Source: Clostridia bacterium
GTDB lineage: Bacteria > Bacillota > Clostridia > Peptostreptococcales > Acidaminobacteraceae
Assembly: GCA_016937975.1 (NCBI GenBank)
Contig: JAFGVN010000099.1
Span: 1-64,000 of the forward strand
Direction: 5' to 3'
DNA length: 64,000 nucleotides
Shown here: one piece after another, positions 1-64,000 of the stretch
How positions within the stretch are numbered: the first letter of the stretch is position 1
Layout: every line of letters starts with the position of its first letter
Notes under the pieces: model-generated
What the model was told of the DNA's origin: nothing
Databases searched by the model: none
What the model saw: only the letters and a program-made list of their open reading frames with translations
Position numbers and translations under genes: made by a program

Positions 1-813
1 AACAAAAGCAACGTTAAAACCTGTTTTATCTGATAAATACATTAAAATGAAATAAGTATACATACCAGGCTGCATTGCATATAAACTGAGTTTTACCATT
101 CTTTTACGATCCAACTTGAAATCATGACGTTTTATTGTAGACTTTGAAATGATATACACAACAACATAAAACATAAGATATAGGAACAATACGATAATCA
201 TAGAAAATGCTAAATAGAAACTACCCATTGCATAATGATCTTTAATAAATGTATAAATACCTAAAGTTGTTTCTGAAGTGCCTTCAATTGAAGTTAAATC
301 ATGGGTTAAAATTACATCGTTTACACTGATGATGACAAAATCATAAGAAACATACAAAACCATATCTGCAGTTTGATGTCCAAATTTGATTTGAGCCTCA
401 GCACTATATTTGTTATCTGTTCTAATGCCAATTTCCTTTTCGTTTTGGGTATCTAAAATTAAGCGATAGGTTTTATCCCCTTGAGTAAAGGTCCCATCAA
501 AAATCTTATTTTGTGGTATATTAACACCTTTGTCAAAGGAGATATTAAGTGTTTCATTTAAATCATATGATGGATCATCTGTTATATCACTGTATTTTAA
601 TGTGCTAACATAATCATAATAATAATCCAAACCTTCAAGAATATCTCTAGGATTTGTCATCGATGTATAATATGAGTTGAAAACAAACAACAAAAATACG
701 GGCACTAAAAACAAGATGGCCTTGTAAATTGGTTCATCCATATAGCTTTTAAATAGTTTAAAATCAAAAATACAACGATAGTAACGCTTTAAAAAATCAA
801 CTAGTTTTTTCAT
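1..813 (-). CDS. DUF1189-like membrane protein, 3' end cut off by window
   Basis: The frame is open from an ATG at 813 to the window edge (271 codons seen), so the C-terminus is missing. The start is set by a GGGAGGA ribosome site 5 bases upstream. The visible protein has a short basic N-terminal segment, a first membrane helix at about residues 32-46, a roughly 150-residue polar region that should lie outside the membrane on one side, a second helix at about 196-222 and a third beginning near 240. This one helix - large loop - several helices plan, with a maltodextrin-operon-like length, resembles DUF1189 proteins; the assignment comes from topology and overall look and is moderate. No function is known for that family. 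It is downstream of, but separated by a terminator from, the two-component genes, so it is probably its own unit. Confidence 0.6.
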   Translation of the reverse strand, partial: MKKLVDFLKRYYRCIFDFKLFKSYMDEPIYKAILFLVPVFLLFVFNSYYTSMTNPRDILEGLDYYYDYVSTLKYSDITDDPSYDLNETLNISFDKGVNIPQNKIFDGTFTQGDKTYRLILDTQNEKEIGIRTDNKYSAEAQIKFGHQTADMVLYVSYDFVIISVNDVILTHDLTSIEGTSETTLGIYTFIKDHYAMGSFYLAFSMIIVLFLYLMFYVVVYIISKSTIKRHDFKLDRKRMVKLSLYAMQPGMYTYFILMYLSDKTGFNVAFV

Positions 814-842
814 AAAAATCCTCCCACTAAATTTTATCAGAA

Positions 843-872
843 AAAAAGACCCAAAGCTAGCACTTTAGGTCA
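843..872 (-). terminator. Intrinsic terminator of the two-component operon
   Basis: A 9-pair stem (GACCTAAAG / CTTTGGGTC, one G-T mismatch-type pair) with a 6-base loop is followed on the minus strand by seven T. The kinase stop codon lies inside the 5' arm. Confidence 0.85.
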
Positions 873-3072
873 TAGGTGTAAGAATAATCGTAACGACAGT
901 ACCTTTGTCGATTTCACTTTTTACTTCTATTTCGCCTTTATGTTCATTAATGATCCATTTACTGATCGATAAACCAAGACCATGGCCTCCAGACTCCTTA
1001 CTTCTAGATTTATCCACACGATAGAAACGGTTGAATATATTATCCATATCTTCTTTTGCGATTCCGATACCATCATCAGCAATTTCAATGTAAATCTTTT
1101 TCTTTCTAAAGTAACTGTTGATTTGAATATGTCCACCACTTGGTGTATATTTTACACTGTTATCCACAAAAATTCTAATAGCTTGCTTTAAAGACTCACG
1201 ATCGGCAACGATTTGTTCAACGTCATTAATTGTATTGGTAATGGTATGCTCAGAATCAATCATACAGGTTTCTTTGGTAATTTCATCAATTAAATCCTTT
1301 AAAGAGAATGGTTGGAAATCTAGTTCCAGTATTCCTTTATCAGCTTTTGCCAAGAGTAACAGTTTTTCTGTTAAACGCTTCATGTTATTGGATTCACTTT
1401 TAATGGCTTCTATGGATTCGTCTAATATCGCACCATCTGCTTTCCCCCAACGGTCAAGCATATTGATATAACCTTGAATGACTGCGATTGGAGTTCGCAA
1501 TTCATGAGAAGCATCAGAAGTAAATCTATTTTGAGTTTCATAAGAATTTTCTATACGATCCAGCATTTCATTAAAGGTTGTTGCCAGCTCTTTAAGTTCA
1601 TCATGCATCCCTGTTACATTTAATCTTCGATCCATTTCCTTTGCATTAATCTGTTGTACAATTCTCGTCATTTCATTTAAGGGACTCACCAAACCACGAC
1701 TGGTTTTGGTACTGATGGAAACTGAAAGTAAAATGGCGACTAAATTAAAAATAATCAAAAGTACCAATAAGACATCCTTGAAAAATTGTATATCTTCCAT
1801 CTTTCCTATTTCCCGCAAATTGATTACATAATCAATACCAAAATAGAAGGCTACTGATAAGGTTACAACTGTGAACATAAGTAAAACGATGAAAACAAAA
1901 GATAGTTTAAAGGATAGAGAAAACTTAAACAAGCGGGTCATGGAACGTTTCTTCTTCACAATGAGATTGTCTTCAAGTTCCACTTTCATTCTTTTAGCAA
2001 ATTTTTCTTTTTGTTTTTCCTTATAGTATTTTTTATTTTTTTTAGTTTTATCTTTGGAATAATCATCTGTAAAAAATTGATTTGATGTTTCAAAGGATTC
2101 ATTTTGTGTAACTTCTTCTTGAGGATTTTTTACAATACTTTCAACAGGCTCTTTTACTTCAATTGTCGTGAGATCTTCTTTAATGATCGAAACTTCATGA
2201 GCTTCCACAGCTGGCTCTTCTACATAGGACGCATTTTGAAGAATTTCTTCAATACCCTTCACTTCAACCTCGTTTGGCATTAAAGTTTCTTTTGGAAATT
2301 GTTCTTCAAGTACTTCTGTTTTAAGAGGTTCAGAATCGATTAGATTATCTTCTAACGCTATGTCTTCAGTTTCAATGTTAATCTTTGGCTCAAAGTTTTC
2401 TTGATCCATTGTTTCTTTTTCAATGGTAAGTTTTGATGTTTCCAAAAGAATATCATTTTCTTCAAATATTTCTTGAGATATTACCGTTTCATCCTGATCA
2501 TTTTCTTGTTCTGAAATGAACGCATCGGGCATGACTTCCTTAGAGGGTTCTTCCTTTGCTGTAATTTGATCTTTGAAATTTTGAGATTCTAGATTTGGAA
2601 CACTTTTTATTTCTGGAAAATTTATTTTAGGAACGTTTTTTATCTCATTGGTATTGATAGTTCTCGTTTCGGCTTCAGTAATCTTCTTCTGAATATTCTT
2701 CTTGGTTTTTTCTATAATTGAATCTCGATAATCCTTTGGTGTTGCTGTAGTACTTTTAATGTTAAAACCTTTCTCTTTAAGCTTTTCTTCCAAAGCTTTT
2801 GAGCGTTCAGCGCGGTTAACATTGTTGTTGATTTTTGTTGGATCTTCAAAGACTTTATTGACGCGACTAAAAAAGGCTTCATAATCATAATCAGCAACCT
2901 TCTCTACATTTTCGATAACTTTTTTTGCTACCGTATAAGTTTTATCAGTAAAAGCTTTGTTAAAAGCTTGAGCATCATCTTTTATTTTCTTTTCTTGTTC
3001 AGCAGCTTTATTCTGGAGATGACGCTTGCTTCTTATACCCATTTGGATATAATCAAAAATATTTTTACTCAT
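865..3072 (-). CDS. Sensor histidine kinase with long acidic N-terminal extension
   Basis: 735 residues. Membrane-bound sensor kinase that phosphorylates the response regulator encoded just upstream. Residues 1-377 are a hydrophilic, strongly acidic, low-complexity region without a signal peptide, ending in a lysine-rich stretch (about 345-377). Two membrane helices follow (about 384-410 and 425-447) with only some 14 residues between them, so there is no real extracellular sensor domain. Then come a HAMP segment, the H-box with phospho-acceptor His523 in SHELRTP, an N-box (DNSVKYTP), G1 (DDGIGI), the F-box (NRFYRV) and G2 (GHGLGL). The core is an ordinary HPK1-type kinase; the 377-residue cytoplasmic extension is about as long as the whole rest of a normal small-loop kinase. 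The start overlaps the regulator gene by 8 bases, so the two are translationally coupled. What it senses cannot be told: either a membrane signal or a partner that binds the extension. Confidence 0.93.
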   Translation of the reverse strand: MSKNIFDYIQMGIRSKRHLQNKAAEQEKKIKDDAQAFNKAFTDKTYTVAKKVIENVEKVADYDYEAFFSRVNKVFEDPTKINNNVNRAERSKALEEKLKEKGFNIKSTTATPKDYRDSIIEKTKKNIQKKITEAETRTINTNEIKNVPKINFPEIKSVPNLESQNFKDQITAKEEPSKEVMPDAFISEQENDQDETVISQEIFEENDILLETSKLTIEKETMDQENFEPKINIETEDIALEDNLIDSEPLKTEVLEEQFPKETLMPNEVEVKGIEEILQNASYVEEPAVEAHEVSIIKEDLTTIEVKEPVESIVKNPQEEVTQNESFETSNQFFTDDYSKDKTKKNKKYYKEKQKEKFAKRMKVELEDNLIVKKKRSMTRLFKFSLSFKLSFVFIVLLMFTVVTLSVAFYFGIDYVINLREIGKMEDIQFFKDVLLVLLIIFNLVAILLSVSISTKTSRGLVSPLNEMTRIVQQINAKEMDRRLNVTGMHDELKELATTFNEMLDRIENSYETQNRFTSDASHELRTPIAVIQGYINMLDRWGKADGAILDESIEAIKSESNNMKRLTEKLLLLAKADKGILELDFQPFSLKDLIDEITKETCMIDSEHTITNTINDVEQIVADRESLKQAIRIFVDNSVKYTPSGGHIQINSYFRKKKIYIEIADDGIGIAKEDMDNIFNRFYRVDKSRSKESGGHGLGLSISKWIINEHKGEIEVKSEIDKGTVVTIILTPMT

Positions 3073-3748
3073 CTTTAATCGTATACCCTACCCCTCTAAC
3101 GGTTCTAATGATTTTAACATTATAATGGTCATCGATTTTACTTCTTAAATAACGTATGTAAACATCTACAACATTTGTATCACCATAATAGCTATAACCC
3201 CAAACATTTTCTAGGATTTGATCACGATTTAACACCACATTTTTGTTTTGAATGAGGCATTTTAATAAATCAAATTCCTTTTTTGTGAGGTTAATTAATT
3301 CTTCATCATATTTTGCTTCATATGTCATTTCATCTAATACCAATTTACCGATTGATAAAGTTGAATGTTCAATGGAGCCAACTTTTATTTTGCGTTTTAA
3401 GATGACTCTAATTCGAGCGAGTAACTCTTCTATCTCAAAAGGCTTTGTCATATAATCCTCTGCACCCATATCAAGGCCCATAACTTTATCCATGGTTTGA
3501 TCTCTTGCAGTGAGTAATATAACAGGGATGTCAGAAACTTCTCTTAATCTACGGAGTACCTCAATACCATTCATTTTTGGTAACATAATATCTAAAATGA
3601 TTAAAGAAGCATCTGTTTCTTTTGCCATTTCCAACCCTTTTCTGCCATCGAATGCGACATCAACTTCATAACCTTCATATTTTAATTCTAATTCAACAAA
3701 TCTTGAAATTTTAACTTCGTCTTCTATTAGCAATATTTTTTCTTTCAT
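3065..3748 (-). CDS. OmpR/PhoB-family response regulator
   Basis: 227 residues. Receiver domain at residues 2-115 with the acidic pocket (EDE at 9-11), phospho-acceptor Asp53 in LDIMLP, the switch Thr in LLTA and the conserved Lys in TKPF. A winged-helix DNA-binding domain occupies about 130-225 (LTKKEFDLL, recognition helix near VVDVYIRYLRSKI). A phosphorylated dimer should bind direct repeats in DNA. The ATG at 3748 is preceded by AAGGAG 7 bases upstream. It is the first gene of the operon with the kinase at 865-3072 and has its own promoter at 3777-3805. The domain layout is like ArlR/CsrR-type regulators, but I cannot name the regulon. Confidence 0.95.
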   Translation of the reverse strand: MKEKILLIEDEVKISRFVELELKYEGYEVDVAFDGRKGLEMAKETDASLIILDIMLPKMNGIEVLRRLREVSDIPVILLTARDQTMDKVMGLDMGAEDYMTKPFEIEELLARIRVILKRKIKVGSIEHSTLSIGKLVLDEMTYEAKYDEELINLTKKEFDLLKCLIQNKNVVLNRDQILENVWGYSYYGDTNVVDVYIRYLRSKIDDHYNVKIIRTVRGVGYTIKDE

Positions 3749-3776
3749 CAGAAACTCCTTATCTTCTATTAAGAAT

Positions 3777-3805
3777 ATTATACATGATAAAAGAAAGCTG
3801 TAAAA
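3777..3805 (-). promoter_or_regulatory. Sigma-A-type promoter of the two-component operon
   Basis: On the minus strand TTTTAC (3800-3805), a 17-base spacer and TATAAT (3777-3782), 28 bases before the regulator start. Its -35 box sits in the T-run of the preceding terminator. Confidence 0.65.
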
Positions 3806-3829
3806 GAAAAGGTCTATAAATAGACCTTA
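3803..3829 (-). terminator. Terminator of the DUF4342 gene
   Basis: Six-pair stem GGTCTA / TAGACC (3811-3826) with a 4-base loop, followed on the minus strand by TTTTCTTTT. Confidence 0.8.
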
Positions 3830-3835
3830 TACTTC

Positions 3836-4390
3836 TTACATATCTTGGTGTTCTTCTTCATTATTCTCTTGGAAGTCTTTTACTTTTTCTTTTAAATTCT
3901 CAGCTACTGTTTGTGACATTTTTGCTGCTTTATCTAATACAGAGTTAATTTTATCATCTTGCTTTCCTTTACGGACAATTTTAAATTTATTGTTTGTAAA
4001 TAAACCAATAATGAAAACACCAACTGCTAATGGGAACATAAATGCTGTTGCCAATAAAGTAATTGTCATTGAAACATCAAAGATAACTCTTGCTTCGTTG
4101 TACATGACGACTCTTGTTTCATTTAATGTTTTAATCATTTTTTTCAAGCCATTTGTAAAGTCATCTGCGCCAGATTGAAACTTTTCTTTTCGTTGCTCCA
4201 TACGTTCACGCTCTCTCGATCTTACTTCTTCTCTTTTAGCACGATCATAGACGGTTCTATTTTCACTTTCCAAATATATAATCGCATCAATCATGTTGCC
4301 TTCATTTTTTTCTAATGCTTCTTTTGCTTCTGCATAACTTACATTTGCACGTTCTCTTAAGTTATCAATTTTTTCTAATGTTATATTCAT
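3836..4390 (-). CDS. DUF4342 protein: UBA/TS-N-like domain plus one membrane helix
   Basis: 184 residues. Residues 1-45 form a UBA/TS-N-like three-helix domain of the kind that begins elongation factor Ts and NAC-type proteins (ITLEKIDNLRERANVSYAEAK then EGNMIDAI). A charged coiled-coil-like stretch at 46-75 follows, then one or two hydrophobic helices at about 106-131 and a charged tail rich in Lys and Glu. This is the arrangement of DUF4342 proteins, whose role is unknown; a membrane-associated adaptor is possible because UBA/TS-N domains bind proteins. The start has AAGGAGG 5 bases upstream. It is a single-gene unit, with its own terminator directly before the promoter of the two-component operon. 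Confidence 0.8.
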   Translation of the reverse strand: MNITLEKIDNLRERANVSYAEAKEALEKNEGNMIDAIIYLESENRTVYDRAKREEVRSRERERMEQRKEKFQSGADDFTNGLKKMIKTLNETRVVMYNEARVIFDVSMTITLLATAFMFPLAVGVFIIGLFTNNKFKIVRKGKQDDKINSVLDKAAKMSQTVAENLKEKVKDFQENNEEEHQDM

Positions 4391-4514
4391 TTCTTCCTCC
4401 TTAATCTACCTTACAAATCTATTGTAACGTATGATAATTAGGACGTATTTAGAGAAAAATTAAAAGAAGATTAGAAATTTAGAAGGAATCATTTCTATTT
4501 TTAATATAATTGTC

Positions 4515-4520
4515 TATAAT
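4515..4520 (+). promoter_or_regulatory. -10 element for the M42 peptidase gene
   Basis: TATAAT lies 24 bases before the start codon; the corresponding -35 region (around 4492-4497) is poor. The ribosome site AAAGGGGG follows at about 4531-4538. Confidence 0.45.
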
Positions 4521-4543
4521 GAGGATAGGAAAAGGGGGAACTT

Positions 4544-5593
4544 ATGAAAGAATATAAAGTAAATAATGAATTTGTTTTGAATCATATGTTAGATCTATTA
4601 AAAACACCATCTCCTACAGGTGATACAGAAAAATCAATTGATTACGTTGAGAAAGTTTTTAATGATTTAGGCATCCAAACAAGAAAAACTATAAAAAATG
4701 CATTAATTGCAACATTACAAGGAAAGAATGATAATATGCATCGTACCCTTTCTGCTCACGTAGATACTTTAGGAGCGATGGTAAAAGAGATTAAAAGTGA
4801 TGGTAAATTAAAGATTACTCAAATTGGTGGATATGCTTGGAGTACCATTGAAGGTGAATATTGTACGATTTCAACTCAAGAAAATGGTACTTATACTGGT
4901 ACAGTCTTATTGAATCATGCCTCTACTCATGTCCATGGTGGAAAAGTCAATGAAACGACTCGTTCAGGAGACAACATTGTTATTCGATTGGATGAAAAAG
5001 TAAATTCTAAAGAAGATGTAGAAAAATTAGGTGTATCCGTTGGTGACTTTGTTTATTTTGATACGAGAACACAGTACACACCATCGGGTTTCATTAAATC
5101 TAGACATTTAGATGATAAAGCATGTGTAGCTTGTTTACTAGGTATGGCGGAATCTATTGTAAAAAACAATTTAGAGTTAGAATATACAACGCATTTCTTT
5201 ATTTCTAATTATGAAGAAGTTGGACACGGTTCTTCGGCATCTATACCTGAAAAAACTTATGAATTTTTAGCTGTTGATATGGCTGCTCCTGGTGATGGAC
5301 AGGAATCCAGCGAATATGCAGTAACCATTTGTGCCAAAGATTCTTCAGGACCATATGATTTGGACATGAGAAAAAGATTAACTCAACTTGCAAAATCAAA
5401 TGAAATTGACTATAAAATTGACATTTACCCATTCTATGGATCAGATGCCTCTGCTGCTTTAAGAGCGGGTTGGGAGATTAAACACGGTTTAATTGGTCCA
5501 GGTGTAGATGCTTCACATTCATATGAAAGATTACATATGGATTCTATAGAAGCTACAATCAAACTGGGTTTAGCCTATTTAACAAACAAATAA
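4544..5593 (+). CDS. M42-family metallo-aminopeptidase
   Basis: 349 residues, the normal length of FrvX/YsdC/TET-type cytosolic aminopeptidases, which form large hollow dodecamers and trim peptides from the N-terminus with two metal ions. Visible ligands and catalytic residues are His72 and Asp74 (AHVDT), the bridging Asp in LDDK (189-192), the Glu224-Glu225 pair (EEVGHG), the Asp in AVDMA (about 245) and His325 (SHSYERLH). All key residues are present, so it should be active; the exact peptide preference cannot be read from sequence. The start is supported by AAAGGGGG 6 bases upstream. It stands alone, with a terminator after it. Confidence 0.92.
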   Translation: MKEYKVNNEFVLNHMLDLLKTPSPTGDTEKSIDYVEKVFNDLGIQTRKTIKNALIATLQGKNDNMHRTLSAHVDTLGAMVKEIKSDGKLKITQIGGYAWSTIEGEYCTISTQENGTYTGTVLLNHASTHVHGGKVNETTRSGDNIVIRLDEKVNSKEDVEKLGVSVGDFVYFDTRTQYTPSGFIKSRHLDDKACVACLLGMAESIVKNNLELEYTTHFFISNYEEVGHGSSASIPEKTYEFLAVDMAAPGDGQESSEYAVTICAKDSSGPYDLDMRKRLTQLAKSNEIDYKIDIYPFYGSDASAALRAGWEIKHGLIGPGVDASHSYERLHMDSIEATIKLGLAYLTNK

Positions 5594-5603
5594 TTAATAT
5601 TAA

Positions 5604-5629
5604 AGTCTACTCTTTTGAGTAGATTTTTA
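5604..5629 (+). terminator. Terminator after the M42 peptidase
   Basis: Stem AGTCTACTC / GAGTAGATT with a TTT(T) loop followed by a T-rich run. Confidence 0.8.
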
Positions 5630-5697
5630 TATGCAATTGGTAGATGTGTTTTTCTTTGGGTATATACCTTTTAATTATCTTAGAGTTTGGAGGTTTT

Positions 5698-6189
5698 ATG
5701 GATCATTTCTTTTCTCATATTGGTGTAAGAGTTTTCTTAATGGATTCGAAGAATCGTCTACTGTTAGTAAGACACACGGTAAAGGATGAAAATACAGAAT
5801 TTTGGATTTTACCTGGTGGTGGTTTAGAAGAAGATGAATATTCTTGGGATGCTGCAGTTAGAGAAGTTAAAGAGGAAACCAATTTAAATATTAATGTCAT
5901 AGACTTATTATATGTTTTGGAAGAAAAAACTGAGAATGGTCTAAGAGTGACCAATTATTTTATTGGCGAGGTATTAGATGGCAATTTGACTTTAGGTGAA
6001 GATCCTGAGTTTGATGATGAACATCAAGTATTATCAGATGTACGATATTTCACAAAAGATGAAATAAAAAAATTACCTCGCGTATATCCTGAAGTGATTG
6101 TCGATGAGTTTTGGCATGTTCTTGAAGACTATTTGCCAAAATACAAAATTTGGCACAGAAGACCTTCAAAGGGATTTGGACTTGAATAG
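5698..6189 (+). CDS. Nudix hydrolase
   Basis: 163 residues from the ATG at 5698, which has GGAGG 5 bases before it; an upstream in-frame ATG at 5644 lacks a ribosome site and would add residues not typical of the family. Nudix enzymes cleave nucleoside diphosphates linked to another group. The Nudix box runs over about residues 38-60 (GGGLEEDE then REVKEETN); the final Gly of the classical EExGU motif is Asn here, but both catalytic Glu pairs remain. The tail, ending in KYKIWHRRPSKGFGLE, is not diagnostic. Substrate unknown. The gene is monocistronic and converges on the aminotransferase gene across a shared terminator. Confidence 0.88.
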   Translation: MDHFFSHIGVRVFLMDSKNRLLLVRHTVKDENTEFWILPGGGLEEDEYSWDAAVREVKEETNLNINVIDLLYVLEEKTENGLRVTNYFIGEVLDGNLTLGEDPEFDDEHQVLSDVRYFTKDEIKKLPRVYPEVIVDEFWHVLEDYLPKYKIWHRRPSKGFGLE

Positions 6190-6190
6190 T

Positions 6191-6227
6191 AAAATAGAAA
6201 AGAAGCTGATAGCTTCTTTTCTATTTT
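6191..6227. terminator. Bidirectional terminator, 17-bp perfect stem
   Basis: A perfect inverted repeat: arms at 6191-6207 and 6211-6227 with a 3-base GAT loop. The arms begin and end in A/T runs, so it can stop transcription of the Nudix gene (+) and the aminotransferase gene (-). Confidence 0.85.
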
Positions 6228-6240
6228 CTAAATCAAATGA

Positions 6241-7266
6241 TTATAGAACTTTTACAATCCATCCTTCTGGTGCCTCAACATCTCCTACTTGAATACCACC
6301 TAATGTATCGTATAATTTTTTTGTAATTGGTCCCACTTCTGTTTCAGAATGGAATACTGTCATTTTACCTTTGTACTCAATACCACCGATAGGTGTAATG
6401 ACTGCAGCGGTACCACAAGCGCCAGCTTCAATGAATTCATCGATTTTTTCGATGTAGCAATCTCTTTCAATGACTTCCATTTTAAGATGATTCTCTGCAA
6501 TATGCATTAAAGAATATTTAGTAATAGAAGGTAAAATTGATGGTGATTTTGGTGTAATAAATTGATTGTCTTTAGTAATACCAAAGAAATTTGCTGCACC
6601 TACTTCTTCAATTTTTGAATGTGTTGCTGGATCTAAATAAATACAATCTGCAAAACCTCGTTCTACTGCTTTTTCATGGGCTAATAAACTACCTGCGTAG
6701 TTTCCGCCAACTTTAGCTGCTCCTGTTCCATATGGTGCTGCACGGTCAAAATCAGAAATCATGAAGTTGACTGGTGCCATACCACCTTTGAAATATGGAC
6801 CTACTGGTACTGCAAAAATAGAGAAGATATATTCTGGTGCTGGCTTAACACCAAGGTTGTCACCTACACCGATGATGAATGGTCTTAGATATAAAGTCGC
6901 ACCGGTACCATATGGTGGTACAAAATGTGCATTTGCTTCAACGACTTGTTTACATGCATCAATAAATCTTTCTACTGGGAATTCTGGCATCATAATACGA
7001 TTACAACTTTGAATCATTCTTAATGCATTTTGATCAGGTCTAAATAATTGAATACCACCATCTTTAGTGCTATATGCCTTTAAACCTTCAAAGCATTGTT
7101 GACCATAATGTAATGCTGTAGATGCCTCACTAATAGCTAACACATTGTCCTCTACAAGTTGACCATCATCCCATTTGCCATCTTTCCATCTTGAAATGTA
7201 GCGAAAATCAGTTTTCATGTAAGCAAAACTTAATGAACCCCAATCCAAATCTACTTTTTTACTCAT
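6241..7266 (-). CDS. ilvE: Branched-chain amino acid aminotransferase (type II)
   Basis: 341 residues from the ATG at 7266, chosen because GGGAGGAA lies 4 bases upstream; the frame reaches back to 7287 but without a ribosome site. A PLP enzyme of fold type IV that transfers the amino group between leucine, isoleucine or valine and 2-oxoglutarate. Seen: the substrate-binding YFKGGM segment, the PLP lysine in GAAKVGGNYA, and the phosphate-binding region around the CGTAAVITP segment near residue 270. Length and motifs match Bacillus/Clostridium BCATs. No ilv or leu genes are nearby, so it may serve breakdown as well as synthesis; the partner could be the oxoacid:ferredoxin oxidoreductase at the other end of the window. 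Confidence 0.93.
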   Translation of the reverse strand: MSKKVDLDWGSLSFAYMKTDFRYISRWKDGKWDDGQLVEDNVLAISEASTALHYGQQCFEGLKAYSTKDGGIQLFRPDQNALRMIQSCNRIMMPEFPVERFIDACKQVVEANAHFVPPYGTGATLYLRPFIIGVGDNLGVKPAPEYIFSIFAVPVGPYFKGGMAPVNFMISDFDRAAPYGTGAAKVGGNYAGSLLAHEKAVERGFADCIYLDPATHSKIEEVGAANFFGITKDNQFITPKSPSILPSITKYSLMHIAENHLKMEVIERDCYIEKIDEFIEAGACGTAAVITPIGGIEYKGKMTVFHSETEVGPITKKLYDTLGGIQVGDVEAPEGWIVKVL

Positions 7267-7360
7267 AATATTCCTCCCATATAACAATTAACTGCTATGA
7301 AAAAATATTGCCCAAGGATAGTTTACCACATTTTGTTGCAATTGTGTTAAAAAATATGAA

Positions 7361-7380
7361 AACATATCATATGATATGTT
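7361..7380. repeat. 20-bp perfect palindrome
   Basis: A self-complementary 20-base sequence (core CATATCATATGATATG) sits at the stop codon of the small pilin gene and upstream of ilvE. It is followed on the minus strand by a short T-rich run, so it could be a weak terminator, or a binding site for a dimeric regulator. Confidence 0.5.
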
Positions 7381-7510
7381 AAATATGATTCAAGATTTCC
7401 TGATACAAAGCTTGCAAACTTTCTCCAAAAAGGGTAATACCAAGAATCACAACAATGACTACAAGAGCGACTATAAAAGCATATTCTACCATTCCTTGAC
7501 CTTTATTCAT
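7379..7510 (-). CDS. Flp/Fap-type small pilin
   Basis: A 43-residue protein (ATG at 7508-7510, TAA at 7379-7381), below common ORF length cut-offs. After MNKG comes QGMVEYAF and then a hydrophobic helix of about 18 residues, ending in a short polar tail. The Gly4 / Glu9-Tyr10 spacing is that of the class III (Flp) prepilin motif: cleavage after Gly leaves Glu at mature position 5 and Tyr at 6, as in Flp pilins of Tad systems. AAAGGGG lies 7 bases before the ATG and a good promoter lies further up (7537-7565). No tadA, tadB, tadC or prepilin peptidase gene is within the window, so the assembly machinery must be elsewhere or missing. The protein is probably a structural subunit of a thin surface fibre. 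Confidence 0.8.
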   Translation of the reverse strand: MNKGQGMVEYAFIVALVVIVVILGITLFGESLQALYQEILNHI

Positions 7511-7536
7511 AATGGTCCCCTTTCACCTAGTCTGAA

Positions 7537-7565
7537 ATATAAATACAATGATATTTTTAGTACAA
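7537..7565 (-). promoter_or_regulatory. Promoter of the small pilin gene
   Basis: On the minus strand TTGTAC (7560-7565), 17-base spacer, TTATAT (7537-7542), 27 bases before the start codon. Confidence 0.6.
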
Positions 7566-7613
7566 TTTAACTATTGTATACTCTACATGTAATTATACCC
7601 CAAAAATAGATTT

Positions 7614-7641
7614 GTAAAAAAGTGAGGCTTGCGCCTCACTT
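7614..7641 (-). terminator. Terminator of the hydrogenase operon
   Basis: Eight-pair GC-rich stem AGTGAGGC / GCCTCACT (7621-7640) with TTGC-type loop, then a T-run on the minus strand. Confidence 0.9.
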
Positions 7642-7643
7642 TA

Positions 7644-9386
7644 TTAGATTTTATCTTTTGGTGTATAGTGAGTATGCAATAATTCATGAGCTTTCTCGCC
7701 ATATGGTTTACCTAGATACTCATCATAAAGAGCCAAGATTTCCTTGTTTTCATGAGATTTACGTCTAGCCATACCTGCATCCTCTTTATAGATTGCTTGA
7801 CGACGCTTTTCAATGATTGACATATCGCCGTGATGATATGGTTGACCACCACCACCAATACATCCACCTGGACAAGCCATGATTTCAATGGCATGGTATT
7901 GTGACTTACCATCTCTTATATCTTCGAGCAATCTTCTAGCATTGCCTAATCCATGAGCAATACCAATTTTTAAAGTGATATCGCCAATTTGCACATCTGC
8001 TTCTCTTAAACCATCCATACCACGAAGTGCATGGAAGTCAACATTTTCTAATGTTTCACCTGTAATCCACTCATAAGCTGTACGTGTAGCAGCTTCAATT
8101 ACACCACCTGTTGCACCAAAGATTACACCAGCACCAGTTGATTCCCCTAACATAGAGTCAAAACTCTGTGGTTCTAAATTAGCAAAATCTATACCCGCTT
8201 CCTTTAACATGGCAGCAAGTTCTCTTGTTGTAATAACCGTATCCACATTGTTATGCTCATCTTTAGTTAACTCAGGACGAGCGGCTTCAGCTTTCTTAGC
8301 AACACAAGGCATAACTGAAATCACTTGAATATTTTTAGGATCTAAATTTTTCTTTTCAGCATAATAGGTTTTGGCAATAGTACCAAACATAATTTGTGGA
8401 GATTTACAGGTCGATGGAATATCTAACATGTCAGGAAATTGATGTTCAAAGAATTTAACCCATGCTGGACAGCATGATGTCAACATCGGTAAAGTACCAT
8501 TGTGTTGAATTCTATGAACTAATTCAGACGCTTCTTCCATAATTGTTAAGTCTGCAGCAAAATCTGTATCAAAAACACCATCAAAACCAAGTTTTCTTAA
8601 AGCTGCGGCTAATTGACCTGTTGTAACTTCACCTGGTTCCATACCAAATTCTTCACCAATGGCAACACGGATAGCAGGAGCTACTTGTACAACCGTATGG
8701 ATTTTTGGATCATTTAAAGATCTCCATACTTTTCTTGTGTAGTTCATTTCAGTCAATGCAGCAGTTGGACAAACAGCAACACACTGTCCACAGAAGGTAC
8801 ATGACGATTCTGCCATTGGCATATTGAAGGCAGGACCTACAAACACATCAAAACCTCTATTGACTGCTGATAAAATGTTACAGGTTTGTACTTCGTTACA
8901 CATTGTTTCACAACGTCTACACATAACGCATTTATTTGCATCTTTAACAATAGAATAAGATGAAGTATCTTTTTCATAATGCATCATTTGACCTTGGAAA
9001 TGTATTTCTCTAACGCCAAGCTCTTGTGCCAATGCTTGCAGTTCACAATCTAAGTTTTTAGGACATACCAAACAATCCTTAGGGTGATTCGATAACAATA
9101 ATTCAACAGCCATTCTTCTAGCATTAATTGCTTTTAAAGAATCTGTCTTTACTTCTAAGCCTTCATAAACCTCTTCAGAACATGCAGGAACCAAAGTAGG
9201 TCTGCCTAAAGCTTCTACCATACAGACACGACATGAAGATACTTTATTAACAATACCAAAGCATTCTAGCTCTAAATGACATAAAGTTGGTATTTTAACA
9301 TTGATCTTCTTCGCGGCATTTAAAATGGTTGTTCCTTTAGGAACCTGTAAAGGCACATCGTTGATTTTAATATTTACTAAATCCAT
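7644..9386 (-). CDS. hydA: [FeFe]-hydrogenase catalytic subunit, NADH-linked (HydA)
   Basis: 580 residues. Reduces protons to H2 using electrons from NADH and ferredoxin in a complex with HydB and HydC. Domain order: a plant-type [2Fe-2S] domain (about 1-80, Cys around 36-62), a His-ligated [4Fe-4S] segment (CPKNLDCELQALA), two [4Fe-4S] ferredoxin clusters (CVMCRRCETMC; CTFCGQCVAVCP), then the H-cluster domain with all three signatures: TSCCPAWVKF near 303, MPCVAKKAEAARPE near 358 and MACPGGCIGGGGQP near 502. All H-cluster cysteines are present. AGGAGG precedes the ATG. Last gene of the operon, 11 bases after HydB. The maturases HydE, HydF and HydG are not in the window. Confidence 0.96.
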   Translation of the reverse strand: MDLVNIKINDVPLQVPKGTTILNAAKKINVKIPTLCHLELECFGIVNKVSSCRVCMVEALGRPTLVPACSEEVYEGLEVKTDSLKAINARRMAVELLLSNHPKDCLVCPKNLDCELQALAQELGVREIHFQGQMMHYEKDTSSYSIVKDANKCVMCRRCETMCNEVQTCNILSAVNRGFDVFVGPAFNMPMAESSCTFCGQCVAVCPTAALTEMNYTRKVWRSLNDPKIHTVVQVAPAIRVAIGEEFGMEPGEVTTGQLAAALRKLGFDGVFDTDFAADLTIMEEASELVHRIQHNGTLPMLTSCCPAWVKFFEHQFPDMLDIPSTCKSPQIMFGTIAKTYYAEKKNLDPKNIQVISVMPCVAKKAEAARPELTKDEHNNVDTVITTRELAAMLKEAGIDFANLEPQSFDSMLGESTGAGVIFGATGGVIEAATRTAYEWITGETLENVDFHALRGMDGLREADVQIGDITLKIGIAHGLGNARRLLEDIRDGKSQYHAIEIMACPGGCIGGGGQPYHHGDMSIIEKRRQAIYKEDAGMARRKSHENKEILALYDEYLGKPYGEKAHELLHTHYTPKDKI

Positions 9387-9397
9387 TATTAAACCTC

Positions 9398-11188
9398 CTA
9401 TGGCTTCACTACTGCATTAAATTTACAAACGTCATAACATGCACCACATGCGATACAAGCATCCTGATCAATTACATGTTTTTCTTTTACTTTTCCTGTA
9501 ATACATTTCGTAGGACATACTTTCACACATGCTGTACAACCAATACAATTGTCGTTAATGGAGTACTTCGCTAATGCTTTACAAGTACCAGTCAAACATT
9601 TTTTATCAAAAATATGAGCTTCATATTCATTCATAAAATATTCCATTGTACTTAATACTGGGTTTGGTGCCGTTTGACCAAGACCACATAATGATGAGCC
9701 TTTAATCATTTCACCAAGTTCTCTAAGTTTATGCAAGTCCTCTGCTTCACCTTCACCGCTACAAATACGATCAAGAATTTCATACATGCGTTTGGTACCA
9801 ATACGACATGGTGTACATTTACCACAGGATTCATCTTGTGTAAATTCCAAATAGAATTTTGCAATGTTAACCATACAATCCGTTTCATCCATTACAATCA
9901 TACCACCAGAACCCATCATAGAACCAATGCCTTTTAAGGATTCATAATCAATAGGTGTATCTAAATCTGCAACAGTAATAACACCACCTGATGGACCACC
10001 AGTTTGTACAGCCTTGAAAGCTTTACCGCCAACAATACCACCACCAATATCATAAATAATCTCACGTAATGTTGTGCCCATTGGTACTTCAACTAAACCA
10101 ACATTATTAACATTACCAGCTAAAGCAAATACTTTTGTACCTTTTGAAGTCGCTGTACCAATTGAATTGAACCATTCTGCACCTTTTAGCATGATTGCAG
10201 GGACATTGGCATAAGTTTCAACATTGTTAACGATTGTAGGTTTTCCATTTAAACCTTCAGCAGCTGGATAAGGAGGTTTTATACTAGGCTCACCCCTTGA
10301 GCCTTCAACTGAATGTATTAAGGCAGTTTCTTCACCACAAACAAATGCGCCAGCACCGAGTTTCAATCTTACATTGAAAGAAAAATCAGTACCAAAGATA
10401 TTGTCGCCAAGAAGACCATATTCTTGAGCCTGCTTAATTGCTATCTCCAAACGTTTGATTGCTAATGGATATTCAGCTCTTATGTAAATAATCCCTTCAT
10501 CAGCACCGATTGCATAACCACCAATTGCCATTGCTTCTAGTACACTGTGTGGGTCACCTTCCAAAATGGAACGGTCCATAAATGCACCTGGATCACCTTC
10601 ATCTGCATTACAGATGATGTACTTTTTATCAGAAGCGTTATTTGCTGCCATTCCCCATTTACGACCAAGTGGGAATCCACCACCACCACGTCCTCTTAAA
10701 TTTGAATCGGTTAATAATTGGATGACGTCTTGAGGTTTCATATCCGTTAGAGCTTTACCTAATGCTTCATATCCTTGGAAAGCTATATATTCTGTGATAT
10801 CTTCTGGGTTAATTAAACCACAATTTCTAAGAGCAATTCTATATTGTTTCTTATAGAAATTCATACGAGAATGTTCTTTGACCTTTTCTTCTGTAATCGG
10901 TTCATCAAATAATAAACGTTCTACAACACGACCTTTAACGATATGTTCTGCAACAATTTCATCACAATCGTCAGGTTTAACTTTTACATAGAAAACATTA
11001 TCTGGATGGACTTTAACAATTGGACCTTGTCCACAAAATCCGAAACATCCTGTCTTTATAACATCTATTTCTTCATCGTAACCTTGCTTTTTAAGTGCAT
11101 CATTAAGATTCTTAATAATCACATCACTTTCAGAGGCAATACATCCAGTACCACCACAGACCATGATGTGACTTCTGACTTTATTCAT
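9398..11188 (-). CDS. hydB: NuoF-like NADH-binding subunit of hydrogenase (HydB)
   Basis: 596 residues from ATG 11188, chosen because AAGGAGG lies 6 bases upstream; the frame extends to 11218 but those codons overlap the preceding gene. The subunit takes electrons from NADH through FMN. Order: N-terminal thioredoxin-like [2Fe-2S] domain (CGGTGC and GCFGFCGQGP), the NuoF-type FMN/NADH fold (GRGGGGFPLGRKW, NADEGDPGAFMDR), the SLBB region, a [4Fe-4S] motif (SCGKCTPCRIGT) and a C-terminal double ferredoxin domain (CIGCTACVKVCP, CIACGACYDVC). This C-terminal extension is typical of electron-bifurcating HydABC enzymes and of NADP-reducing relatives, and separates it from complex I NuoF. Spacing to hydA is 11 bases. 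Confidence 0.95.
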   Translation of the reverse strand: MNKVRSHIMVCGGTGCIASESDVIIKNLNDALKKQGYDEEIDVIKTGCFGFCGQGPIVKVHPDNVFYVKVKPDDCDEIVAEHIVKGRVVERLLFDEPITEEKVKEHSRMNFYKKQYRIALRNCGLINPEDITEYIAFQGYEALGKALTDMKPQDVIQLLTDSNLRGRGGGGFPLGRKWGMAANNASDKKYIICNADEGDPGAFMDRSILEGDPHSVLEAMAIGGYAIGADEGIIYIRAEYPLAIKRLEIAIKQAQEYGLLGDNIFGTDFSFNVRLKLGAGAFVCGEETALIHSVEGSRGEPSIKPPYPAAEGLNGKPTIVNNVETYANVPAIMLKGAEWFNSIGTATSKGTKVFALAGNVNNVGLVEVPMGTTLREIIYDIGGGIVGGKAFKAVQTGGPSGGVITVADLDTPIDYESLKGIGSMMGSGGMIVMDETDCMVNIAKFYLEFTQDESCGKCTPCRIGTKRMYEILDRICSGEGEAEDLHKLRELGEMIKGSSLCGLGQTAPNPVLSTMEYFMNEYEAHIFDKKCLTGTCKALAKYSINDNCIGCTACVKVCPTKCITGKVKEKHVIDQDACIACGACYDVCKFNAVVKP

Positions 11189-11204
11189 CCTAAACCTCCT
11201 TGTA

Positions 11205-11597
11205 TTAAGCTTTATCAAATGATTTGATCAAAATATGATTATCAACAAGTTTGCCATTCATAACATGATCTTCAACAATTTTCTTTGCAGTGTCTTTATC
11301 AACATTGCCATATAATACAGGTTCTTGATTTGGCATATTTAATTGAACCGTAGGTTCACTATGACAAAAACCTAGACAACCTACTTGAATCAATTTTATA
11401 TTGTCTAATCCATTGGTTTGGATGGTTTCCATAAGTGATTGTAATGTTTCTCTTGCACCAGCAGCGATACCACATGTTGCCATTCCTACCATAAGTTCAA
11501 TGGTCTCTCCAGCATTTTCGCCTGTTTCACGTAAATTAACTTTTTTTACAGATGCTTCTCGCATTTTAATGAGTTCATCCAAAGATTTAATTTTCAT
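11205..11597 (-). CDS. Thioredoxin-like [2Fe-2S] ferredoxin, extra hydrogenase-operon protein
   Basis: 130 residues. The C-terminal two thirds is a thioredoxin-fold [2Fe-2S] ferredoxin of the NuoE/HydB-N type: an early Cys in MATCGIAAGA and a second pair in GCLGFCHSEP; the N-terminal 30 residues are a basic helix. It starts by TAATG overlap with hydC and sits between hydC and hydB, so it is co-translated with both. Such small ferredoxin-like proteins occur in some clostridial and Thermotoga-type hydrogenase operons, where they are sometimes called HydD; a role as electron carrier or assembly subunit is inferred. Only three of the four usual cluster cysteines are obvious, so cluster binding should not be taken for granted. 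Confidence 0.82.
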   Translation of the reverse strand: MKIKSLDELIKMREASVKKVNLRETGENAGETIELMVGMATCGIAAGARETLQSLMETIQTNGLDNIKLIQVGCLGFCHSEPTVQLNMPNQEPVLYGNVDKDTAKKIVEDHVMNGKLVDNHILIKSFDKA

Positions 11598-12109
11598 TAT
11601 TCAGCCTCCCTATACTGTTGGATAATTTTTTCAACATCTTCTGGTTTAACGTGACCAAATACTTTGTCATCAACCATTACAACTGGTGCAAGACCGCAAG
11701 CACCTACACAACGTACATCTTTTAATGTAAAGATTTTATCTTCAGTTGTTCCACCATTTTCCACAGCAAGTAATTCTTTAAATTTGTCAAAAACTTTTTC
11801 AACGCCTCTAACATAACATGCTGTGCCAGTACAGACATTAATTTTATGTTTGCCTACTGGGTTTGTTGTGAAATAGGAATAAAAACTTACGACACCAAAT
11901 ACCTTAGCACCTGAGACATTAAGTTTTCTACCGACGTACAGTTGTACTTCTCTTGGCAAGTAACCAAAGATAGATTGTGCCTTATGTAATACATGAATCA
12001 AAACTGATTCGTCTTTGGCTGTTGTTTCAATGTACTGATCTAACTCTAAAAAACCTTCTTGAGGTAAATTGGCAACACTAATTGTTTCCTTTTGAGCTTC
12101 AGGCTTCAT
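11597..12109 (-). CDS. hydC: NuoE-like [2Fe-2S] subunit of hydrogenase (HydC)
   Basis: 170 residues, the usual length for NuoE/HydC. An N-terminal helical bundle (about 20-75) precedes a thioredoxin-fold [2Fe-2S] domain with the four cluster cysteines in CTGTACYVRG (two) and VRCVGACGLAP (two). It passes electrons between HydB flavin and the rest of the complex. First gene of the operon hydC - ferredoxin - hydB - hydA. The ATG at 12109 is preceded by AAAGGACGG about 9 bases away, and the promoter with an inverted repeat lies about 50 bases up. Confidence 0.94.
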   Translation of the reverse strand: MKPEAQKETISVANLPQEGFLELDQYIETTAKDESVLIHVLHKAQSIFGYLPREVQLYVGRKLNVSGAKVFGVVSFYSYFTTNPVGKHKINVCTGTACYVRGVEKVFDKFKELLAVENGGTTEDKIFTLKDVRCVGACGLAPVVMVDDKVFGHVKPEDVEKIIQQYREAE

Positions 12110-12157
12110 TGAATTACACCGTCCTTTCTTTCATAAAAGTAATATGTCATCTCATAA

Positions 12158-12201
12158 ACTATACCCAATAATGAGTTGATGTAACGAAAAATTATTACAT
12201 C
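12158..12201 (-). promoter_or_regulatory. Hydrogenase operon promoter with overlapping inverted repeat
   Basis: On the minus strand a -10 TATAGT (12158-12163) lies 16 bases from GTTACA (12180-12185). The -35 is part of a perfect inverted repeat GATGTAA-N10-TTACATC (12178-12201). A dimeric repressor bound there would block the promoter. The TGTAA-like half sites recall redox regulators such as Rex or CRP/FNR relatives, but match none exactly. Confidence 0.55.
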
Positions 12202-12468
12202 TAATACGATTATTGTACACTATTTCATCGTAAATTACTCGAATTTTCAGTAAATTCACTGTTAAATGTGAAAAATATAACTAAATCTATTCATTATAAG
12301 AGCTTTTGAATTTGTAATGTGAATACTTATGCTATGGGTTAATTTCTATTAAGTTTAAAATATCTTTGAAGAAGTCGTCTCTTGTTTCTGTGGCCATGGT
12401 CTTAAAAACAAGAGTGGTGCGCCATAAGGGCATTTAACCCTAATCCAACAATATCATTGAAATTTACT
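12202..12468. other. Non-coding stretch with possible decayed gene tail
   Basis: No intact gene. On the minus strand two frames read like one helical protein tail joined by a frameshift: one frame gives ...GLNALMAHHSCF and stops, the next gives TMATETRDDFFKDILNLIEINP and stops at 12332. This looks like the C-terminus of a small helical regulator, but it is too short to prove. A 9-bp inverted repeat (CTCTTGTTT / AAACAAGAG) lies in the same place. Confidence 0.3.
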
Positions 12469-12470
12469 AA

Positions 12471-12494
12471 AAAGAAAAAGACGCTATGCGTCTT
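12471..12494 (-). terminator. Terminator after the broken binding-protein gene
   Basis: Seven-pair stem AAGACGC / GCGTCTT with a 3-base loop (12478-12494), then TTTCTTTTT on the minus strand. Confidence 0.85.
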
Positions 12495-13593
12495 ATTGAT
12501 CTTTATATACTACAAATTCTTTATCTTTAAGAATATACAACATATATTGACGATTATTATCACCATATGCATCGATGTTAAAAGTTTCATTTATTCCATT
12601 AAAAGAACCAATTTTTAAAATAGCAGATTTTACTTTGTCAGGATCGTCACTTTTTGCATTTTCAATACCTAACATAAGTACATTAGCTGCATCATATGCC
12701 AAAATACTAATGAATGATGGCTTTTACCCAAAGCGGTTTTCAAATGTGTCTTTAAAGGTTTTATAAGAATCCGTTTCTGTTTCTGGGATTCTTACACCAA
12801 CAAATATTGTGTTTTCAACAGAAGGTCCTCCTTTTTGAATTAAATCATTAGTCATTGACCAACTGACAGAATAAGATTTAAAATTAGGATTGTCTTTTCT
12901 TAAATACTGTAAGAAAAAAGCCGTATCTGTTGCCTGAGATACAAATAAAATATGAGAGTCATTATTGATGTTTATTTTTTTAACAACATCTTCTAATGCA
13001 TCCTCTGAGGAATCATAAGGTAATTTTAAAATGATATGGTGGTTTTCATCCTCATAGGATTCAACCAACTTATTTACTAAGTCTTCTGTATACTCTTTGT
13101 TGTGCAAGTCATAAACAACTATAAACTCTTGGATATCATGTTTTAAAAGATAATCGGATAAAACTTTTGCTTGATTACTATTTATTGGTGATGTTCTAAG
13201 GATATAATCATCAATTTGAGTAAGACTGTCTGTTGATATGCTTGGTGCAATAAACATTAGTTCATTTGAATTCGTTTCAACCATTACTTCAGCCATATTA
13301 CTCGTGAGATGTCCAATAATTAAATGAACTTTTTCACTCATAAAATCCTCGTGCTGTATCTTTGCTGACTCTAAATTACTTTCATCATCTTTAACAATCA
13401 ATTCGATTTTCTTCCCATTGATGCCACCTTTTTCATTGACTTGATCTACAAGTAAAATTACAGCATTTCTAGCATCAATACCGAGTTGAGAGTTTTTAGT
13501 TGATAAATCTGCTATGACACCAACTTTAATTGTTTTTTCGCTACAACCAATTAATACAATGAACATTAGAATCATAATTAATATTTTTCGCAT
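12493..13593 (-). pseudogene. Branched-chain amino acid-type substrate-binding lipoprotein, broken by one in-frame TAA
   Basis: The reading frame starts at ATG 13593 (ribosome site GGGGTGAT) and encodes a lipoprotein signal (MRKILIMILMFIVLIGC, lipobox LIGC) followed by a type I periplasmic-binding fold of the LivJ/AmiC group (KVGVIADLSTKNSQLGIDARNAV). Codon 290 is TAA (12724-12726). Directly after it the same frame continues with KPSFISILAYDAANVLMLGIENAK and the normal C-terminal lobe to a stop at 12493. Family members have a residue such as Glu, Lys or Gln at the interrupted site (RFGxKPSFISAYAYDA), so one base change explains it. Without read-through the product lacks its last 76 residues and should not fold. 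No permease or ATPase genes of this transporter are adjacent. A sequencing error is the simplest alternative. Confidence 0.8.
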
Positions 13594-13622
13594 AACATCA
13601 CCCCACTAAGAAAATACCCAAC

Positions 13623-13655
13623 TAAAAAAAAGTAATCAGTCGATTTGATTACTTT
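13623..13655 (-). terminator. Terminator of the PucR-type regulator gene
   Basis: Stem AAGTAATCA / TGATTACTT with a 7-base loop; seven T follow on the minus strand. The stop codon is within the loop region. Confidence 0.85.
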
Positions 13656-14520
13656 TGATGATAAGCAGAACTTTCATTTTATTGGCATCTTCAAAATTTC
13701 TAATATCCAATTGAGTTAATTGTTGAATTTTATTAAGTCTATAAATTAAAGTATTTCTATGTAAGAACAGTTCGTTGGCTGTATCTGTAATATTGAGGTT
13801 GTTCTTAAAAAAACTGTGTGTTGTTTCAACAAGTTCCTGATTCATATTAGTCATTGGATAAATTTCATGATATCGTTCATAAAAAGCATTTAATTTGTCG
13901 TGCTGCGACAAAGCAATCAATTGTTCAATTAATGCATGTTTAAATTGAACGACACGATTATTGGTGATATTCATTTTATCCAACTCCAAAGCATGTTCAT
14001 AGGATTGATGAATCTCATCAATTGATACAACATGTGGACCCTCAATAATGATAATATTTTTCATGGTTTCCATTTCAAGTTGATCCAAAAGTTGATAAGG
14101 TGTTAATTCTTCAGTTTCTATGACAATTGCTACAAGAAGATTTTTATGAACGACAATGACTTCAGAGGACTCAAACATTTCTTTAACAATAGGTAAATCA
14201 TAAATAATACGTTTGCCCTTAATAAGCCATACTGTTTTCAACTCATTGCTTCCGTATAATTCTGGAATTTCAGTTGTTTGAAAAGATTGATTTAACAAGA
14301 CTCTATGCCAAAAAGGCTTTATATTATCATTATATTTTAATACAATTTGTATTAGATTAAGAGCAGAATCATTTATCATGCAACTCGAACTAATGGTATA
14401 TTGTTCCAAGGTAAAAGTATAACCGTTAGTATTTTTTTTTGATTGATAGATAATTTGTTCATTCTTTGTGATTTGAAGTGGTATATTAAGTATTTGCTCT
14501 AAAGATTCAATGTTATACAT
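13636..14520 (-). CDS. PucR/CdaR-type transcription regulator
   Basis: 294 residues. The C-terminal 60 residues (about 232-290) form the helix-turn-helix of the PucR/CdaR family (NNLNITDTANELFLHRNTLIYRLNKI), which ends many regulators of purine, sugar-acid and proline use. The N-terminal 200 residues are mixed alpha/beta without a domain I recognise; a GGDEF-like middle region is usual in this family. AAAGGAGG is 6 bases before the ATG. It lies between an orphan sugar-type ATPase gene and the broken binding-protein gene, each separated by terminators, so its target is not clear from context. As PucR controls purine breakdown in Bacillus, the 14-gene purine operon 15 kb away is one candidate. 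Confidence 0.85.
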   Translation of the reverse strand: MYNIESLEQILNIPLQITKNEQIIYQSKKNTNGYTFTLEQYTISSSCMINDSALNLIQIVLKYNDNIKPFWHRVLLNQSFQTTEIPELYGSNELKTVWLIKGKRIIYDLPIVKEMFESSEVIVVHKNLLVAIVIETEELTPYQLLDQLEMETMKNIIIIEGPHVVSIDEIHQSYEHALELDKMNITNNRVVQFKHALIEQLIALSQHDKLNAFYERYHEIYPMTNMNQELVETTHSFFKNNLNITDTANELFLHRNTLIYRLNKIQQLTQLDIRNFEDANKMKVLLIIKSNQID

Positions 14521-14556
14521 AATGACCTCCTTTATTAGATTATACCCTTAATCTTT

Positions 14557-14582
14557 GAAAAAGCCCAGAAAAGTCTGGGCTA
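14557..14582 (-). terminator. Terminator of the MsmK-type gene
   Basis: Eight-pair stem AGCCCAGA / TCTGGGCT with AAAG-type loop, then TTTTTC on the minus strand; the stop codon overlaps the 5' arm. Confidence 0.88.
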
Positions 14583-15665
14583 GAAAATTGCTTCTTCAGT
14601 TTCTTTATCAAAAGCATGAACATTGTTTTTAAAGGCAATTTTCATTTTATCACCTCTGACTTTTGTAAAGTGTTTGCCTTCTTTTGCAATGAAAGTTTTG
14701 CCAAAAGCACTATAATAAATATAAGTTTCTGACCCTAATAATTCAATAACTTCTATTTCAGCATCAAAACCAGTGTCACCATCAATCATAATATCTTCAG
14801 GTCTACAACCGATTATTAATTCTTTATTAATATAGCCTTTTTCTTTGGCTACTTTGACTTTATCTTCTGGTAATGGTAATTTAAAACCATTATAATCCAC
14901 TAATAATTGACCATTCTCTTCAATCAATTTACCATCCATGAAGTTCATTTGAGGTGCACCTATGAAACTTGCAACAAACATATTTGCAGGATGATTGTAT
15001 ATTTCTCTAGGTGTGTCTACTTGCTGAATTGAACCATTGTTCATAACACAAATTCTAGTACCCATAGTCATGGCTTCTGTTTGGTCATGTGTGACATAAA
15101 TAAAAGTAGTATCTAATTCATGATGCAATTTAATCAATTCTGCTCTCATTTGAACTCTTAATTTTGCATCAAGATTGGATAATGGTTCATCCATCAAGAA
15201 TACTTCTGGCTCTCTAACAATTGCACGACCTAAAGCCACACGTTGTCTTTGTCCACCGGATAACTGTTTTGGTCTTCTTTTCAATAAGTTTTCAATGCCT
15301 AGGATACCTGCAGCCTTATTAACCTTAGCTTCAATATCTGTTTTTTTAACTTTTCTAAGTTTTAAACCAAATGCCATGTTTTCAAATACAGTCATATGAG
15401 GATATAACGCATAGTTTTGGAATACCATAGCAATGTTACGATCTTTAGGTAAAATATTATTGACAACTTGTTCACCAATAAGCAATTCACCATCTGAAAT
15501 TTCTTCTAGACCTGCAATCATTCTTAACGTTGTCGTTTTACCACAACCCGATGGACCAACAAATACTAAAAATTCCTTATCTTTAATTTCCAAATCAATG
15601 CTTTTTACTGCGTGAAATCCATTTGGATAGATTTTATTAATACCTTTTAAATTTAAACCTGCCAT
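14580..15665 (-). CDS. MsmK/UgpC-type ABC transporter ATPase
   Basis: 361 residues. Energises sugar or polyol importers. Walker A GPSGCGKTT (about 38-46), Q-loop, signature LSGGQRQRVALGRA, Walker B VFLMDEPLSNLD, the switch His in VTHDQTEA, then the C-terminal OB-type regulatory domain (about 240-361) found in MalK-type ATPases. Start by AGGAGG. No permease or binding-protein gene is adjacent, as with the shared MsmK ATPases of streptococci and bacilli that serve several sugar importers; that role is the best inference here. Confidence 0.93.
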   Translation of the reverse strand: MAGLNLKGINKIYPNGFHAVKSIDLEIKDKEFLVFVGPSGCGKTTTLRMIAGLEEISDGELLIGEQVVNNILPKDRNIAMVFQNYALYPHMTVFENMAFGLKLRKVKKTDIEAKVNKAAGILGIENLLKRRPKQLSGGQRQRVALGRAIVREPEVFLMDEPLSNLDAKLRVQMRAELIKLHHELDTTFIYVTHDQTEAMTMGTRICVMNNGSIQQVDTPREIYNHPANMFVASFIGAPQMNFMDGKLIEENGQLLVDYNGFKLPLPEDKVKVAKEKGYINKELIIGCRPEDIMIDGDTGFDAEIEVIELLGSETYIYYSAFGKTFIAKEGKHFTKVRGDKMKIAFKNNVHAFDKETEEAIF

Positions 15666-15756
15666 TAGTGCCTCCTATTCTTTAACTAATTTAATTATAG
15701 GATTAATTACATCAAGATACTATTATCACTTCATACAATCCTTTTGGTGATTTATT

Positions 15757-15890
15757 GTAAAAAAAAACAAAAGACGAACTTTTTTCGTCTTTTGGCGTAC
15801 TATGTAAATTGCTTCTATCCAACATTCATTTAAGCCCCCTATAATTTAAATGAATGCCTTCACTTTAAAGCAATATTAAATTCAAATTCC
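15757..15890 (-). ncRNA. Candidate structured small RNA with own promoter and terminator
   Basis: Between msmK and yaaA a promoter (15897-15925) should start a transcript near 15890 that ends about 130 bases later at a strong terminator. The body folds into an outer 7-bp stem (15868-15874 with 15808-15814) enclosing an internal loop and an 11-bp perfect inner stem (15846-15856 with 15823-15833) whose 12-base loop carries GGGGG. A terminator stem (AAAAGACGAA / TTCGTCTTTT, about 15769-15793) follows with nine T-type bases to 15757. I see no ORF with a ribosome site. It does not match a known RNA family that I recognise. The unit could also be read on the plus strand, giving a C-rich loop, but no plus promoter is evident. 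Confidence 0.6.
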
Positions 15891-15896
15891 TTTTAA

Positions 15897-15925
15897 ATAA
15901 TAACATACTTTCAAATTTTTTTCAA
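15897..15925 (-). promoter_or_regulatory. Promoter of the candidate small RNA
   Basis: On the minus strand TTGAAA (15920-15925), exact 17-base spacer, TATTAT (15897-15902). It lies just after the yaaA stop. Confidence 0.7.
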
Positions 15926-15943
15926 ATTTTTTTAATTTTTTAA

Positions 15944-16657
15944 CTATTCATAGGATGCAATAAAAACGTAGTTGTTCTGATCGCTTTCTTTTTCAGAAAA
16001 TTGATAGTTCATTTCAGAAAATTGTTTGAGTTTTTCAGGTTCCTCAATAAGGTTTTCAACCATGAATTGTACCATCATGCCTCTTGCCTTTTTTGCTCGA
16101 ACAGTAACGACTTTTGTACTGCCATCACTAAGTTCTTCTTTAAAATGAATATTCAGAAGTGGTTTACTTATCAATTGACTAAATTCCAATGAAGCCAAGT
16201 TAATAATTAACTCATGGTCATCAAAATACTCATTTACTGCATTATGCCAGTAATCATAAAGATTAATTTGATTTGGATGCATAGTCATATCTAGACGATA
16301 AGGCTTAATACCTGTTAAGGGTTTAAGGATGCCATAATAAGCAGAAAGAATTCTTAAATGTCTATTGAGATATTGAAGTTGAATATCATCAAACAAATGA
16401 CTGTTGATTTCCTTAAAAACAATACCATTATATCTTGTAATGGCATGTTGCTCATCTTGATCTTCATGTAACAATGTAAAAGTCGCATCCAATAATTTAT
16501 CTTTTATTTTCATAAGTTTCGATAAATCTTTTTTTGACATTTTTACAAGGGTATTCTTTAGAAATTGAGTTTGTTCAGGATATGGTATAGGTACCATTGG
16601 AAAGTTTAATAAATTTCTGCCATTTTGAACTTTCGCTGGTGATATTATAATTTTCAT
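15944..16657 (-). CDS. yaaA: YaaA-family (DUF328/UPF0246) peroxide-stress protein
   Basis: 237 residues, family length about 240-260. The opening KIIISPAK and the middle NLASLEFSQL / KKARGMMVQFMVEN segments are the family signatures. Escherichia coli YaaA lowers free iron during hydrogen peroxide stress and binds DNA; the mechanism is incompletely known. The ATG at 16657 has AGAGGAG 5 bases upstream. The gene is divergent from the HAD hydrolase gene and stands alone. In an anaerobe a role in surviving oxygen is plausible. Confidence 0.92.
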   Translation of the reverse strand: MKIIISPAKVQNGRNLLNFPMVPIPYPEQTQFLKNTLVKMSKKDLSKLMKIKDKLLDATFTLLHEDQDEQHAITRYNGIVFKEINSHLFDDIQLQYLNRHLRILSAYYGILKPLTGIKPYRLDMTMHPNQINLYDYWHNAVNEYFDDHELIINLASLEFSQLISKPLLNIHFKEELSDGSTKVVTVRAKKARGMMVQFMVENLIEEPEKLKQFSEMNYQFSEKESDQNNYVFIASYE

Positions 16658-16750
16658 TAATTCTCCTCTTTTTCTATATTATTGTAGGTAAAATTAGTGC
16701 TAAAATCAACAACTTCTTGACGAAATGATGTGAATACTTCAATTAGAACT

Positions 16751-16760
16751 ATGCTATAAT
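16751..16760 (+). promoter_or_regulatory. Extended -10 promoter for the HAD gene
   Basis: ATGCTATAAT provides TGn plus TATAAT (16755-16760), which can work without a good -35 box; GGAGG follows at 16766. Confidence 0.55.
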
Positions 16761-16777
16761 CATTATGGAGGTGTTTT

Positions 16778-17434
16778 ATGAATAAATTATTTTTCTTTGA
16801 TATAAATGGTACTTTAATAGAAAGAGATGAAAGAACAGACTTACCTTTCTCATATGCCATCGACAATTTGTTGAAAATCGAAAATGCGATGAAAGATGTC
16901 GATACATCTGCTAGAAGTGATCATGATGTTTTTAAGGAAATTTTATCAAATCATAACATTGAGTATAGTGAAAATCTATGGAATTCATTTTTAGATCTTT
17001 ATATTATTCAATTAGAAAAGTTTAAAAAAACAGATGTATGGAGGATAAATGTTGATGCCTTAGAATTCGTTCAATACTTAAGCGATAAAAAATATCATTT
17101 AGCTTTAATTACAGGCGAATTGTCAATTGGTGCACAATACAAGCTTGAAAAGCTTAATTTGTGGCAATATTTTAAAACTGGTGGTTATGGCGAAGATGGT
17201 TTGAAGCGTTTTGAAATTGCAGAAGCCGCATTAAAAAAATCAAAGGAAGTATTCCCAGATGATTATGATGAAATCATTATTATTGGTGATACAGTATTGG
17301 ATATTCAAACGGCAAGACATATAGGTGCAAAGGTAATTTCCATAACCACAGGTTCTCATAGTAAAGAAAAATTAAATTCAATGAAGCCAGATTTCATTGT
17401 TGATTTGTTTGAGCCCCTTAAAATTATATATTAA
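16778..17434 (+). CDS. HAD-superfamily hydrolase (phosphatase-like)
   Basis: 218 residues. Motif I is FFDINGTL with nucleophile Asp8; the second position, usually Asp, is Asn10, which is an unusual variant that may slow or alter phosphatase action. A helical cap (about 15-85) follows, then motif II (ALITGE), a Lys in the motif III region and motif IV GDTVLDIQTA with the metal-binding Asp. The layout is that of subfamily I phosphoglycolate phosphatase-like enzymes. GGAGG lies 7 bases before the ATG. It overlaps the 3' end of the convergent TraX gene by 11 bases. Substrate unknown. Confidence 0.88.
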   Translation: MNKLFFFDINGTLIERDERTDLPFSYAIDNLLKIENAMKDVDTSARSDHDVFKEILSNHNIEYSENLWNSFLDLYIIQLEKFKKTDVWRINVDALEFVQYLSDKKYHLALITGELSIGAQYKLEKLNLWQYFKTGGYGEDGLKRFEIAEAALKKSKEVFPDDYDEIIIIGDTVLDIQTARHIGAKVISITTGSHSKEKLNSMKPDFIVDLFEPLKIIY

Positions 17435-18038
17435 GGCTGATCCATTGCAGAATTACAAGATGAACTGGATAAAAAGTATAGAAGAATATCTTCCACTTCG
17501 GTCCTTCTTTTTGGTTGTAGAAATATATTGGAATTAAAGCTAAAACGGAAAAGACTTGAATGTTGAAAAGTCCATAATATAAAATACTAAGTAGAATCAT
17601 GCCAATAATCTTTTGATAAATTGGTTTCAAAATATAAAGTAAATAAATTAGCATCACACCATAAACGCTATAATCAGGAGATAAGATGTCTGTTAGAAGT
17701 AAGACGCCTATCATCATTAAAAGTCTTAAGCCAATACTTTCATATCTTGTGTGAATGATCAGTAATAATAAACCAAGACTAAGGGTAAAGAAAATGTTGA
17801 TGGGGATATCCATAAAAAGTGATGGAAATTGAATAATGCATGCAAAAATAAAGAGTCTCATAAAATATTTAATGGGATTCTTAGTATAGTTGAAGCCAAC
17901 TGTAATGAGATATGCAAATATCGGATAAGAGAGTCTTCCTATGATCCTGAATGTAACGACATCAGGAAAAATAAAAAAGCCAATATGATCGATCACCATA
18001 AGGATCACAGCTAATAATTTTAATTGAAAAGTATTCAT
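17424..18038 (-). CDS. TraX-family membrane protein
   Basis: 204 residues, about six to seven hydrophobic helices. The opening FQLKLLAVILMVIDHIGFF and RIIGRLSYPIFAYLI segments are the family hallmarks. TraX of plasmid F acetylates pilin N-termini; chromosomal Firmicutes members are relatives of membrane acyltransferases of unknown substrate. There is no conjugation gene nearby, so a pilin role should not be assumed, although a small pilin gene (7379-7510) is in the window. The start at 18038 has a short GGAG-type site (AAAGGAGC). The 3' end overlaps the convergent HAD gene. Confidence 0.87.
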   Translation of the reverse strand: MNTFQLKLLAVILMVIDHIGFFIFPDVVTFRIIGRLSYPIFAYLITVGFNYTKNPIKYFMRLFIFACIIQFPSLFMDIPINIFFTLSLGLLLLIIHTRYESIGLRLLMMIGVLLLTDILSPDYSVYGVMLIYLLYILKPIYQKIIGMILLSILYYGLFNIQVFSVLALIPIYFYNQKEGPKWKIFFYTFYPVHLVILQWISLNI

Positions 18039-18094
18039 TTTTGCTCCTTTTATTTTAAATCATATCATTCAAGGGAAATTTTATAAAGAGGTTT

Positions 18095-18745
18095 ATGATG
18101 GTCATTACAAAAATCGAGCAACAAAAAAATAATAAAAATAGATACAGCTTGTATATTGATGGCGAATTTAAGCTAGGAATCTCTGAAGATGTAATTGTAT
18201 TTCTTAATTTAAGTGTTAAGCAGGAAATCAATGATACACTTTATGAGATGATTCTGCAAAAAGAACTTTATGCCAAAGCAAAATCCAGTGCTTTAAAGTA
18301 TCTACAAAAGCAAATGAAAAGTAAAAAAGAAGTGATACAAAAGCTTATGATTCTAGAATATCCACAAGTCATTATAGATGAAGTGATGCTCTTTTTAGAG
18401 GAATATAATTTTGTTGATGATCTGGCTTATGCAAAAGCTTATATTCATGATAAGTTATCATTGTCCAAACACAGTATGAAACGTATACAATATGATCTGA
18501 ATCAAAAGGGCATCAAGCAACAAATCATAGAGGAAGCGCTGTTTGATATTGATGATCAAATATTATTATATGAACAAGAGAATTTAGTCAATGATTTAAG
18601 AAAAAAGAAAAAGGATTATGAATGTAAAAATAAATATAATGATTATGAAATAAAACAGAAATTGATGTATTTTTTCTCACAAAAAGGGTATTCATTTGAT
18701 AAGATAAAAAAAGCTATCGAAATTGTTGAGAATTCGGAGGTTTAA
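18095..18745 (+). CDS. recX: RecX, regulator of RecA
   Basis: 216 residues. RecX binds RecA filaments and modulates recombination and the SOS response. The protein has the typical three tandem three-helix repeats: YAKAKSSALKYLQKQMKSKKEVIQKL, then FVDDLAYAKAYIHDK ... KHSMKRIQYDLNQKGI, then a C-terminal repeat with KLMYFFSQKGYSFDKI. The N-terminal ITKIEQQKNNKNRYSLYIDGEF strand region is also family-like. Two adjacent ATG codons (18095, 18098) follow AAAGAGG; the second has the better spacing. RecA is not in the window. One base separates it from the DsrE gene, so the two are co-transcribed. Confidence 0.92.
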   Translation: MMVITKIEQQKNNKNRYSLYIDGEFKLGISEDVIVFLNLSVKQEINDTLYEMILQKELYAKAKSSALKYLQKQMKSKKEVIQKLMILEYPQVIIDEVMLFLEEYNFVDDLAYAKAYIHDKLSLSKHSMKRIQYDLNQKGIKQQIIEEALFDIDDQILLYEQENLVNDLRKKKKDYECKNKYNDYEIKQKLMYFFSQKGYSFDKIKKAIEIVENSEV

Positions 18746-18746
18746 A

Positions 18747-19082
18747 ATGGATAAACTTGTTGTATTGGTAACAACCAATGAAAAGTTAGCGCTTAGTGAT
18801 ATGGTCATCCCCTATATTCAAGATGCTCTTAATCACGAATGGTGGCAAGACATTATCGTAATCTTATGGGGTTCTTCTGTCAAATGGGTATTAAATGATA
18901 CCCTGGTAAAAACTCAAATGTCAGAGCTTATCAAGCATGGTGTACAAATTAAAGCATGTAAGACAGTCGCTAATCAAAGTAATACAACGACAGCTCTCCG
19001 TAGCCTTGATTTTGATTTGGTAGACCCTTCACAAGAATTAACAGACTATTTAAAAGGAAATTATAAAGTACTGACAATATGA
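18747..19082 (+). CDS. DsrE-superfamily small protein
   Basis: 111 residues from ATG 18747 (CGGAGG 6 bases upstream; the frame extends into recX without a ribosome site). A compact alpha/beta protein with the DsrE/YchN-like pattern: LVVLVTTNEK strand-loop, a long helix, IIVILWGSSVKWV strand, and a Cys in IKACKTVANQ at about residue 72. DsrE proteins carry or relay sulfur through such a Cys; in this single-domain form the function is uncertain. It is read from the recX transcript and ends in a terminator. Confidence 0.8.
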   Translation: MDKLVVLVTTNEKLALSDMVIPYIQDALNHEWWQDIIVILWGSSVKWVLNDTLVKTQMSELIKHGVQIKACKTVANQSNTTTALRSLDFDLVDPSQELTDYLKGNYKVLTI

Positions 19083-19090
19083 AAGTAAAT

Positions 19091-19114
19091 AAAAAAGACC
19101 TTATGGTCTTTTTA
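19091..19114. terminator. Bidirectional terminator between DsrE and chemotaxis genes
   Basis: AAAAAGACC / GGTCTTTTT with TTAT loop; both flanks provide T-runs. The stop of the minus-strand gene is inside the loop. Confidence 0.88.
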
Positions 19115-20234
19115 TTATGTCATTTAATGCAACAATTTGTTTTTGATTATTTTGTACGGTTTCAATACTTTTAATTTTGGCTTGATCTACATTTTCAATA
19201 CTCATAAGAATATGATTCATTTTTTCATAGAGGTTGTGAACAATTTGGCTTTCATTAAAGAGAGCTTTACTGATTTCTTCAGTTTCAGTGTTGTTTTCGC
19301 TTTGTCCCTTTTCAATGTTTTCTATCCCTTTTCGTAGAGAAAATATGTTTTCTTTGAAAATTTCCAATAATTTCACTGTATTTTCAGTAGCTTGATGCAA
19401 TAAATTATATTCTTTAAATGCATTTCCAACAGCAGATTCTATTTTACCAGTGGCTTCATTCGTAGCGATTGCAAGATTTTGTATTTCGCTTGCAACAACT
19501 GAAAAACCTTTGCCAGCTTCTCCAGCTCTTGCAGCTTCTATAGAGGCATTTAATGAAAGCATTTGAATTTGTGATGCAATTGAATCAACAGTATTCTTTA
19601 ACTCACCTATTTCAGAAATATTATTTGCCATTTGATTAACATATTTATCTTGTTTTTCTAAATCCATTAACATATCTTCTGAATGTGTATTCAGTAAAAT
19701 TAAATTTTTGTTGAAATCTTTGAAAACTTTACCCGATTGATTGACTATATCTCCAATTTTTTCAACGTGGGTTGATGTAGAATTCATATTTGAGAACAAT
19801 TGATCCTTGAGATCACCTATGGCATTGGCATTATCCTTTAGAATACTGATGACATGCTCCATAGATTTACATTCATAGGTTATTTCTTCCATGTTTTCAA
19901 ACAAAATTTTTGATATATGTTTTACTTCCTTATAGGTTGATTCCAAGTGAGAAGTATGAAGTTCGTCTTGTTTAATTAATTGTTTTAAATCAGCTAATTT
20001 CAAATCTAATTCTTGAGAAGTTTTAATCGCTTTATCATGTTGTACTCCTCCTAGGTATGCAAATATACCTAAAAATATAGGGGCAGAATCAACCATATAA
20101 AGCAATGTATTGTTTTGATGCAAGGTTAAAATATTCACAGTTTTTTGAACAAAAATTTCCAACAGAAGTGCTCCTACTGGAAACATTAATCCAAAGATTA
20201 TGCCTACAATTAGATATTTTGTTTGAGTTTTCAT
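19101..20234 (-). CDS. Methyl-accepting chemotaxis-type signalling protein without sensor domain
   Basis: 377 residues. Two membrane helices at about 8-30 and 42-64 with barely any loop between them, then a long coiled coil (70-200) and the cytoplasmic signalling domain with the conserved hairpin tip (MLSLNASIEAARAGEAGKGFSVVASEIQNLA) near 225-260. There is no periplasmic or PAS ligand-binding domain and no clear HAMP, so the signal may be sensed by the membrane part or a partner protein. The gene starts 11 bases after the unknown protein gene at 20246-20872, with which it forms an operon; no che genes are near. Confidence 0.9.
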   Translation of the reverse strand: MKTQTKYLIVGIIFGLMFPVGALLLEIFVQKTVNILTLHQNNTLLYMVDSAPIFLGIFAYLGGVQHDKAIKTSQELDLKLADLKQLIKQDELHTSHLESTYKEVKHISKILFENMEEITYECKSMEHVISILKDNANAIGDLKDQLFSNMNSTSTHVEKIGDIVNQSGKVFKDFNKNLILLNTHSEDMLMDLEKQDKYVNQMANNISEIGELKNTVDSIASQIQMLSLNASIEAARAGEAGKGFSVVASEIQNLAIATNEATGKIESAVGNAFKEYNLLHQATENTVKLLEIFKENIFSLRKGIENIEKGQSENNTETEEISKALFNESQIVHNLYEKMNHILMSIENVDQAKIKSIETVQNNQKQIVALNDIIKRP

Positions 20235-20245
20235 AATTCGATCCT

Positions 20246-20872
20246 TTATAATTTTCTAAATAAGCAGAAATCACTACTTTTATAACTGGTATTATCTAAA
20301 ATAAACTGCACATGATCTTTATTGATATTAAACTTAAAGTATCCCAGATACTCATATGCGTCATCTGCAAATGCATTATCTGCATCTGAGTGACCATTAT
20401 TAACTAACAAATAACCGCCATTTTTTAGATTCTTTTTACAGTCGATTGAAACACTACCAGCGTTACTAGAAATGATAAGGTCATATTGACCCTCCAAATT
20501 AACATAACTGATTTCTTTGTAACATATTGTAGTTGGAGATTGGTAATTTTTATGAAGTTCAATATACTTAAGTACATCTTCATCTGAAAAGAAATCTTCA
20601 ATGTTTGGGTAAATATCAACATAAGTTACATTTTCAAAGTCAAATGATGGTGTTATATGGATAAAACTTCCTGGATACAAGACTTTATCAATCTCATAAG
20701 TCTGTGCCATGTACTCAAAAATAAGTCGATCATGATCAAATTTGCCAAGATAATAAAGTTTGTAGTATTCTAAATCAACGTATTTAGGTTCGAAAATATC
20801 ACCATATTTTTCTAAAAATTTTTCTAAGTCCTTACCTTCTAAATCAAAGACACTAAGAATTTTATGATTCAT
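20246..20872 (-). CDS. Unknown alpha/beta protein, methyltransferase-like fold possible
   Basis: 208 residues from ATG 20872, selected because GGAGG is 7 bases upstream. I do not recognise the family. A helical N-terminus (1-60) is followed by a Rossmann-like pattern: YPGSFIHITPSF (about 67-78), FENVTYVDIYP with an acidic strand end (80-92), and YDLIISSNAG then KKNLKNGGYLLVNNG (about 130-160), which resembles the strand 4-helix-strand 5 part of SAM-dependent methyltransferases. No classical GxGxG loop is seen, so binding of SAM is uncertain. It precedes and is transcribed with a chemotaxis-type protein and follows a -10 element (TATAAA at 20891-20896). Confidence 0.6.
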   Translation of the reverse strand: MNHKILSVFDLEGKDLEKFLEKYGDIFEPKYVDLEYYKLYYLGKFDHDRLIFEYMAQTYEIDKVLYPGSFIHITPSFDFENVTYVDIYPNIEDFFSDEDVLKYIELHKNYQSPTTICYKEISYVNLEGQYDLIISSNAGSVSIDCKKNLKNGGYLLVNNGHSDADNAFADDAYEYLGYFKFNINKDHVQFILDNTSYKSSDFCLFRKL

Positions 20873-20918
20873 AAAATCACCTCCAATCCTTTTATACCCT
20901 ATTAGTAAAAAAACTCCC

Positions 20919-20942
20919 AAAAAAAAACTAGGTTTCCCTAGT
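20919..20942 (-). terminator. Terminator of the HD-GYP operon
   Basis: Stem ACTAGG / CCTAGT with GAAA loop, then eight or more T on the minus strand; contains the stop codon of the HD-GYP gene. Confidence 0.88.
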
Positions 20943-21828
20943 CATTTTCTATAACTTTTAAAAATGCATCAACAACATCTTCACGATAATGTATCCCACG
21001 ATAATCAACCAGCTCTTTAATGGCAACTGATTTTGGCAATGCTTTACGATATGGCCGATCAGAGGTCATAGCATCAAAGGTATCAGCAACAGAAATAATT
21101 GCTGCTTCAAGTAAAATCTCATCACCTTTTAAACCATTTGGATATCCAGAACCGTCAAGTCGTTCATGATGTTGTAAAACTATCTCTTCTAAATTCTTAA
21201 AATATAATCGTTTAATGATTTGTGATCCATGATACGAATGTGTTTTAATAATTTCGTACTCTTTGTTAGTTAATTTACCTGGTTTGTTAAGAATATCGTA
21301 AGGAATTTCCAGTTTCCCAACATCGTGAAATAATGATGCAAAATGAACGCGTTCTAATGTTTCACCTTTCAATTTCATTTGTTTAGCAATTAAGTATGAA
21401 TATTGCAGTACTCTTGTTCCATGTTCTCTAGTATATTGGTCTTTTTCATGAACTTTGTTGGTTGTTTCAACAATTTCTTTCATTTCATCGCTTAGGACAT
21501 GAAAAATTGAATCATTAATTACATACAAAATTCTAACTTCAGTATTTGCTCTAAAATTCATTGAATTTTTTAAGTTTGTAAAAAAAATTGAATCCCCTTT
21601 TGTTAAAATTTCATCTGTATCATCACTAACTATTTCTCCTTCTAAAATATAAAAGAATTCAAAATTATCTTCTTTATCAGCTGGATATATTACAAACATT
21701 TTATCTTTATAGATTGTTTGTTCCCTTACTTCCATTGAAGAATTTCTTGCTAGTAATTTTAATTTGGAAGACTTTTGAGTTGCGATATCTAGTGGTTTTT
21801 CACGCTTAACAATATGAAATCCATTCAT
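20938..21828 (-). CDS. HD-GYP phosphodiesterase with N-terminal cupin-like domain
   Basis: 296 residues from ATG 21828 (a TTG lies just before it at 21831; GGAG is about 10 bases upstream). Residues 1-115 look like a cupin or cNMP-binding-like beta barrel (FFYILEGEIVSDDTDEILTKGDSIFFTN). The C-terminal half is an HD-GYP domain: HDVGK (about 168), THSYHGSQI, HHERLDGSGYP and ADTFDAMTSDRPYR. HD-GYP enzymes hydrolyse cyclic di-GMP; all metal ligands and the GYP loop are present. The barrel could sense a small ligand and control the enzyme. It is coupled to the secreted helical protein gene just upstream (stop-to-start distance 5 bases). Confidence 0.9.
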   Translation of the reverse strand: MNGFHIVKREKPLDIATQKSSKLKLLARNSSMEVREQTIYKDKMFVIYPADKEDNFEFFYILEGEIVSDDTDEILTKGDSIFFTNLKNSMNFRANTEVRILYVINDSIFHVLSDEMKEIVETTNKVHEKDQYTREHGTRVLQYSYLIAKQMKLKGETLERVHFASLFHDVGKLEIPYDILNKPGKLTNKEYEIIKTHSYHGSQIIKRLYFKNLEEIVLQHHERLDGSGYPNGLKGDEILLEAAIISVADTFDAMTSDRPYRKALPKSVAIKELVDYRGIHYREDVVDAFLKVIEND

Positions 21829-21833
21829 CAATT

Positions 21834-22277
21834 CTAGTCTCCAATAACTCTAATTGGGTCAATCATTACAGTTCTGCCATCAATGATTACAGGAACCAAT
21901 TCACAAAGTACTGTAACTCCCAAATCATTTGCTCTCGCAAACATAGCTTGTGCAACTGCATTAGTATCATTTACTAGATTATTGATCAAATTAGTAATTT
22001 CTACATCTTTATTAGCGGTTAATGAATTTAAACGATCAGTTAAGCTTTGACCCTCTAATTCTTTTTTAGCTAATTTGCAATTGTCTTCATATTGATCTAG
22101 AATTTCATCTGCACGATCTAGTGCTTTTTCAATCATAGCATCAATGGTTGCGTTGGTTTGATCAACATCTGTTTGCACGATTGCAATGATTTCAGGATCA
22201 ATTGTGTCCGCCATTGTAAAACTTGCTAGCATAAACATCATCATAGCAATGCTCACAATTAAAAGTAATTTTTTCAT
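21834..22277 (-). CDS. Small secreted helical protein, unknown
   Basis: 147 residues. A signal peptide (MKKLLLIVSIAMMMFMLASFTMA, cleavage likely after ADT-type site near 23-24) precedes an all-helical, acidic region (about 28-115) with heptad-like runs (TIDAMIEKALDRADEILDQYEDN) and a short beta-like end (LCELVPVIIDGRTVMIDPIRV). Two cysteines (about 71 and 124) could form a disulfide. No family is recognised. GGGAGGAA precedes the ATG. It is the first gene of an operon with the HD-GYP enzyme, which hints at a link between this exported protein and cyclic di-GMP signalling. Confidence 0.65.
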   Translation of the reverse strand: MKKLLLIVSIAMMMFMLASFTMADTIDPEIIAIVQTDVDQTNATIDAMIEKALDRADEILDQYEDNCKLAKKELEGQSLTDRLNSLTANKDVEITNLINNLVNDTNAVAQAMFARANDLGVTVLCELVPVIIDGRTVMIDPIRVIGD

Positions 22278-22363
22278 GCTCTTCCTCCCTTTTACTCCAA
22301 CTCAATTTTATCACGGGAATTAATTTGATGTCAATTAATTGATTATTTTACAATAAACGTAAA

Positions 22364-22903
22364 TTATTCATATATTGTCCAGTAATCGTCTCCCCAATAC
22401 TTCTTAATAAATTCGTCACGACCGGATTTTCCACGATCTTCCTTGTAATCCTCAGGATTTTTTTTGTAAAAATCTTGATGATATTCTTCAGCTGGATAAA
22501 AAGGTACTAATGGCTTTATTTCAGTTACGATTTTACCAGGGAACCTATTTGAAGCATCCATTTCAGCTTTTGATTTTTCTGCTAGAATTTTTTGCTCTTC
22601 ATCCGTATAGAATATAATAGTTCTATAAGATGGGCCTCTATCATGAAATTGACCTTCTGAGTCCGTAGGGTCTATTTGTCGCCAAAAAACTTGTAAAAGT
22701 GTATTGTAATCAATGATTTCCTCATTATATGTTACTTCTACTACTTCATAATGACCGGATTCCTGAGTTTTAACATCTTTGTAAGTCGGATTTTCAACAT
22801 GACCACCCATATATCCAGATATTACTGAAGTCACTCCTTCAAATACATCAAAGCTTCCTACTACACACCAGAAGCAACCACCACCAAAATAAGCCTTTTT
22901 CAT
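22364..22903 (-). CDS. msrA: Peptide methionine sulfoxide reductase A
   Basis: 179 residues. Repairs the S form of methionine sulfoxide in proteins. The active-site motif GGCFWC has catalytic Cys10; a second Cys13 follows. Downstream signatures SGYMGGHVENPTYKDV and YHQDFYKKNP are intact. The start is supported by AAGGAGGA. It lies 27 bases after a MarR-type regulator and is very probably in one operon with it, giving an oxidant-responsive unit. Confidence 0.96.
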   Translation of the reverse strand: MKKAYFGGGCFWCVVGSFDVFEGVTSVISGYMGGHVENPTYKDVKTQESGHYEVVEVTYNEEIIDYNTLLQVFWRQIDPTDSEGQFHDRGPSYRTIIFYTDEEQKILAEKSKAEMDASNRFPGKIVTEIKPLVPFYPAEEYHQDFYKKNPEDYKEDRGKSGRDEFIKKYWGDDYWTIYE

Positions 22904-22930
22904 GATTTCCTCCTTAAAAGAAGTGATGAA

Positions 22931-23374
22931 TTATTCTTTCATCACTTCTTCAAAATTTGTTTGTAAACGATTCATATAAGATTTAAATGAATTGATTTCA
23001 TCATTAGTAAAATCTGTAAATGCAATGGTTTCTACTTGATTCGCCATAGCAATAAAATCCTTTTGAATTGATTTACCTTTTTCGGTCAATTTAATATAAG
23101 TTACCCTTTTATCAAGTTGACTTTTTTCCTTCAGTATATAATCTCGGTCGATTAATCGATTCACTAAAACAGTTACAGTAGACTTATCTTTACCAACAAG
23201 ATCACTAATCTGATGCATTTTTAATTGTCCTTCATTAAAATGTAACGACGTTAAAATGTCAGCATATGAAGATACTAAATCTTCAAAACCATCTTGCTTT
23301 AATAATTGATCTACATAATGATGCATTAACTTTTTAGCCCTGTTAAGACTATATAAAACAAAATCCACACTCAT
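22931..23374 (-). CDS. MarR-family transcription regulator
   Basis: 147 residues. A winged-helix dimer: helix-turn-helix at about 55-85 (QLKMHQISDLVGKDKSTVTVLVNRLIDRDYI), wing around EKSQLDKRVTYIKLTEKG (about 90-105). No cysteine is visible in the N-terminal region where OhrR-type sensors carry theirs, so thiol sensing is unlikely. It precedes msrA in an operon and is divergent from a cation antiporter gene; an inverted repeat lies at its ribosome site, suggesting self-control. The antiporter may be a second target. Confidence 0.9.
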   Translation of the reverse strand: MSVDFVLYSLNRAKKLMHHYVDQLLKQDGFEDLVSSYADILTSLHFNEGQLKMHQISDLVGKDKSTVTVLVNRLIDRDYILKEKSQLDKRVTYIKLTEKGKSIQKDFIAMANQVETIAFTDFTNDEINSFKSYMNRLQTNFEEVMKE

Positions 23375-23395
23375 AAGTTCCCCTCCTAACTTATG
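23372..23395. repeat. Inverted repeat over the marR start, possible operator
   Basis: CATAAGTT-N8-AACTTATG, perfect 8-base arms, with the ribosome site GGAGGGG of marR in the spacer and the start codon in one arm. It could bind a MarR dimer, or fold in the mRNA and hide the ribosome site. Confidence 0.6.
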
Positions 23396-23403
23396 TACTA
23401 CCT

Positions 23404-23431
23404 ATCATAATTAAATACTATAATTCGACAA
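23404..23431 (-). promoter_or_regulatory. Promoter of marR-msrA
   Basis: On the minus strand TTGTCG (23426-23431), 16-base spacer, TATGAT (23404-23409), just upstream of the inverted repeat. Confidence 0.55.
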
Positions 23432-23482
23432 AATTCAAGGAAAATATCTCTTTCATTATGCTAAATTTTTCCTTCTTTGTGT

Positions 23483-23488
23483 TATAAT
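23483..23488 (+). promoter_or_regulatory. -10 element for the antiporter gene
   Basis: TATAAT preceded by TG one base away (TGTTATAAT), an extended -10; GGAAG follows before the ATG at 23511. Confidence 0.5.
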
Positions 23489-23510
23489 GCATAGAGAAAG
23501 GAAGTATCGT

Positions 23511-24701
23511 ATGACAACAAGTATTGCAATTATTATTATTTTAGGTCTACTCGCAAATTATTTATTTGAGAAAATTAAATTGCCAGGGTTATTGGGTATG
23601 TTAATTATAGGTGTACTTATTGGCCAATATGGTTTCAATCTTTTAGATGATTCTATTATGATGATTTCTGAAGACTTAAGAAAACTTGCTTTAATTATTA
23701 TCTTATTAAGAGCGGGACTTGGCATTAGCAAAAGAAATTTAAAAGAAGTTGGTAAAACTGCATTATTAATGAGTTTTATTCCCGGTGTAATTGAAGGTTT
23801 AACGATCGCATTTATATCTACAAGACTATTAGGATTCACCTTTGTTGAAGGCGGAATACTTGGCTTTATTATTGCTGCTGTATCCCCAGCGGTTGTGGTT
23901 CCAAGTATGCTCAATTTTATGGAGAATAAGATTGGCACTGAAAAGAAAATTCCAACGCTTATACTCGCAAGTGCTTCTATAGATGATGTTGTTGCTATTA
24001 CTATTTTTACAGCTTTCTTAGGTTTTTACAGTGGCAGTCAAGTTAATATTGGTATTCAACTCCTCAATATTCCCATTGCGATCCTGTTAGGTATCGGTAT
24101 CGGCGTTGCTGCAGGTTTAGTCCTTGTATTGTTATTTGAAAAGTATCATATTAGAGACACTAAGAAAGTGCTTATTATTTTAGGCATTGCAACTTTACTA
24201 ACAAGTTTAGAAAAACTTCTTAGCCATACGGTTCCTGTTGCTAGTTTGTTGGGTGTAATGACTATTGGTTTTATCATTTTAGAGAAGAGAGAGATTGTAG
24301 CTAAGAGATTAGCTGTCAAATACAATAAAATCTGGGTGTTTGCTGAAATTTTATTATTTATTTTAATAGGTTCTCAAGTGAATATTCACGTTGCTTTCGA
24401 TACCGGTTTAAAGGGATTATTAATTATAGGTATTGGTTTAATTGCACGAACTATTGGTGTAATTATTGCAACTTTTAATACGAAATTAAACATGAAGGAA
24501 CGTATTTTTACAGCATTTGCTTATATTCCAAAAGCGACAGTTCAAGCAGCGATTGGAGCAATACCTTTAGGGTTAGGCATACCATCAGGAGATACAATAT
24601 TAGCCATGGCTGTGTTGGCAATAATCGTTACAGCGCCACTGGGTTTAATTTTAATCCGGTTTGGTGGCAAACATTTGTTAGAACAAGAAAAAACCACCTA
24701 G
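23511..24701 (+). CDS. Cation:proton antiporter (CPA-type)
   Basis: 396 residues from ATG 23511, chosen for AAAGGAAG 6 bases upstream; the open frame begins at 23487 inside the promoter. About 11-12 membrane helices and no cytosolic regulatory (TrkA-N) domain. Signature parts of the CPA1/CPA2 Na+/H+ exchanger fold are visible: GLLANYLFEKIKLPGLLGMLIIGVLIG at the N-terminus and the paired acidic residues in ASIDDVVAITIF (about 160-165) that bind the cation and protons, and PKATVQAAIGAIPL near 340. Ion specificity (Na+ or K+) cannot be decided. It is divergent from marR. Confidence 0.92.
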   Translation: MTTSIAIIIILGLLANYLFEKIKLPGLLGMLIIGVLIGQYGFNLLDDSIMMISEDLRKLALIIILLRAGLGISKRNLKEVGKTALLMSFIPGVIEGLTIAFISTRLLGFTFVEGGILGFIIAAVSPAVVVPSMLNFMENKIGTEKKIPTLILASASIDDVVAITIFTAFLGFYSGSQVNIGIQLLNIPIAILLGIGIGVAAGLVLVLLFEKYHIRDTKKVLIILGIATLLTSLEKLLSHTVPVASLLGVMTIGFIILEKREIVAKRLAVKYNKIWVFAEILLFILIGSQVNIHVAFDTGLKGLLIIGIGLIARTIGVIIATFNTKLNMKERIFTAFAYIPKATVQAAIGAIPLGLGIPSGDTILAMAVLAIIVTAPLGLILIRFGGKHLLEQEKTT

Positions 24702-24713
24702 GTGGTTTTTTTA
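24688..24713. terminator. Bidirectional terminator after the antiporter gene
   Basis: AAAAAACCACC / GGTGGTTTTTT with a short loop including the stop codon; T-runs on both sides serve also the convergent kinase gene. Confidence 0.88.
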
Positions 24714-24731
24714 TTTGACAGTTCAGTAATG

Positions 24732-25619
24732 CTACTCAATTTGATCATTAATTCTATTGTGAATAAGTGCCTTTACTTGCTCTTCAGTTGGCATACCATT
24801 TTGTGCACCTTTTTTCGTCGTGGCCAAAGCACCACATCCATTGGCAAATATGAGTATCTCCTCAGGTTTAAATTGATGTGCAATGGCATAAGCAACCCCT
24901 GCATTAAAAGTATCACCGGCACCGACGGTATCAATCACGTCTACCAGAAAAGCATCTTCATGATATATAAGGTCACCTTGCGTAAATGTACTTCCCCTAT
25001 GCCCCTCTTTTTGAATAACTGTCAAAGTGTGTGCTTTAAAGTTATCTTTAATATAAGCATACTCAATGTTATTAGGTGTTACAATCATACCATCATATAG
25101 CATTTTGTCTGTAAAGTTTTTAACAGGACCTGGATCTAATATTACTATTTTCTGATGTTCTATTAATATTGGCATTAAATATTCTATGATTTCTTTGGGT
25201 ATTTCTAAACTAAACATAAAAATATCGTGGGATAATATATGATTGATATGCTCTTCAAACCAACTCTTCTTTAACTTGTAGTTTGCACCACCCCAGGTCG
25301 TGATCTTATTTTCACCATATTGATCGACTTCAATAAAAGCCATGCCTGTAGCAGACGTGCTTTCAACAATGAGATCCGTCTTAATACCTATATGCTTTAA
25401 AAAAGATAAATAAGCTTTTCCGGCATCATTAAGGTTGATTGCACCAACCATTGAGACCTCTAGACCAAGCAGTCGACAAGCAACAGCTTGATTACCACCT
25501 TTTCCACCATAATACATTTCATAACCGGAAGCACGTTGTGTTTCACCTGGTTGCGTTAAATGATCTACATAAAAAATATGGTCTATATTCAAACTACCAA
25601 TGACACAAATTTTCTTCAT
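24732..25619 (-). CDS. rbsK: Ribokinase-like PfkB-family sugar kinase
   Basis: 295 residues. Phosphorylates ribose or another small sugar or nucleoside with ATP. PfkB signature 1 at about 38-50 (YYGGKGGNQAVACRLLG), signature 2 with the catalytic base in DTVGAGDTFNAG (about 246-257, Asp of GAGD). N-terminal ICVIGSLNIDHIFYVDHLTQPGET is ribokinase-like. Its start overlaps the stop of the preceding Cys-rich protein gene by 4 bases (ATGA), so the two are coupled. No rbs transporter genes are adjacent. It might return ribose released from nucleosides to central metabolism, fitting the purine theme of the window, but this is inference; other sugars are possible. Confidence 0.88.
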   Translation of the reverse strand: MKKICVIGSLNIDHIFYVDHLTQPGETQRASGYEMYYGGKGGNQAVACRLLGLEVSMVGAINLNDAGKAYLSFLKHIGIKTDLIVESTSATGMAFIEVDQYGENKITTWGGANYKLKKSWFEEHINHILSHDIFMFSLEIPKEIIEYLMPILIEHQKIVILDPGPVKNFTDKMLYDGMIVTPNNIEYAYIKDNFKAHTLTVIQKEGHRGSTFTQGDLIYHEDAFLVDVIDTVGAGDTFNAGVAYAIAHQFKPEEILIFANGCGALATTKKGAQNGMPTEEQVKALIHNRINDQIE

Positions 25620-25828
25620 GAATCCTCCTTTTGATTAGGATGTTCAAGATTATATTTTATAACACAAGCTTCACAAATGCAGGATTGATTTCGTTGTGCT
25701 TCTGGTACCATATCAGCCAATCCTTCAGGAATTTTTCGAGTCATACACCAACAACTTAATGGGTCTTTACCTGCTACCATAGCACAATGATTGTCTTGAT
25801 GACAAATTGGACATTTTCCTTTTTCCAT
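25616..25828 (-). CDS. Cysteine-rich CWC-type small protein
   Basis: 70 residues with seven cysteines, grouped as CPICHQDNHC, CWCM and CICEAC. The pattern and the CWC triplet are those of the Cys_rich_CWC family (a likely zinc-binding small protein of unknown role). The ATG has GGAGG 6 bases upstream. Coupled to the PfkB kinase gene. Confidence 0.82.
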   Translation of the reverse strand: MEKGKCPICHQDNHCAMVAGKDPLSCWCMTRKIPEGLADMVPEAQRNQSCICEACVIKYNLEHPNQKEDS

Positions 25829-25899
25829 GTATACCTCCTACTTCTTTATATTATAACATAGCTGCTGTGGGATTAGGTATGTCTACCTTAGATATTGTA

Positions 25900-25928
25900 T
25901 TGACAATAGTACATTAAAACGTTACTAT
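25900..25928 (+). promoter_or_regulatory. Strong sigma-A promoter of prfC
   Basis: TTGACA (25900-25905), 17-base spacer, TACTAT (25923-25928); 33 bases to the ATG. Confidence 0.8.
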
Positions 25929-25961
25929 AGAGGAGTTGTAATAATTAAAAGGAGAAGTGTC

Positions 25962-27548
25962 ATGAATCAATTTCATCTTGAAATAGATAGAAGAAGAACA
26001 TTTGCTATCATCTCACATCCGGATGCTGGTAAAACGACTTTGACAGAAAAGTTCTTGTTATATGGTGGTGCCATTCGAGAAGCTGGATCTGTTAAATCAA
26101 GAAAATCACAGAAACATGCTGTATCGGATTGGATGGAAATCGAAAAACAAAGAGGTATCTCAGTGACCTCATCAGTATTACAGTTTGAATATGATAATCA
26201 TTGCATTAACATTTTAGATACACCTGGTCACCAGGATTTTAGTGAGGACACATACCGTACATTAATGGCTGCAGATAGTGCTGTAATGGTTGTAGACTGT
26301 GCTAAAGGTGTAGAGGCTCAAACGATTAAATTATTTAAAGTATGTAATATGAGGAATATTCCTATTTTTACATTTGTAAATAAAATGGACCGTCAAGGGA
26401 AAGAACCTTTTGAACTTATTGAAGAAATTGAGTCTGTTCTTGGTATTCGTGCAACCCCTGTCAACTGGCCAATTGGTTCTGGTAAAAATTTCAAAGGTGT
26501 TTATAATCGTCTTGACGAGCAAATCGAATTATTCTCAGATGGAAACCATGGTTCTAACAAAACTGGTGTTATTCGTAGTAATTATGATGACGAAAAATTG
26601 GAAACTCTTTTGGGTTCAACGTTACACGAACAACTTTTAGAAGATATTGAGTTATTGGATGTAGCTGGAGATAATTTTGATCTTGATAAAATTTTACATG
26701 GAGAATTAACACCAGTATATTTTGGATCAGCTTTAACCAACTTTGGTGTAGAACCATTTCTAGAATCATTCTTAAATATCTCAACTGGACCACAACCAAG
26801 GAAATCAAATGAAGGTTTAATTGATCCAAAGAATGAAAACTTTACAGGTTTTATTTTTAAGATTCAAGCCAACATGGACAAGAATCATAGAGATAGAATT
26901 GCATTTATGCGTATTTGCTCAGGCAAATTTGAAAAAGGCATGTCAGTTAACCATGTCAGAACCAATAAAAAAATCAAATTGGCGCAACCACAGCAATTTT
27001 TAGCACAGGATCGTGTGATTGTTGAAGACGCCTTCCCTGGTGATATAATTGGTATTCATGATCCCGGTATCTTCAATATTGGTGATACCTTGTGTGAAGA
27101 TAATTCAAAAATTATGTATGAAGATATTCCTTCTTTTGCACCTGAGCATTTTGCTAAAGTAACCATTAAAAACTCCTTAAAAAGAAAACAATTTATTAAA
27201 GGTATTACACAATTATCTGATGAAGGTAGTATCCAAGTTTTTAAGAAGCACAATATTGGTGTTGAAGAACTTATTGTAGGTGTTGTCGGTGTACTTCAGT
27301 TTGAAGTGCTTAAATACAGATTAGAAAATGAATACGGTGTAGATGTTTTGATTGAATTACAGCCTTACCGTTTCATTAGATGGATTCATATGGTCGGATT
27401 CAATGCTAGTACGTTCTCAGTACCTATGGATTCTCAACTTGTCGTAGATAAACATGATCACCCTGTTATTCTCTTCAGAAATGATTGGTCAATTAAACAT
27501 GCTGAGGAAAGAAATAAAGGTGTATTATTAAAAGAAACTTCCATTTAG
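25962..27548 (+). CDS. prfC: Peptide chain release factor 3 (RF3)
   Basis: 528 residues, full length. A translational GTPase that removes RF1 and RF2 from the ribosome after termination. G1 HPDAGKTT (about 19-26), switch I with RGISVTSS, G3 DTPGHQDFSEDTYR, G4 NKMD, then domains II and III; the HAVSDWMEIEKQRGIS segment separates RF3 from EF-G. GGAG precedes the ATG. Single gene between a strong promoter and a terminator. Confidence 0.96.
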   Translation: MNQFHLEIDRRRTFAIISHPDAGKTTLTEKFLLYGGAIREAGSVKSRKSQKHAVSDWMEIEKQRGISVTSSVLQFEYDNHCINILDTPGHQDFSEDTYRTLMAADSAVMVVDCAKGVEAQTIKLFKVCNMRNIPIFTFVNKMDRQGKEPFELIEEIESVLGIRATPVNWPIGSGKNFKGVYNRLDEQIELFSDGNHGSNKTGVIRSNYDDEKLETLLGSTLHEQLLEDIELLDVAGDNFDLDKILHGELTPVYFGSALTNFGVEPFLESFLNISTGPQPRKSNEGLIDPKNENFTGFIFKIQANMDKNHRDRIAFMRICSGKFEKGMSVNHVRTNKKIKLAQPQQFLAQDRVIVEDAFPGDIIGIHDPGIFNIGDTLCEDNSKIMYEDIPSFAPEHFAKVTIKNSLKRKQFIKGITQLSDEGSIQVFKKHNIGVEELIVGVVGVLQFEVLKYRLENEYGVDVLIELQPYRFIRWIHMVGFNASTFSVPMDSQLVVDKHDHPVILFRNDWSIKHAEERNKGVLLKETSI

Positions 27549-27573
27549 CTTGTAGATTCTACAAGCTTTTATT
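27548..27573 (+). terminator. Terminator after prfC
   Basis: Nine-pair stem AGCTTGTAG / CTACAAGCT with ATT loop and following TTTTATTT. Confidence 0.85.
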
Positions 27574-27586
27574 TCAAAATAATATT

Positions 27587-27622
27587 ATAGAGGTAATCCC
27601 CTGGGATACCTCTATTTTTCTT
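27587..27622. terminator. Second hairpin between convergent genes
   Basis: ATAGAGGTA and TACCTCTAT arms, extended by CCC/GGG with a single bulge, followed on + by TTTTTC. It backs up the prfC terminator; on the minus strand it lies after the helicase gene with a weaker T-run. Confidence 0.65.
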
Positions 27623-27665
27623 TGTTTTAAAAGACTTCATTAATTTTATATTTATGATTTAGTTC

Positions 27666-29552
27666 TTATTCCAATAGATTAATATAATCCAATAAATCTC
27701 TATACATTCTATTTTGTTTTAATTGCTTGATATTACCTATGAGAATTAATTTAGATTTTGCCCTTGAGATAGACACGTTTAATCTTCTGAAATCAGTTAA
27801 AAAACCTAAAGTATGATGATCGTTTGAGCGTACAAAAGAAATAATTACAACATCCTTTTCTCGTCCTTGAAAGGCGTCTACTGTATCTATTTCAATGGTT
27901 GGATATAATCCTTGCAGTTTTCTTGTTTGAGCCTTATATGGGGAAATAACAGCAATCTGGTTGCTTTGAATACCTTGATCAAACAAATAATTAATAACTT
28001 CTGCGACCTTATCAATTTCAAGATCATTATAAAATGATTTTGAATCCTTTTGCATCATCTCTTCACCTTCCACGTGATGAATATCAATAATTTGACCCTT
28101 AAGCACTCTTCGATTTTTAACTGAAGCATCAGGGATAAGCTCCCCATTATAAAACATGTTGCTGACCAAATCATTGATGACATGATGCATCCTATATTGT
28201 TTGGTTAATCTTGTCATAAAATAAGGATATAAATCAGCTAAATAATCCATAAGGGATTGATCTAAGCCTAATTCTTTGGCTTCTTCATTGAGAACAACCG
28301 GTGGTAATTGATAATGATCACCAATCAAAACAAAACGATTTGCTTTACTAATAGGAATCAGTGCAGAAGGCATTGAAGCTTGAGCGGCTTCGTCAATAAT
28401 TGCCCAATCGAAATGCATGGCGTCAAGAATCATGCTTCCAGCAGTTGAATTTGTTGTTGCTATTAGTGGATGCTTCATCAACAAATATTCCTGAATCTCT
28501 TGTTTCATGGTTTGTATTTTATGATACAAGGTATCGATTTTCTTTTGCACTTTCAGAAAGGGTTTCATTTCTCTAATCTGCATTTTAGATAACCCTCTAC
28601 CACTTTGGTTTGTCTCAAGAAGTTGAACCAATTCTGAATATGAATACCCTCGAGTATCTTTTGCTTCGGGCCTTTTCATAGTACTCTGTTCTTCCTTGAG
28701 CAGATCTAATAAAGTTTGATTCTGGCTTATTTCTTCATACAATGCATGATGAAATACTTTATAGTCTAAGGTATAAGGCTTTAAATCTTCGTTGACGCGA
28801 ATAGGATTGCCAATTCGAAGTGGATCCAGTCCAAGTAAGATACAATGTCGTATTAAATGATCTACTGCAGCATTGGAATCTGCACTGATAATCACCTTTT
28901 TCCCAGATTCTATAATATCTTTAATGAGATGAGCGGCAGTGAAGGTTTTTCCAGTGCCAGGTGGTCCTTGAATGGAATAAAAGCCATTACAGTTATAAGC
29001 TAAATTTACACCATCGTTTTGAATTGTATTTAAATCATAGTGTACATGATGGCTCGGATTTGTACTGACCTTATATTGACCTGAAAAAATCGTATGAAAC
29101 TTTGAATATTCTAAACTTTTCATACGTAATAATGCCTCTTCCATACGCATATAAGTCGTGTCATTGACACTTAAGTCAATTCGAATAGGATTGGCATTGG
29201 TCATTCTCAGTTGTTTTGTTAAAGCCACGGTAATTGATTTTTTCTTCAGTTCATAAACAATTCCATTAGGATTATTTTTATCCATAGGACTGTGTTGACT
29301 GATAATAACTTGGTCTCCAACAGTGATTTCACTTTCAATGGTTCCTTTTTTCTTGAACTGATAAAGATATTCCCCTGTAATGAGTCTACCTGCACTTTTT
29401 TTATGTAAATCAATAATAGCTCTTCCCTTTTTTTCTCTTTGATATCCGGTTAGATGCTGCATTTCATAATGATGTCTTTCTCTTTCTTCTTCTCGTTCAA
29501 ACTCCACAGCTCTGAGAAGATTATTGAGTTTATTTTTAACTTTGTAATCCAT
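27666..29552 (-). CDS. SF1B DNA/RNA helicase (IGHMBP2/Upf1-like)
   Basis: 628 residues. ATP-driven 5'-3' type helicase. An N-terminal coiled and beta-barrel region (1-180, with AEERERHHYE-like charged start) precedes motif I GPPGTGKTFTAA (about 195-206), motif II IIDEAAQAS, motif III GDHYQLPPVV, motif IV QYRMH, motif V DTVDAFQGREKDVVIIS and motif VI RRLNVSISRAKSKLILIGN. This is the AAA_11/AAA_12 arrangement seen in Upf1, IGHMBP2 and bacterial RecD2-like relatives. The bacterial members have no firm role, with RNA-DNA repair as a guess. Not in an operon. Confidence 0.93.
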   Translation of the reverse strand: MDYKVKNKLNNLLRAVEFEREEERERHHYEMQHLTGYQREKKGRAIIDLHKKSAGRLITGEYLYQFKKKGTIESEITVGDQVIISQHSPMDKNNPNGIVYELKKKSITVALTKQLRMTNANPIRIDLSVNDTTYMRMEEALLRMKSLEYSKFHTIFSGQYKVSTNPSHHVHYDLNTIQNDGVNLAYNCNGFYSIQGPPGTGKTFTAAHLIKDIIESGKKVIISADSNAAVDHLIRHCILLGLDPLRIGNPIRVNEDLKPYTLDYKVFHHALYEEISQNQTLLDLLKEEQSTMKRPEAKDTRGYSYSELVQLLETNQSGRGLSKMQIREMKPFLKVQKKIDTLYHKIQTMKQEIQEYLLMKHPLIATTNSTAGSMILDAMHFDWAIIDEAAQASMPSALIPISKANRFVLIGDHYQLPPVVLNEEAKELGLDQSLMDYLADLYPYFMTRLTKQYRMHHVINDLVSNMFYNGELIPDASVKNRRVLKGQIIDIHHVEGEEMMQKDSKSFYNDLEIDKVAEVINYLFDQGIQSNQIAVISPYKAQTRKLQGLYPTIEIDTVDAFQGREKDVVIISFVRSNDHHTLGFLTDFRRLNVSISRAKSKLILIGNIKQLKQNRMYRDLLDYINLLE

Positions 29553-29588
29553 AATGCTCCTTAATCTTTTCCTTATTATAGCAAAAAA

Positions 29589-29619
29589 TAAAAGAAAAGC
29601 ATAACCTTAGGTTATGCCT
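29589..29619 (-). terminator. Terminator of the 14-gene purine operon
   Basis: Eight-pair stem GCATAACC / GGTTATGC with 3-base loop, followed on the minus strand by TTTTCTTTTATTTTT. Confidence 0.9.
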
Positions 29620-31900
29620 TAATTGATTTCCAAACATCTTCGGCACGTATAGGCAAGACGTTGATTCGCTTACCAATAGCATTCTTAAGTGCATTTGACA
29701 AAGCCGCTGGTGGAGTATCTATACCAATTTCTCCAACAGATTTTGCACCAAATGGTCCAGAAGGTTCATAAGATTCTACAAAGGATACATCAAGGTGCTT
29801 GATCTCCATTCTTGTTGGGACTTTGTATCTCATAAAGGAATTGTTAAAATTGTGACCTTGTTCGGAAATATTGACTTCTTCGTACATGGTCATGCCTATA
29901 CCTTGAACAATTGCACCTTCCACTTGTATTTTAGCCAAATTAGGATTGATGGTAGTACCACAATCAACAACCGCTACATAATTTAATATATCAACTTCTC
30001 CAGTACGGGTATCGACTTCGATTTCTACACCACCAACCATATATGGTGGAGGCGATTTTGTGCCTACATAAGATCCTGAAGCGACCAATTGCTCTTGATT
30101 TTCTGAGTAGAATAATTTTGTTGAAAAATCTTTCAAGGTAATTGATTGATCTTCGCAAGTTAATACACCTTCTACATAGTTCACATGATGGCTGTTAAAA
30201 TGTTTTCTACCTGCTTCAATGATATTTTCTTTCATCTTTTCTGCTGCAATACGAACAGAATGCCCTGAAACATAGGTTGTACTTGAAGCATAAGCTCCAG
30301 TATCAAAAGGTGTTAAATCTGTATCTGAAGAATAAACAATAATTTTCTCCACAGGGACTTCCAATGCTTCAGCAGCAATCTGAGCCAAGATTGTATCTGA
30401 TCCTGTACCAATATCTGTAGCGCCTACCATTAAGTTAAAGAAACCATCATCGTTTAGTTTAATGATTGCTGAACCCATGTCAATGTATGGGATTCCTGAC
30501 CCTTGCATTGCTAAGGCATAACCGACGCTTCTTATTTTATTTGGTGCAACTTGTTTCCTTGGATAAATGTCATAGTAGTTGAGCTTCTCCAAACAAAGAT
30601 CCAAACATTCCTGTAATTTACAGGATTCAATGGTCATCGCTGTACCTTCTTGTCCTTCACCCATGATTTCGAAGATTTCAGATGTTTCCCCTTCTTTCAT
30701 CATATTCATTTCGCGAAGTTTAACACTATCAATTTCAAGGAGATCGGCCAGTTCATCTATGGCACTTTCCAAAGCAAAGTTTCCTTGAATAGCACCATAA
30801 CCACGATAAGCTCCTGCTGGTGTTAAATTGGTATAGACAACATCACCTCTAAAACCTACTGCTTTTACCTTGTTATAAAGGGGTAATGTTTTAGAACCTG
30901 CAACCATTAAAACGGTTAGGGCATGTTCACCATATGCACCGGTATTAGATAAAATATCCATATCTATGACTTGAATGGTACCATCTTTCATAGCGCCTAC
31001 TTTTATATCCAACCGCATTTGATGCCTTGTATAACTGCCTTCAAATACCTCTTTACGAGAAAAAATACATTTAGCAGCTTTGCCTGTTTTCATAGTTACC
31101 ATGGCAACGAAAAACTCCCCATGAATAGCTTGCTTGCCACCATAACCACCACCAATACGAGGTTTTATGACTCGGACTTTTGATAACGGAAGATTTAAGG
31201 TCTTTCCAACTATTCTTCTAACATGGAAAGGTGTTTGTGTTGAAGTGATAATGTTTAAACGATCTTGTTGATCATAATAACTCACTGAAGTATGTGGTTC
31301 TGTCATGGCATGGGCTTGAGCCTGAGTATAGTACCTACCTTCATAAACAACATCACATTGTTTTAAAGTCTCCTTAACAGAACCAATCTCCATTTCATAA
31401 CTGGCAGCAATATTTTTTTCAGGATAATGCCCTATTTCAAACATTGATTTTGTGCCATCACCAGAATGAATCTTAATATCATGATCTTTTGCAATTTCAA
31501 AATCTAAAATGGCATCAAGTACTTTGTATTCAACTTTAATTTTATTAATGGCTTCATCAACTTGATGCTCAAAAACCCCTGCGACTACAGCTACAGGTTC
31601 ACCAATATATCGACAAATCTTATTTAAAATACGATGATCATAGGGTGAAGGCTCTGGAAAGCCTTGTCCTGCTCTTGAAAAATTCACATCAGATACATTC
31701 GCATAGGTAAATACACAGGCAATGCCCTCTGAGGCTTCAGCCTTTGAAGTATCTATGGAAAGAATTTCTGCATGCGCATGAGGTGATCTTAACACTTTAA
31801 CAATAAGAGCGTCTCTAGGTGCTAAGTCATCTGAATAAGCAGGTTTTCCCATTACCAAACCAATACCATCTACTTTTCTTATTTTCTCATTAACGCCCAT
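29612..31900 (-). CDS. Molybdenum hydroxylase, Mo-binding large subunit (second set)
   Basis: 762 residues from ATG 31900 (TGATG overlap with the FeS gene; GGAGGTGG upstream; the codon before is GTG). Holds the molybdopterin cofactor and hydroxylates purines or related N-heterocycles. Seen: N-terminal xanthine-dehydrogenase/aldehyde-oxidase domain (1-130), IGGGYGGKQ (Mo pocket), GAYRGYGAIQGNFALES (substrate loop), GSGIPYIDMGSA, TDIGTGSDT, and the catalytic Glu in GAKSVGEIGIDTPP near the C-terminus. The FeS and FAD subunits are separate genes immediately upstream. Last gene of the operon. The sequence differs clearly from the other large subunit (42688-44763), so the two enzymes likely act on different substrates, e.g. 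xanthine versus another purine. Confidence 0.93.
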   Translation of the reverse strand: MGVNEKIRKVDGIGLVMGKPAYSDDLAPRDALIVKVLRSPHAHAEILSIDTSKAEASEGIACVFTYANVSDVNFSRAGQGFPEPSPYDHRILNKICRYIGEPVAVVAGVFEHQVDEAINKIKVEYKVLDAILDFEIAKDHDIKIHSGDGTKSMFEIGHYPEKNIAASYEMEIGSVKETLKQCDVVYEGRYYTQAQAHAMTEPHTSVSYYDQQDRLNIITSTQTPFHVRRIVGKTLNLPLSKVRVIKPRIGGGYGGKQAIHGEFFVAMVTMKTGKAAKCIFSRKEVFEGSYTRHQMRLDIKVGAMKDGTIQVIDMDILSNTGAYGEHALTVLMVAGSKTLPLYNKVKAVGFRGDVVYTNLTPAGAYRGYGAIQGNFALESAIDELADLLEIDSVKLREMNMMKEGETSEIFEIMGEGQEGTAMTIESCKLQECLDLCLEKLNYYDIYPRKQVAPNKIRSVGYALAMQGSGIPYIDMGSAIIKLNDDGFFNLMVGATDIGTGSDTILAQIAAEALEVPVEKIIVYSSDTDLTPFDTGAYASSTTYVSGHSVRIAAEKMKENIIEAGRKHFNSHHVNYVEGVLTCEDQSITLKDFSTKLFYSENQEQLVASGSYVGTKSPPPYMVGGVEIEVDTRTGEVDILNYVAVVDCGTTINPNLAKIQVEGAIVQGIGMTMYEEVNISEQGHNFNNSFMRYKVPTRMEIKHLDVSFVESYEPSGPFGAKSVGEIGIDTPPAALSNALKNAIGKRINVLPIRAEDVWKSIKA

Positions 31901-32349
31901 CACTCCACCTCCATCATCTTCTTAATGGCACGATGTTGTCCCTCATAGCCAGAACATCTACACATATTACCAGCAAGATAATGTTTTATTTCTTCCATGG
32001 TAGGATTCTTTAGTTCCAATTTTAAAGCGTGAATTGCCATCACATGACCAGGTGAGCAAAAGCCACATTGATCTACACCTTCTGCTGTGATAAATTCAGC
32101 TATATGTCTTGCTTCTTCTGGGATACCTTCAACGGTCAACACTTCTTTTTGATCACATCTGCTGGTTAAATAAGAACATGATGGCACCAATTGTCCATCA
32201 ACAATTACAGAACACACGCCACAACTCGTTGTGTCGCATCCCTTTTTTACGGATTGAAAACCAAGTTTTCTTAAACTTTCAATTAAGTATTCATCTGGAC
32301 GTGGATAATAGTCATAATGATTATGATTTACGATTAAATTAATTTTCAT
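31900..32349 (-). CDS. Molybdenum hydroxylase, [2Fe-2S] small subunit (second set)
   Basis: 149 residues from ATG 32349, chosen for GGGAGG upstream; the frame runs to 32487 but overlaps the FAD gene without a ribosome site. Two [2Fe-2S] clusters: plant-type CDTTSCGVC...C and helical QCGFCSPGHVM / CRCSGYEG. It shuttles electrons from the Mo site to FAD. Overlaps its neighbours on both sides (11 bases and 1 base). Confidence 0.94.
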   Translation of the reverse strand: MKINLIVNHNHYDYYPRPDEYLIESLRKLGFQSVKKGCDTTSCGVCSVIVDGQLVPSCSYLTSRCDQKEVLTVEGIPEEARHIAEFITAEGVDQCGFCSPGHVMAIHALKLELKNPTMEEIKHYLAGNMCRCSGYEGQHRAIKKMMEVE

Positions 32350-33076
32350 GATGACCTCCCATTGTATATATAAGATCTTCAAGTCTAGCTTCACATAATG
32401 CTCTTCGATATTCTTTTGAACCTTTAAAATCACTTCCAAATTCAACTTCTGATAAAATTTCCTTAGGAGATTTTGAAAAATCAACATGCTCCAAATAGAT
32501 AGGTCTCATAGGTCTTGCACCTATAGCCAAGGTGTTATTTGAAACTGACAAATTAATTAAGGAAAAGTCTGTATATACTTTTTTATAAAAAGCTGATGCA
32601 GAAAACTGAGGGGCTCTAAAGGAAATTTCTAAGAGAATATCTTTTTCTTTTAAGCCTTCTTCGTTGTATTTTCGCATAGATATTTTACCAGAGTTAAAAA
32701 AGGTTAATGTAGCATCCAGTGCGACCAACATGGTATTAATGTCACTGAATGGATATCTGCCGTAAACACTGCCGCCTATAGTTGCAAGGTTTCTCACCCC
32801 AACACCGCTAATTTGTTTAACAGATTGATTAAGTCCTTTTGGTAAGCTCAAATTTGTTTCAATATCTCTTAAAGAAGTCATTGATCCGATTGAGATGACA
32901 TCACCGATCAGAATCTCTGAACTTAAGAGATGAGAACAATCTATTAAGGTTGTAAAATGTTTCTTTTGAAGTCTTAAAAATAACCCCCCGCCTAGGATTG
33001 TTGCTGATTTTTCGCTTATTAATATTTCATAGGCTTGTTCTAGAGAGGATGGTTTGACAATTCGATCAGCTTTCAT
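32339..33076 (-). CDS. Molybdenum hydroxylase, FAD-binding medium subunit (second set)
   Basis: 245 residues, shorter than the usual 280-300. FAD-binding motifs: ATILGGGLFL (about 31-40) and VRNLATIGGSVYGRYPFSDI (about 92-112). The C-terminal CO-dehydrogenase flavoprotein domain is reduced but recognisable. Start supported by AAGGAGGG. The first GGG motif reads GGGLF rather than GGTDL, a variant that may affect flavin contact. Overlaps both neighbours by 11 bases. Confidence 0.9.
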   Translation of the reverse strand: MKADRIVKPSSLEQAYEILISEKSATILGGGLFLRLQKKHFTTLIDCSHLLSSEILIGDVISIGSMTSLRDIETNLSLPKGLNQSVKQISGVGVRNLATIGGSVYGRYPFSDINTMLVALDATLTFFNSGKISMRKYNEEGLKEKDILLEISFRAPQFSASAFYKKVYTDFSLINLSVSNNTLAIGARPMRPIYLEHVDFSKSPKEILSEVEFGSDFKGSKEYRRALCEARLEDLIYTMGGHHEN

Positions 33077-34268
33077 TTCTTCCCTCCTTATAAAATGCTT
33101 GAATTTCTTCTTTTGTATATATTTCAGGTTTTTTCAAATCAGAAATAGCATCTGTATCTTTTAACCCGTTTCCAGTTATGATCAAACAAACGCTTTGATC
33201 TTCAGGGATTTCATTTTGTATGGACAGATATCCTGCAACAGCAGCAGCACCTGCCGGTTCGGAAAAAACACCTGTCTCAGAAGCCAGTAATACAATACTG
33301 TTTAATATCGCTTCATCAGAGACATCAATCATTCTACCACCAACTCTTGATAAATATGTACAGGCTTTAATGACATCTCTTGGATTTCCTACGGATATAC
33401 TATCTGCTACTGTACTTACAATTTCATCCATTGGTTCAAATGGAGGTCCTTGATCAAAAACTTTTTTTAACGTATTGGATCCCTTCGCTTGAACGCCGAT
33501 GATGATTGGAAGGCGATCAATGAGTTTTAACTTATGGAATTCTTCAAAGCCTTTACAGATGCCACTGATAATAGTGCCATCTCCTACAGCAACAAAACAG
33601 TAATCTGGTACAATATAATCATTTTGAACAATAATTTCAAAAGCACCAGTTTTTTTACCCTCCAATAAATAAGGATTAATAGCAGAATGTCTTGTATACC
33701 AATTGTTCTTTAAACCAATTGCCAAGGATAAATCAAAAACTTCATCATAGGATGCGTCTATAAGTTTAACATCTGCACCTGCTGCCATAAGTTGTGCCAG
33801 TTTACCTTTTGGTATTTTTTTAGGTACAAATATGCTGGTCTTCATATGTGTATGTGCATTGAGTAATGCAAGTGAAGAAGCTGCATTACCAGTTGAGGCA
33901 CAAAAAATATGTTCATTCTTTTCTTCAATAGCACGATTAATGGCAATGATGCTGGCCCGGTCTTTATAAGAACCTGAGAAACTCATACCATCATTTTTGA
34001 TCAACAGTTGTTTTCTATTCAGTTTATTTTCAAATTTCAATAAGGGTGTTCCCCCTACTAATGCATCCACGACCGTATGGGATGTAGTAGGTAAAAGTTT
34101 TTCAAATTGAAAAATAGAGCCATGCTTTGAAAAGTTTCTTTCTAGATGTATTTGATCATAATCATAAACAACTTCCAAAGTACCATGCAGGTTGTCGCAA
34201 GTATCACAAACATAACGGTGAGGTTCAGGTTGATATTCTTTTTGACAAGTTATACATCGTAAATACAT
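33066..34268 (-). CDS. Fold-type II PLP enzyme, threonine synthase-like
   Basis: 400 residues from ATG 34268, which overlaps the preceding stop (TAATG) and has AAAGGAG 7 bases up. An N-terminal zinc-ribbon-like part (CITCQ ... CDTC, residues 4-25) precedes the PLP domain: the lysine of GSYKDRAS (about 114), the phosphate loop region STGNAASSLA, and a C-terminal GNGLKDTD segment. This resembles threonine synthases (ThrC type 2) and diaminopropionate or threonine lyases of the same fold. In a purine-breakdown operon threonine synthesis is unlikely; lysis or exchange of a beta-substituted amino acid (such as 2,3-diaminopropionate or serine-like intermediates) is more likely. Substrate unresolved. 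Confidence 0.82.
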   Translation of the reverse strand: MYLRCITCQKEYQPEPHRYVCDTCDNLHGTLEVVYDYDQIHLERNFSKHGSIFQFEKLLPTTSHTVVDALVGGTPLLKFENKLNRKQLLIKNDGMSFSGSYKDRASIIAINRAIEEKNEHIFCASTGNAASSLALLNAHTHMKTSIFVPKKIPKGKLAQLMAAGADVKLIDASYDEVFDLSLAIGLKNNWYTRHSAINPYLLEGKKTGAFEIIVQNDYIVPDYCFVAVGDGTIISGICKGFEEFHKLKLIDRLPIIIGVQAKGSNTLKKVFDQGPPFEPMDEIVSTVADSISVGNPRDVIKACTYLSRVGGRMIDVSDEAILNSIVLLASETGVFSEPAGAAAVAGYLSIQNEIPEDQSVCLIITGNGLKDTDAISDLKKPEIYTKEEIQAFYKEGRNES

Positions 34269-35341
34269 TACAATACTCCTTTTATAGCTTGAGTAGGACA
34301 AGAAGATTCACATAAACCACATCGAATACATCGATCTTGATCATTAAGGATGTGACCATCTTTCATCATTGCAATTTCAGGACAGATATTGACGCACTTT
34401 GAGCATAATATACATTGTTCATGATCAATAACTGGGAAACCTCCTAATCCTTGTGGCGTCAAAGACAAGGATGTTTTTCTTAAGGCTTCAATACTTTCTA
34501 TGTCATATTGATCCATAATTCTTGGTAAATCCTTTATAATTTGGTCATAAAGTTGTCTACCCTTTATTAAAGCTGAAGAAAGCATTTGAACGAGATCTGC
34601 TCCAGCAAGAATAAATTCCAAAACATCTTCTGCAGAAGAAACACCACCACAGGCAATGATTGGTAAGTCAGGATAATGTGCTCTAATAGACATCACCCGT
34701 TGAAGGGCTACAGGTTTTATTGCAGGACCCGATATCCAGGATTGGCCTTCGTTCACACCAATGGTTACACTTTTTTTATTAAGATCAATCACTGCACCAG
34801 GTCCAAGGCTGTTCATTGCAACGATACCTTTGGCACCATTTTCTATAGCGATAGCTATAAAACTTAAATAATCTTGAATGTGTGGGCTTAATTTAACAAA
34901 AACAGGAACATCTGTAAGTGATGTTATTGTTGAAACAAGTTCCTTTAAGCCATCTTTGCCATAATGGGTACTGACTTCAAAAAAATCAGCGTATTCTTTT
35001 AGCTGGGGTATAGATATTTTAAAATCATCAGAAGTATAACCTGCACAGACAATGAGTGGCTTTTTAAGTTCTTTTTTTAAATTTGGTAAAATATCATCAA
35101 CCCATTTTTTTAAAGGGAGTTCACTCCATAATTCAGTATTATGTATGATTTTATTTTTTTCAACGATACAGGGTTTATGGACCTCTGCCCCTTCTATACG
35201 AATTGTTTTTGTAACAATGCCACCAACTTGATTTTCATTGAAGAATTTTAAACTATGTAAACTCCCTACAGTCGGTCCAGATGCTGGTAATAAGGGATTT
35301 TTAAATTCTTTATTTAACAAGGTAACCTTTAATCGATTCAT
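34268..35341 (-). CDS. PreA-like dihydroorotate/dihydropyrimidine dehydrogenase with two [4Fe-4S] clusters
   Basis: 357 residues from ATG 35341, selected by ATGA overlap with the preceding gene and GGAG 6 bases up; an ATG four codons earlier has no such site. A TIM-barrel FMN domain (about 5-290): NPLLPASGP, VKLSPH, the FMN-phosphate region CGGVSSAEDVLEFILAGADLVQ. The C-terminus is a double ferredoxin domain (CILCSKCVNICP, CIRCGLCESSCP). Same organisation as PreA, which reduces or oxidises pyrimidine rings with partner PreT. No PreT-like gene is in the operon, so electrons may come from ferredoxin. The usual catalytic Cys position (GSSPHG-type) is not evident; NSLG instead. Reduction of a ring-opening intermediate is my inference. 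Confidence 0.88.
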   Translation of the reverse strand: MNRLKVTLLNKEFKNPLLPASGPTVGSLHSLKFFNENQVGGIVTKTIRIEGAEVHKPCIVEKNKIIHNTELWSELPLKKWVDDILPNLKKELKKPLIVCAGYTSDDFKISIPQLKEYADFFEVSTHYGKDGLKELVSTITSLTDVPVFVKLSPHIQDYLSFIAIAIENGAKGIVAMNSLGPGAVIDLNKKSVTIGVNEGQSWISGPAIKPVALQRVMSIRAHYPDLPIIACGGVSSAEDVLEFILAGADLVQMLSSALIKGRQLYDQIIKDLPRIMDQYDIESIEALRKTSLSLTPQGLGGFPVIDHEQCILCSKCVNICPEIAMMKDGHILNDQDRCIRCGLCESSCPTQAIKGVL

Positions 35342-36585
35342 AGTCTGCTCCATAATTCTTTTACTTGGTTTAAATCCACTTTTGAACCACTCATGTACTC
35401 ATATTGATCAATATATTTTTCGCCATTAATAAACAAAGCAAAGGGTTTCAGTTGATCAAATACCCCGTAAAATAAATGATATAAAATATTTTCTTGATTC
35501 ATCGGGGTTGGATATTGATAGTCAATTAAAATAAAATCTGCTGAATATCCTTGTTGAATTGCACCAATGAGTTGACCACTTCTTCTGTTAAAGTAATCAT
35601 ACCCATTTATAATGGTCTTTCTTATCCATTCTAAGGTTAAATTTGACGGATGTTGAGTTTGCATTTTCCCAAGATAATATAAATATTGATATTCTTTTGC
35701 AATATTGGCTCCTAATCCATCCGTGCCAACCAAAATAGGAATGTCATACTTAGTAACTAATTTATTATTGTATAATCCAACTGCATTATTTAAATTGGAA
35801 GTTGGATTTATGGCTATATAGCATTTACTTTCTTTTATAATTTTTGCTTCGGCATCATTAATGTGAACACAATGTGCCAGGATGCTGTCCTCATTTAATA
35901 AATTGAAATCTTTCAACCGATTAACGATGTCTTTATGATAACGTTGCTGTGTAATGGCTACATCTTCTATGCTTTCTGCTACATGAATGTGTATTGGAGA
36001 TCCTTTTAAATTTTCTTCGATTTCATTTAAAGTTTCATCACTTAAAGACATACTGGCATGGAGACCAAAATGACCACCTCGATCTATTGCATAATGATTT
36101 TCGTTGATACAATCTTGTATATCAAATCGATCACTTGTTTCAAAGCACAATAAATGCTTGATATTTAAATCATGTAGGGCGATATCAATGGTCAGTAAGC
36201 TATGATCAATTGTACCTGATGCATGATGATCTATTAATGCTGTTACACCATGTTTTAAACAAGCTTCACCATAGGTATATGCACTTGCTTTTATATCTTC
36301 TAAATTTAAGGTTTTATCAAACTTCCACCAAATTTGATCTAAAATATCCTGAAAAGATTCTGGATGTGAAATAAGCGGTGCACCTCGAAATAAAGCAGAA
36401 TAAATATGGGTATGCCCATTGAGCAGTCCTGGTATAATTAGTTTACCCTTTGCATCATACACTTCGAAATGGCCATTAAAATCTTCCATTTTTCCTACTG
36501 CAAGAATCTGATGATCAAAAATAATATAACCATTATCAATGAAGTTTACATAATCATATATTTTTGCATTAATAATTGCTTTCAT
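35338..36585 (-). CDS. ssnA: SsnA-like amidohydrolase
   Basis: 415 residues from ATG 36585 (CAGGAG upstream; the frame reaches 36630 inside the preceding gene). A metal-dependent (beta/alpha)8 hydrolase of the chlorohydrolase/guanine deaminase group. Metal ligands: HTH in NGHTHIYSALFRG (about 56-58), His in IHVAES, His in LAHCVH and Asp in GTDGLGAN. The sequence around ALFRGAPL, LIDHHASGTIDHS and FIKESK-like part matches E. coli SsnA. SsnA genes sit in purine-breakdown clusters, and a role in hydrolysing a purine-derived amide or amidine is inferred. Overlaps the upstream gene by 17 bases. Confidence 0.86.
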   Translation of the reverse strand: MKAIINAKIYDYVNFIDNGYIIFDHQILAVGKMEDFNGHFEVYDAKGKLIIPGLLNGHTHIYSALFRGAPLISHPESFQDILDQIWWKFDKTLNLEDIKASAYTYGEACLKHGVTALIDHHASGTIDHSLLTIDIALHDLNIKHLLCFETSDRFDIQDCINENHYAIDRGGHFGLHASMSLSDETLNEIEENLKGSPIHIHVAESIEDVAITQQRYHKDIVNRLKDFNLLNEDSILAHCVHINDAEAKIIKESKCYIAINPTSNLNNAVGLYNNKLVTKYDIPILVGTDGLGANIAKEYQYLYYLGKMQTQHPSNLTLEWIRKTIINGYDYFNRRSGQLIGAIQQGYSADFILIDYQYPTPMNQENILYHLFYGVFDQLKPFALFINGEKYIDQYEYMSGSKVDLNQVKELWSRL

Positions 36586-37855
36586 AATTTCTCCTGATAT
36601 ACTGGCCTTTACTTTCAAAGATTTCATCATGAGCCATAATTATATTGCCTCTTAAAATGGTCATCTCAACTTTAGAATGTAAGGTTTCATGATATAATTC
36701 ATAATCCATATTTCTACGAATTTCAGAACATACTGTGATTGCGTTATGATTCACAATCGCATAATCTGCGTCATTGCCGACTTTAATGCTACCTTTATTA
36801 TTTAAGTTGAAAATGCTTGCAGGTTCAGACGTTATTTTAGGGATAATGTCTAAACCAAACAGCTCATACATCAATGGAAAAGTTAGACCTAAAGAACCAA
36901 TCCCCTTTGGAATTTTAATGATGTCTAATGCATTCATTTTTTCTTTATAAGTAAATGGACAGTGATCCGTTCCAATGGTGTTTAATAGATTAAAGTGTTT
37001 TTTCATAAGCAAAATGGAATCATCGCCTCTTAATGGTGGTGCCAAAAGGTATAGTCTACCATCTTCCTTCAGAAACAAATCTTTATTCAAATAGAAATAC
37101 TGAGGACAACTTTCTAAATAAATACGGGGATTTAAGCGACCTTCATTTAAGTAGTTCAATGTATGTCCAGAAGAAATGTGAACAATGTAAAGCTTGCCAT
37201 TTTGTTGGTTAGCAAGTTTAATAAGTGTTTTAATAGCCATTAATTCAGCTTCTTCTGAACGAGAGGTTTCATATTCTGAAATGGATTTGGGCTGAGTAAT
37301 CAACTGATCTTCCTCTCCATGGGTCATCACGAGTATGGGTTGGCCTAATAATTTTTCTATGACGGCATAATCACATCTTCGATTTGAATCTGAATAGGTG
37401 GTAAATACTTTCACAGAGGTTATCCCTTTATCCAGCACTTTGTTTTTAAGAATTTCTACATCATCGTTATAGTGTCCTAAAGTGCAATGAAAGCTATAAT
37501 CCACCAATGCACAAGAAGCTTCGTTCATTCTGCGATCGAACACTTCATCAAGTTCCGTATTACTCCAAATCGGATCAAGAAAATCTAGTACAGTAGTAAC
37601 ACCTCCTAATGCAGCTAATTCAGTGCCACTTTGAAAATCATCTGCAGAAAAGGACTTACCAATATTCAAGTGAAGATGTACGTGAGGATCAATAAAACCA
37701 GGATATACAGTTAAACCAGTTGCATCAATAATTTTTGACGCAGGAAAGACAGCTTTATCCACTAAAGCTGTTTTTCCGTTTTTCATATAAATATTGGTTT
37801 CAATGATTTGATGATCAATGTAACATTTACCATTTAGAATAGCACTATCATACAT
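36569..37855 (-). CDS. hyuA: Dihydropyrimidinase/hydantoinase-like amidohydrolase
   Basis: 428 residues from ATG 37855 (GGAG 7 bases up; one base after the PLP gene). Two-metal (beta/alpha)8 hydrolase. Ligands: HVH in DPHVHLHL (about 58-60), the carbamylated Lys in SVKVFTTYS (about 145), His in VHISSGH, and Asp in GTDHCPFTYKEK. It opens cyclic imides or ureides such as dihydropyrimidines and hydantoins. Length and motifs match the E. coli HyuA found in the same type of gene cluster. With SsnA it probably gives the ring-opening and deamination steps. Confidence 0.9.
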   Translation of the reverse strand: MYDSAILNGKCYIDHQIIETNIYMKNGKTALVDKAVFPASKIIDATGLTVYPGFIDPHVHLHLNIGKSFSADDFQSGTELAALGGVTTVLDFLDPIWSNTELDEVFDRRMNEASCALVDYSFHCTLGHYNDDVEILKNKVLDKGITSVKVFTTYSDSNRRCDYAVIEKLLGQPILVMTHGEEDQLITQPKSISEYETSRSEEAELMAIKTLIKLANQQNGKLYIVHISSGHTLNYLNEGRLNPRIYLESCPQYFYLNKDLFLKEDGRLYLLAPPLRGDDSILLMKKHFNLLNTIGTDHCPFTYKEKMNALDIIKIPKGIGSLGLTFPLMYELFGLDIIPKITSEPASIFNLNNKGSIKVGNDADYAIVNHNAITVCSEIRRNMDYELYHETLHSKVEMTILRGNIIMAHDEIFESKGQYIRRNYESNY

Positions 37856-37856
37856 T

Positions 37857-39254
37857 TTAAATCTCCAACACAGCATTTATTTCAGCTTTATGTTTTTCAC
37901 GATATGCTACTATCTTTTTATTGTATGTTTCAACTAAATTGGCTTGTTCATTCCAAAAGTCTTGAGATTTCATAGCATCTAAAGCTTCAACTGTTTTACC
38001 TTGTTGTTCAACCCATGTATAATATTTTAGATTATGCCATCTTAATTTATTATCCCGGTCACCTTCATACATTAAGGAATGATCTTGATAATAGACAATT
38101 CTTTGATAAATACTCTGACAATCTTCAGGTGTTAAAGTTGGAAAAGCATTCATAACAGAATGATAACGATCGATAGAATCTGTTGCAACGGTTAAGACGT
38201 TCTCACCTTCTTGAAGATTATAGTATTTTGCTGTTTTAATTGCGCCAATGATGTTCGCACAACCAGATATACCTAGTTTGTCAGAAATAAATTCTACTGT
38301 ATCTTCATCCATATGTTGCTTAAGATATGCCTTACCTTCTTCTGAAGTAAACAATTTAAGTAACCATTTGGAATCCATATCATCAATTAAAACCACGCCA
38401 TCTGTATTCATGACATTATGAATCCATGTAACATGCTTATCGCCAATACCTTGGATATCATGACCACCATAGCCATTCAAAGATAAGGTTGGACATTGTA
38501 CAGGTTCACCTGCTATGATTTTTGCATGAGGAAAAACTTTCTTAATGCAGTCACCACAAGCAATAGTACCTGCTGAACCTACAGTCAAATGAACTGCAGC
38601 GATTTCCATATTACCGATTTTTTCATCTTTCACCAATTCAAGCATGGTATTGCCTGTTACATATTCATGGAATCTATAGTTTGCAAAGGAATCAAACTGG
38701 TTTAAAATACGAATATGCTCTGGATCTTCTTTTCTTAACTCATGGGTTTTATCATAAATTTCTTTTACATTCGATTCACATCCAGGCGTTGCAATAACGT
38801 CTGAACCATATTCATGAATCAAGTCGAATCTTTCTTGTGACATTTCTTCTGGTAAGATTGCCAAAGAGTTATAATTCATTCTTGAACTCACAAAAGCTCC
38901 ACCAACACCATAGTTACCTGTTGATGGCCAAACCAAACGGTGTGTTAACGGGTTAACTTCATCATCTACAGTTTTTTCTGTTAAAACAGAGTAGGTTGGG
39001 CCTACTTTATGACTACCTGATGGAAAGTTCTTAGCAAACATGACAACAATATTGGCTTTTGTATGGGTAAAAGATGTTGGTAGTACAAAATAGTTATAAC
39101 TGTCATCACCATTTCTCCAAGTGATATTGTAAAGATTTAGTGGATGTAACGGATCTTTCGTTTTCATTTCCAATGCTTTTTTTCTGACCTCTGGATCAAT
39201 TTTCCATGGATGCAACATTTCTTCATAAGTTGGTCCAATCACTGGTATTTTCAT
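37857..39254 (-). CDS. Fold-type II PLP enzyme, cysteine-synthase-like, unknown substrate
   Basis: 465 residues. The PLP lysine lies in PSGSHKVGPTYSV, and a phosphate-binding loop in WPSTGNYGVGGAF. Unlike YgeX (diaminopropionate ammonia-lyase, about 400 residues with FKxLGGxYA), it has a longer C-terminal part (about 400-465) rich in Trp, Tyr and Lys, and an N-terminal segment that begins IPVIGPTYEEMLHPWKIDP. I do not identify it with a named enzyme; similar PLP proteins occur next to YgeW-type genes in anaerobes. AGGAGGG precedes the ATG. Position between the carbamoyltransferase and the hydantoinase suggests it acts on the amino-acid fragment left after ring opening. Confidence 0.84.
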   Translation of the reverse strand: MKIPVIGPTYEEMLHPWKIDPEVRKKALEMKTKDPLHPLNLYNITWRNGDDSYNYFVLPTSFTHTKANIVVMFAKNFPSGSHKVGPTYSVLTEKTVDDEVNPLTHRLVWPSTGNYGVGGAFVSSRMNYNSLAILPEEMSQERFDLIHEYGSDVIATPGCESNVKEIYDKTHELRKEDPEHIRILNQFDSFANYRFHEYVTGNTMLELVKDEKIGNMEIAAVHLTVGSAGTIACGDCIKKVFPHAKIIAGEPVQCPTLSLNGYGGHDIQGIGDKHVTWIHNVMNTDGVVLIDDMDSKWLLKLFTSEEGKAYLKQHMDEDTVEFISDKLGISGCANIIGAIKTAKYYNLQEGENVLTVATDSIDRYHSVMNAFPTLTPEDCQSIYQRIVYYQDHSLMYEGDRDNKLRWHNLKYYTWVEQQGKTVEALDAMKSQDFWNEQANLVETYNKKIVAYREKHKAEINAVLEI

Positions 39255-39262
39255 AAGCCCTC

Positions 39263-40225
39263 CTATAATGTTAATGCCATAACAGCTTTCGCTGTATGCA
39301 ATCTATTTTCAGCTTCTTGATAAACAACAGATTGTGGTCCATCAATAACGGAATCTTCCACTTCATTTCCACGGTCAGCAGGTAATGCATGCATGTATTT
39401 TACATTTGGACTTGCAAGTTTCATTCTTTCTTCCGTACATTTCCAATCTTTAAAGTCAGCTAAATTAACATTAGGATCTTTGCCACTCCACGAACCCCAG
39501 TTTTTCGGTATAACAATATCTGCATCTTTAAAAGCTTCATCCATATCATGAAGAATTCTAAAAGAACCACCATATTTTTTTGCGTTTTCCTTTGCTTCAT
39601 CAATGACCCAATCAGGCATCTCAAATCCTTTTGGATAGGCTAATGTAACATCCATACCATAACGTGGGAATAATAATGCTTGTGTTAAAGGTACGCTAAT
39701 CGGTTTCTTATGACTTGTTGCATAAGCCCATATAATTGACACTTTAAGATTTTTTGTTTCAGGACAGAGTTCTTTAATGGTTAGTAAGTCTGCTAAACCT
39801 TGCATTGGGTGAAATAAATCACATTGTAAATTGATAATTGGTCTTGAAGCATGTTTTGCCATTTCATTTAAATACTTGTTACCAACTTCCCAGAAACAGT
39901 TTCTACAGGCAATACCATGACCAAAACTGGATAAGATGACTGCAGTATCCTTTGCCACTTCACCATGGTTGATTTGCATTGTTGAAGTATCAAGGAAGTT
40001 TGCATGACCACCAAGTTGTGCAATCCCCATTTCCATTGAATTTCTTGTTCTTGTACTTTCTTCAAAAAACATTAAAGCAATTGTTTTATATGGCAAATAA
40101 GGTGTCGGAACATCCATATAATGTTTTCTTTTTAGCTCGGATGATGTTTCTAATAACATATCAATTTCAAAATTTGTCCAATCTCTCAGTGTAATAAAAT
40201 GTTTTCCTTTTAGTTTACCGTACAT
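39263..40225 (-). CDS. ygeW: YgeW-like knotted carbamoyltransferase
   Basis: 320 residues (E. coli YgeW is about 396). Transfers a carbamoyl group; run backwards with a carbamate-kinase it yields ATP. The carbamoyl-phosphate site FFEESTRTRNSMEMG (about 54-68) and the FHPMQGLADLLT motif (about 147-158) are intact. The second domain carries AHALPADRGNEV in place of the classical HCLP/HALPR, as in the YgeW group of unknown substrate. It starts in TAATG overlap with the YgeY gene and has a GGGGGAG ribosome site. The carbamate kinase (YqeA-type) is not in the window. Confidence 0.88.
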   Translation of the reverse strand: MYGKLKGKHFITLRDWTNFEIDMLLETSSELKRKHYMDVPTPYLPYKTIALMFFEESTRTRNSMEMGIAQLGGHANFLDTSTMQINHGEVAKDTAVILSSFGHGIACRNCFWEVGNKYLNEMAKHASRPIINLQCDLFHPMQGLADLLTIKELCPETKNLKVSIIWAYATSHKKPISVPLTQALLFPRYGMDVTLAYPKGFEMPDWVIDEAKENAKKYGGSFRILHDMDEAFKDADIVIPKNWGSWSGKDPNVNLADFKDWKCTEERMKLASPNVKYMHALPADRGNEVEDSVIDGPQSVVYQEAENRLHTAKAVMALTL

Positions 40226-41427
40226 TATAACTCCCCCTTATCTACTAGCGGTACCATTGCATAAAACATTGCAGCGTCCACTAAATCCGACTTCAAAATT
40301 TTCTCGTTAGGTGCATGTGCTTCTTCTTCTCTACCAGGTCCAAAACCGATGCATGGGACATGATACATTCCCATTATTGCAACACCATTTGTTGAGAACG
40401 TCCATTTATCTAAAAGTGGTTTCTTCTCAAAAATGTATTCAAAGCCTCTTATGAAATCTTCACAGATTTTATGTTCCTTCGGAATAACCCATGTTGGAAA
40501 ATAACAAGGTACATCAGGTTCATAACCTGTGTATGAAGGTCTGTTATAGCGATACATCGTCACCTCAGCTTTTGAAGCTTTTACAGAAGGTAATTCTTGG
40601 ATTTCTTTGATCGAGGTTTCTTCATTTTCTCCTACGGTTAATCTTCTATCGATGGATATAGCGCAGCTATCTGCTACAGCACAACGTGAAGGTGACGTAT
40701 AAAAGATTTCAGACACAGCAAGGGTTCCTTTTCCTAGGAAATCATCATTTTTTAATGTCGTATTCAATTGTTCCAATTCTTTTAGGATGTTGGCCATTTT
40801 ATAAATCGCATTATCTCCTCTTTCAGGTGCTGAACCATGAGAAGAGACACCTTTGACATCGACTCTAATTTCCATTCGTCCTCTTTGTCCACGATAAATG
40901 TTAAGTGCTGTGGGCTCAGTTGAAATCACAAAATCAGGCTCGATAACTTTTTCAGATAAAATGTATTGCCAACACAAGCCATCGCAATCTTCTTCTTGTA
41001 CGGTTCCAACAACCCAAATGGTATGTTCATTTAAGAGATCTAAATCTTTCATGATTTTTGCACCATAAACAGCCGATGCAAAACCACCTTCTTGATCACT
41101 TGCGCCGCGTCCATAAATATACAAATCATCTTCTTTACCTTGAAATGGATCAAATGTCCAATTACTAATTTCACCAACATCGACTGTATCTATGTGTCCA
41201 TCAAAGGCAATCACTTTTTTTCCATTGCCCATACGACCTAGAATATTGCCCATGCCGTCAATTTTTATTTCATCAAATTCCAATTGTTCCATTTCCCTTT
41301 TAATGCGTTGAACAACTTTTTCTTCCATGCAACTCGTAGATGGTATAGAAATCATATCTCTAAGAAATTGGTGTAATGCTTTGGCGTAAAATTGTCCTCG
41401 CTCATTAATTTTCTCTTTATAATTCAT
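40225..41427 (-). CDS. ygeY: YgeY-like M20-family hydrolase
   Basis: 400 residues. A two-zinc amidase/peptidase: metal ligands His and Asp in [10 protein letters not shown] (about 75-82), Asp in GASDQEGG, Glu pair in QEEDCDG, His near the C-terminus in [10 protein letters not shown]. Catalytic Glu of the EED pair is present. YgeY is essential in anaerobic urate breakdown in published gut-bacterial clusters; a ureido or carbamoyl amino-acid substrate is inferred. Overlaps the FAD subunit gene by 11 bases. Confidence 0.88.
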
Positions 41428-42235
41428 TGATAACCCCCTCTAAATAAGTCTTAATCATATTGATTGCAACTGTTTCCCGGTAATCTTTTGTGGATCTTTT
41501 ATCATTAACGCCTGATAAAATTGCTTTGAATCCTTGGATTAAATCAGGTATTGAGTGATCCTTAATAAATTGTTTCTCAAGCTGTACAGAACGAATGACC
41601 ATTGGATTTACAGCACCAATTGTTATCGCTATTTCATCCAGTTTATGGTGTACAATAAAGACTGAAACTTTTGAAAGAATACTGGCTTTTCGTTGACCAA
41701 TTTTTTTATAATAATAAGCGTTATAATTCTTTTTAGGTATATGAATATAAGTTAACAATTCATTGTCTTTGCGAACCGTTTTATATTTTCCTAAAATAAA
41801 TGCACCAAGCGGTATTGTTCTTTCTCCTTCAACACTTTGCAAAGTAACTTCTGCATCTAAAGCCAGTAATATTGGAATAGAATCTGCAACACTAGCTGCA
41901 TTGACAATATTTCCTCCAACGGTTGCAATATTTCTTATAGCGGGATGACTCATTTGTGCATATGGCACTCGAATGTATTCAGGTAAATGACTTTCAGCCA
42001 TTTCAGTTTGCGTCACCAATGCACCTATAATATAATGGGTATCTGTTTCTTCAATGTTCTTAAGGGAATCAATGCCATTAATGAAAACAACAGGCTGCGT
42101 AAATTTTCTTTCAGCACCTTGCCACTGACGTTTACGAATCATTAAATCCGTACCACCTGCAAAGATATGACAACGTTTTTGATGAATAAGTTGCAATGCT
42201 TCTTCTACAGTAGTCGGGCGATAACTGTTAATCAT
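41417..42235 (-). CDS. Molybdenum hydroxylase, FAD-binding medium subunit (first set)
   Basis: 272 residues. FAD motifs: [13 protein letters not shown] (about 21-33) and [17 protein letters not shown] (about 95-111); the C-terminal domain has [13 protein letters not shown] (about 250-262). Passes electrons from the iron-sulfur subunit to NAD+ or another acceptor. Start by overlap of 8 bases with the FeS gene (GGAGGG upstream). Confidence 0.94.
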
Positions 42236-42698
42236 AACGATATCCCTCCTTTACTAACATTGCCACTGCTTCAAAGATCATTTGATAACCTGTGCAACGA
42301 CAGAGATTTCCGGACAAACCTTCTTTTACCTGTTGTAAAGTTGGTGCATCATATTTCTTAAAGAGTTCATAGACAGCCATTACCATACCAGGAGTGCAAT
42401 AACCACATTGAACAGCACCAGAGGACATAAAGGCATTTTCAATGGATTTATAGGCTTCAGTTTGCGCAAATGATTCTATGGTAACGACTGATTTGCCAAC
42501 AGCATTTGCCATGGGTACCATACAGGAATTCACGAGTAAATCATCCATGAATACTAAACAAGCACCACACTCGCCTTCTGCACAACCTTCCTTTGTACCA
42601 GTCAAATCAAAATCTTCTCTTATGACATCAAGTAATCTTCTTGTATAAGTGCTTTCAATTGAAACGGCATTGCCATTTAAAATAAAATCAATTTTCAT
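42228..42698 (-). CDS. Molybdenum hydroxylase, [2Fe-2S] small subunit (first set)
   Basis: 156 residues. Two [2Fe-2S] clusters with CAEGECGACLVF...C and VQCGYCTPGMV / LCRCTGYQ, all eight cysteines present. Overlaps the large subunit gene by 11 bases and the FAD gene by 8. Confidence 0.95.
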   Translation of the reverse strand: MKIDFILNGNAVSIESTYTRRLLDVIREDFDLTGTKEGCAEGECGACLVFMDDLLVNSCMVPMANAVGKSVVTIESFAQTEAYKSIENAFMSSGAVQCGYCTPGMVMAVYELFKKYDAPTLQQVKEGLSGNLCRCTGYQMIFEAVAMLVKEGYRYD

Positions 42699-44763
42699 GA
42701 ATTGCCTCCAATATTTTTTCTGGTGTTACTGGAATACTATGAATTTCTTTCTTAATAGCATCTTCTATGGCAGATGCTATCGCAGGTGCTACACCAACCA
42801 GAGTCAATTCACCAACTGATTTTGCACCAAATGGTCCATCAACAAACCTATTCTCTATCCATTTTGCATGAATATTTGGAATATCTTCTGTAGTAGGAAT
42901 GACATAATTACTAAAGGAATGATGTTGTATTTGGCCACCTTCTGAGGTCATACGTTCGAGCATGCCATAGCCTAAACCCTGAATAACACCTCCGTGGATC
43001 TGACCAAGTAGTAGCTTTTCATCAATGGGAATACCAACATCATATACACCATAAATATCCGTACAAGTGACTTCATAAGTAACAGGATCTACGTGAACTC
43101 TTGCCATAATGGCTGACCATGAATAGGCCATATAGGCATTGCCATGGAGTTTTTCCTGATTCCAAACGACATAGTCAGGTTGTTTAAAGTGCTCAACAAT
43201 TAAAACTTCCTCTTCATCCATTCGTGCTTTCATCTTCTCTGCTGCTTTGGCTAATAGTCCACCTACAACCATCGTTGTTCGAGAAGCTACTGTTGGTCCG
43301 GAATCTGGTACTTTAAAAGTATCTGGTATCGCATATAAAACACGTTCAATATCGATATCCAAAACAGATGCAACGATTTTGGACAACGCAGTGATGGCAC
43401 CTTGTCCCATTTCAACATTTGAAATGAGAATATAAATGTTTTCTTTTACTTTTTTTAAATGCACTTCCGCTTTAATATGTACCGCTTCGCCATCACCAGT
43501 AAAACCACCACCGTGAGGAATAAAAGATACACCATAACCAATATGCTTTTCTTCTTTTCTATGATGCATCTGGGATAACGCTATAAGAGCATCTGCCATT
43601 TCTTCTAAGTAAATATCTTCATTGAAAATACCACCTGTTGACGTGGTTTCGCCTTTATGAACAAAATAATCTTTTCTAAATTCAATCGGATCAACATTCA
43701 GATAATTGGCCAATTGATTCATATGAAGTTCCAAAGCATACATACTTTGTGGCGCGCCGAATCCTCTGAAAGCACCTGTAAATACATTGTTAGTTTTAAA
43801 GGTCTTACCGTTTACACGACTATTTTCAAAGCCATAACAGCCATTCATTGTAAATATGGCTCTTTGCAATACAACGTCTGACAAACCGAGATACGGACCA
43901 GCGTCTAAATGAATCTCATAATCCATGCCAACAATTTTTTTATCTTTTATGTAAGTTTTGATATAACTCTTCGAAGGATGACGTTTCGTTGTGAAAGCCA
44001 TGTCTTCTCTACGATCAAACACTAAACGTACAGGTTTATTTAATTTCATGGTGGCTACAGCAACTTGTAAAGCAAGTAAAGATGGATATTCCTCTTTTCC
44101 TCCGAAGGCTCCACCTGTGGGTGCTTGAATTACTCTAACCTCATGAGCTTCTTTATTGAGCGCATATTTCAAAGCATTGAGAACATAGTAGGGACATTGC
44201 ATAGAACCGTAAACGGTTACAACACCATCTTCCATGGCACCTACAACACCTTGTTTTTCCATATACAATTGTTCTTGATAGCCCGTTTCATAAGTCCGTT
44301 CAAAGCGTTCATCATATTCAAGATTTTCAAAGGAGCCCAATGAAAAGGTATGCTCTGTCAAAATATCACCCTTAGATTGTGAATCTTCCATCGTTAAAGT
44401 CGGTTCAAAAATTTCATAATTGACTTTGATTTTATTGATGAAGGAAATAATTTGATTTTTATCTTTACCGACAATTAAACTAATAGGTTCACCTATGTAG
44501 TTCACAGTATCTTCAGCAAAAATAGGCATATCCTTAAGAATCATAGCCACTTCATTTTTATGACATACGTCAGATGCATCTACTATGGTTATCCCCTTTT
44601 CAGGTGGAGGATATTCAATGGATATAATTTTCCCTTTAGGAATGGTTGATCTTAAGGTACGAGCATAGTGAAGGTCATCAAACCGCATATCTTCAATATA
44701 CCTCAGACTACCATTAATTTTTTCCTTAACATCTAACCTTTTAACGTGATCCGTTATTTTCAT
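42688..44763 (-). CDS. Molybdenum hydroxylase, Mo-binding large subunit (first set)
   Basis: 691 residues, about 70 shorter than the other large subunit, the shortening lying in the middle and C-terminal linkers. Seen: N-terminal hammerhead domain (KITDHVKRLDVKEKINGSLRYIED), GGAFGGKEEYPS (Mo pocket), GAFRGFGAPQSMYALE, EMGQGAITALSKIVA and the catalytic Glu in GAKSVGELTLVG. It is like XdhD-group purine hydroxylases. Coupled to the MocA-like gene by ATGA overlap, with GGGGG as ribosome site. Confidence 0.93.
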   Translation of the reverse strand: MKITDHVKRLDVKEKINGSLRYIEDMRFDDLHYARTLRSTIPKGKIISIEYPPPEKGITIVDASDVCHKNEVAMILKDMPIFAEDTVNYIGEPISLIVGKDKNQIISFINKIKVNYEIFEPTLTMEDSQSKGDILTEHTFSLGSFENLEYDERFERTYETGYQEQLYMEKQGVVGAMEDGVVTVYGSMQCPYYVLNALKYALNKEAHEVRVIQAPTGGAFGGKEEYPSLLALQVAVATMKLNKPVRLVFDRREDMAFTTKRHPSKSYIKTYIKDKKIVGMDYEIHLDAGPYLGLSDVVLQRAIFTMNGCYGFENSRVNGKTFKTNNVFTGAFRGFGAPQSMYALELHMNQLANYLNVDPIEFRKDYFVHKGETTSTGGIFNEDIYLEEMADALIALSQMHHRKEEKHIGYGVSFIPHGGGFTGDGEAVHIKAEVHLKKVKENIYILISNVEMGQGAITALSKIVASVLDIDIERVLYAIPDTFKVPDSGPTVASRTTMVVGGLLAKAAEKMKARMDEEEVLIVEHFKQPDYVVWNQEKLHGNAYMAYSWSAIMARVHVDPVTYEVTCTDIYGVYDVGIPIDEKLLLGQIHGGVIQGLGYGMLERMTSEGGQIQHHSFSNYVIPTTEDIPNIHAKWIENRFVDGPFGAKSVGELTLVGVAPAIASAIEDAIKKEIHSIPVTPEKILEAIHEN

Positions 44764-45323
44764 TTTAACCCCCTTATCATTTCATTTAATTCATCTTTGG
44801 TATCAATGTCCTTTAAAATATATGGATCCTCTACATTTGCATAAGTTTTATGAACAAGACTCAACACATCTCTTAAAGAGTCTCTATTTGAACAAATAAT
44901 TGGTTCTCTCATTTTTTCATCAAGAAGAATAGGATGTCCTGATTTATAATGATAGCTAGGAATAATGACATCACCTTCAAAAGTGAGCAACGTCTCATAA
45001 GTACTACTTTTAACAATTGGTTGATCTCCTGGCATCAAAAAAAAACGATCCCCAGTAATATGCTTTAAACCTTGCTTTATCGAACTAAACATACCTGTTT
45101 CATAATCAGGGTTGTAAACACAAGTCACACGTTCATATGGAAGTAATAATGCTTCAATACGACGATGTTCATGACCTGTAACCACAACAATAGAGTCCAC
45201 ATAAGGCATCATGGTTTTAATACATGATTCAAGAACCGTTGTTTCATTTATCTTTTGTATTAATTTGTATTCAGGAAATCGTGTAGACTTTCCAGCTGCC
45301 AAAATAATGCCATTTATCAACAT
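44760..45323 (-). CDS. mocA: MocA-type molybdenum cofactor cytidylyltransferase
   Basis: 187 residues. Adds CMP to Mo-molybdopterin, making the dinucleotide cofactor of the hydroxylases encoded next to it. Motif: GIILAAGKSTRFPEYKLI (about 5-22) is the nucleotide loop; MPGDQPIV (about 98-105) holds the metal-binding Asp. Related MobA makes the guanine form; linkage to hydroxylase genes favours the cytosine form. First gene of the operon. About 190 bases of leader lie before it, in which no clear promoter or riboswitch is recognised. Confidence 0.88.
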   Translation of the reverse strand: MLINGIILAAGKSTRFPEYKLIQKINETTVLESCIKTMMPYVDSIVVVTGHEHRRIEALLLPYERVTCVYNPDYETGMFSSIKQGLKHITGDRFFLMPGDQPIVKSSTYETLLTFEGDVIIPSYHYKSGHPILLDEKMREPIICSNRDSLRDVLSLVHKTYANVEDPYILKDIDTKDELNEMIRGLK

Positions 45324-45460
45324 AAACTCTCCCCATATTTCAGTATATTTAGAATTTTCAGAAAATAAAAGTTGAATACCTATATTCTTAATTTTATTTG
45401 TAAGTTTCTAACAAAACTATACCCTATCCCAGTGAAACAAAACCAATATTATCCATTTTA
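45324..45460. promoter_or_regulatory. Leader of the purine operon
   Basis: AT-rich upstream region of mocA. A minus-strand TATAGT (complement at about 45417-45422) could be a -10, with no good -35 at the right distance. No known riboswitch or inverted repeat for a purine regulator was recognised. Confidence 0.3.
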
Positions 45461-45499
45461 TAATAAAAATCAACGCCTCATATTGAAGCGTTGATTTCC
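45461..45499 (-). terminator. Terminator after the tandem-GNAT gene
   Basis: Ten-pair stem AAATCAACGC / GCGTTGATTT with an 11-base inner part and TTTTTATT on the minus strand. Confidence 0.85.
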
Positions 45500-45517
45500 A
45501 TTAAATCCAATACTCTT

Positions 45518-46441
45518 TCAATTACCAATATTTCTAACACAACTTCGAATGGTTTCAGTAAAATATCTTGACCAAGATTTTTTTGCTTTATAATTCATGG
45601 TTTCATAATCAACGGCTATTCTCGTATAGCCATTTTCAAATGCAAATTGATGATAAAAGGTTACCAATTTGTTTAAATGACCACCGAATCGATATCTTTC
45701 GAGAATATGGGTTGTTTCAATACCTAATGTTTTTTCATCACTTGCTGATTCACATCCACCAGACCCACTTAAATTTAAGTACGTAAATCCGATAGGCTTA
45801 TTTTGATTAAGAATTATAAATAATTTGCAGTTTGAGTCATTTAGCCAATCTAATATTTTGGCTTCTTCTGACTCAAAATGAAAACCAAGAAATATAGGCG
45901 CATTATTCATATAAACATGATGTTCCTTTAAAACTTCAGTGAGAAAAATCAGGTCTTCTTTTTTTGCTTCTCTAACGTGATTGCTATTGGAAATTGTTGG
46001 TGTCACAATAGCATGTCCATCCATGCATCTGCTCCCATATGCGTTTTCAAACAAATAATTTTGAAGGCTTGAATTATGATTAAAAAAAGAGATGCTATGA
46101 TCTACACAACCTTTAGCTAACATATTTTTATATATTGCATTGAGTAATAGACTCATATGTTCTTCAGTTGGTAAATAATGTCCCCATTCAGGTGTGTATG
46201 CTCCTTTTCTTTGGTAAAACATATCATTTAAGTAATACGAAAATATAAAGCCTGTCTCACCACCGGTTGTTACAATAAAACCATTACCACTTACAATCAT
46301 TTCTTCAATTTTAAGAATTAAAAATTGATCTGAAAAAAATGATTCCGGTAACATTGGGAAATGTTTTAAAATTTCTTCTTTTCTAATTTTGAGTAATTCC
46401 AATACTATACTTTTGTGTTTATCTTTCATGATTTCTATCAT
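45518..46441 (-). CDS. Tandem-GNAT N-acetyltransferase-like protein
   Basis: 307 residues, about twice a single GNAT domain. The first half (1-150) has a GNAT-like layout with GFIVTTGGETGFIFSYYL and a degenerate acetyl-CoA loop; the second half (155-300) has KKEDLIFLTEVL, KPIGFTYLNLSGS and TTHILERYRFGGHLNKLVTFYHQFAFENGYTRIAVDYETMNYKA, in which the RxxGxG loop reads RYRFGGH, still able to bind acetyl-CoA. Only the C-terminal domain looks active. Two-domain GNATs of this kind include mycothiol synthase-like and streptothricin-type proteins; substrate unknown. GAGGAG precedes the ATG. Divergent from the formamidase-like gene. Confidence 0.78.
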   Translation of the reverse strand: MIEIMKDKHKSIVLELLKIRKEEILKHFPMLPESFFSDQFLILKIEEMIVSGNGFIVTTGGETGFIFSYYLNDMFYQRKGAYTPEWGHYLPTEEHMSLLLNAIYKNMLAKGCVDHSISFFNHNSSLQNYLFENAYGSRCMDGHAIVTPTISNSNHVREAKKEDLIFLTEVLKEHHVYMNNAPIFLGFHFESEEAKILDWLNDSNCKLFIILNQNKPIGFTYLNLSGSGGCESASDEKTLGIETTHILERYRFGGHLNKLVTFYHQFAFENGYTRIAVDYETMNYKAKKSWSRYFTETIRSCVRNIGN

Positions 46442-46524
46442 ACAAGTCTCCTCTTAAATATGATATCATGAAAATAGATTGATAGGCTGTAGTGAAAATG
46501 TTTTTAATGAAGTGGAGGTCCATC

Positions 46525-47409
46525 ATGTTATCGTCAAATCATGTTTTTTATGGTTTTTCAAAAGATTTGAAACCCGTCTTAACAGTAGAACCTGGTGAAA
46601 TAATTACCATAGAAACTTTAGATGCATTTAATAATCAGATTAATGATGCAACACAAAAGTTAGATGAGTTGGATTGGAATAAAGTGAATCCTGCAACAGG
46701 TCCTATTTATGTAAAGACTGCTGAACCAGGAGATTTTCTAAAGGTAACCATTGAAGGCATTGAGTTAAATTCAACAGGTGTAATGGCTTCAATACCTCAT
46801 GCTGGTGTTTTTGGCAATATACATAAAAAATCTACAATAAAAATGTTTAATTTGGAAGATGAATTTACAGAGTTTAATGATTTGGTATTGCCTATTTCTC
46901 CTATGATTGGTGTAATTGGCGTTGCACCTGAAAATGGTATGGTACCCAATGGTGAGCCTGGTGGACATGGTGGAAATATGGACAACAGATTAATCACATT
47001 AGGTACAGAATTATACCTGCCAGTCTTTCATCCAGGTGCACTCTTTGGTTTAGGTGATTTACATGCATCTATGGGTGACGGTGAAGTCAATGTCACTGGT
47101 ATAGAAGTGAGTGGCAAAGTAACACTGACTTTTGAAGTCCTTAAGAAAATAAAGCATCACAATCACCCTATTTTTAAAAAGGACGGTAGTTTTTATTGTC
47201 TTTACTCTGCTGATACTTTAGATGAAGCCGTTGAAGGTGTATCCAATGAGATGCTCTATTGGATAACAGAAGCACTCCAATATGATTTATCGGACAGTGC
47301 TATGCTTTTAAGTTTAATGGCTGACTTGGAAATCTGTCAGGTCGTCGATCCGAAAAAAACTGTAAGAATGAAAATGCCCAATATTTATTTTAGAAATTTA
47401 AATTTATAA
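46525..47409 (+). CDS. Acetamidase/formamidase-family amidohydrolase
   Basis: 294 residues from ATG 46525 (GGAGG 6 bases up; the frame begins at 46492 without a site). Members hydrolyse formamide or acetamide to ammonia and the acid, using two or three metal ions. Seen: the HNHPIF segment, GDLHASMGDGEVN (conserved metal region), PGEPGGHGGNMDNR (about 145-158) and HPGALFGLGD. It lies divergent to a GNAT gene, about 1.2 kb before the purine operon; formamide or formimino groups released during purine breakdown would be plausible substrates. Confidence 0.9.
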   Translation: MLSSNHVFYGFSKDLKPVLTVEPGEIITIETLDAFNNQINDATQKLDELDWNKVNPATGPIYVKTAEPGDFLKVTIEGIELNSTGVMASIPHAGVFGNIHKKSTIKMFNLEDEFTEFNDLVLPISPMIGVIGVAPENGMVPNGEPGGHGGNMDNRLITLGTELYLPVFHPGALFGLGDLHASMGDGEVNVTGIEVSGKVTLTFEVLKKIKHHNHPIFKKDGSFYCLYSADTLDEAVEGVSNEMLYWITEALQYDLSDSAMLLSLMADLEICQVVDPKKTVRMKMPNIYFRNLNL

Positions 47410-47432
47410 AGAACCCTTTTGGGTTCTTTAGT
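47408..47432. terminator. Hairpin shared by convergent genes
   Basis: AAAGAACCC / GGGTTCTTT with a TTTT loop; the T-run is short on the + side, but the hairpin is strong. Confidence 0.7.
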
Positions 47433-48954
47433 TCATTAGATTAAAAAATGTAGTTTCATAGTTTAAATTGATCTTTTCACCTGTGTTTAGATAAAGATTA
47501 TTAATTTCAATGGTATATCTATTGTTGATCTCATAGGTAATCTCACTGGGATTTGGTCTAAAAATAATACAAAAAGGAATCCCATAACCGCTGGTTTCTA
47601 CCTTAAAATACTCCCCCTCTTTATCCTTATCACTTGAATCAAAAGTATAGATCTTATTATGCTCACGATCAGAAAGCGTAACAGTAATTCCATCTGTTTG
47701 ATCAGAATTATAATGGTCAGGATTTAAAGAAATGGACCATGGAATAGTTTCGTCAAAAAATTCCATTGGAAAAGCTATAGATGATGGCCAAGGTACAATA
47801 TCATAAGTGGTATCATATTGTTGCAAGCCATTAAAGACTTTTATAACACTATAATATTGATAATTGTCAGGATATTCTACATAACCTAAGCCAACTTCTT
47901 TAAGTTGTGGTAATAGAAACCATCGTCTGTGACCAATTTTATCTATATTATAAATATCCTCATCCTCTACAAGCCTAACGATGGCTGTGGAAAGTGGAGT
48001 AATGCCTGCAGCTAGATTACCGCTACTTGTGGCATTATAACCTTTTTCATAAATAAAATCAGACATGTCTTCCGGTTGATTAGGGGTGTGTGAAAATTCA
48101 CTGACGGCATTAAGTAGTGCACCATGTTGTGCAAGGTCATTAGCTTCACTGGAATATGCTACAGGCAATAATCCGACAATGGATCTGAGAAAGCTCAACA
48201 TATGTATACCATCATCAAGATAACCTGTCGTGAGTGCGCCAGCATCATAAGGTGATTCGATTATAGGCATTTTAGAAAATATAGGTCCATCATAAACCGG
48301 TTGATAATATAACCAAGACTTTTTTATTGTTGCAACTTGTAAATCATAAGGAGATACAGTTGTTTTAGGTGAATTTAATCGTGTAGGATCATATAATTTA
48401 ATAATAATCGCTGATGCCTCTGCTCTTGTGGCATAACCATCAATTCTGAAGGTTTGATCAGGATAACCAGACATAATGCCCAGAGCATATGCTCTTAAAA
48501 CAATGTTTTGCCAATAGGATGACATATCTTCAAAATCTTTTATCATAACATTATATTTTAGATAATCATCTGGAGGTTCCATATCTATTGCTCTTAAAAC
48601 AATACGGCACATTTCACCTCGATTAATAGGCAAATCATACTTTGAAAACTCATTTGCTTGAATCCAATTGAGGGTTTTTGCTTTTTCAAGATAACCATCT
48701 GCCCAATAATCTGATTGAGTTTCCAGCGGTTCTATTCCCTTCGCTTTCAATGCTAAGGTTACAAAGGCTTCCACAGTAATGGTCTGCTCTGGTCCAAACA
48801 TCTGATTGCCTATGCCTGATATCACACCATTTGAACCTAATTCAGTTACAATGTCGTAATACCATGCACTTTCAGAGACATCATAAAAAAGGACTTCTCC
48901 ACTTACTTGATTGATCAATAAAAGTAGCATGATTATAAGGAATTTTTTTTTCAT
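47428..48954 (-). CDS. SLH-domain surface protein with CAP (SCP/PR1-like) domain
   Basis: 508 residues. A signal peptide (MKKKFLIIMLLLLINQVSG) is followed by three S-layer homology repeats (about 22-70, 78-125, 130-190), with VFYDVSESAWYYDIVTELGSNGVISGIGNQMFGPEQTI-like starts and the SGYPDQTFRIDGYATRAEASAII motif; these bind pyruvylated cell-wall polysaccharide. The domain at about 245-350 resembles CAP proteins (AQHGALLNAVSEFSHTP with a His; GHRRWFLLP), and about 360-508 is beta-rich. CAP proteins include secreted proteases and lipid binders in eukaryotes and unknown surface proteins in spore formers. No sortase motif. Unit without partner genes. Confidence 0.87.
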   Translation of the reverse strand: MKKKFLIIMLLLLINQVSGEVLFYDVSESAWYYDIVTELGSNGVISGIGNQMFGPEQTITVEAFVTLALKAKGIEPLETQSDYWADGYLEKAKTLNWIQANEFSKYDLPINRGEMCRIVLRAIDMEPPDDYLKYNVMIKDFEDMSSYWQNIVLRAYALGIMSGYPDQTFRIDGYATRAEASAIIIKLYDPTRLNSPKTTVSPYDLQVATIKKSWLYYQPVYDGPIFSKMPIIESPYDAGALTTGYLDDGIHMLSFLRSIVGLLPVAYSSEANDLAQHGALLNAVSEFSHTPNQPEDMSDFIYEKGYNATSSGNLAAGITPLSTAIVRLVEDEDIYNIDKIGHRRWFLLPQLKEVGLGYVEYPDNYQYYSVIKVFNGLQQYDTTYDIVPWPSSIAFPMEFFDETIPWSISLNPDHYNSDQTDGITVTLSDREHNKIYTFDSSDKDKEGEYFKVETSGYGIPFCIIFRPNPSEITYEINNRYTIEINNLYLNTGEKINLNYETTFFNLMN

Positions 48955-48979
48955 GTATTCACTCCTTTTGTATTTAAGG

Positions 48980-48985
48980 TATAAT
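48980..48985 (+). promoter_or_regulatory. -10 element for the receiver-GGDEF-like gene
   Basis: TATAAT 16 bases before the ATG at 49002; -35 weak. AGGAGGG follows. Confidence 0.45.
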
Positions 48986-49001
48986 GAACTTAGGAGGGCT
49001 T

Positions 49002-49811
49002 ATGAAACATATAATTGTATTCGAACAAAAACAATTTCTTTTGGAACGTATAAGAAAAGTAATTAATTCAGAAATGTGTAAATTATATGAAGCCACGAAT
49101 TTATTGGCTCTGGAACATTTTTTAACTCATGATTTAATTAAAGTGGATATGATCATAGCTGAACTCAACTTTAACGAAAAACAAGAAGTAGAAATGATTA
49201 CCAATTATCTACACTTATACCCTGAGACGAAACTTATAATCTTTACATCTGATGGCAGTAAGCAAGCATTTTTAGACAGTATCAAAGTAGGAGCAAAAGA
49301 TTATATTATTCATACAGCATCCAATGATGATATTAAAAAACGTATTGATCAGCATTTGAATACCAATCAACAAAATATGATACCTACCCATTTGATTCTA
49401 AATCTTAACAAGTATATTTCTGGAGAAATCATCAAAGCCAATAAAGGAAATTATGAGTTAACTATTGCTTTTAGCTCTATTTTAAATGAAAAAAATTTGC
49501 ATATCTTAAAGGAAGATACATCAAGGGTCGCAAATTATTTATCAGCGAATTATTGGGATACCGATTCTCTTGTTATTTATGGTTTTAACCATTTATTAAG
49601 TTTCTTTCCCTTCTGTACAAAAGACATGGTTCCATTTGTGGATGAGAAACTACAACATCTCTTTGCCCAGTTTAAAGCCATGAATTTAGATTTAGGCAAA
49701 TGTACTTTACAGAACACCTATGTTACCTTTCCTGATGAAGGTTTGACTGTGAATGACATCATTCGTATCGTTAGAAAGAAAATTGAAAAACAAGCTGGCA
49801 TTAACACATAA
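49002..49811 (+). CDS. Receiver plus degenerate GGDEF protein
   Basis: 269 residues from ATG 49002 (TAGGAGGG 5 bases up). N-terminal receiver fold (3-118), but the phospho-acceptor Asp position is Glu54 (IIAELNF), the acidic pair near residue 8 is Glu-Gln (FEQK), and the conserved Lys-Pro near the end is replaced by HTA (104-106). The C-terminal part (about 130-265) has the fold pattern of a diguanylate cyclase domain, with the catalytic GGDEF replaced by GFNHL (194-198) and the closing YVTFPDEGLTVNDIIRIVRKKIEKQ in place of the usual YPEDG segment. Both activities should be lost. It could serve as a fixed-state scaffold or a c-di-GMP-related partner. Adjacent genes give no clue. Confidence 0.72.
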   Translation: MKHIIVFEQKQFLLERIRKVINSEMCKLYEATNLLALEHFLTHDLIKVDMIIAELNFNEKQEVEMITNYLHLYPETKLIIFTSDGSKQAFLDSIKVGAKDYIIHTASNDDIKKRIDQHLNTNQQNMIPTHLILNLNKYISGEIIKANKGNYELTIAFSSILNEKNLHILKEDTSRVANYLSANYWDTDSLVIYGFNHLLSFFPFCTKDMVPFVDEKLQHLFAQFKAMNLDLGKCTLQNTYVTFPDEGLTVNDIIRIVRKKIEKQAGINT

Positions 49812-49836
49812 AAAACCTGCATAAGCAGGTTTTCTT
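49811..49836. terminator. Bidirectional terminator between convergent genes
   Basis: AAAACCTGC / GCAGGTTTT with ATAA loop and T-runs on both sides. Confidence 0.88.
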
Positions 49837-49839
49837 TTT

Positions 49840-51066
49840 CTAAATATTAGTTTTATATTCCTCGATATCAACAATTTTATGCTTTAGTCGACTGGTTTCA
49901 GCAGCACAACTCATTAAGTGTGACATTAAAGAAGTTTCACCATTGGTTAAGGATTGATTCTTTTTACCCATAAGCAACTGAGAAAAAGCATTCATAATAC
50001 CAACATCACCACCACCATGTCCACCTTGAACAACATCTGGAATGATGATCTCAGCAGGTTCATTAAACCTCTGCAAAATAATTTCGTTTTTTGCATCTTT
50101 TACTTTTATGGTGCCTTCTGAACCCATCAGTTTTATTGTTCTTGAAATATCATTTGTAAATGCACATAAGTTAAAAGTTGCAGTGACCTGATTCTCAAAA
50201 CACATCGTCGTTACTTGATGATCAACAACATCATTGTCACAGTGATAGACACATCGCCCATATGGCCCATTCATAAGTGCATGATGAACACCATCAGGGG
50301 TTTGATCCGGTGTAATAGTAGAGGTTGGCCACATATTTAGTGTTGTATAGATTTTCTTTGTTGCGAAAGGACAACTGTCAGTATAGGCACACTCAGAGCA
50401 TCGTTCAAAGCCTTTGGAATTTCCTTTATGAAAATGTGATAAATGTCCAAAGGATTGAATACTTTTACAAGGGCTATCTGCTAACCAATATAAAATATCC
50501 ATATCATGACAAGATTTTGCTAAAATTAAAGGACTACTTTCAGTTGTATTTCTCCAATTACCTCTTACAAAACTGTGTGCAAAGTGATAATATCCAATAT
50601 TTTCATTATGTTGAATGGATTGAAGCTTCCCGATTTTACCTTCACTTACTAAAGCTTTGAGCTTTTGGTATAAAGGCGTATATCTAAGTACATGACAAAC
50701 TAAAACTTGACCTTTTGATTTCTTTTCTGCTTCTGCAATAGCAATAGACTCTTCAATACGATTTGACATCGGCTTTTCCAATAAGACATGGTAATCCTTT
50801 TTTAAAGCTTCCAAGGTTGGTAAATAGTGATCTGCATCAGAGGTTGCAATAATTACGCCATCTGCAAATTTTTCTTTTTCCAGTAAAGGCTCCCAACTTT
50901 CAAAACCCATTTCCTCTGAAATTCCATGTTTTTTCATTACAGCTTCCCTTTTCATCGGATTAGGTTCTGCTACTGCAATAATTCTAATGTGATCATGGTT
51001 TTCTATATAGGCACCATAACGATCTTTACCTCTGTCTCCTGCTCCAATTAAAATGACTTCAACCAT
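49840..51066 (-). CDS. Gfo/Idh/MocA-family oxidoreductase
   Basis: 408 residues. NAD(P)-dependent dehydrogenase family. Rossmann loop GAGDRG (about 8-13) and the EKP motif (LLEKPMSN, about 97-104) with the catalytic Lys. The C-terminal substrate domain has a cysteine group (CSECAYTDSCPF, about 224-235; GRCVYHCDN), unusual in the basic fold and reminiscent of larger sugar dehydrogenase-like members. Substrate (often a sugar or inositol) unknown. AAAGGAG before the start; 18 bases after the kinase gene, so probably in one operon. Confidence 0.88.
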   Translation of the reverse strand: MVEVILIGAGDRGKDRYGAYIENHDHIRIIAVAEPNPMKREAVMKKHGISEEMGFESWEPLLEKEKFADGVIIATSDADHYLPTLEALKKDYHVLLEKPMSNRIEESIAIAEAEKKSKGQVLVCHVLRYTPLYQKLKALVSEGKIGKLQSIQHNENIGYYHFAHSFVRGNWRNTTESSPLILAKSCHDMDILYWLADSPCKSIQSFGHLSHFHKGNSKGFERCSECAYTDSCPFATKKIYTTLNMWPTSTITPDQTPDGVHHALMNGPYGRCVYHCDNDVVDHQVTTMCFENQVTATFNLCAFTNDISRTIKLMGSEGTIKVKDAKNEIILQRFNEPAEIIIPDVVQGGHGGGDVGIMNAFSQLLMGKKNQSLTNGETSLMSHLMSCAAETSRLKHKIVDIEEYKTNI

Positions 51067-51084
51067 TTTTGACTCCTTTAATCT

Positions 51085-51720
51085 TTAGTAAATATAAGGT
51101 TTGACGAGTTCTAAAATTTTCTCTTTAAGTTCTGGATCAAAGTGCTCTTCAGTTGCATCAAAGGATCCCTCTAAATTTAATCTTACTTTAGGGCATAAAT
51201 CAAAGGCGTTAAACCAGGCTTCATAATGCTTTTTCAAATCCACCATATAATCTCTGGGAATAGTGGACGCTTCCGTTGAACGGCTTCTTTTTTTGATACG
51301 ACTTAGTGCTTTATCAACAGAAACATCTAAATAGATTAATAATTCCGGTGGATGAATATGTTCAAGCATATTTTTTAGTAAGCTCAAATAAATGTCGAAT
51401 TCGTCATCTGACATTTGTCCACGATCATTGATTGTACGGGCAAACACTTCATCTCCGTAAATTGAGCGATCGAATAAGGCTTGAGTTTTTAAATGCTCTA
51501 CTGCTTTTAAATCCTTAAACCTTTCGTTAAGGAACATCACCTGAATGATGGCACTCCACCTATTTTGATCATGATAGAACTGATCAAGCATTCGCTGAGC
51601 AAGATTATTTTCAGTTTTACTTTTCAATTCTTCATAAAAAGGTATATGATAAGCTTCACTTATAATCTGACCAACAGTTGTTTTGCCTGCGCCAATGATG
51701 CCATCAATTACAATTGCCAT
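51085..51720 (-). CDS. Deoxynucleoside kinase-like enzyme
   Basis: 211 residues from ATG 51720 (AAGGAG 8 bases up; the frame reaches to 51768 without a site). P-loop GIIGAGKTT (about 8-16), the ERF segment FLNERFKDL, the DRSIYGDEVFART region (DRS motif) and a lid with RIKKRSRSTE. This is the dCK/dGK-type fold that phosphorylates deoxynucleosides for nucleotide salvage. A salvage enzyme fits an organism that takes up purine compounds. Confidence 0.92.
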   Translation of the reverse strand: MAIVIDGIIGAGKTTVGQIISEAYHIPFYEELKSKTENNLAQRMLDQFYHDQNRWSAIIQVMFLNERFKDLKAVEHLKTQALFDRSIYGDEVFARTINDRGQMSDDEFDIYLSLLKNMLEHIHPPELLIYLDVSVDKALSRIKKRSRSTEASTIPRDYMVDLKKHYEAWFNAFDLCPKVRLNLEGSFDATEEHFDPELKEKILELVKPYIY

Positions 51721-51777
51721 ATTCGATTCTCCTTGTAGATAACGGATTAATTCAGTTGATATAAACACACATTTCTC

Positions 51778-54700
51778 CTATTTAGCAATATCAAAATAAA
51801 GTTTTACACCTTCTATATAGCCTTCAGTATACCCTAAAACACCTTGTTTTGCATCAAATTTTCCATCAAATGTAAAATTAACTGGGCCGACACTTTGGGA
51901 TGCTGATATAGTTCCACCAATAGAACCAGAAACATTATCACCAAATTTCACACCAAAATTATCTGCCAATCCCAGTGCAAATGCTTTTGCTTTTTCAAGA
52001 ATAATTTTATAATCACTTTCCTCTAACGAAAAGGCGGCAACAGACCAGAGAGAGGTTTCAACACCTTTGAATGCGCCTAAAGCAAATTGTCCTGCTCCTT
52101 TTATGGTATCAATTATTGTCGCTTCCACACCTGCACCATGGGTAAAATCATCTAAGACAGCAATAACTTCATAAGTATCCGGATGACCTTCTAACCATGC
52201 ATATCGCTTGTATCCGTTGATGATTGCTGGTTGATCAGGAATAATAACATAGGCATTTAATTCTCTAAAATACGCAATAAGTTCTTCTGGGTAGTGTTTA
52301 GCTCTTAATAATTCTGCAACTTCTTCAGTTATATAAGGTTCCAACACGTATAATTCTGATCCTTCTGGTAGCTTAGACCAAATGCCTTCCAAACCTGTTC
52401 CATGATGCATAACTTCTTGTTCAAGGGTACTCGCATACATACCAGCCATAATGTTAAAGGCTTTAATATTAGAATCCTCTCCTATGAAAACTTCATCAAA
52501 GGCTTGTAGTAAATCTATGGAAGTATAGAATTGGTCTTCAACTAGACGATTGGTAACGATGATTATTTTAGGTTTATTGATGTGACCAATTTTTAAGTCT
52601 AATTGTTGTGCTGCTAGTTGATTGAACTGCTGTTGTTGATAATGGAATTGGTTGAGCATACTCCTATCATACCATCTCAAAGCCGTATAAGTGGATGGAT
52701 TTGAGATTTTGTCATACAAGGACGACCATTCCTTCATCAATTCATCTCCTGCAATTGAATTCAGATCAGGTGCGTTAATGGAAGCCGTCATAAACAACTG
52801 ATCCACAGACATACCCTCATTGTAATCTGCCTCATAGGTATAAACCGTGCCATCCAATAAAATAAATTCGATTTTAATTTTTTTAAAATCATAATAATCT
52901 GGATTTATAATTTCGTCACCTAATATTTCACCGTCAGCAGTATTCATATAAAAACGCGCTTGACTACCATTAACACCTACACCAAAATCTATTGCATCTA
53001 GACTTAATGTAGACATTGGCAAATAACCATAGTAAATTGGAACTTCAACCATATGATCCATTTCAGTTTCACCTGACAATGCATCACCCATATCACTGAA
53101 CTGCTGCGTCATACTGTGTTCTGTATATTCACCATACAGGGTAACATCCATACATATTTCAGTGGAACCATATTCTGTTTCACCTGCAACATCCATAACA
53201 ACTAGATCATCAATATCTTCCATTAAGACGCAGAATGGCAAGATTAACAAATGATCTTTTCCGTCATTGTAACGAACACCAGGTACGACATCAACGCTCA
53301 AAGGTTGATGCGCTATTTTTTCAAAGATTTCTTTGCCTCTTGGTGTTAAATGTAAAACTTGCAATTTTGGTGCGTATCCTAATTTTGCCAATTGCGTATA
53401 GGCCAAATGTGCCAGGTCTTGTTCTGTTCCATAATTTTGAATGACCAAAGCTTCTGGGCTTAAATTGTATTCAAAAGGCTCTTGCAAACCATTGGAAGGA
53501 ATAACGTCAATAGCTTTCATAACTTTAAACAAATCATCAAGATCCTTAATAGATGACAATATTTGATTGCCATAGGTACTCAACATTGGAGTCGCTATAT
53601 CCTCTTGACTCGAGGTTTCATCCAATCCTAATTTTTGATTTAAAGATTCATCATCTTCTGGATGTAACAAAGCATACCTTGTGACCATTTCATTTATTGC
53701 GTCTGAAAGCTCTTCTTCAAAAGTTGAATTATCAATATAATCTACATTAGTCATCAAGAAATCAGAGCTTTGCTTTGTTTTGGTCACTGGTTGATTATAG
53801 GCTTCAAACTCCGGTGAATACAAATGCCAGCTACCTGTTTCTTTTGGAATTTCGTAAATAATAAAACCTCTTCTTGATGTGCCATCATAAACAACCGTTT
53901 CATCTGTAAAGCCTAAAATGATATGACCAGTTTCTTCACTGTAAGGTGTGTATGGCAAGTTGGTATTATTACCAAAGGTTGATAAGCCAACACTATTTGC
54001 TTCTTCTACATTATCCGGTGCTACCATTAGCATGCTTGAAATACCACTGGTTGCAAAACTATCTTTGATGTCTTCAACCGTTATATCGACAACAATCATT
54101 CTATTGTCATAATTACCAAGTTCCTGTATTTCAAAGACATCATTAAGATATAAATTGAAATATTCATGTTCAAACTTCGATTGATAGGTTGTTGTCATGA
54201 CTTTATGATTTTCTATTGGAATTACTTTATCTTCATCATACAAGTCAATGAACAATTCGCTTGTGTATGGTGCTAAAATTTCAGGCATATGGAAAACCAT
54301 ATTGACATAGTTTTGAGCACCAGGAGCCATCATTCTTGGCTGATAAAAACCTCCTGGATTTAAAACCGTTAATGGAGAAACTGGTATATAAAAGTCGCCA
54401 TTCTCCGTTTTTATTCGCATACTCATTCTTTCAGATGGATCTATATCCAGTAAAGCTTGAACACTTGATGTAAAATTGCCCTTGAGTAAAGCAAATACAC
54501 TTTTATCTTCCAGTTTTACATCACCAATCTCATTTAATAAAGTTCTTTCAGATATACTGAGGCCAAATGTATCCGTTAAGTTTGTTGCAACAGTTGTTGG
54601 CATATTTTCAAGTTCAAATGGAATATCTACTTCACCCACTATTGGGACGTGTATGTGACCATAATTGGTGTCATAGAAGTGTAAAGCAGTTTGATTCATG

Positions 54701-57700
54701 ACATCATCAGGAATTAAAAATGTAACTAATCCTTTGACACTTGAATCAGGTAAAATTGTTATGGTGTAATTTCCAGGTGAAACAATAGGTTCGCCCATGA
54801 GCCATGTGGCTGTAGATGCAGGTACTGTATCTTTATTGTTAAAGGTTAAGTACAAATGAGAAATAAAATTTGGAATTTGATAAGCAATTTTTTTCATTTC
54901 CAATTTGCCCTTTGCACCACCACTGACCCAACTTGAAGGATGTCCAGAGCCATCTGGATATACCATGACCTCTTGCTCTGGAAGAATATTTTTCATTTCT
55001 ATGTCTAAAGCCATAAACTGATAGCCATCAGGTGCAGCAACACCATTGAGTTTATCAATAAAATAGAGCTCATTAACAGAAACTTCGCAGGCTTTGTTTT
55101 GTCCTTTGCCATCTGCTACCATTCTATTAGATATAATAACTTCACTAATTGGCAATGATGACGATGATATTTTAGTTGCGGTTGTTCCATCATATTGTTT
55201 AACAAAATCTGTAAATCTATATTGAATTGTTTCTGATAAAACTATTTCATCCGTTGTTCTCTTCGGACTTAACTCAGCTAATCGACTTGTACTAAAGACT
55301 TCTCTCACACCTAAATCGTTTTCTTTTTCTACAGATAAAAATACATTCACCAATTCTGATTTTGGTGCTTCAATCACTCTATTTAAAAGTCTATTTAATT
55401 CGTCTTCTAAAAGCGCTGAATCTTCACTGATCACATAACTTCCGCCACTTAATTCCGCAGCTAAAATAAAATCTTCCTCTGCATCTTCAACACCAAGGCC
55501 AACCCAAAGGACACTGATATCACTTTCAGAGATTTGACCAAGAAGGTTTTTAAATGCATCTTCTGAATCTCTTGTGCCCAATGCTGCATCTGTAATATAA
55601 ATAATGACTTTTTTAGAGGCAGGGAGATACTTCATAGTTCTATAAGCCGCTTCAACTGACCCTTCAATGTCTGTTCCACCGCCAGCTTGTAGATTCGCCA
55701 AAGCTCTAAGCATTAATGGTTTTTTAGTTGTCAAGGATTGTACAATGCTCGTTTCATCATTAAATTCCGTTAATTGAAACTGTGCATCAACAGACATATT
55801 GACAAAAAAGTCATGAAAGAGTTGCTTCACTTTTAACAACCTATATGAACCATCAGCTGTACTTTCATTCATTGATCCACTGGTATCAATAACCACAGAA
55901 ACAACAGGAATATCTGATTTAGATTGAACCATTGGTCGTTCGTATGTTAAATCGTAAGTATTGATTATTTTTTCGTTTATTGCATCAAAAACATTTGAAA
56001 GTGCATTTTGATCATTGGCAGGATAATACACACCTCCTGTGGCAGATGCTAACTTATCAAGGGTATTGACATCATGATTTAAACCGAACCCAATCGTATA
56101 AATGGAAATGTTATTTTCCTTGACACGATCCATCATTTCTTCAAATGTAGCTTCTGATCCCCTGTCAGTGTCATTGAGATTGGCATCAAAACCATCTGTA
56201 AACAAAATAAGATTTGGTCTTTCAGCGTTTTCCAATAAATCTAATCCCAATAATACCGCATCATGAAGTGTTGTCGCGCCTCCGACTGTAATCTGTGACA
56301 AGTTCTTCAAAACGGTTTCTTTCGTTGTACCTTCCAAGAGTTTTGGCTTGGAATCAAAATCAACAAGATGTACAATGGTATCCTCAGGTAATTGTTGAAC
56401 AAATGCCTTTGCGGCATCTAAAGTTTGAGTCATTTGTCCTTTCATTGAGCCTGAAGAATCTAATAACAAAACGACTTCGGCTGGCGTTTCAACGGGCTTA
56501 ACTTCAAGAATTGTTGCCTCATAACCACCTTCATATACAACCGTATTTAATAAATTTGGAATGACCTCTTTGGTTTTATTATCTAGAATTGTAAATCGCA
56601 TTGAAATTTTGTTATTTAATTCTTCAATGTCTTTTATTTCCAAACCTAGTTCTGTGTATCCTGAAGACATTTGAAGTTTTTTGGAAACATTTGGTGGAAT
56701 AATAACTTCAGTCATTTGTCCGGAATTTACAGGTACCATCGTTGTCGAATATACAGATACAAGGGCATCACCTTTTGGTGTAATATTAACGTCCCAAAGT
56801 CCTGCAGGTACATAGACAATAAAGTCTCCATCAGGTGTTACATCTAAAGCAGTTAAATCCCCATAGAACTCCGCATGATCTAATGATAAATAATCACCAG
56901 CTGTTGGCTCTATTGTTATTTCTTGTACATATTCTGCACTAACCTTAATAGCCCCCATTGCTTCACCGTATTGAACCTCTGGAATTATGCCTGATTCCAG
57001 TAAAGTTAAGTTTAATTCTTCTGGGTAGTCATCATAAAATTCAATATCCCATTGCATGATGCCTGTGTCATAAGGCAAACTATCCATATACAACGTTTCA
57101 CCAAATTCTTCTACATAATCAATGGTTTGATTAAATGCTCTTCGATACTGACCATAAGAATGATCAGTAACCAAGGATATTAAAGCGTCTCCATATGCCT
57201 TTTCTGCTAAAAGAGAATAATAAACATTCCCTTCTAAAATTGAGATTGCATAATAATGACCATCTATTAAATTTTCTTCAGAAATCGTTATTTTTTCTCC
57301 CGGAAAGATCATATTTGCCTTGATGACATTTAAGGTAAAGTAGTCCTCTTCGTAAAATAAACTTCCAAACCATAAAACATCTCCTTCCAACGCTTGGAAA
57401 GCGAGAGAATTCCCATATCGCCCAATTATTTTCCCATCGATCCTCTCAAGATAATCAGAAAAGTCATAGAGCAGTTGCATATTTTCCACTTCATCATAGG
57501 ATGCATTGACTGGTAACAACAGGGTCCACATTTCCCCGTAGTAAACCTCATCAAATAAAACGCCTAATGGATCTACATAAGAAATATACAATTCAGATTG
57601 TGAAAGATATTCTACTTCATCATAGGCACTAAAACTATAGAAAGGATTGATATAAGGGATCTTCTCCGGCCATTCACCAATAGGTTTTTCCTCAAAGGTC

Positions 57701-57894
57701 CACATGGCTTTTGAGGCTTCAATTGTAAATTGATCCTCCTCAATATTGTTTTGTGCAAGTTCATTATTGTTTAAACTTTCTTCAATGAGATCTGTAGTTT
57801 TATTGTCCACTACAGATGTATCATTGTCTTTTTTCTTACAACCTATTACAAGAAAACTTGAAAGAATCAGTAACAAAATTATTATCTTTTTCAT
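51778..57894 (-). CDS. Giant surface lipoprotein with two von Willebrand A domains
   Basis: 2038 residues from ATG 57894 (the second of two; GGGGTG 5 bases up). A lipoprotein signal peptide with lipobox VIGC is followed by a 430-residue beta-rich region. Two von Willebrand A domains follow: the first with MIDAS DSSGSM starting near residue 480 and ending with the TDGFDANL loop, the second with DTSGSM near 671. Both have the Ser-x-Ser metal set, so both should bind a divalent cation and ligand proteins. The remaining 1180 residues contain no domain I recognise, with several beta-rich and helical stretches and a Gly-rich C-terminus (SGSIGGTISASQSVGPVNF). No LPXTG. It is likely an anchored adhesin or a scaffold outside the membrane. 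No similar neighbours. Confidence 0.82.
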   Translation of the reverse strand: MKKIIILLLILSSFLVIGCKKKDNDTSVVDNKTTDLIEESLNNNELAQNNIEEDQFTIEASKAMWTFEEKPIGEWPEKIPYINPFYSFSAYDEVEYLSQSELYISYVDPLGVLFDEVYYGEMWTLLLPVNASYDEVENMQLLYDFSDYLERIDGKIIGRYGNSLAFQALEGDVLWFGSLFYEEDYFTLNVIKANMIFPGEKITISEENLIDGHYYAISILEGNVYYSLLAEKAYGDALISLVTDHSYGQYRRAFNQTIDYVEEFGETLYMDSLPYDTGIMQWDIEFYDDYPEELNLTLLESGIIPEVQYGEAMGAIKVSAEYVQEITIEPTAGDYLSLDHAEFYGDLTALDVTPDGDFIVYVPAGLWDVNITPKGDALVSVYSTTMVPVNSGQMTEVIIPPNVSKKLQMSSGYTELGLEIKDIEELNNKISMRFTILDNKTKEVIPNLLNTVVYEGGYEATILEVKPVETPAEVVLLLDSSGSMKGQMTQTLDAAKAFVQQLPEDTIVHLVDFDSKPKLLEGTTKETVLKNLSQITVGGATTLHDAVLLGLDLLENAERPNLILFTDGFDANLNDTDRGSEATFEEMMDRVKENNISIYTIGFGLNHDVNTLDKLASATGGVYYPANDQNALSNVFDAINEKIINTYDLTYERPMVQSKSDIPVVSVVIDTSGSMNESTADGSYRLLKVKQLFHDFFVNMSVDAQFQLTEFNDETSIVQSLTTKKPLMLRALANLQAGGGTDIEGSVEAAYRTMKYLPASKKVIIYITDAALGTRDSEDAFKNLLGQISESDISVLWVGLGVEDAEEDFILAAELSGGSYVISEDSALLEDELNRLLNRVIEAPKSELVNVFLSVEKENDLGVREVFSTSRLAELSPKRTTDEIVLSETIQYRFTDFVKQYDGTTATKISSSSLPISEVIISNRMVADGKGQNKACEVSVNELYFIDKLNGVAAPDGYQFMALDIEMKNILPEQEVMVYPDGSGHPSSWVSGGAKGKLEMKKIAYQIPNFISHLYLTFNNKDTVPASTATWLMGEPIVSPGNYTITILPDSSVKGLVTFLIPDDVMNQTALHFYDTNYGHIHVPIVGEVDIPFELENMPTTVATNLTDTFGLSISERTLLNEIGDVKLEDKSVFALLKGNFTSSVQALLDIDPSERMSMRIKTENGDFYIPVSPLTVLNPGGFYQPRMMAPGAQNYVNMVFHMPEILAPYTSELFIDLYDEDKVIPIENHKVMTTTYQSKFEHEYFNLYLNDVFEIQELGNYDNRMIVVDITVEDIKDSFATSGISSMLMVAPDNVEEANSVGLSTFGNNTNLPYTPYSEETGHIILGFTDETVVYDGTSRRGFIIYEIPKETGSWHLYSPEFEAYNQPVTKTKQSSDFLMTNVDYIDNSTFEEELSDAINEMVTRYALLHPEDDESLNQKLGLDETSSQEDIATPMLSTYGNQILSSIKDLDDLFKVMKAIDVIPSNGLQEPFEYNLSPEALVIQNYGTEQDLAHLAYTQLAKLGYAPKLQVLHLTPRGKEIFEKIAHQPLSVDVVPGVRYNDGKDHLLILPFCVLMEDIDDLVVMDVAGETEYGSTEICMDVTLYGEYTEHSMTQQFSDMGDALSGETEMDHMVEVPIYYGYLPMSTLSLDAIDFGVGVNGSQARFYMNTADGEILGDEIINPDYYDFKKIKIEFILLDGTVYTYEADYNEGMSVDQLFMTASINAPDLNSIAGDELMKEWSSLYDKISNPSTYTALRWYDRSMLNQFHYQQQQFNQLAAQQLDLKIGHINKPKIIIVTNRLVEDQFYTSIDLLQAFDEVFIGEDSNIKAFNIMAGMYASTLEQEVMHHGTGLEGIWSKLPEGSELYVLEPYITEEVAELLRAKHYPEELIAYFRELNAYVIIPDQPAIINGYKRYAWLEGHPDTYEVIAVLDDFTHGAGVEATIIDTIKGAGQFALGAFKGVETSLWSVAAFSLEESDYKIILEKAKAFALGLADNFGVKFGDNVSGSIGGTISASQSVGPVNFTFDGKFDAKQGVLGYTEGYIEGVKLYFDIAK

Positions 57895-57922
57895 CATATC
57901 ACCCCAAAATATATTGCTAATC

Positions 57923-57950
57923 GAAAAAGAATAGACTTAAAAGTCTATTC
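57923..57950 (-). terminator. Terminator of the LiaF-C-like gene
   Basis: Ten-pair stem GAATAGACTT / AAGTCTATTC with AA loop and TTTTT on the minus strand; the stop codon of the small gene is just inside. Confidence 0.88.
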
Positions 57951-58502
57951 GTAAGTTTCTTCAATGACTTCTATTTTCAAATCCTCTTCAAGATTATCAA
58001 ATTCGTCTTCATCCATATCTTTGTCTGGTTCCTCTTCGACGGTTTCTTCAAGCACTTCATCGGGTTCGACATTAGCAACTTCAAGACCACAGAATTTCAA
58101 ATCGTAATGAATGTTCAGAAGAGGTGCTTCTTCGTTTTCACTGTTATCAATGGTGTTATTTTCAATACTCGAGCTTGCTTGAACACCATCCATTTGCACA
58201 TGCCAATAATCAGGTACTTTAACCTCAATACCAGAAAATCTTCCGAAGATATCTAGTAATGCAGTTTTGTTTTGCATTGTTGCTTTCTCAAAATTCACTT
58301 CTACCCCTGAAAAGCTTGCAGCGATAGAATCCTTTTCAAAGGGTTCATTTTCATAAGTAAATTGTTTACCTGTAAATTTTACCTTCTGATTGTATTTCTC
58401 AGCTCTACCATCGATTTTACATAATTCACAAAGTAACTTGAGTACACCAGCGATGCTGGCAATTAAAAGTGCTGCCTTAAATACTTTTTTTACAATTTTC
58501 AT
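57945..58502 (-). CDS. LiaF-C/DUF4097-like membrane-anchored protein
   Basis: 185 residues. One N-terminal membrane helix (about 6-26), then a beta-repeat region (40-115) with the pattern FSGVEVNFEKAT ... LDIFGRFSGIEVKVPDYWHVQMDGV, which is the LiaF C-terminal/cell-wall-stress type solenoid, and a very acidic tail (about 140-185) without cysteines for anchoring. LiaF-like proteins sense or inhibit cell-envelope stress regulators in Firmicutes, but the LiaF transmembrane module is absent here. It lies 48 bases before the giant lipoprotein gene in the same direction, with a terminator between them. Confidence 0.72.
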   Translation of the reverse strand: MKIVKKVFKAALLIASIAGVLKLLCELCKIDGRAEKYNQKVKFTGKQFTYENEPFEKDSIAASFSGVEVNFEKATMQNKTALLDIFGRFSGIEVKVPDYWHVQMDGVQASSSIENNTIDNSENEEAPLLNIHYDLKFCGLEVANVEPDEVLEETVEEEPDKDMDEDEFDNLEEDLKIEVIEETYE

Positions 58503-58569
58503 ATAATTCTCCTATCTCTTCATTATACCAATCTTACCCAATTAAAATAAAATGTACCATCTATTCTTC

Positions 58570-58603
58570 AAAAAAAAGATAAAGAAAAATAAATTTCTTT
58601 ATC
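58570..58603 (-). terminator. Terminator after the NRPS-like gene
   Basis: GATAAAGAAA / TTTCTTTATC stem with a 6-base loop and seven T on the minus strand. Confidence 0.85.
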
Positions 58604-58619
58604 GAATTTTAAAAAAGCC

Positions 58620-60569
58620 TTAATATAATTTCAATTGACCATCAAACATTAACTTACCACTATGGGAAGTCATAACGATGTTTGAAGCATCTACCTCTGG
58701 CAGTACAAGAGCATTGGAAGTGTTTGTTACACCAGGACCAAAGATATAGACATTACCCCTTTCACCAACCTGAGTGATGTTATGATTCTTGTTTAACATA
58801 ATAAGACCAATACCTTCCACAGGTTGAAGGTTTTGAATTTTGCCAAATGAAACTTCACCCATCGCATAATATGGAATCGCCTCATCGGATTCAAATCCAA
58901 TGAATAATTGACACGCACCTTTATAATGAATTGGCTCCTTTACAAATGCCTTTTTAAGCGTTGGATAATTTTCGATGTCATTTCCAATATTACCATAGGT
59001 TGCTTTATGTTCTTGAATTAAATTTTCATTTCCAATAACTACCTTTGCTCCAGATAAGAAACATGGTACTAAATGTCCATAGAATCTATTGGTAACAATT
59101 ACATCGGATGTATCAAGACCTATGGTAGTCATATAATTTTTCAAATAATACTGATAACCTTCTTTTTGTACTAAACTACGACTTAAATACGAAATATTAT
59201 GATAGGTTTTAGCATCTTGATGGGTAATTTTATACCCCAACATTTTTTTCTTTATTATATTACCTTCTTTATTTAAACTGAAAGTAAGGGATAGCTGATC
59301 ACAAGCTATGAAACATGCCAACTGATCAATCATAGAATCACTTTCCAATGAGACAAGTTGATAAGGTTTCAGAGTACGAATTGTTTTCTTGAGCTTTTCA
59401 ATTTTCTTCTTAAGATCCAAAACCTGATAATTTTGGTTGTTTTCCATGATCAGTTGGTTATCCTTTAATTGATTAAAATATTCAGAAATGGATTTAGCAG
59501 GACGTAAAGGATTTAAATCCGTAAACTGATATGCTAGTTCTTTTTCTCTTTTGGTAACCAAATCAACTTCTGATAACTTTTTGGAACTATTTTCTAAGAC
59601 TTCAAAAACAATCATTCTTATTTTATTGAGCATAAAGAATATTTCATCTTTTTTGAAAGCATATTTTTTAAAAGTTATAAATAATTCCAATTCCCAATCG
59701 AATTCCCTTATTCTAAATTCAATATCTTCCTTAATCTCCTTTGAAGGAAGAATATAATGATTTCCCTTAATATCGCTATATCGGTCTTCTAAAATAATGG
59801 CGATTGGACTTCTTTTTTGAAGTGATTTCCAATCTCTTTTAAGAAATTCCTTAAGGGTTAATTCCGGATTACGACTTAATCCAAAAGATTCTTTAACTTC
59901 TAAATTACCAATAACAGAAAGATCTTCATCGAAAATATTGGTTTTAAAGTTTAGGTCCTTATGTTGACACATTTTATAATAAATACCTAAAACACCTGTA
60001 AAGAACTGAATTAAGGTAATGCCTTCCTCATCAGCGTATTGACGAATGCGTTTGGTCAAATTTTCATCGAAGGAAACTGTTTTGTGTAAAGCTTGATGTT
60101 TACCTGAAAGCATTGCTTTATTTAGATTTATGCCTTCTTTACTTAACCAGCTATCATAGGATGACCCCGTTTGCTTGTATTTACCAATAAAATATTCCTT
60201 TTCCAATCCAAGAATAAACTTCTTAATACTACTCTCATCAAATAATAATCGATTGAGCTGATAATAAAAACCTCGAAGATTATTGTTAAAATAAATCAGT
60301 TGAAAATTAGCAGGCTCATTGATTGGTGTTTTTATGCCATCTAATTTACCTTTAAAACTCAGTTGATCTAAAGCATGTATACTTTTGTATTCGAAAGTTC
60401 TTTCGTTAATAGATAAATCTTCTAAATTAAAATGAAATACATCGTGGATATGTATCATTTCGTTTAGGCTTTTTTTAAAGTACTCTTCATTTAAGTCAAG
60501 GTCATATAAAACATAACCTTCATAATAACTGTTCACTCGTTTTCCATTTTGATTAATTTTACTTTTCAT
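58620..60569 (-). CDS. Degenerate NRPS-like condensation-adenylation protein
   Basis: 649 residues. Residues about 10-340 have the layout of an NRPS condensation domain: the segment before the active site (FQLIYFNNNLRGFYY) aligns with the usual strand, but HHxxxDG reads NRLLFDE (Asn106, Arg107, Asp111, Glu112), so the catalytic His is lost. The linker EVDLVTKREKELAYQFTDLNPL (about 340-362) is the typical condensation-to-adenylation bridge. The rest is a shortened adenylation domain: the AMP-binding core motifs are not recognisable, but VGERGNVYIFGPGVTN and HSGKLMFDGQLKLY match the A5-A7 region. No carrier protein domain. No other biosynthesis genes nearby. I read it as a fossil or repurposed fragment. 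Confidence 0.7.
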   Translation of the reverse strand: MKSKINQNGKRVNSYYEGYVLYDLDLNEEYFKKSLNEMIHIHDVFHFNLEDLSINERTFEYKSIHALDQLSFKGKLDGIKTPINEPANFQLIYFNNNLRGFYYQLNRLLFDESSIKKFILGLEKEYFIGKYKQTGSSYDSWLSKEGINLNKAMLSGKHQALHKTVSFDENLTKRIRQYADEEGITLIQFFTGVLGIYYKMCQHKDLNFKTNIFDEDLSVIGNLEVKESFGLSRNPELTLKEFLKRDWKSLQKRSPIAIILEDRYSDIKGNHYILPSKEIKEDIEFRIREFDWELELFITFKKYAFKKDEIFFMLNKIRMIVFEVLENSSKKLSEVDLVTKREKELAYQFTDLNPLRPAKSISEYFNQLKDNQLIMENNQNYQVLDLKKKIEKLKKTIRTLKPYQLVSLESDSMIDQLACFIACDQLSLTFSLNKEGNIIKKKMLGYKITHQDAKTYHNISYLSRSLVQKEGYQYYLKNYMTTIGLDTSDVIVTNRFYGHLVPCFLSGAKVVIGNENLIQEHKATYGNIGNDIENYPTLKKAFVKEPIHYKGACQLFIGFESDEAIPYYAMGEVSFGKIQNLQPVEGIGLIMLNKNHNITQVGERGNVYIFGPGVTNTSNALVLPEVDASNIVMTSHSGKLMFDGQLKLY

Positions 60570-60618
60570 TTGTTCCCCTTTATTTATCTGATAGCCTTAT
60601 TTTAACATTAAATCCATA

Positions 60619-60653
60619 TAAAATAAAATGACTCTTTAAAAAAGAGTCATTTT
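60619..60653 (-). terminator. Terminator after the PLP aminotransferase gene
   Basis: Thirteen-pair stem AAAATGACTCTTT / AAAGAGTCATTTT with AAA loop. Confidence 0.85.
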
Positions 60654-60662
60654 GTTTAAATA

Positions 60663-61844
60663 TTATTTTAAAGCTTCATTTAAAAGTTGACCAAGTCTTT
60701 CAATACCAATAACTATATTCTCTTCATTCATATTCGAGAAATTTAAACGCATTGTGTTTTTTGTATCACTATTTGGAAAGAATGATGCACCAGGTACATA
60801 AGCAACTTTATGCTCAACAGCAGTCTTCATTAATTCAGTCGTATTTATTGCCTTAGGTAATTCAACCCAAATGAAAAGTCCACCTTCAGGTACTGTATAC
60901 TTAGCATCTGCTGGGAATGCTTTTTTCATGGTTTCAAGCATCAAATTACGACGATTTTTATATACTTCAATAATGGTTTCAATGTGATCATCTAAAGAAT
61001 AATCATCTAAGAATGCACTTAATTCCCTCTGACTGATCGTACTGGTTTGTAAATCAGCACCTTGTTTAACAAGAATATACTTATTGTGGACTTCACCTTC
61101 GCCACATACCCAACCAATTCTCAAGCCAGGTGCAAATGTTTTTGAGAATGTGCCTAAATAAACAACTCTACCCTCAGTATCTAAAGATTTTACTGCAGGT
61201 AAATGTTCACCTTCATATCTTAATTCACCATATGGATTATCTTCAATAACAATTAAATCATACTGATTTGCTAATTCAATTAATCTTTGTCTACGTTCCA
61301 AGCTCCATGTTCTACCTGATGGATTTTGAAAATCTGGAATAACATAGATAAACTTTGCATTTGGGTTTTCTTGAATCGTTTTTTCAAGTTCAGACATAAT
61401 CATACCTTTTTCGTCTGTTTCAACTTCTCTGAATTCACATTGATAAGCTTTGAAAGCATTGATTGCACCTAAATAACTAGGACTTTCACAAATTACAATG
61501 TCACCTGGATCTAAAAAGATTTTTCCGGAAAAATCTAAGCCTTGTTGTGAACCACTTGTAATTAAAATATTTTCAGCTTTTGTTTTAATTTGCATCTTCT
61601 CCATGCGTTTAACAATATGTTCTCTTAATGGTAAGAAACCTTCAGTTGTTGAATACTGTAAGGCATCTCTACCGTCGTTATGGATCACTTTTTTTGCTAC
61701 AGCTTCCATTTTTTCCAATGGAAATAATTCAGGTGCAGGTAAACCACCTGCAAATGATATAATACCAGGTATTTGAGTTAATTTTAAAATCTCTCTAATT
61801 TCTGATGCTTTAATTTTTTCCATTCTTTTTGAATATCTAGCCAT
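60663..61844 (-). CDS. PLP-dependent aminotransferase (2-aminoadipate/aromatic type)
   Basis: 393 residues, fold type I. PLP lysine in TFSKTFAPGLRIGW (about 233), pyridine ring-binding Asp in IEDNPYGEL (about 201), and the start region SEIREILKLTQIPGIISFAGGLPAPELFP typical of the LysN/ARO8-like group. Catalyses exchange of an amino group, substrate not decidable. Located near oxoacid:ferredoxin oxidoreductase genes and a FadR-type regulator, so it could feed 2-oxo acids into that enzyme. TTGGTA-17-TGATAT could be its promoter (minus strand, 61869-61897). Confidence 0.9.
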   Translation of the reverse strand: MARYSKRMEKIKASEIREILKLTQIPGIISFAGGLPAPELFPLEKMEAVAKKVIHNDGRDALQYSTTEGFLPLREHIVKRMEKMQIKTKAENILITSGSQQGLDFSGKIFLDPGDIVICESPSYLGAINAFKAYQCEFREVETDEKGMIMSELEKTIQENPNAKFIYVIPDFQNPSGRTWSLERRQRLIELANQYDLIVIEDNPYGELRYEGEHLPAVKSLDTEGRVVYLGTFSKTFAPGLRIGWVCGEGEVHNKYILVKQGADLQTSTISQRELSAFLDDYSLDDHIETIIEVYKNRRNLMLETMKKAFPADAKYTVPEGGLFIWVELPKAINTTELMKTAVEHKVAYVPGASFFPNSDTKNTMRLNFSNMNEENIVIGIERLGQLLNEALK

Positions 61845-61931
61845 AATAGTCCCCTTTAATAATACTGTTGATATATCACACGTATACTATGAATATACCA
61901 AAAAAACGTTTTCCCGTCAAGGAGAGCAAAA

Positions 61932-62576
61932 TTATGCTCTTCCGAAAAAACGTCTTGACATCTGATCTAAAAATTCCTGAGTATGCTCTTCAGTAGTCAT
62001 TCTGGCCTTTTCTTTATCATGGGCTTTAATTGCTGAAGCCATATGGGTCAAAGAAGCTTTAAACCAGTTCACATCCTCTAAAACATAATTGATGTACTGT
62101 AAAAATCGTGCCGTCTTAATATTCAGTTCCTCCAGCATTTCAATTAACATAGGATTATTGGATGCTTCTCTAACGACACGATGGAACCTTTGATCATCTT
62201 TAATACATGCTTTATAATCATCAACGATGTCATAATTTTCAAATCTATTGATAATTTCATACAACTCATTAATCTGTGCTGATGTAGCTCTTTGTGCAGC
62301 TAATTCAGCAGCAAGTCCTTCCAAATTCTTTTTAACTTCATAAGCGTGCTTAACGGATTGAAGATCCACTTGAGTAACAAAAGTACCGACTCGAGGTTTT
62401 AAATCCAATAAACCCTTCTCAGACAATTTTAAAATGGCTTCGCGTATTGGTGTTCTTGAGACACCAAACTCTTCAATGAGTTCTTTTTCATTAATGGCAT
62501 CACCAGGCTGATATTCCATATCAATGATGCGACGTTCTAATTCTTTATAGATACTCATATTAATAGGTAGATTCAT
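61932..62576 (-). CDS. GntR/FadR-family transcription regulator (FCD domain)
   Basis: 214 residues. N-terminal winged helix (about 5-75, with INEKELIEEFGVSRTPIREAILKLSEKGLL) and C-terminal FCD ligand-binding all-helical domain (85-205) with DDQRFHRVVREASNNPMLIEML and ALTHMASAIKAHD, in which Asp and His residues bind a metal. FCD regulators respond to organic acids. Gene is next to the oxoacid:ferredoxin oxidoreductase genes; an operator-like palindrome lies across its -35 (62608-62648). Ribosome site AAAGGACGA. Confidence 0.93.
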   Translation of the reverse strand: MNLPINMSIYKELERRIIDMEYQPGDAINEKELIEEFGVSRTPIREAILKLSEKGLLDLKPRVGTFVTQVDLQSVKHAYEVKKNLEGLAAELAAQRATSAQINELYEIINRFENYDIVDDYKACIKDDQRFHRVVREASNNPMLIEMLEELNIKTARFLQYINYVLEDVNWFKASLTHMASAIKAHDKEKARMTTEEHTQEFLDQMSRRFFGRA

Positions 62577-62607
62577 TAGGTCGTCCTTTCATTTATATAA
62601 TAGATAC

Positions 62608-62648
62608 ATTATACAACATAATATCAGCCATGGAAATGGTCACCATTT
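62608..62648 (-). promoter_or_regulatory. Promoter and operator of the GntR gene
   Basis: Minus strand TTTCCA (62631-62636), 17-base spacer, TATAAT (62608-62613). A 15-base palindrome AAATGGT-C-ACCATTT (62634-62648) overlaps the -35 and the porB stop codon. The TGGT-x-ACCA core is the FadR-type operator form. Confidence 0.65.
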
Positions 62649-63544
62649 TATTTTTGTTGCCAGTCTTTTCGCATTTTAGCCCATTTAGCATCTCTATGAT
62701 TTTTAATCACTTCAATGTCTTCTTCCTTCAGATGTTTAAATCTGCTTTGTGCCATTAAATAATTTTCAACGGATGCAAATTCCTTTGGATTTTTGTTTAA
62801 TATAAACTCACCATTCTCAAATTCTGCCAAGTACCACAAACCTGAATCAACTGCTTGCTTTGCCAATTCAATAGTTACTTCTGAGCCGTGGCCCCAACCC
62901 GTTGGACAAGGTGCGAATATATGAACATAAGATGTCCCTTTTGTATTTTTAGCTTTCTCAATTTTAGCCATTAAATCTTCTGGATAACCAACACTTGCAG
63001 TAGCAGCATATTGGATACCATGGGCTGCAACGATTTCAAACATATTCTTCTTCATAGTGATGGATCCAGGTAGATTTTTACCTGCAGGAGACGTTGTAGT
63101 TTTTGTCCCATATGGTGTCAAACCACTTTTTTGAATACCAGTATTCATATAAGCTTCATTATCATTACAGATGTAAATAATGTCGTCATTTCGATCTATT
63201 GCACCTGATAAAGCTTGCAAACCGATATCAGCAGTACCACCATCACCTGCAAAACCAACAGTTTGTGTATTTTCAATACCCAAAGCCTTCAAACCTGCTG
63301 CCATACCAGAAGCTACTGCACCAGTCGAAGCGAAAGGTGTAATGATTGCATTTGTTGTAAAAGCCATATTGGGATAGATAAATGAAACGGCAGACATACA
63401 ACCTGCTGGAAGTGCTGCAAATGTACGTTCACCTAAAATCTTCATAGTTAAACGAACTGCCAAACTTTCACCGCAACCACCACAAGCTTTATGGCCATAA
63501 AAAAATTCTTCGTTAGTTAAATTTCTAGCATTATGTTTGATCAT
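62648..63544 (-). CDS. porB: 2-oxoacid:ferredoxin oxidoreductase, beta subunit
   Basis: 298 residues. The TPP-binding half of pyruvate- or 2-oxoisovalerate-type ferredoxin oxidoreductase. CGGCGES (about 18-24) begins a [4Fe-4S]-ligating set, and TPP motif GDGGTADIGLQAL ... ICNDNEAYMNTGIQ (about 100-135). It makes acyl-CoA and reduced ferredoxin, the electron donor for the hydrogenase. Starts in ATGA overlap with the alpha subunit gene. Confidence 0.93.
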   Translation of the reverse strand: MIKHNARNLTNEEFFYGHKACGGCGESLAVRLTMKILGERTFAALPAGCMSAVSFIYPNMAFTTNAIITPFASTGAVASGMAAGLKALGIENTQTVGFAGDGGTADIGLQALSGAIDRNDDIIYICNDNEAYMNTGIQKSGLTPYGTKTTTSPAGKNLPGSITMKKNMFEIVAAHGIQYAATASVGYPEDLMAKIEKAKNTKGTSYVHIFAPCPTGWGHGSEVTIELAKQAVDSGLWYLAEFENGEFILNKNPKEFASVENYLMAQSRFKHLKEEDIEVIKNHRDAKWAKMRKDWQQK

Positions 63545-64000
63545 TGTTCACACCTCACATTCATATACTGAATTTTATCATGATGATCTGAAGACATCAT
63601 TTGTTCAAAAGCTTCTTCAATATTGCCTTTTGTGATGTCACGACCACCTAAACCACCGATGTAATTGGTCGTTTTAGGTACTGTGTCAAGAGAGGATAAT
63701 GCAGAATTCACATTTGTAAAAATTGTGCCCTCATATCCAAAAGAAATGTTTTTATCAAGGACACCTACATGCTTTACATCTCTTAATGCAATGCGCAATT
63801 GTTCAGCTGGGAAAGGTCTCAAATATCTGAGTTTTAAAAGTCCCACTTTTTTACCTTCAGCTCTCATTTGATCAACAACAATTCGAGTCGTACCTGTAAT
63901 ACTACCTGTAGTAATTAAAACAACATCAGCATCTTCTGTTTTATAGCATTCCATCATACCATGATATTTTCTACCAAAAGCTTCATGGAATTCGTGATCA
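63541..64000 (-). CDS. porA: 2-oxoacid:ferredoxin oxidoreductase, alpha subunit (5' end outside window)
   Basis: At least 153 codons; the frame continues open past the window edge (DHEFHEAFGRKYHGMMECYK), so an internal ATG at 63957 is not the start. The C-terminal transketolase-type domain is visible: VVLITTGSITGTTRIVVDQM, KVGLLKLRYLRPFP and VLDKNISFGYEGTIFTNV. Four-subunit type is likely because beta is separate. Gamma and delta subunits are expected upstream, outside the window. Confidence 0.88.
   Translation of the reverse strand, partial: DHEFHEAFGRKYHGMMECYKTEDADVVLITTGSITGTTRIVVDQMRAEGKKVGLLKLRYLRPFPAEQLRIALRDVKHVGVLDKNISFGYEGTIFTNVNSALSSLDTVPKTTNYIGGLGGRDITKGNIEEAFEQMMSSDHHDKIQYMNVRCEQ

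Follow-up and report, generated by a model that had tools for sequence, protein, structure and literature searches.

The operon studied here probably specifies an anaerobic, reductive route of purine breakdown that is largely self-contained and in which two PLP enzymes, PLP1 and PLP2, would together replace YgeX for the cleavage of 2,3-diaminopropionate (DAP). It lies on the minus strand of the window, the whole stretch of 64,000 nucleotides analysed from a Clostridia bacterium. Gene content, order, conservation, phylogeny, residues and co-occurrence are observed directly; every reaction given below for this organism is predicted from them. The anaerobic reductive urate pathway was published in 2025, including UacX of C. 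difficile, a PreA/PydA-like protein replacing YgfK (PMC12507026). The initial annotation described a divergent anaerobic purine or urate cluster; this is upheld by protein families, phylogeny, diagnostic residues and the cassette's conservation, but the composition is partly published already (UacX for YgfK). What goes beyond the published variation is the absence of YgeX with PLP1 and PLP2 in its place. The features are the following:

45425..45500, minus strand: strong hairpin with a T-rich tail, separating the operon from the gene before it (-24.2 kcal/mol, z -5.7)
44760..45323, minus strand: mocA-like molybdenum cofactor cytidylyltransferase, first gene (NTP_transf_3; TIGR03310 124.5 bits, cut-off 186.45)
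42688..44763, minus strand: mop1 large Mo subunit, xanthine-dehydrogenase type (residues, tree)
42228..42698, minus strand: mop1 2Fe-2S subunit (pucE 162.6 bits, cut-off 254.3)
41417..42235, minus strand: mop1 FAD subunit (XdhB_XDHase 142.2 bits, cut-off 310)
40225..41427, minus strand: YgeY hydrolase (TIGR03526 630.8 bits, cut-off 321.5)
39263..40225, minus strand: short YgeW-like carbamoyltransferase, 320 aa (tree, motif)
37857..39254, minus strand: PLP1, cysteine-synthase-like PLP enzyme of fold type II, 465 aa, with a helical extension at the C-terminus
36569..37876, minus strand: HyuA-like hydantoinase (TIGR02033 224.7 bits, cut-off 393.25)
35338..36585, minus strand: SsnA-like aminohydrolase (PRK07203 324.3 bits, cut-off 444; TIGR03314 291 bits, cut-off 455.5; start corrected from 36630)
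34268..35353, minus strand: UacX-like flavoprotein, DHO_dh and two 4Fe-4S (domains, position)
33066..34268, minus strand: PLP2, PLP enzyme resembling threonine synthase (start corrected from 34301)
32339..33076, minus strand: mop2 FAD subunit (best glyceraldDH_beta, 66.8 bits)
31900..32349, minus strand: mop2 2Fe-2S subunit (start corrected from 32487)
29612..31903, minus strand: mop2 large Mo subunit, XdhD-like, putative urate to yanthine reductase (tree, insert)
29596..29620, minus strand: terminator-like hairpin ending the run (11 pairs and a T-run)

The 14 genes are real and conserved. As claimed earlier, their open reading frames are located on the minus strand at 29612-45323 and nearly all overlap: based on the longest reading frames, 12 of the 13 junctions do so, and the sole gap (8 nt) is found between the carbamoyltransferase and PLP1. 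Shine-Dalgarno-like motifs favour later starts for ssnA (36585), PLP2 (34268) and the second 2Fe-2S subunit (32349). The proposed terminator is also present, as an 11-pair hairpin with a T-run at 29620-29596 that spans the end of the last gene; the remaining minus-strand hairpins listed within the run have five to seven pairs. Terminator-like hairpins are not in excess in the region (seven found vs 9.3 expected from shuffles), so the operon claim is based on the overlaps and the conserved order. No Rfam families are found in the window at gathering thresholds. The order of 13 genes is found again in nine relatives and four further named contigs; it is kept in nine of the ten other relatives which have a close PLP1, and in the tenth (G004) the pieces are split over two contigs, where hyuA and ssnA are not seen. 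The mocA-like gene is located at the 5' end in three of nine cassettes (L016, L019 and L025), and likewise in L119 and L123. Two carriers of the operon have culture-collection numbers, Dethiosulfatibacter aminovorans (DSM 17477, L031) and Fusibacter tunisiensis (DSM 24436, L042). The family labels assigned initially are correct at family level, with several genes under curated cut-offs and the YgeW-like gene being a short form.

The E. coli reductive urate cluster (ygeWXY-hyuA-yqeA / ygfK-ssnA-ygfM-xdhD, PMC12507026, region taken from NC_000913.3) has, like the operon, SsnA-, HyuA- and YgeW-like proteins, YgeY, MocA and an XdhD-like Mo enzyme whose FAD subunit is a separate protein. The operon differs from it in having a UacX-like protein for YgfK, PLP1 and PLP2 for YgeX, a short carbamoyltransferase, carbamate kinase outside the run, a xanthine dehydrogenase (XDH) in the same operon and a 2Fe-2S protein unfused from the XdhD-like subunit; the genome also lacks yqeB (selenium-dependent Mo hydroxylase maturation), with no match at E 0.001 (eight candidates scored; genome 98.66% complete). 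The C. difficile cluster was set apart by the papers' descriptions (PMC12507026, PMC11448449), the latter reporting selenium-dependent growth on xanthine and urate. By these descriptions it shares the UacX-type flavoprotein without FAD domain, YgeY and HyuA- and SsnA-like enzymes, but has YgeX, the UacY hydrolase (no carbamoyltransferase), XdhD without FAD subunit and a need for YqeB, none of which is seen here. Concerning Chloroflexota, SsnA clusters with an F420-dependent reductase have been noted (PMC12507026); these share SsnA, HyuA, YgeY, the short carbamoyltransferase, PLP1 and PLP2 (some loci show only part), but contain the F420-type reductase instead of UacX and carbamate kinase within the cluster. 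The xanthinase pathway of purinolytic clostridia (Rabinowitz) also breaks down purines anaerobically, with different enzymes according to PMC12507026.

Both Mo hydroxylases can be placed by residues and trees. The equivalents of Q767, E802, R880 and E1261 (xanthine-dehydrogenase residues, bovine numbering) are retained in all eight mop1 rows of the alignment, and mop1 clusters with the XDH of Thermotogota (99/98). mop2 appears to be an XdhD-like Mo enzyme: it is sister to E. coli XdhD (100/99, XdhD being a long branch), and the GEG insert around XdhD Glu606 is present in 8/8 mop2 rows and missing from XdhA and mop1. The XdhD proteins of three YgeX-type clusters (L120, L121 and L125) lack this insert, which is therefore no marker for all urate reductases. 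The mop2 FAD subunit also matches XdhB_XDHase (40.7 bits) and Se_sel_red_FAD (34.6 bits), these and glyceraldDH_beta being far under their cut-offs. In the proposed pathway, mop1 would oxidise xanthine to urate and mop2, with its own 2Fe-2S and FAD subunits, would reduce urate to 2,8-dioxopurine (yanthine); together they would thus isomerise xanthine to yanthine with no net redox change. That the hydroxylases act on another heterocycle (nicotinate or hydroxybenzoyl-CoA-like), in a pathway other than purine breakdown, is very improbable: the nearest solved sequence relative of mop2 is indeed 4-hydroxybenzoyl-CoA reductase, but mop2 combines the sister position to XdhD with the Glu606 insert, the remaining enzymes each match a step of the urate pathway, and in Athalassotoga (L070) the XDH adjoining PLP1 is accompanied by adenine deaminase and 8-oxoguanine deaminase.

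In the purine pathway, the ring would then be reduced by the PreA-like protein, which matches UacX by its domains and position. No FAD/NAD(P)H domain was matched in it, and it compares at 37% with the gene at the UacX position of the YgeX-type cluster L120. A YgfK of the expected form is absent, as first described: the genome has no TIGR03315 match over the cut-off, only partial ones. SsnA would open the reduced ring to ureidomethyl-hydantoin and HyuA would yield 2,3-diureidopropionate. The top-ranked models are SsnA for the former and D-hydantoinase for the latter, all under curated cut-offs; in the SsnA tree, where the E. coli protein is a long branch, the Bacillota cassettes and Thermotogota are joined (99/99). 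The short YgeW-like carbamoyltransferase may take off the first ureido group, with carbamoyl phosphate as the product passed to a carbamate kinase whose gene lies outside the operon, and YgeY, the ureido-group remover of the published pathway (PMC12507026), would release the other to give DAP. The carbamoyltransferase scores 179.8 bits against TIGR03316 (knotted YgeW, cut-off 500) and higher against ornithine models (259.2). An ordinary, non-knotted ornithine type is overruled by the tree, which places it on the YgeW side (100/99) vs three outgroup rows only, all long branches and two of them the genome's own carbamoyltransferases, and by a WAY..SxxKPxSVP-type motif common to it and YgeW. We take the WAY...KPxSVP motif to be the knot loop. 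The short form is found together with YgeX, YgeY and carbamate kinase in L120 and adjoins carbamate kinase in the Chloroflexota locus L104. The statement that carbamate kinase and transporter are missing is true of the run but not of the genome, which contains two carbamate kinases and two Xan_ur permeases on other contigs; no purine genes were recognised around the permeases in the stretches inspected by eye.

The lack of YgeX, first noted for the run, extends to the genome: no TIGR03528 match exceeds the cut-off, the best scoring 67.5 of 532 bits, on other contigs. This absence is the informative difference from the published pathway. Among 99 genomes searched, 25 contain YgeY over the cut-off: 11 have a close PLP1 only, 13 have YgeX only (E 1e-60 or better), one has neither and none has both (Fisher p 3e-6, relatedness ignored). 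In G012, a genome with YgeX, the sister cassette contains neither of the PLP genes; the two contigs concerned are similar in GC content (0.444 and 0.456). Distant PLP1 relatives (43-44%) coexist with YgeX in G075 and G098, and at the thresholds used no pathway marker is found in the flank of 27 of the 80 PLP1 loci. PLP2 is found in 14 of 15 PLP1 genomes vs one of five without close PLP1 (a non-random sample). All six Thermotogota genomes tested have PLP2 and no YgeX, together with YgeY, carbamoyltransferase, HyuA and UacX; the PLP pair co-occurs with pathway genes in Thermotogota, as it does in Chloroflexota. There are two exceptions. In the Chloroflexota genome G109 both PLP genes coexist with a YgeX-like gene, which scores 515 bits (cut-off 532) and around which no purine gene was recognised. 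The Desulfobacterales genome G107 has PLP1 but neither PLP2 (138.9 bits) nor a clear SsnA.

Both PLP1 and PLP2 match Pfam PF00291. Neither is likely to be a divergent YgeX, as neither is among the genome's TIGR03528 matches at E 0.001; YgeX is also absent from the 50 fold matches listed for them, which is no evidence of differing folds. In PLP1, K83 is invariant across 42 rows, and the score against cysteine synthase TIGR01139 (129.9 bits) is below the cut-off (350.95). Two further roles were considered for PLP1 and rejected: OrtB thiolase, with no such model among 17 NCBIfam matches, and sulfur donor for the Mo enzymes, since the G012 cassette keeps the two Mo enzymes although the PLP genes are missing from it, and nine Chloroflexota PLP1 stretches have no Mo-enzyme subunit by the models used. 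A literature search found nothing on the PLP pair, on purine use by Fusibacter or Dethiosulfatibacter, or on the roles of the YgeX and ThrC residues discussed below.

It is highly unlikely that PLP2 simply serves the organism as threonine synthase, with PLP1 as a cysteine synthase, both located in the operon. The closest solved structures do point that way (threonine synthase 2c2b for PLP2, Z 47.7, among the matches listed, and cysteine-synthase-type enzymes for PLP1), PLP2 scores 167.1 bits against TIGR00260 threonine synthase, equal to the printed cut-off (among the best 25 of 35 NCBIfam matches), and the PLP2 search finds no second, ThrC-like homologue in five of 15 PLP2 genomes, including the organism's own (E. 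coli-type ThrC lies outside this search). However, the position of the substrate-phosphate Arg of ThrC, which we take to be R160 in T. thermophilus, is Leu or Thr in 24/24 PLP2 and Arg in 4/4 ThrC, a second homologue (109-292 bits) is present in the other ten PLP2 genomes, and the organism's genome has a separate cysteine-synthase-like gene on contig C70.

Use of DAP by beta-replacement (e.g. sulfide to cysteine) or another route, with no pyruvate ending, is improbable, if less so. The solved structures nearest to PLP1 among the matches listed are mostly beta-replacement enzymes (among them cysteine synthase, beta-cyanoalanine synthase, cystathionine beta-synthase and O-ureidoserine synthase), and Dethiosulfatibacter and Fusibacter are thiosulfate/sulfur reducers. 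On the other hand, the fold relationship does not fix the reaction, and the published E. coli pathway terminates in pyruvate (PMC12507026).

Under the preferred reading, PLP1 and PLP2 would jointly convert DAP to pyruvate and ammonia in the place of YgeX. YgeX acts on D- and L-DAP alike, and Asp120, one of the residues confirmed in E. coli YgeX (Asp120 and Asp189), is presumably used for the D form; the corresponding position is Thr in both PLP1 and PLP2. On these grounds our guess is that one PLP enzyme may handle or invert one DAP isomer, and that its partner may act on the second isomer by eliminating ammonia. Alternatively, one of the two could cleave DAP alone, the other having a side job in cysteine, serine or threonine metabolism or in the removal of the reactive aminoacrylate intermediate. 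This is rather unlikely, though it draws on several genomes: G002 keeps PLP2 with no close PLP1, just a 43% relative, G107 has PLP1 without PLP2, and in L084 PLP1 adjoins an SsnA-like gene with PLP2 not in the stretch (stretch only). Against it, PLP1 and PLP2 stand within one gene run in Bacillota cassettes and Chloroflexota, both occur in the six Thermotogota genomes, though unlinked, the G012 cassette lacks both, a paralogous pair is found side by side in L026, and in G108 (L090) PLP1 stands by SsnA alone, yet PLP2 is located about 22 kb off on the same contig.

A 2025 commentary does not decide between an ancient origin of the reductive urate pathway and a recent adaptation to the gut, although it leans to the latter; it also calls the stereochemistry of the last steps unresolved (PMC12990295). 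In the YgeY tree (arbitrary root), E. coli and three sampled YgeX-type clusters form one clade, which also contains the PLP-type YgeY of G004 and stands among several clades of PLP type; the YgeY of G012, whose genome has YgeX, falls within one of PLP type. It is conceivable, if somewhat doubtful, that PLP1 and PLP2 are a new two-enzyme DAP cleavage and the older ending of a pathway ancient in environmental and thermophilic anaerobes (Thermotogota, Chloroflexota and Bacillota), and that YgeX later took over as the one-enzyme ending in E. coli and gut bacteria. The Chloroflexota cluster figure legend marks YgeX only as PF00291 (PMC12507026), and surveys labelling YgeX in this way cannot see the swap, since PLP1 and PLP2 match the same family; also, the SsnA of the window is under the TIGR03314 cut-off, so marker-based searches may miss clusters of this kind. 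Organisms with two enzymes in place of the D/L-indifferent YgeX offer a way to test the stereochemistry. The PLP pair seems to replace the usual last enzyme, and the pairing is also seen in heat-loving and other non-gut bacteria; the presence of clusters in genomes of Thermotogota and Chloroflexota speaks for a pathway that is more widespread and perhaps older.

The initial annotation described 14 minus-strand genes, nearly all overlapping and closed by a single terminator, and the ORFs in the window bear this out: 12 of the 13 junctions overlap, the remaining one is an 8-nt gap, and the run ends in a hairpin followed by a T-run. A strong hairpin (z -5.7) also lies between the operon and the preceding gene. 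The operon and other features of the window are as follows:

29612-45323, minus strand: the 14-gene operon
37743-37777, plus strand: 15-pair hairpin followed by a T-run, within the 5' part of hyuA; a matching stem is expected in the minus-strand transcript
46492-47409, plus strand: acetamidase/formamidase-like gene (FmdA 77.8 bits, cut-off 500) adjoining the operon and not part of it, with a possible role in amide use
51778-57897, minus strand: ORF of 2039 aa

Judged by the encoded families, the composition of the operon matches the published reductive urate pathway (PMC12507026) at each step but its ending. There, two PLP enzymes, one cysteine-synthase-like (PLP1) and one threonine-synthase-like (PLP2), would take the place of the single 2,3-diaminopropionate (DAP) ammonia-lyase YgeX. 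The expected forms of YgeX and YgfK had been reported missing from the run and indeed neither exceeds the cut-off in the genome (4.03 Mb, 98.66% complete).

Concerning the upper pathway, the two Mo hydroxylases were compared in a Mo-subunit tree in which XdhA and XdhD are long branches: E. coli XdhD is the sister of the large subunit of the XdhD-like enzyme (mop2L; 100/99), and the large subunit of the XDH-type enzyme (mop1L) groups with Thermotogota XDH (99/98). Four xanthine dehydrogenase residues, for which we assume the bovine numbering, are kept by mop1L in 8/8 rows; the Glu802 position is non-discriminating because mop2L, XdhD and XdhA all have Gln there. A GEG-motif insert is common to XdhD and 8/8 mop2L rows and is missing from the XdhA and mop1L rows of the alignment; it holds XdhD Glu606, for which PMC12507026 proposes a possible role in orienting urate. 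The XdhD sequences that three YgeX-type clusters (L120, L121 and L125) encode also lack the insert and are placed apart from E. coli XdhD and mop2L in the tree. The PreA-like protein contains a DHO_dh domain and 4Fe-4S motifs, the same make-up as C. difficile UacX, which stands in for YgfK, as described in PMC12507026. Based on the tree, the insert and these domains, the XdhD of the operon seems to be of the E. coli type and its UacX of the C. difficile type. C. difficile depends on YqeB for the use of xanthine and urate, according to PMC11448449, whereas the search of this 98.66% complete genome gave no YqeB match. In Athalassotoga (L070 5958-12723), a run of adenine deaminase, xanthine dehydrogenase large subunit, PLP1 and 8-oxoguanine deaminase suggests a wider purine-base scavenging unit.

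In the lower pathway, the identity of YgeY is unambiguous by profile score. The carbamoyltransferase (CTase; 320 aa) falls on the YgeW side of its tree (100/99, with only three outgroup rows, all long branches) and shares the WAY...KPxSVP motif with YgeW; ornithine models score it higher than the YgeW model. The same short kind is found between YgeY and carbamate kinase in the YgeX-type cluster L120, and adjoining carbamate kinase in a Chloroflexota locus (L104). The two carbamate kinases over the cut-off in the genome are on contigs other than that of the operon, each near another carbamoyltransferase.

A search of 99 genomes, this one counted, found close PLP1 (at least 67% identity) in 11, and 14 regions around PLP1 matches were fetched for gene-order comparison. 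The order mop1L-fes1-fad1-ygeY-CTase-PLP1-hyuA-ssnA-uacX-PLP2-fad2-fes2-mop2L (the cassette) is found in nine genomes (G001, G013, G030, G011, G018, G038, G019, G031 and G008). At locus L022 mop1L is interrupted by the contig end, and L025 has additional genes between fad1 and ygeY. The cassette of G004 is in pieces over two contigs (L020 and L146), on which hyuA and ssnA were not seen; the best SsnA match elsewhere in that genome is weak. L020 also carries two short YgeW-like carbamoyltransferases and a carbamate kinase (8765-14358). In a named collection, PLP1 relatives are encoded on 271 stretches, of which the best 80 belong to Thermotogota (31), Chloroflexota (24), Bacillota (18) and others or unassigned (7). 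By thresholds that we set for eight pathway markers, all eight are found in 12 of these best 80, at least one in 53 and none in 27. Four of these 12 are additional to the genomes above and have the cassette order (L031 of Dethiosulfatibacter aminovorans, L035, L041 and L043), with additional genes between fad1 and ygeY in L035 and L043. L031 has a second fad2-fes2-mop2L triplet directly upstream (2-3562).

YgeY exceeds the curated cut-off in 25 of the 99 genomes. With YgeX counted as present at E 1e-60 or better, 11 have close PLP1 without YgeX, 13 have YgeX without close PLP1, one (G002) has neither and none has both (Fisher p 3e-6, relatedness of the genomes ignored). A stricter line of 480 bits, chosen after the list had been seen, gives 11/6/1/0 of 18 genomes (p 0.0004). 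Distant PLP1 relatives (43-44%) are found alongside YgeX in G075 and G098. The G002 cassette lacks PLP1 and keeps PLP2; that of G012 lacks both, and YgeX is located elsewhere in G012, on a contig of 3.6 kb with a similar GC content. Because of their position, the exclusion with YgeX and the joint absence in G012, we infer that PLP1 and PLP2 may act on DAP.

The AlphaFold models (mean pLDDT 90.6 for PLP1, 89.4 for PLP2) place PLP1 nearest to solved folds of the cysteine-synthase, beta-cyanoalanine-synthase and cystathionine-beta-synthase types (Z up to 34.3) and PLP2 nearest to threonine synthase (Z 47.7). Lys83 is kept in 42/42 PLP1 rows and Lys113 in 24/24 PLP2 rows. The threonine-synthase arginine that we take to bind the substrate phosphate is missing in 24/24 PLP2 and present in 4/4 aligned ThrC. 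Both enzymes have Thr at the position of YgeX Asp120, a residue that YgeX uses for D-DAP. At L026 (5102-12575), a sigma-54 activator is followed by a paralogous PLP2'-PLP1' pair (41% and 45%), a sodium:alanine symporter and an M20 hydrolase, apparently an amino-acid operon.

Across phyla, YgeY exceeds the cut-off in 14/14 genomes, namely ten reached via named loci, five of them Thermotogota, together with G000 (the present genome), G002, G004 and G012. In the five Thermotogota regions YgeY, carbamoyltransferase, HyuA, an SsnA-like gene and UacX are consecutive, with one further ORF ahead of UacX in Thermosipho and fragmented copies in Kosmotogaceae and Marinitoga; in G111, the sixth Thermotogota genome, the order is YgeY-CTase-HyuA-UacX-PLP2, with no SsnA in between. 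PLP2 was searched for in 20 genomes, presence being 485 bits or more, or a split 383+214 (Marinitoga). It is present in 14/15 PLP1 genomes and in G002, whereas G107, G012, G021, G070 and G091 gave no match of this strength. Below these come matches of 292 bits or less; one of this lower class occurs additionally in 10/15 PLP2 genomes and in none of the other five, the present genome among them. In Thermosipho and Marinitoga, PLP2 is in a single gene run with fad2-fes2-mop2L. YgeX was not found in 12/13 locus genomes at E 1e-30; G109 has a YgeX-like match of 515 bits, below the cut-off, around which no purine gene was recognised. A Desulfobacterales locus (L097 8229-13820) contains the run PALP (522 aa), PLP1, YgeY and YgeW, and no clear SsnA was found in its genome.

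In the YgeY tree, the root of which is arbitrary, the cassettes of Chloroflexota, Thermotogota and Bacillota form separate clades. Another clade comprises E. coli and three YgeX-type clusters and includes the G004 copy, despite the PLP1 of that genome; G012, which has YgeX, is placed among the Bacillota cassettes. The tree thus allows, without demonstrating it, that the PLP pair may be the older ending of the pathway.

Follow-up and report, generated by a model that had tools for sequence, protein, structure and literature searches.

A degenerate, free-standing condensation-adenylation protein of nonribosomal peptide synthetase origin, probably a repurposed pseudoenzyme, in a clostridial genus

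Condensation-adenylation (C-A) didomains of nonribosomal peptide synthetases (NRPSs) are represented by the structures of LgrA, Txo1/Txo2, SrfA-C and McyB C1-A1. By profile and structure comparison, the protein described here matches these didomains in the order of its domains, in its C-A linker and in its fold as a whole. It differs from them in that it is free-standing, lacks a carrier domain and the Asub subdomain, has lost both the HHxxxDG motif and the P-loop, and is only about 15% identical to real NRPS C-A didomains. In C domains more generally, altered motifs do not necessarily mean inactivity. Activity persists in some C domains of this kind, loss of an HHxxxDG histidine does not always abolish it, and ORF18, which carries HQxxxDM, is active (PMC11546977). 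Another C domain in which the His was mutated kept about 1% of its activity (PMC8097023).

Two relatives of C domains bear more closely on the protein. The X domain of glycopeptide-antibiotic NRPSs has a degenerate active-site motif and recruits partners instead of condensing (PMC11546977), and such partner-recruiting C-fold domains have been described within working assembly lines. The X domain of Tcp12 (PDB 4TX2, 4TX3) has the C fold in common with our protein and is among the Foldseek matches listed for it. The X-domain motif is HRxxxDD, whereas the corresponding segment here is NRLLFDE. Moreover, the X domain recruits P450s from inside a working assembly line; by contrast, no assembly line was found for our protein, to which a remnant of the adenylation core (A-core) is attached. 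By analogy, the X domain would be the closest described kind, but the present protein is free-standing with an A-core remnant. Heterocyclisation (Cy) domains also possess the C-superfamily fold. Their motif is DxxxxD; in the family described here N106xxxxD111 is invariant, with Asn for the first Asp, so that DxxxxD itself is not present, and there is no active A domain, carrier or oxidase partner. No matching case was found in the literature on degenerate or vestigial stand-alone C domains.

The window, a stretch of 64,000 nucleotides, contains the C-A gene on its minus strand (Table 1). As an earlier sequence-only reading had claimed, the frame is intact: it starts with an ATG preceded 5' by AAAGGGGAAC, runs uninterrupted for 649 codons and ends with TAA. 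The terminator proposed in that reading is plausible, with a 10-bp AT-rich stem followed by U8, but is weak when compared with shuffled sequences. As a terminator-like hairpin separates the upstream aminotransferase gene from the C-A gene, the sequence suggests that the latter is transcribed on its own in the window genome.

Table 1. Coordinates of the C-A gene, its parts and its surroundings in the window.
Feature	Position	Strand	Evidence or remark
CDS, degenerate NRPS C-A protein, 649 aa	58620..60569	(-)	ORF; whole-length collinear profile match; Foldseek
Condensation-like half, residues 1-345	59535..60569	(-)	Motif C1 lost, likewise the two histidines of HHxxxDG
Shortened adenylation-core-like half, residues 346-649 plus stop	58620..59534	(-)	Ends at A7/A8 hinge
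Former HHxxxDG motif, residues 106-112, NRLLFDE	60234..60254	(-)	Only Asp kept
Likely intrinsic terminator, GATAAAGAAA-loop-TTTCTTTATC then T-run	58570..58603	(-)	Sequence and fold; z -1.45 against shuffles, weak
Terminator-like hairpin between upstream aminotransferase and C-A gene	60621..60657	either	
PLP class I/II aminotransferase, conserved neighbour	60663..61844	(-)	77% identical to orthologs
LiaF-C-like protein, conserved neighbour	57945..58502	(-)	Weak Pfam match; 47-51% identical
2039-aa lipoprotein with two VWA domains, conserved neighbour	51778..57897	(-)	41-44% identical

The 649-residue protein is a diverged, single-chain NRPS C-A didomain. The C-A linker, which had been called recognisable from the sequence, is indeed the best-recognised part of the protein: Pfam Condensation matched residues 280-344 with an E-value of 7.5e-7 and 28.6 bits, 2 bits short of the curated cut-off of 30.6, and thus saw only the end of the condensation domain. 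Nine genuine C-A units, taken from a genome of the same order that carries NRPSs, were compared with a profile of the three-member family by hhalign. This yielded a single collinear alignment of residues 1-651 (probability 98.8), and slightly different settings aligned residues 18-650, also collinearly (probability 97.2). The C half scored 43.2 against its own counterpart (shuffled maximum 26.2) and the A half 42.9 against A domains (shuffled maximum 22.1), while either half scored 22 against the wrong counterpart. Reversed and neighbouring-gene controls reached at most 25.1. Because the shuffled, reversed and neighbouring-gene controls all scored lower, a chance match to C-A units is excluded. 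The A half is therefore homologous to the A-core. A search of PDB sequences with the single protein sequence gave no match, and a profile search gave weak matches only. A match to fungal L-aminoadipate reductase (NCBIfam, E 0.0035, residues 261-345) reflects the shared C-A linker and is no evidence for that enzyme.

The structure search proposed in the sequence-only reading returned condensation-domain and C-A entries. When the AlphaFold input alignment was limited to the three family members and contained no NRPS row, the resulting model was poor (mean pLDDT 35). Foldseek nonetheless matched this model to LgrA with an E-value of 1.8e-10, and all 50 matches listed were NRPS entries. A second model, with NRPS rows included, had a mean pLDDT of 58 and matched C-A and A structures, with Z of about 15 to A domains; it was given less weight because the NRPS rows in its input make the comparison partly circular. 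Both models are weak and the better one used NRPS rows. Overall, Pfam, hhalign with its controls, and Foldseek establish that the C half has the fold of the C superfamily and is homologous to it in sequence.

The motifs on which NRPS catalysis depends are largely gone. When the protein was aligned to genuine C-A units, once to nine and once to eight, NRLLFDE (residues 106-112) fell opposite HHxxxDG both times, in agreement with the earlier assignment. The corresponding segments of the two orthologs are NGFLFDQ and NGFIFDE, giving a family pattern of N-R/G-x-x-F-D-E/Q (3/3). Orthologs with the same lost motif had been named as a check, and the loss is fixed in all three species: none has a catalytic HHxxxDG with its second His. 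Motifs C1 (N-terminal), C6 and C7 are absent or unrecognisable. In the A half, A2-A5, including the A3 P-loop (TSGSTGxPKG) and the A5 region, are missing or unrecognisable. The A-core, previously described as shortened, covers 281 aligned columns where real A domains span 388, about 105 positions having gone. The protein ends at the Acore/Asub hinge (A7/A8), without A8-A10; it therefore has neither Asub, with its A10 lysine, nor a carrier domain. The lack of a carrier in the chain had likewise been anticipated. Across the three family members, the A3 P-loop, A5 and the A10 Lys of Asub are deleted or would lie past the C-terminus. Given these losses of motifs and domains, peptide-bond formation and adenylation by known mechanisms appear very unlikely from the sequence.

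Orthologs occur in all three genomes of the genus that were examined, namely the window genome (G000), G001 and G002. The other two proteins are 35-37% identical to the window protein and 53% identical to each other. All three are intact and syntenic, and thus not riddled with stops, the outcome that would have spoken against the earlier reading. In each genome (3/3), the C-A gene lies between the aminotransferase gene and the LiaF-like/VWA block, with GntR and 2-oxoacid oxidoreductase genes ahead of the aminotransferase gene. A DnaQ/RNase T-type exonuclease gene directly follows the C-A gene in G001 and G002 (L002 3447-4079; L003 786-1397), overlapping it by 4 bases in G001; G000 has no ortholog of this gene, its best match lying within a frame of ~1437 aa. 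PADLOC gave one weak, unrelated match in one family member.

Searches of 38 other family genomes, and of viral contigs and plasmids, revealed no relative of the protein, and no ortholog came up in samples of about 390 genomes apiece from the order and the class. In these samples, matches outside the genus span just parts of residues 262-433; among those read, the one in G037 is a real NRPS and the class-level match in G560 is a chance match to a DNA polymerase IV-type ORF. Partial condensation matches in genomes of other families (G038, G049 and G060) were rejected as relatives; the one read, in G038, belongs to a different protein whose A domain is intact. That protein (G038:C12, L008, 1-2202) has ~734 aa and is another type of C-truncated NRPS protein. 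Its condensation domain, in the N-terminal part, is shortened, and the adenylation domain that follows seems complete and bears the P-loop variant STSGTTG; frames of similar length occur in G060:C25 and G049:C71. Nor were the LiaF-like loci of other genera found to carry a decayed copy: in G011 and G007 they have different neighbours and no such gene. Within the genomes searched, the C-A protein thus appears restricted to the genus.

As to other biosynthetic genes, which had been called absent, the genus genomes (n=3) yielded no further condensation domain; one of the three, the window genome, has an AMP-binding (PF00501) ORF elsewhere (G000:C83:4203-5342, a 544-aa frame). Each genus genome encodes two small ACP-type carriers. 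ACPS-family frames, all of 123-134 aa, number one in G001, one in G002 and two in G000; they are AcpS-sized only, and no Sfp-sized transferase was found in the genus genomes. The combination of an in-chain carrier and an Sfp-type transferase in the genome, expected for an NRPS module, was therefore not found. The second ACPS-family match of G000 (C98:397-723) lies near a contig end and may represent contamination (estimated at 4.6%) or a duplicate.

To assess selection, we compared the three coding sequences. Third codon positions are saturated (0.60-0.64 differences), with the protein sequence kept. As this saturation defeated standard pairwise dN/dS estimators, a maximum-likelihood codon fit was tested against ω = 1. 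This was rejected for the C half (lnL differences of 57-122) and for the A half (21-60). No stop was observed, as compared to 13-51 expected under neutral simulation. Selection thus maintains the frame, as had been supposed, and the proposed dN/dS comparison succeeded in rejecting ω = 1 for both halves but not in yielding ω itself, which is not estimable because dS is saturated. Invariant columns number 124 of 350 in the C half versus 50 of 322 in the A half. The latter is just 26-27% identical to its orthologs, which are 43% identical to each other in this half, and keeps 15 invariant residues within residues 576-625. Since only 10 of the 122 family-invariant residues of the C half coincide with NRPS-conserved positions, the comparison points to constraints of its own on this half, as judged from three sequences; the small sample applies to the constraint and the new invariants alike.

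These data bear on what the protein is. In our judgement it is probably a pseudoenzyme: an NRPS fragment whose activities were lost but whose fold survived, and which persists on its own as a non-catalytic protein. This reading follows from the loss of the residues required for peptide synthesis in a protein that three related species keep intact at the same site, in genomes where no other condensation domain was found. That the gene is instead a functionless NRPS remnant in decay is highly improbable. Many core motifs are lost and the A half is poorly conserved, but the gene is intact in three species despite saturated third codon positions, its synteny is kept, and the lack of stops and the rejection of ω = 1 in each half already contradict decay. 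Of the earlier 'fossil or repurposed', a repurposed C-A remnant is accordingly supported and a decaying fossil is not: the intact syntenic orthologs, the fixed motif loss and the rejection of ω = 1 fit 'repurposed' better.

It is also distinctly unlikely that the condensation-like half alone is functional and the A half tolerated, slowly decaying ballast. The excess of invariant columns in the C half would agree with this, but the A half rejects ω = 1 as well and has its cluster of invariant residues near the C-terminus. Somewhat less improbable, though still unlikely, is a new enzyme, in which the condensation-like pocket was re-tooled (e.g., for acyl/aminoacyl transfer via N106 and D111) and the A-core became a structural appendix. 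Both N106 and D111 occur in every family member, NxxxxD recalls the heterocyclisation motif, ORF18 is active with an altered motif, and the two ACP-type carriers per genome could supply acyl groups. On the other hand, the protein lacks motifs C1, C6 and C7 and shows no obvious general base. Moreover, one carrier of G000 (C61) is part of a cluster for fatty-acid synthesis and the other (C43) adjoins no biosynthetic gene, and no such partner enzyme adjoins the C-A gene.

A non-catalytic role in binding or as a scaffold is the likely function of the pseudoenzyme. In the ancestor of the genus, according to the proposed scenario, a fragment of an NRPS C-A elongation module would have been stripped of its carrier domain and of condensation and adenylation activity alike. 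Its fold would have been retained, and the fragment kept as a free-standing, non-catalytic protein. The cleft between the lobes of the more constrained, condensation-like half may hold a protein partner, a small molecule or an acyl or aminoacyl carrier. What is left of the A-core may stabilise or modulate that half, as in the C-A platform. The sole clue to the partner or ligand is the conserved setting, with amino-acid-catabolism genes upstream and envelope-type genes downstream.

Automatic annotation could label such genes peptide synthetases and so overstate biosynthetic potential. A stand-alone C-A remnant would also be a small test object for what the C-A platform binds. On balance, we favour the view that this genus-specific, free-standing pseudoenzyme was exapted for a new role, such as sensing a ligand or serving as a scaffold in amino-acid catabolism or envelope functions, in bacteria that make no nonribosomal peptides. 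If so, the C-A platform can be kept for roles besides peptide synthesis.
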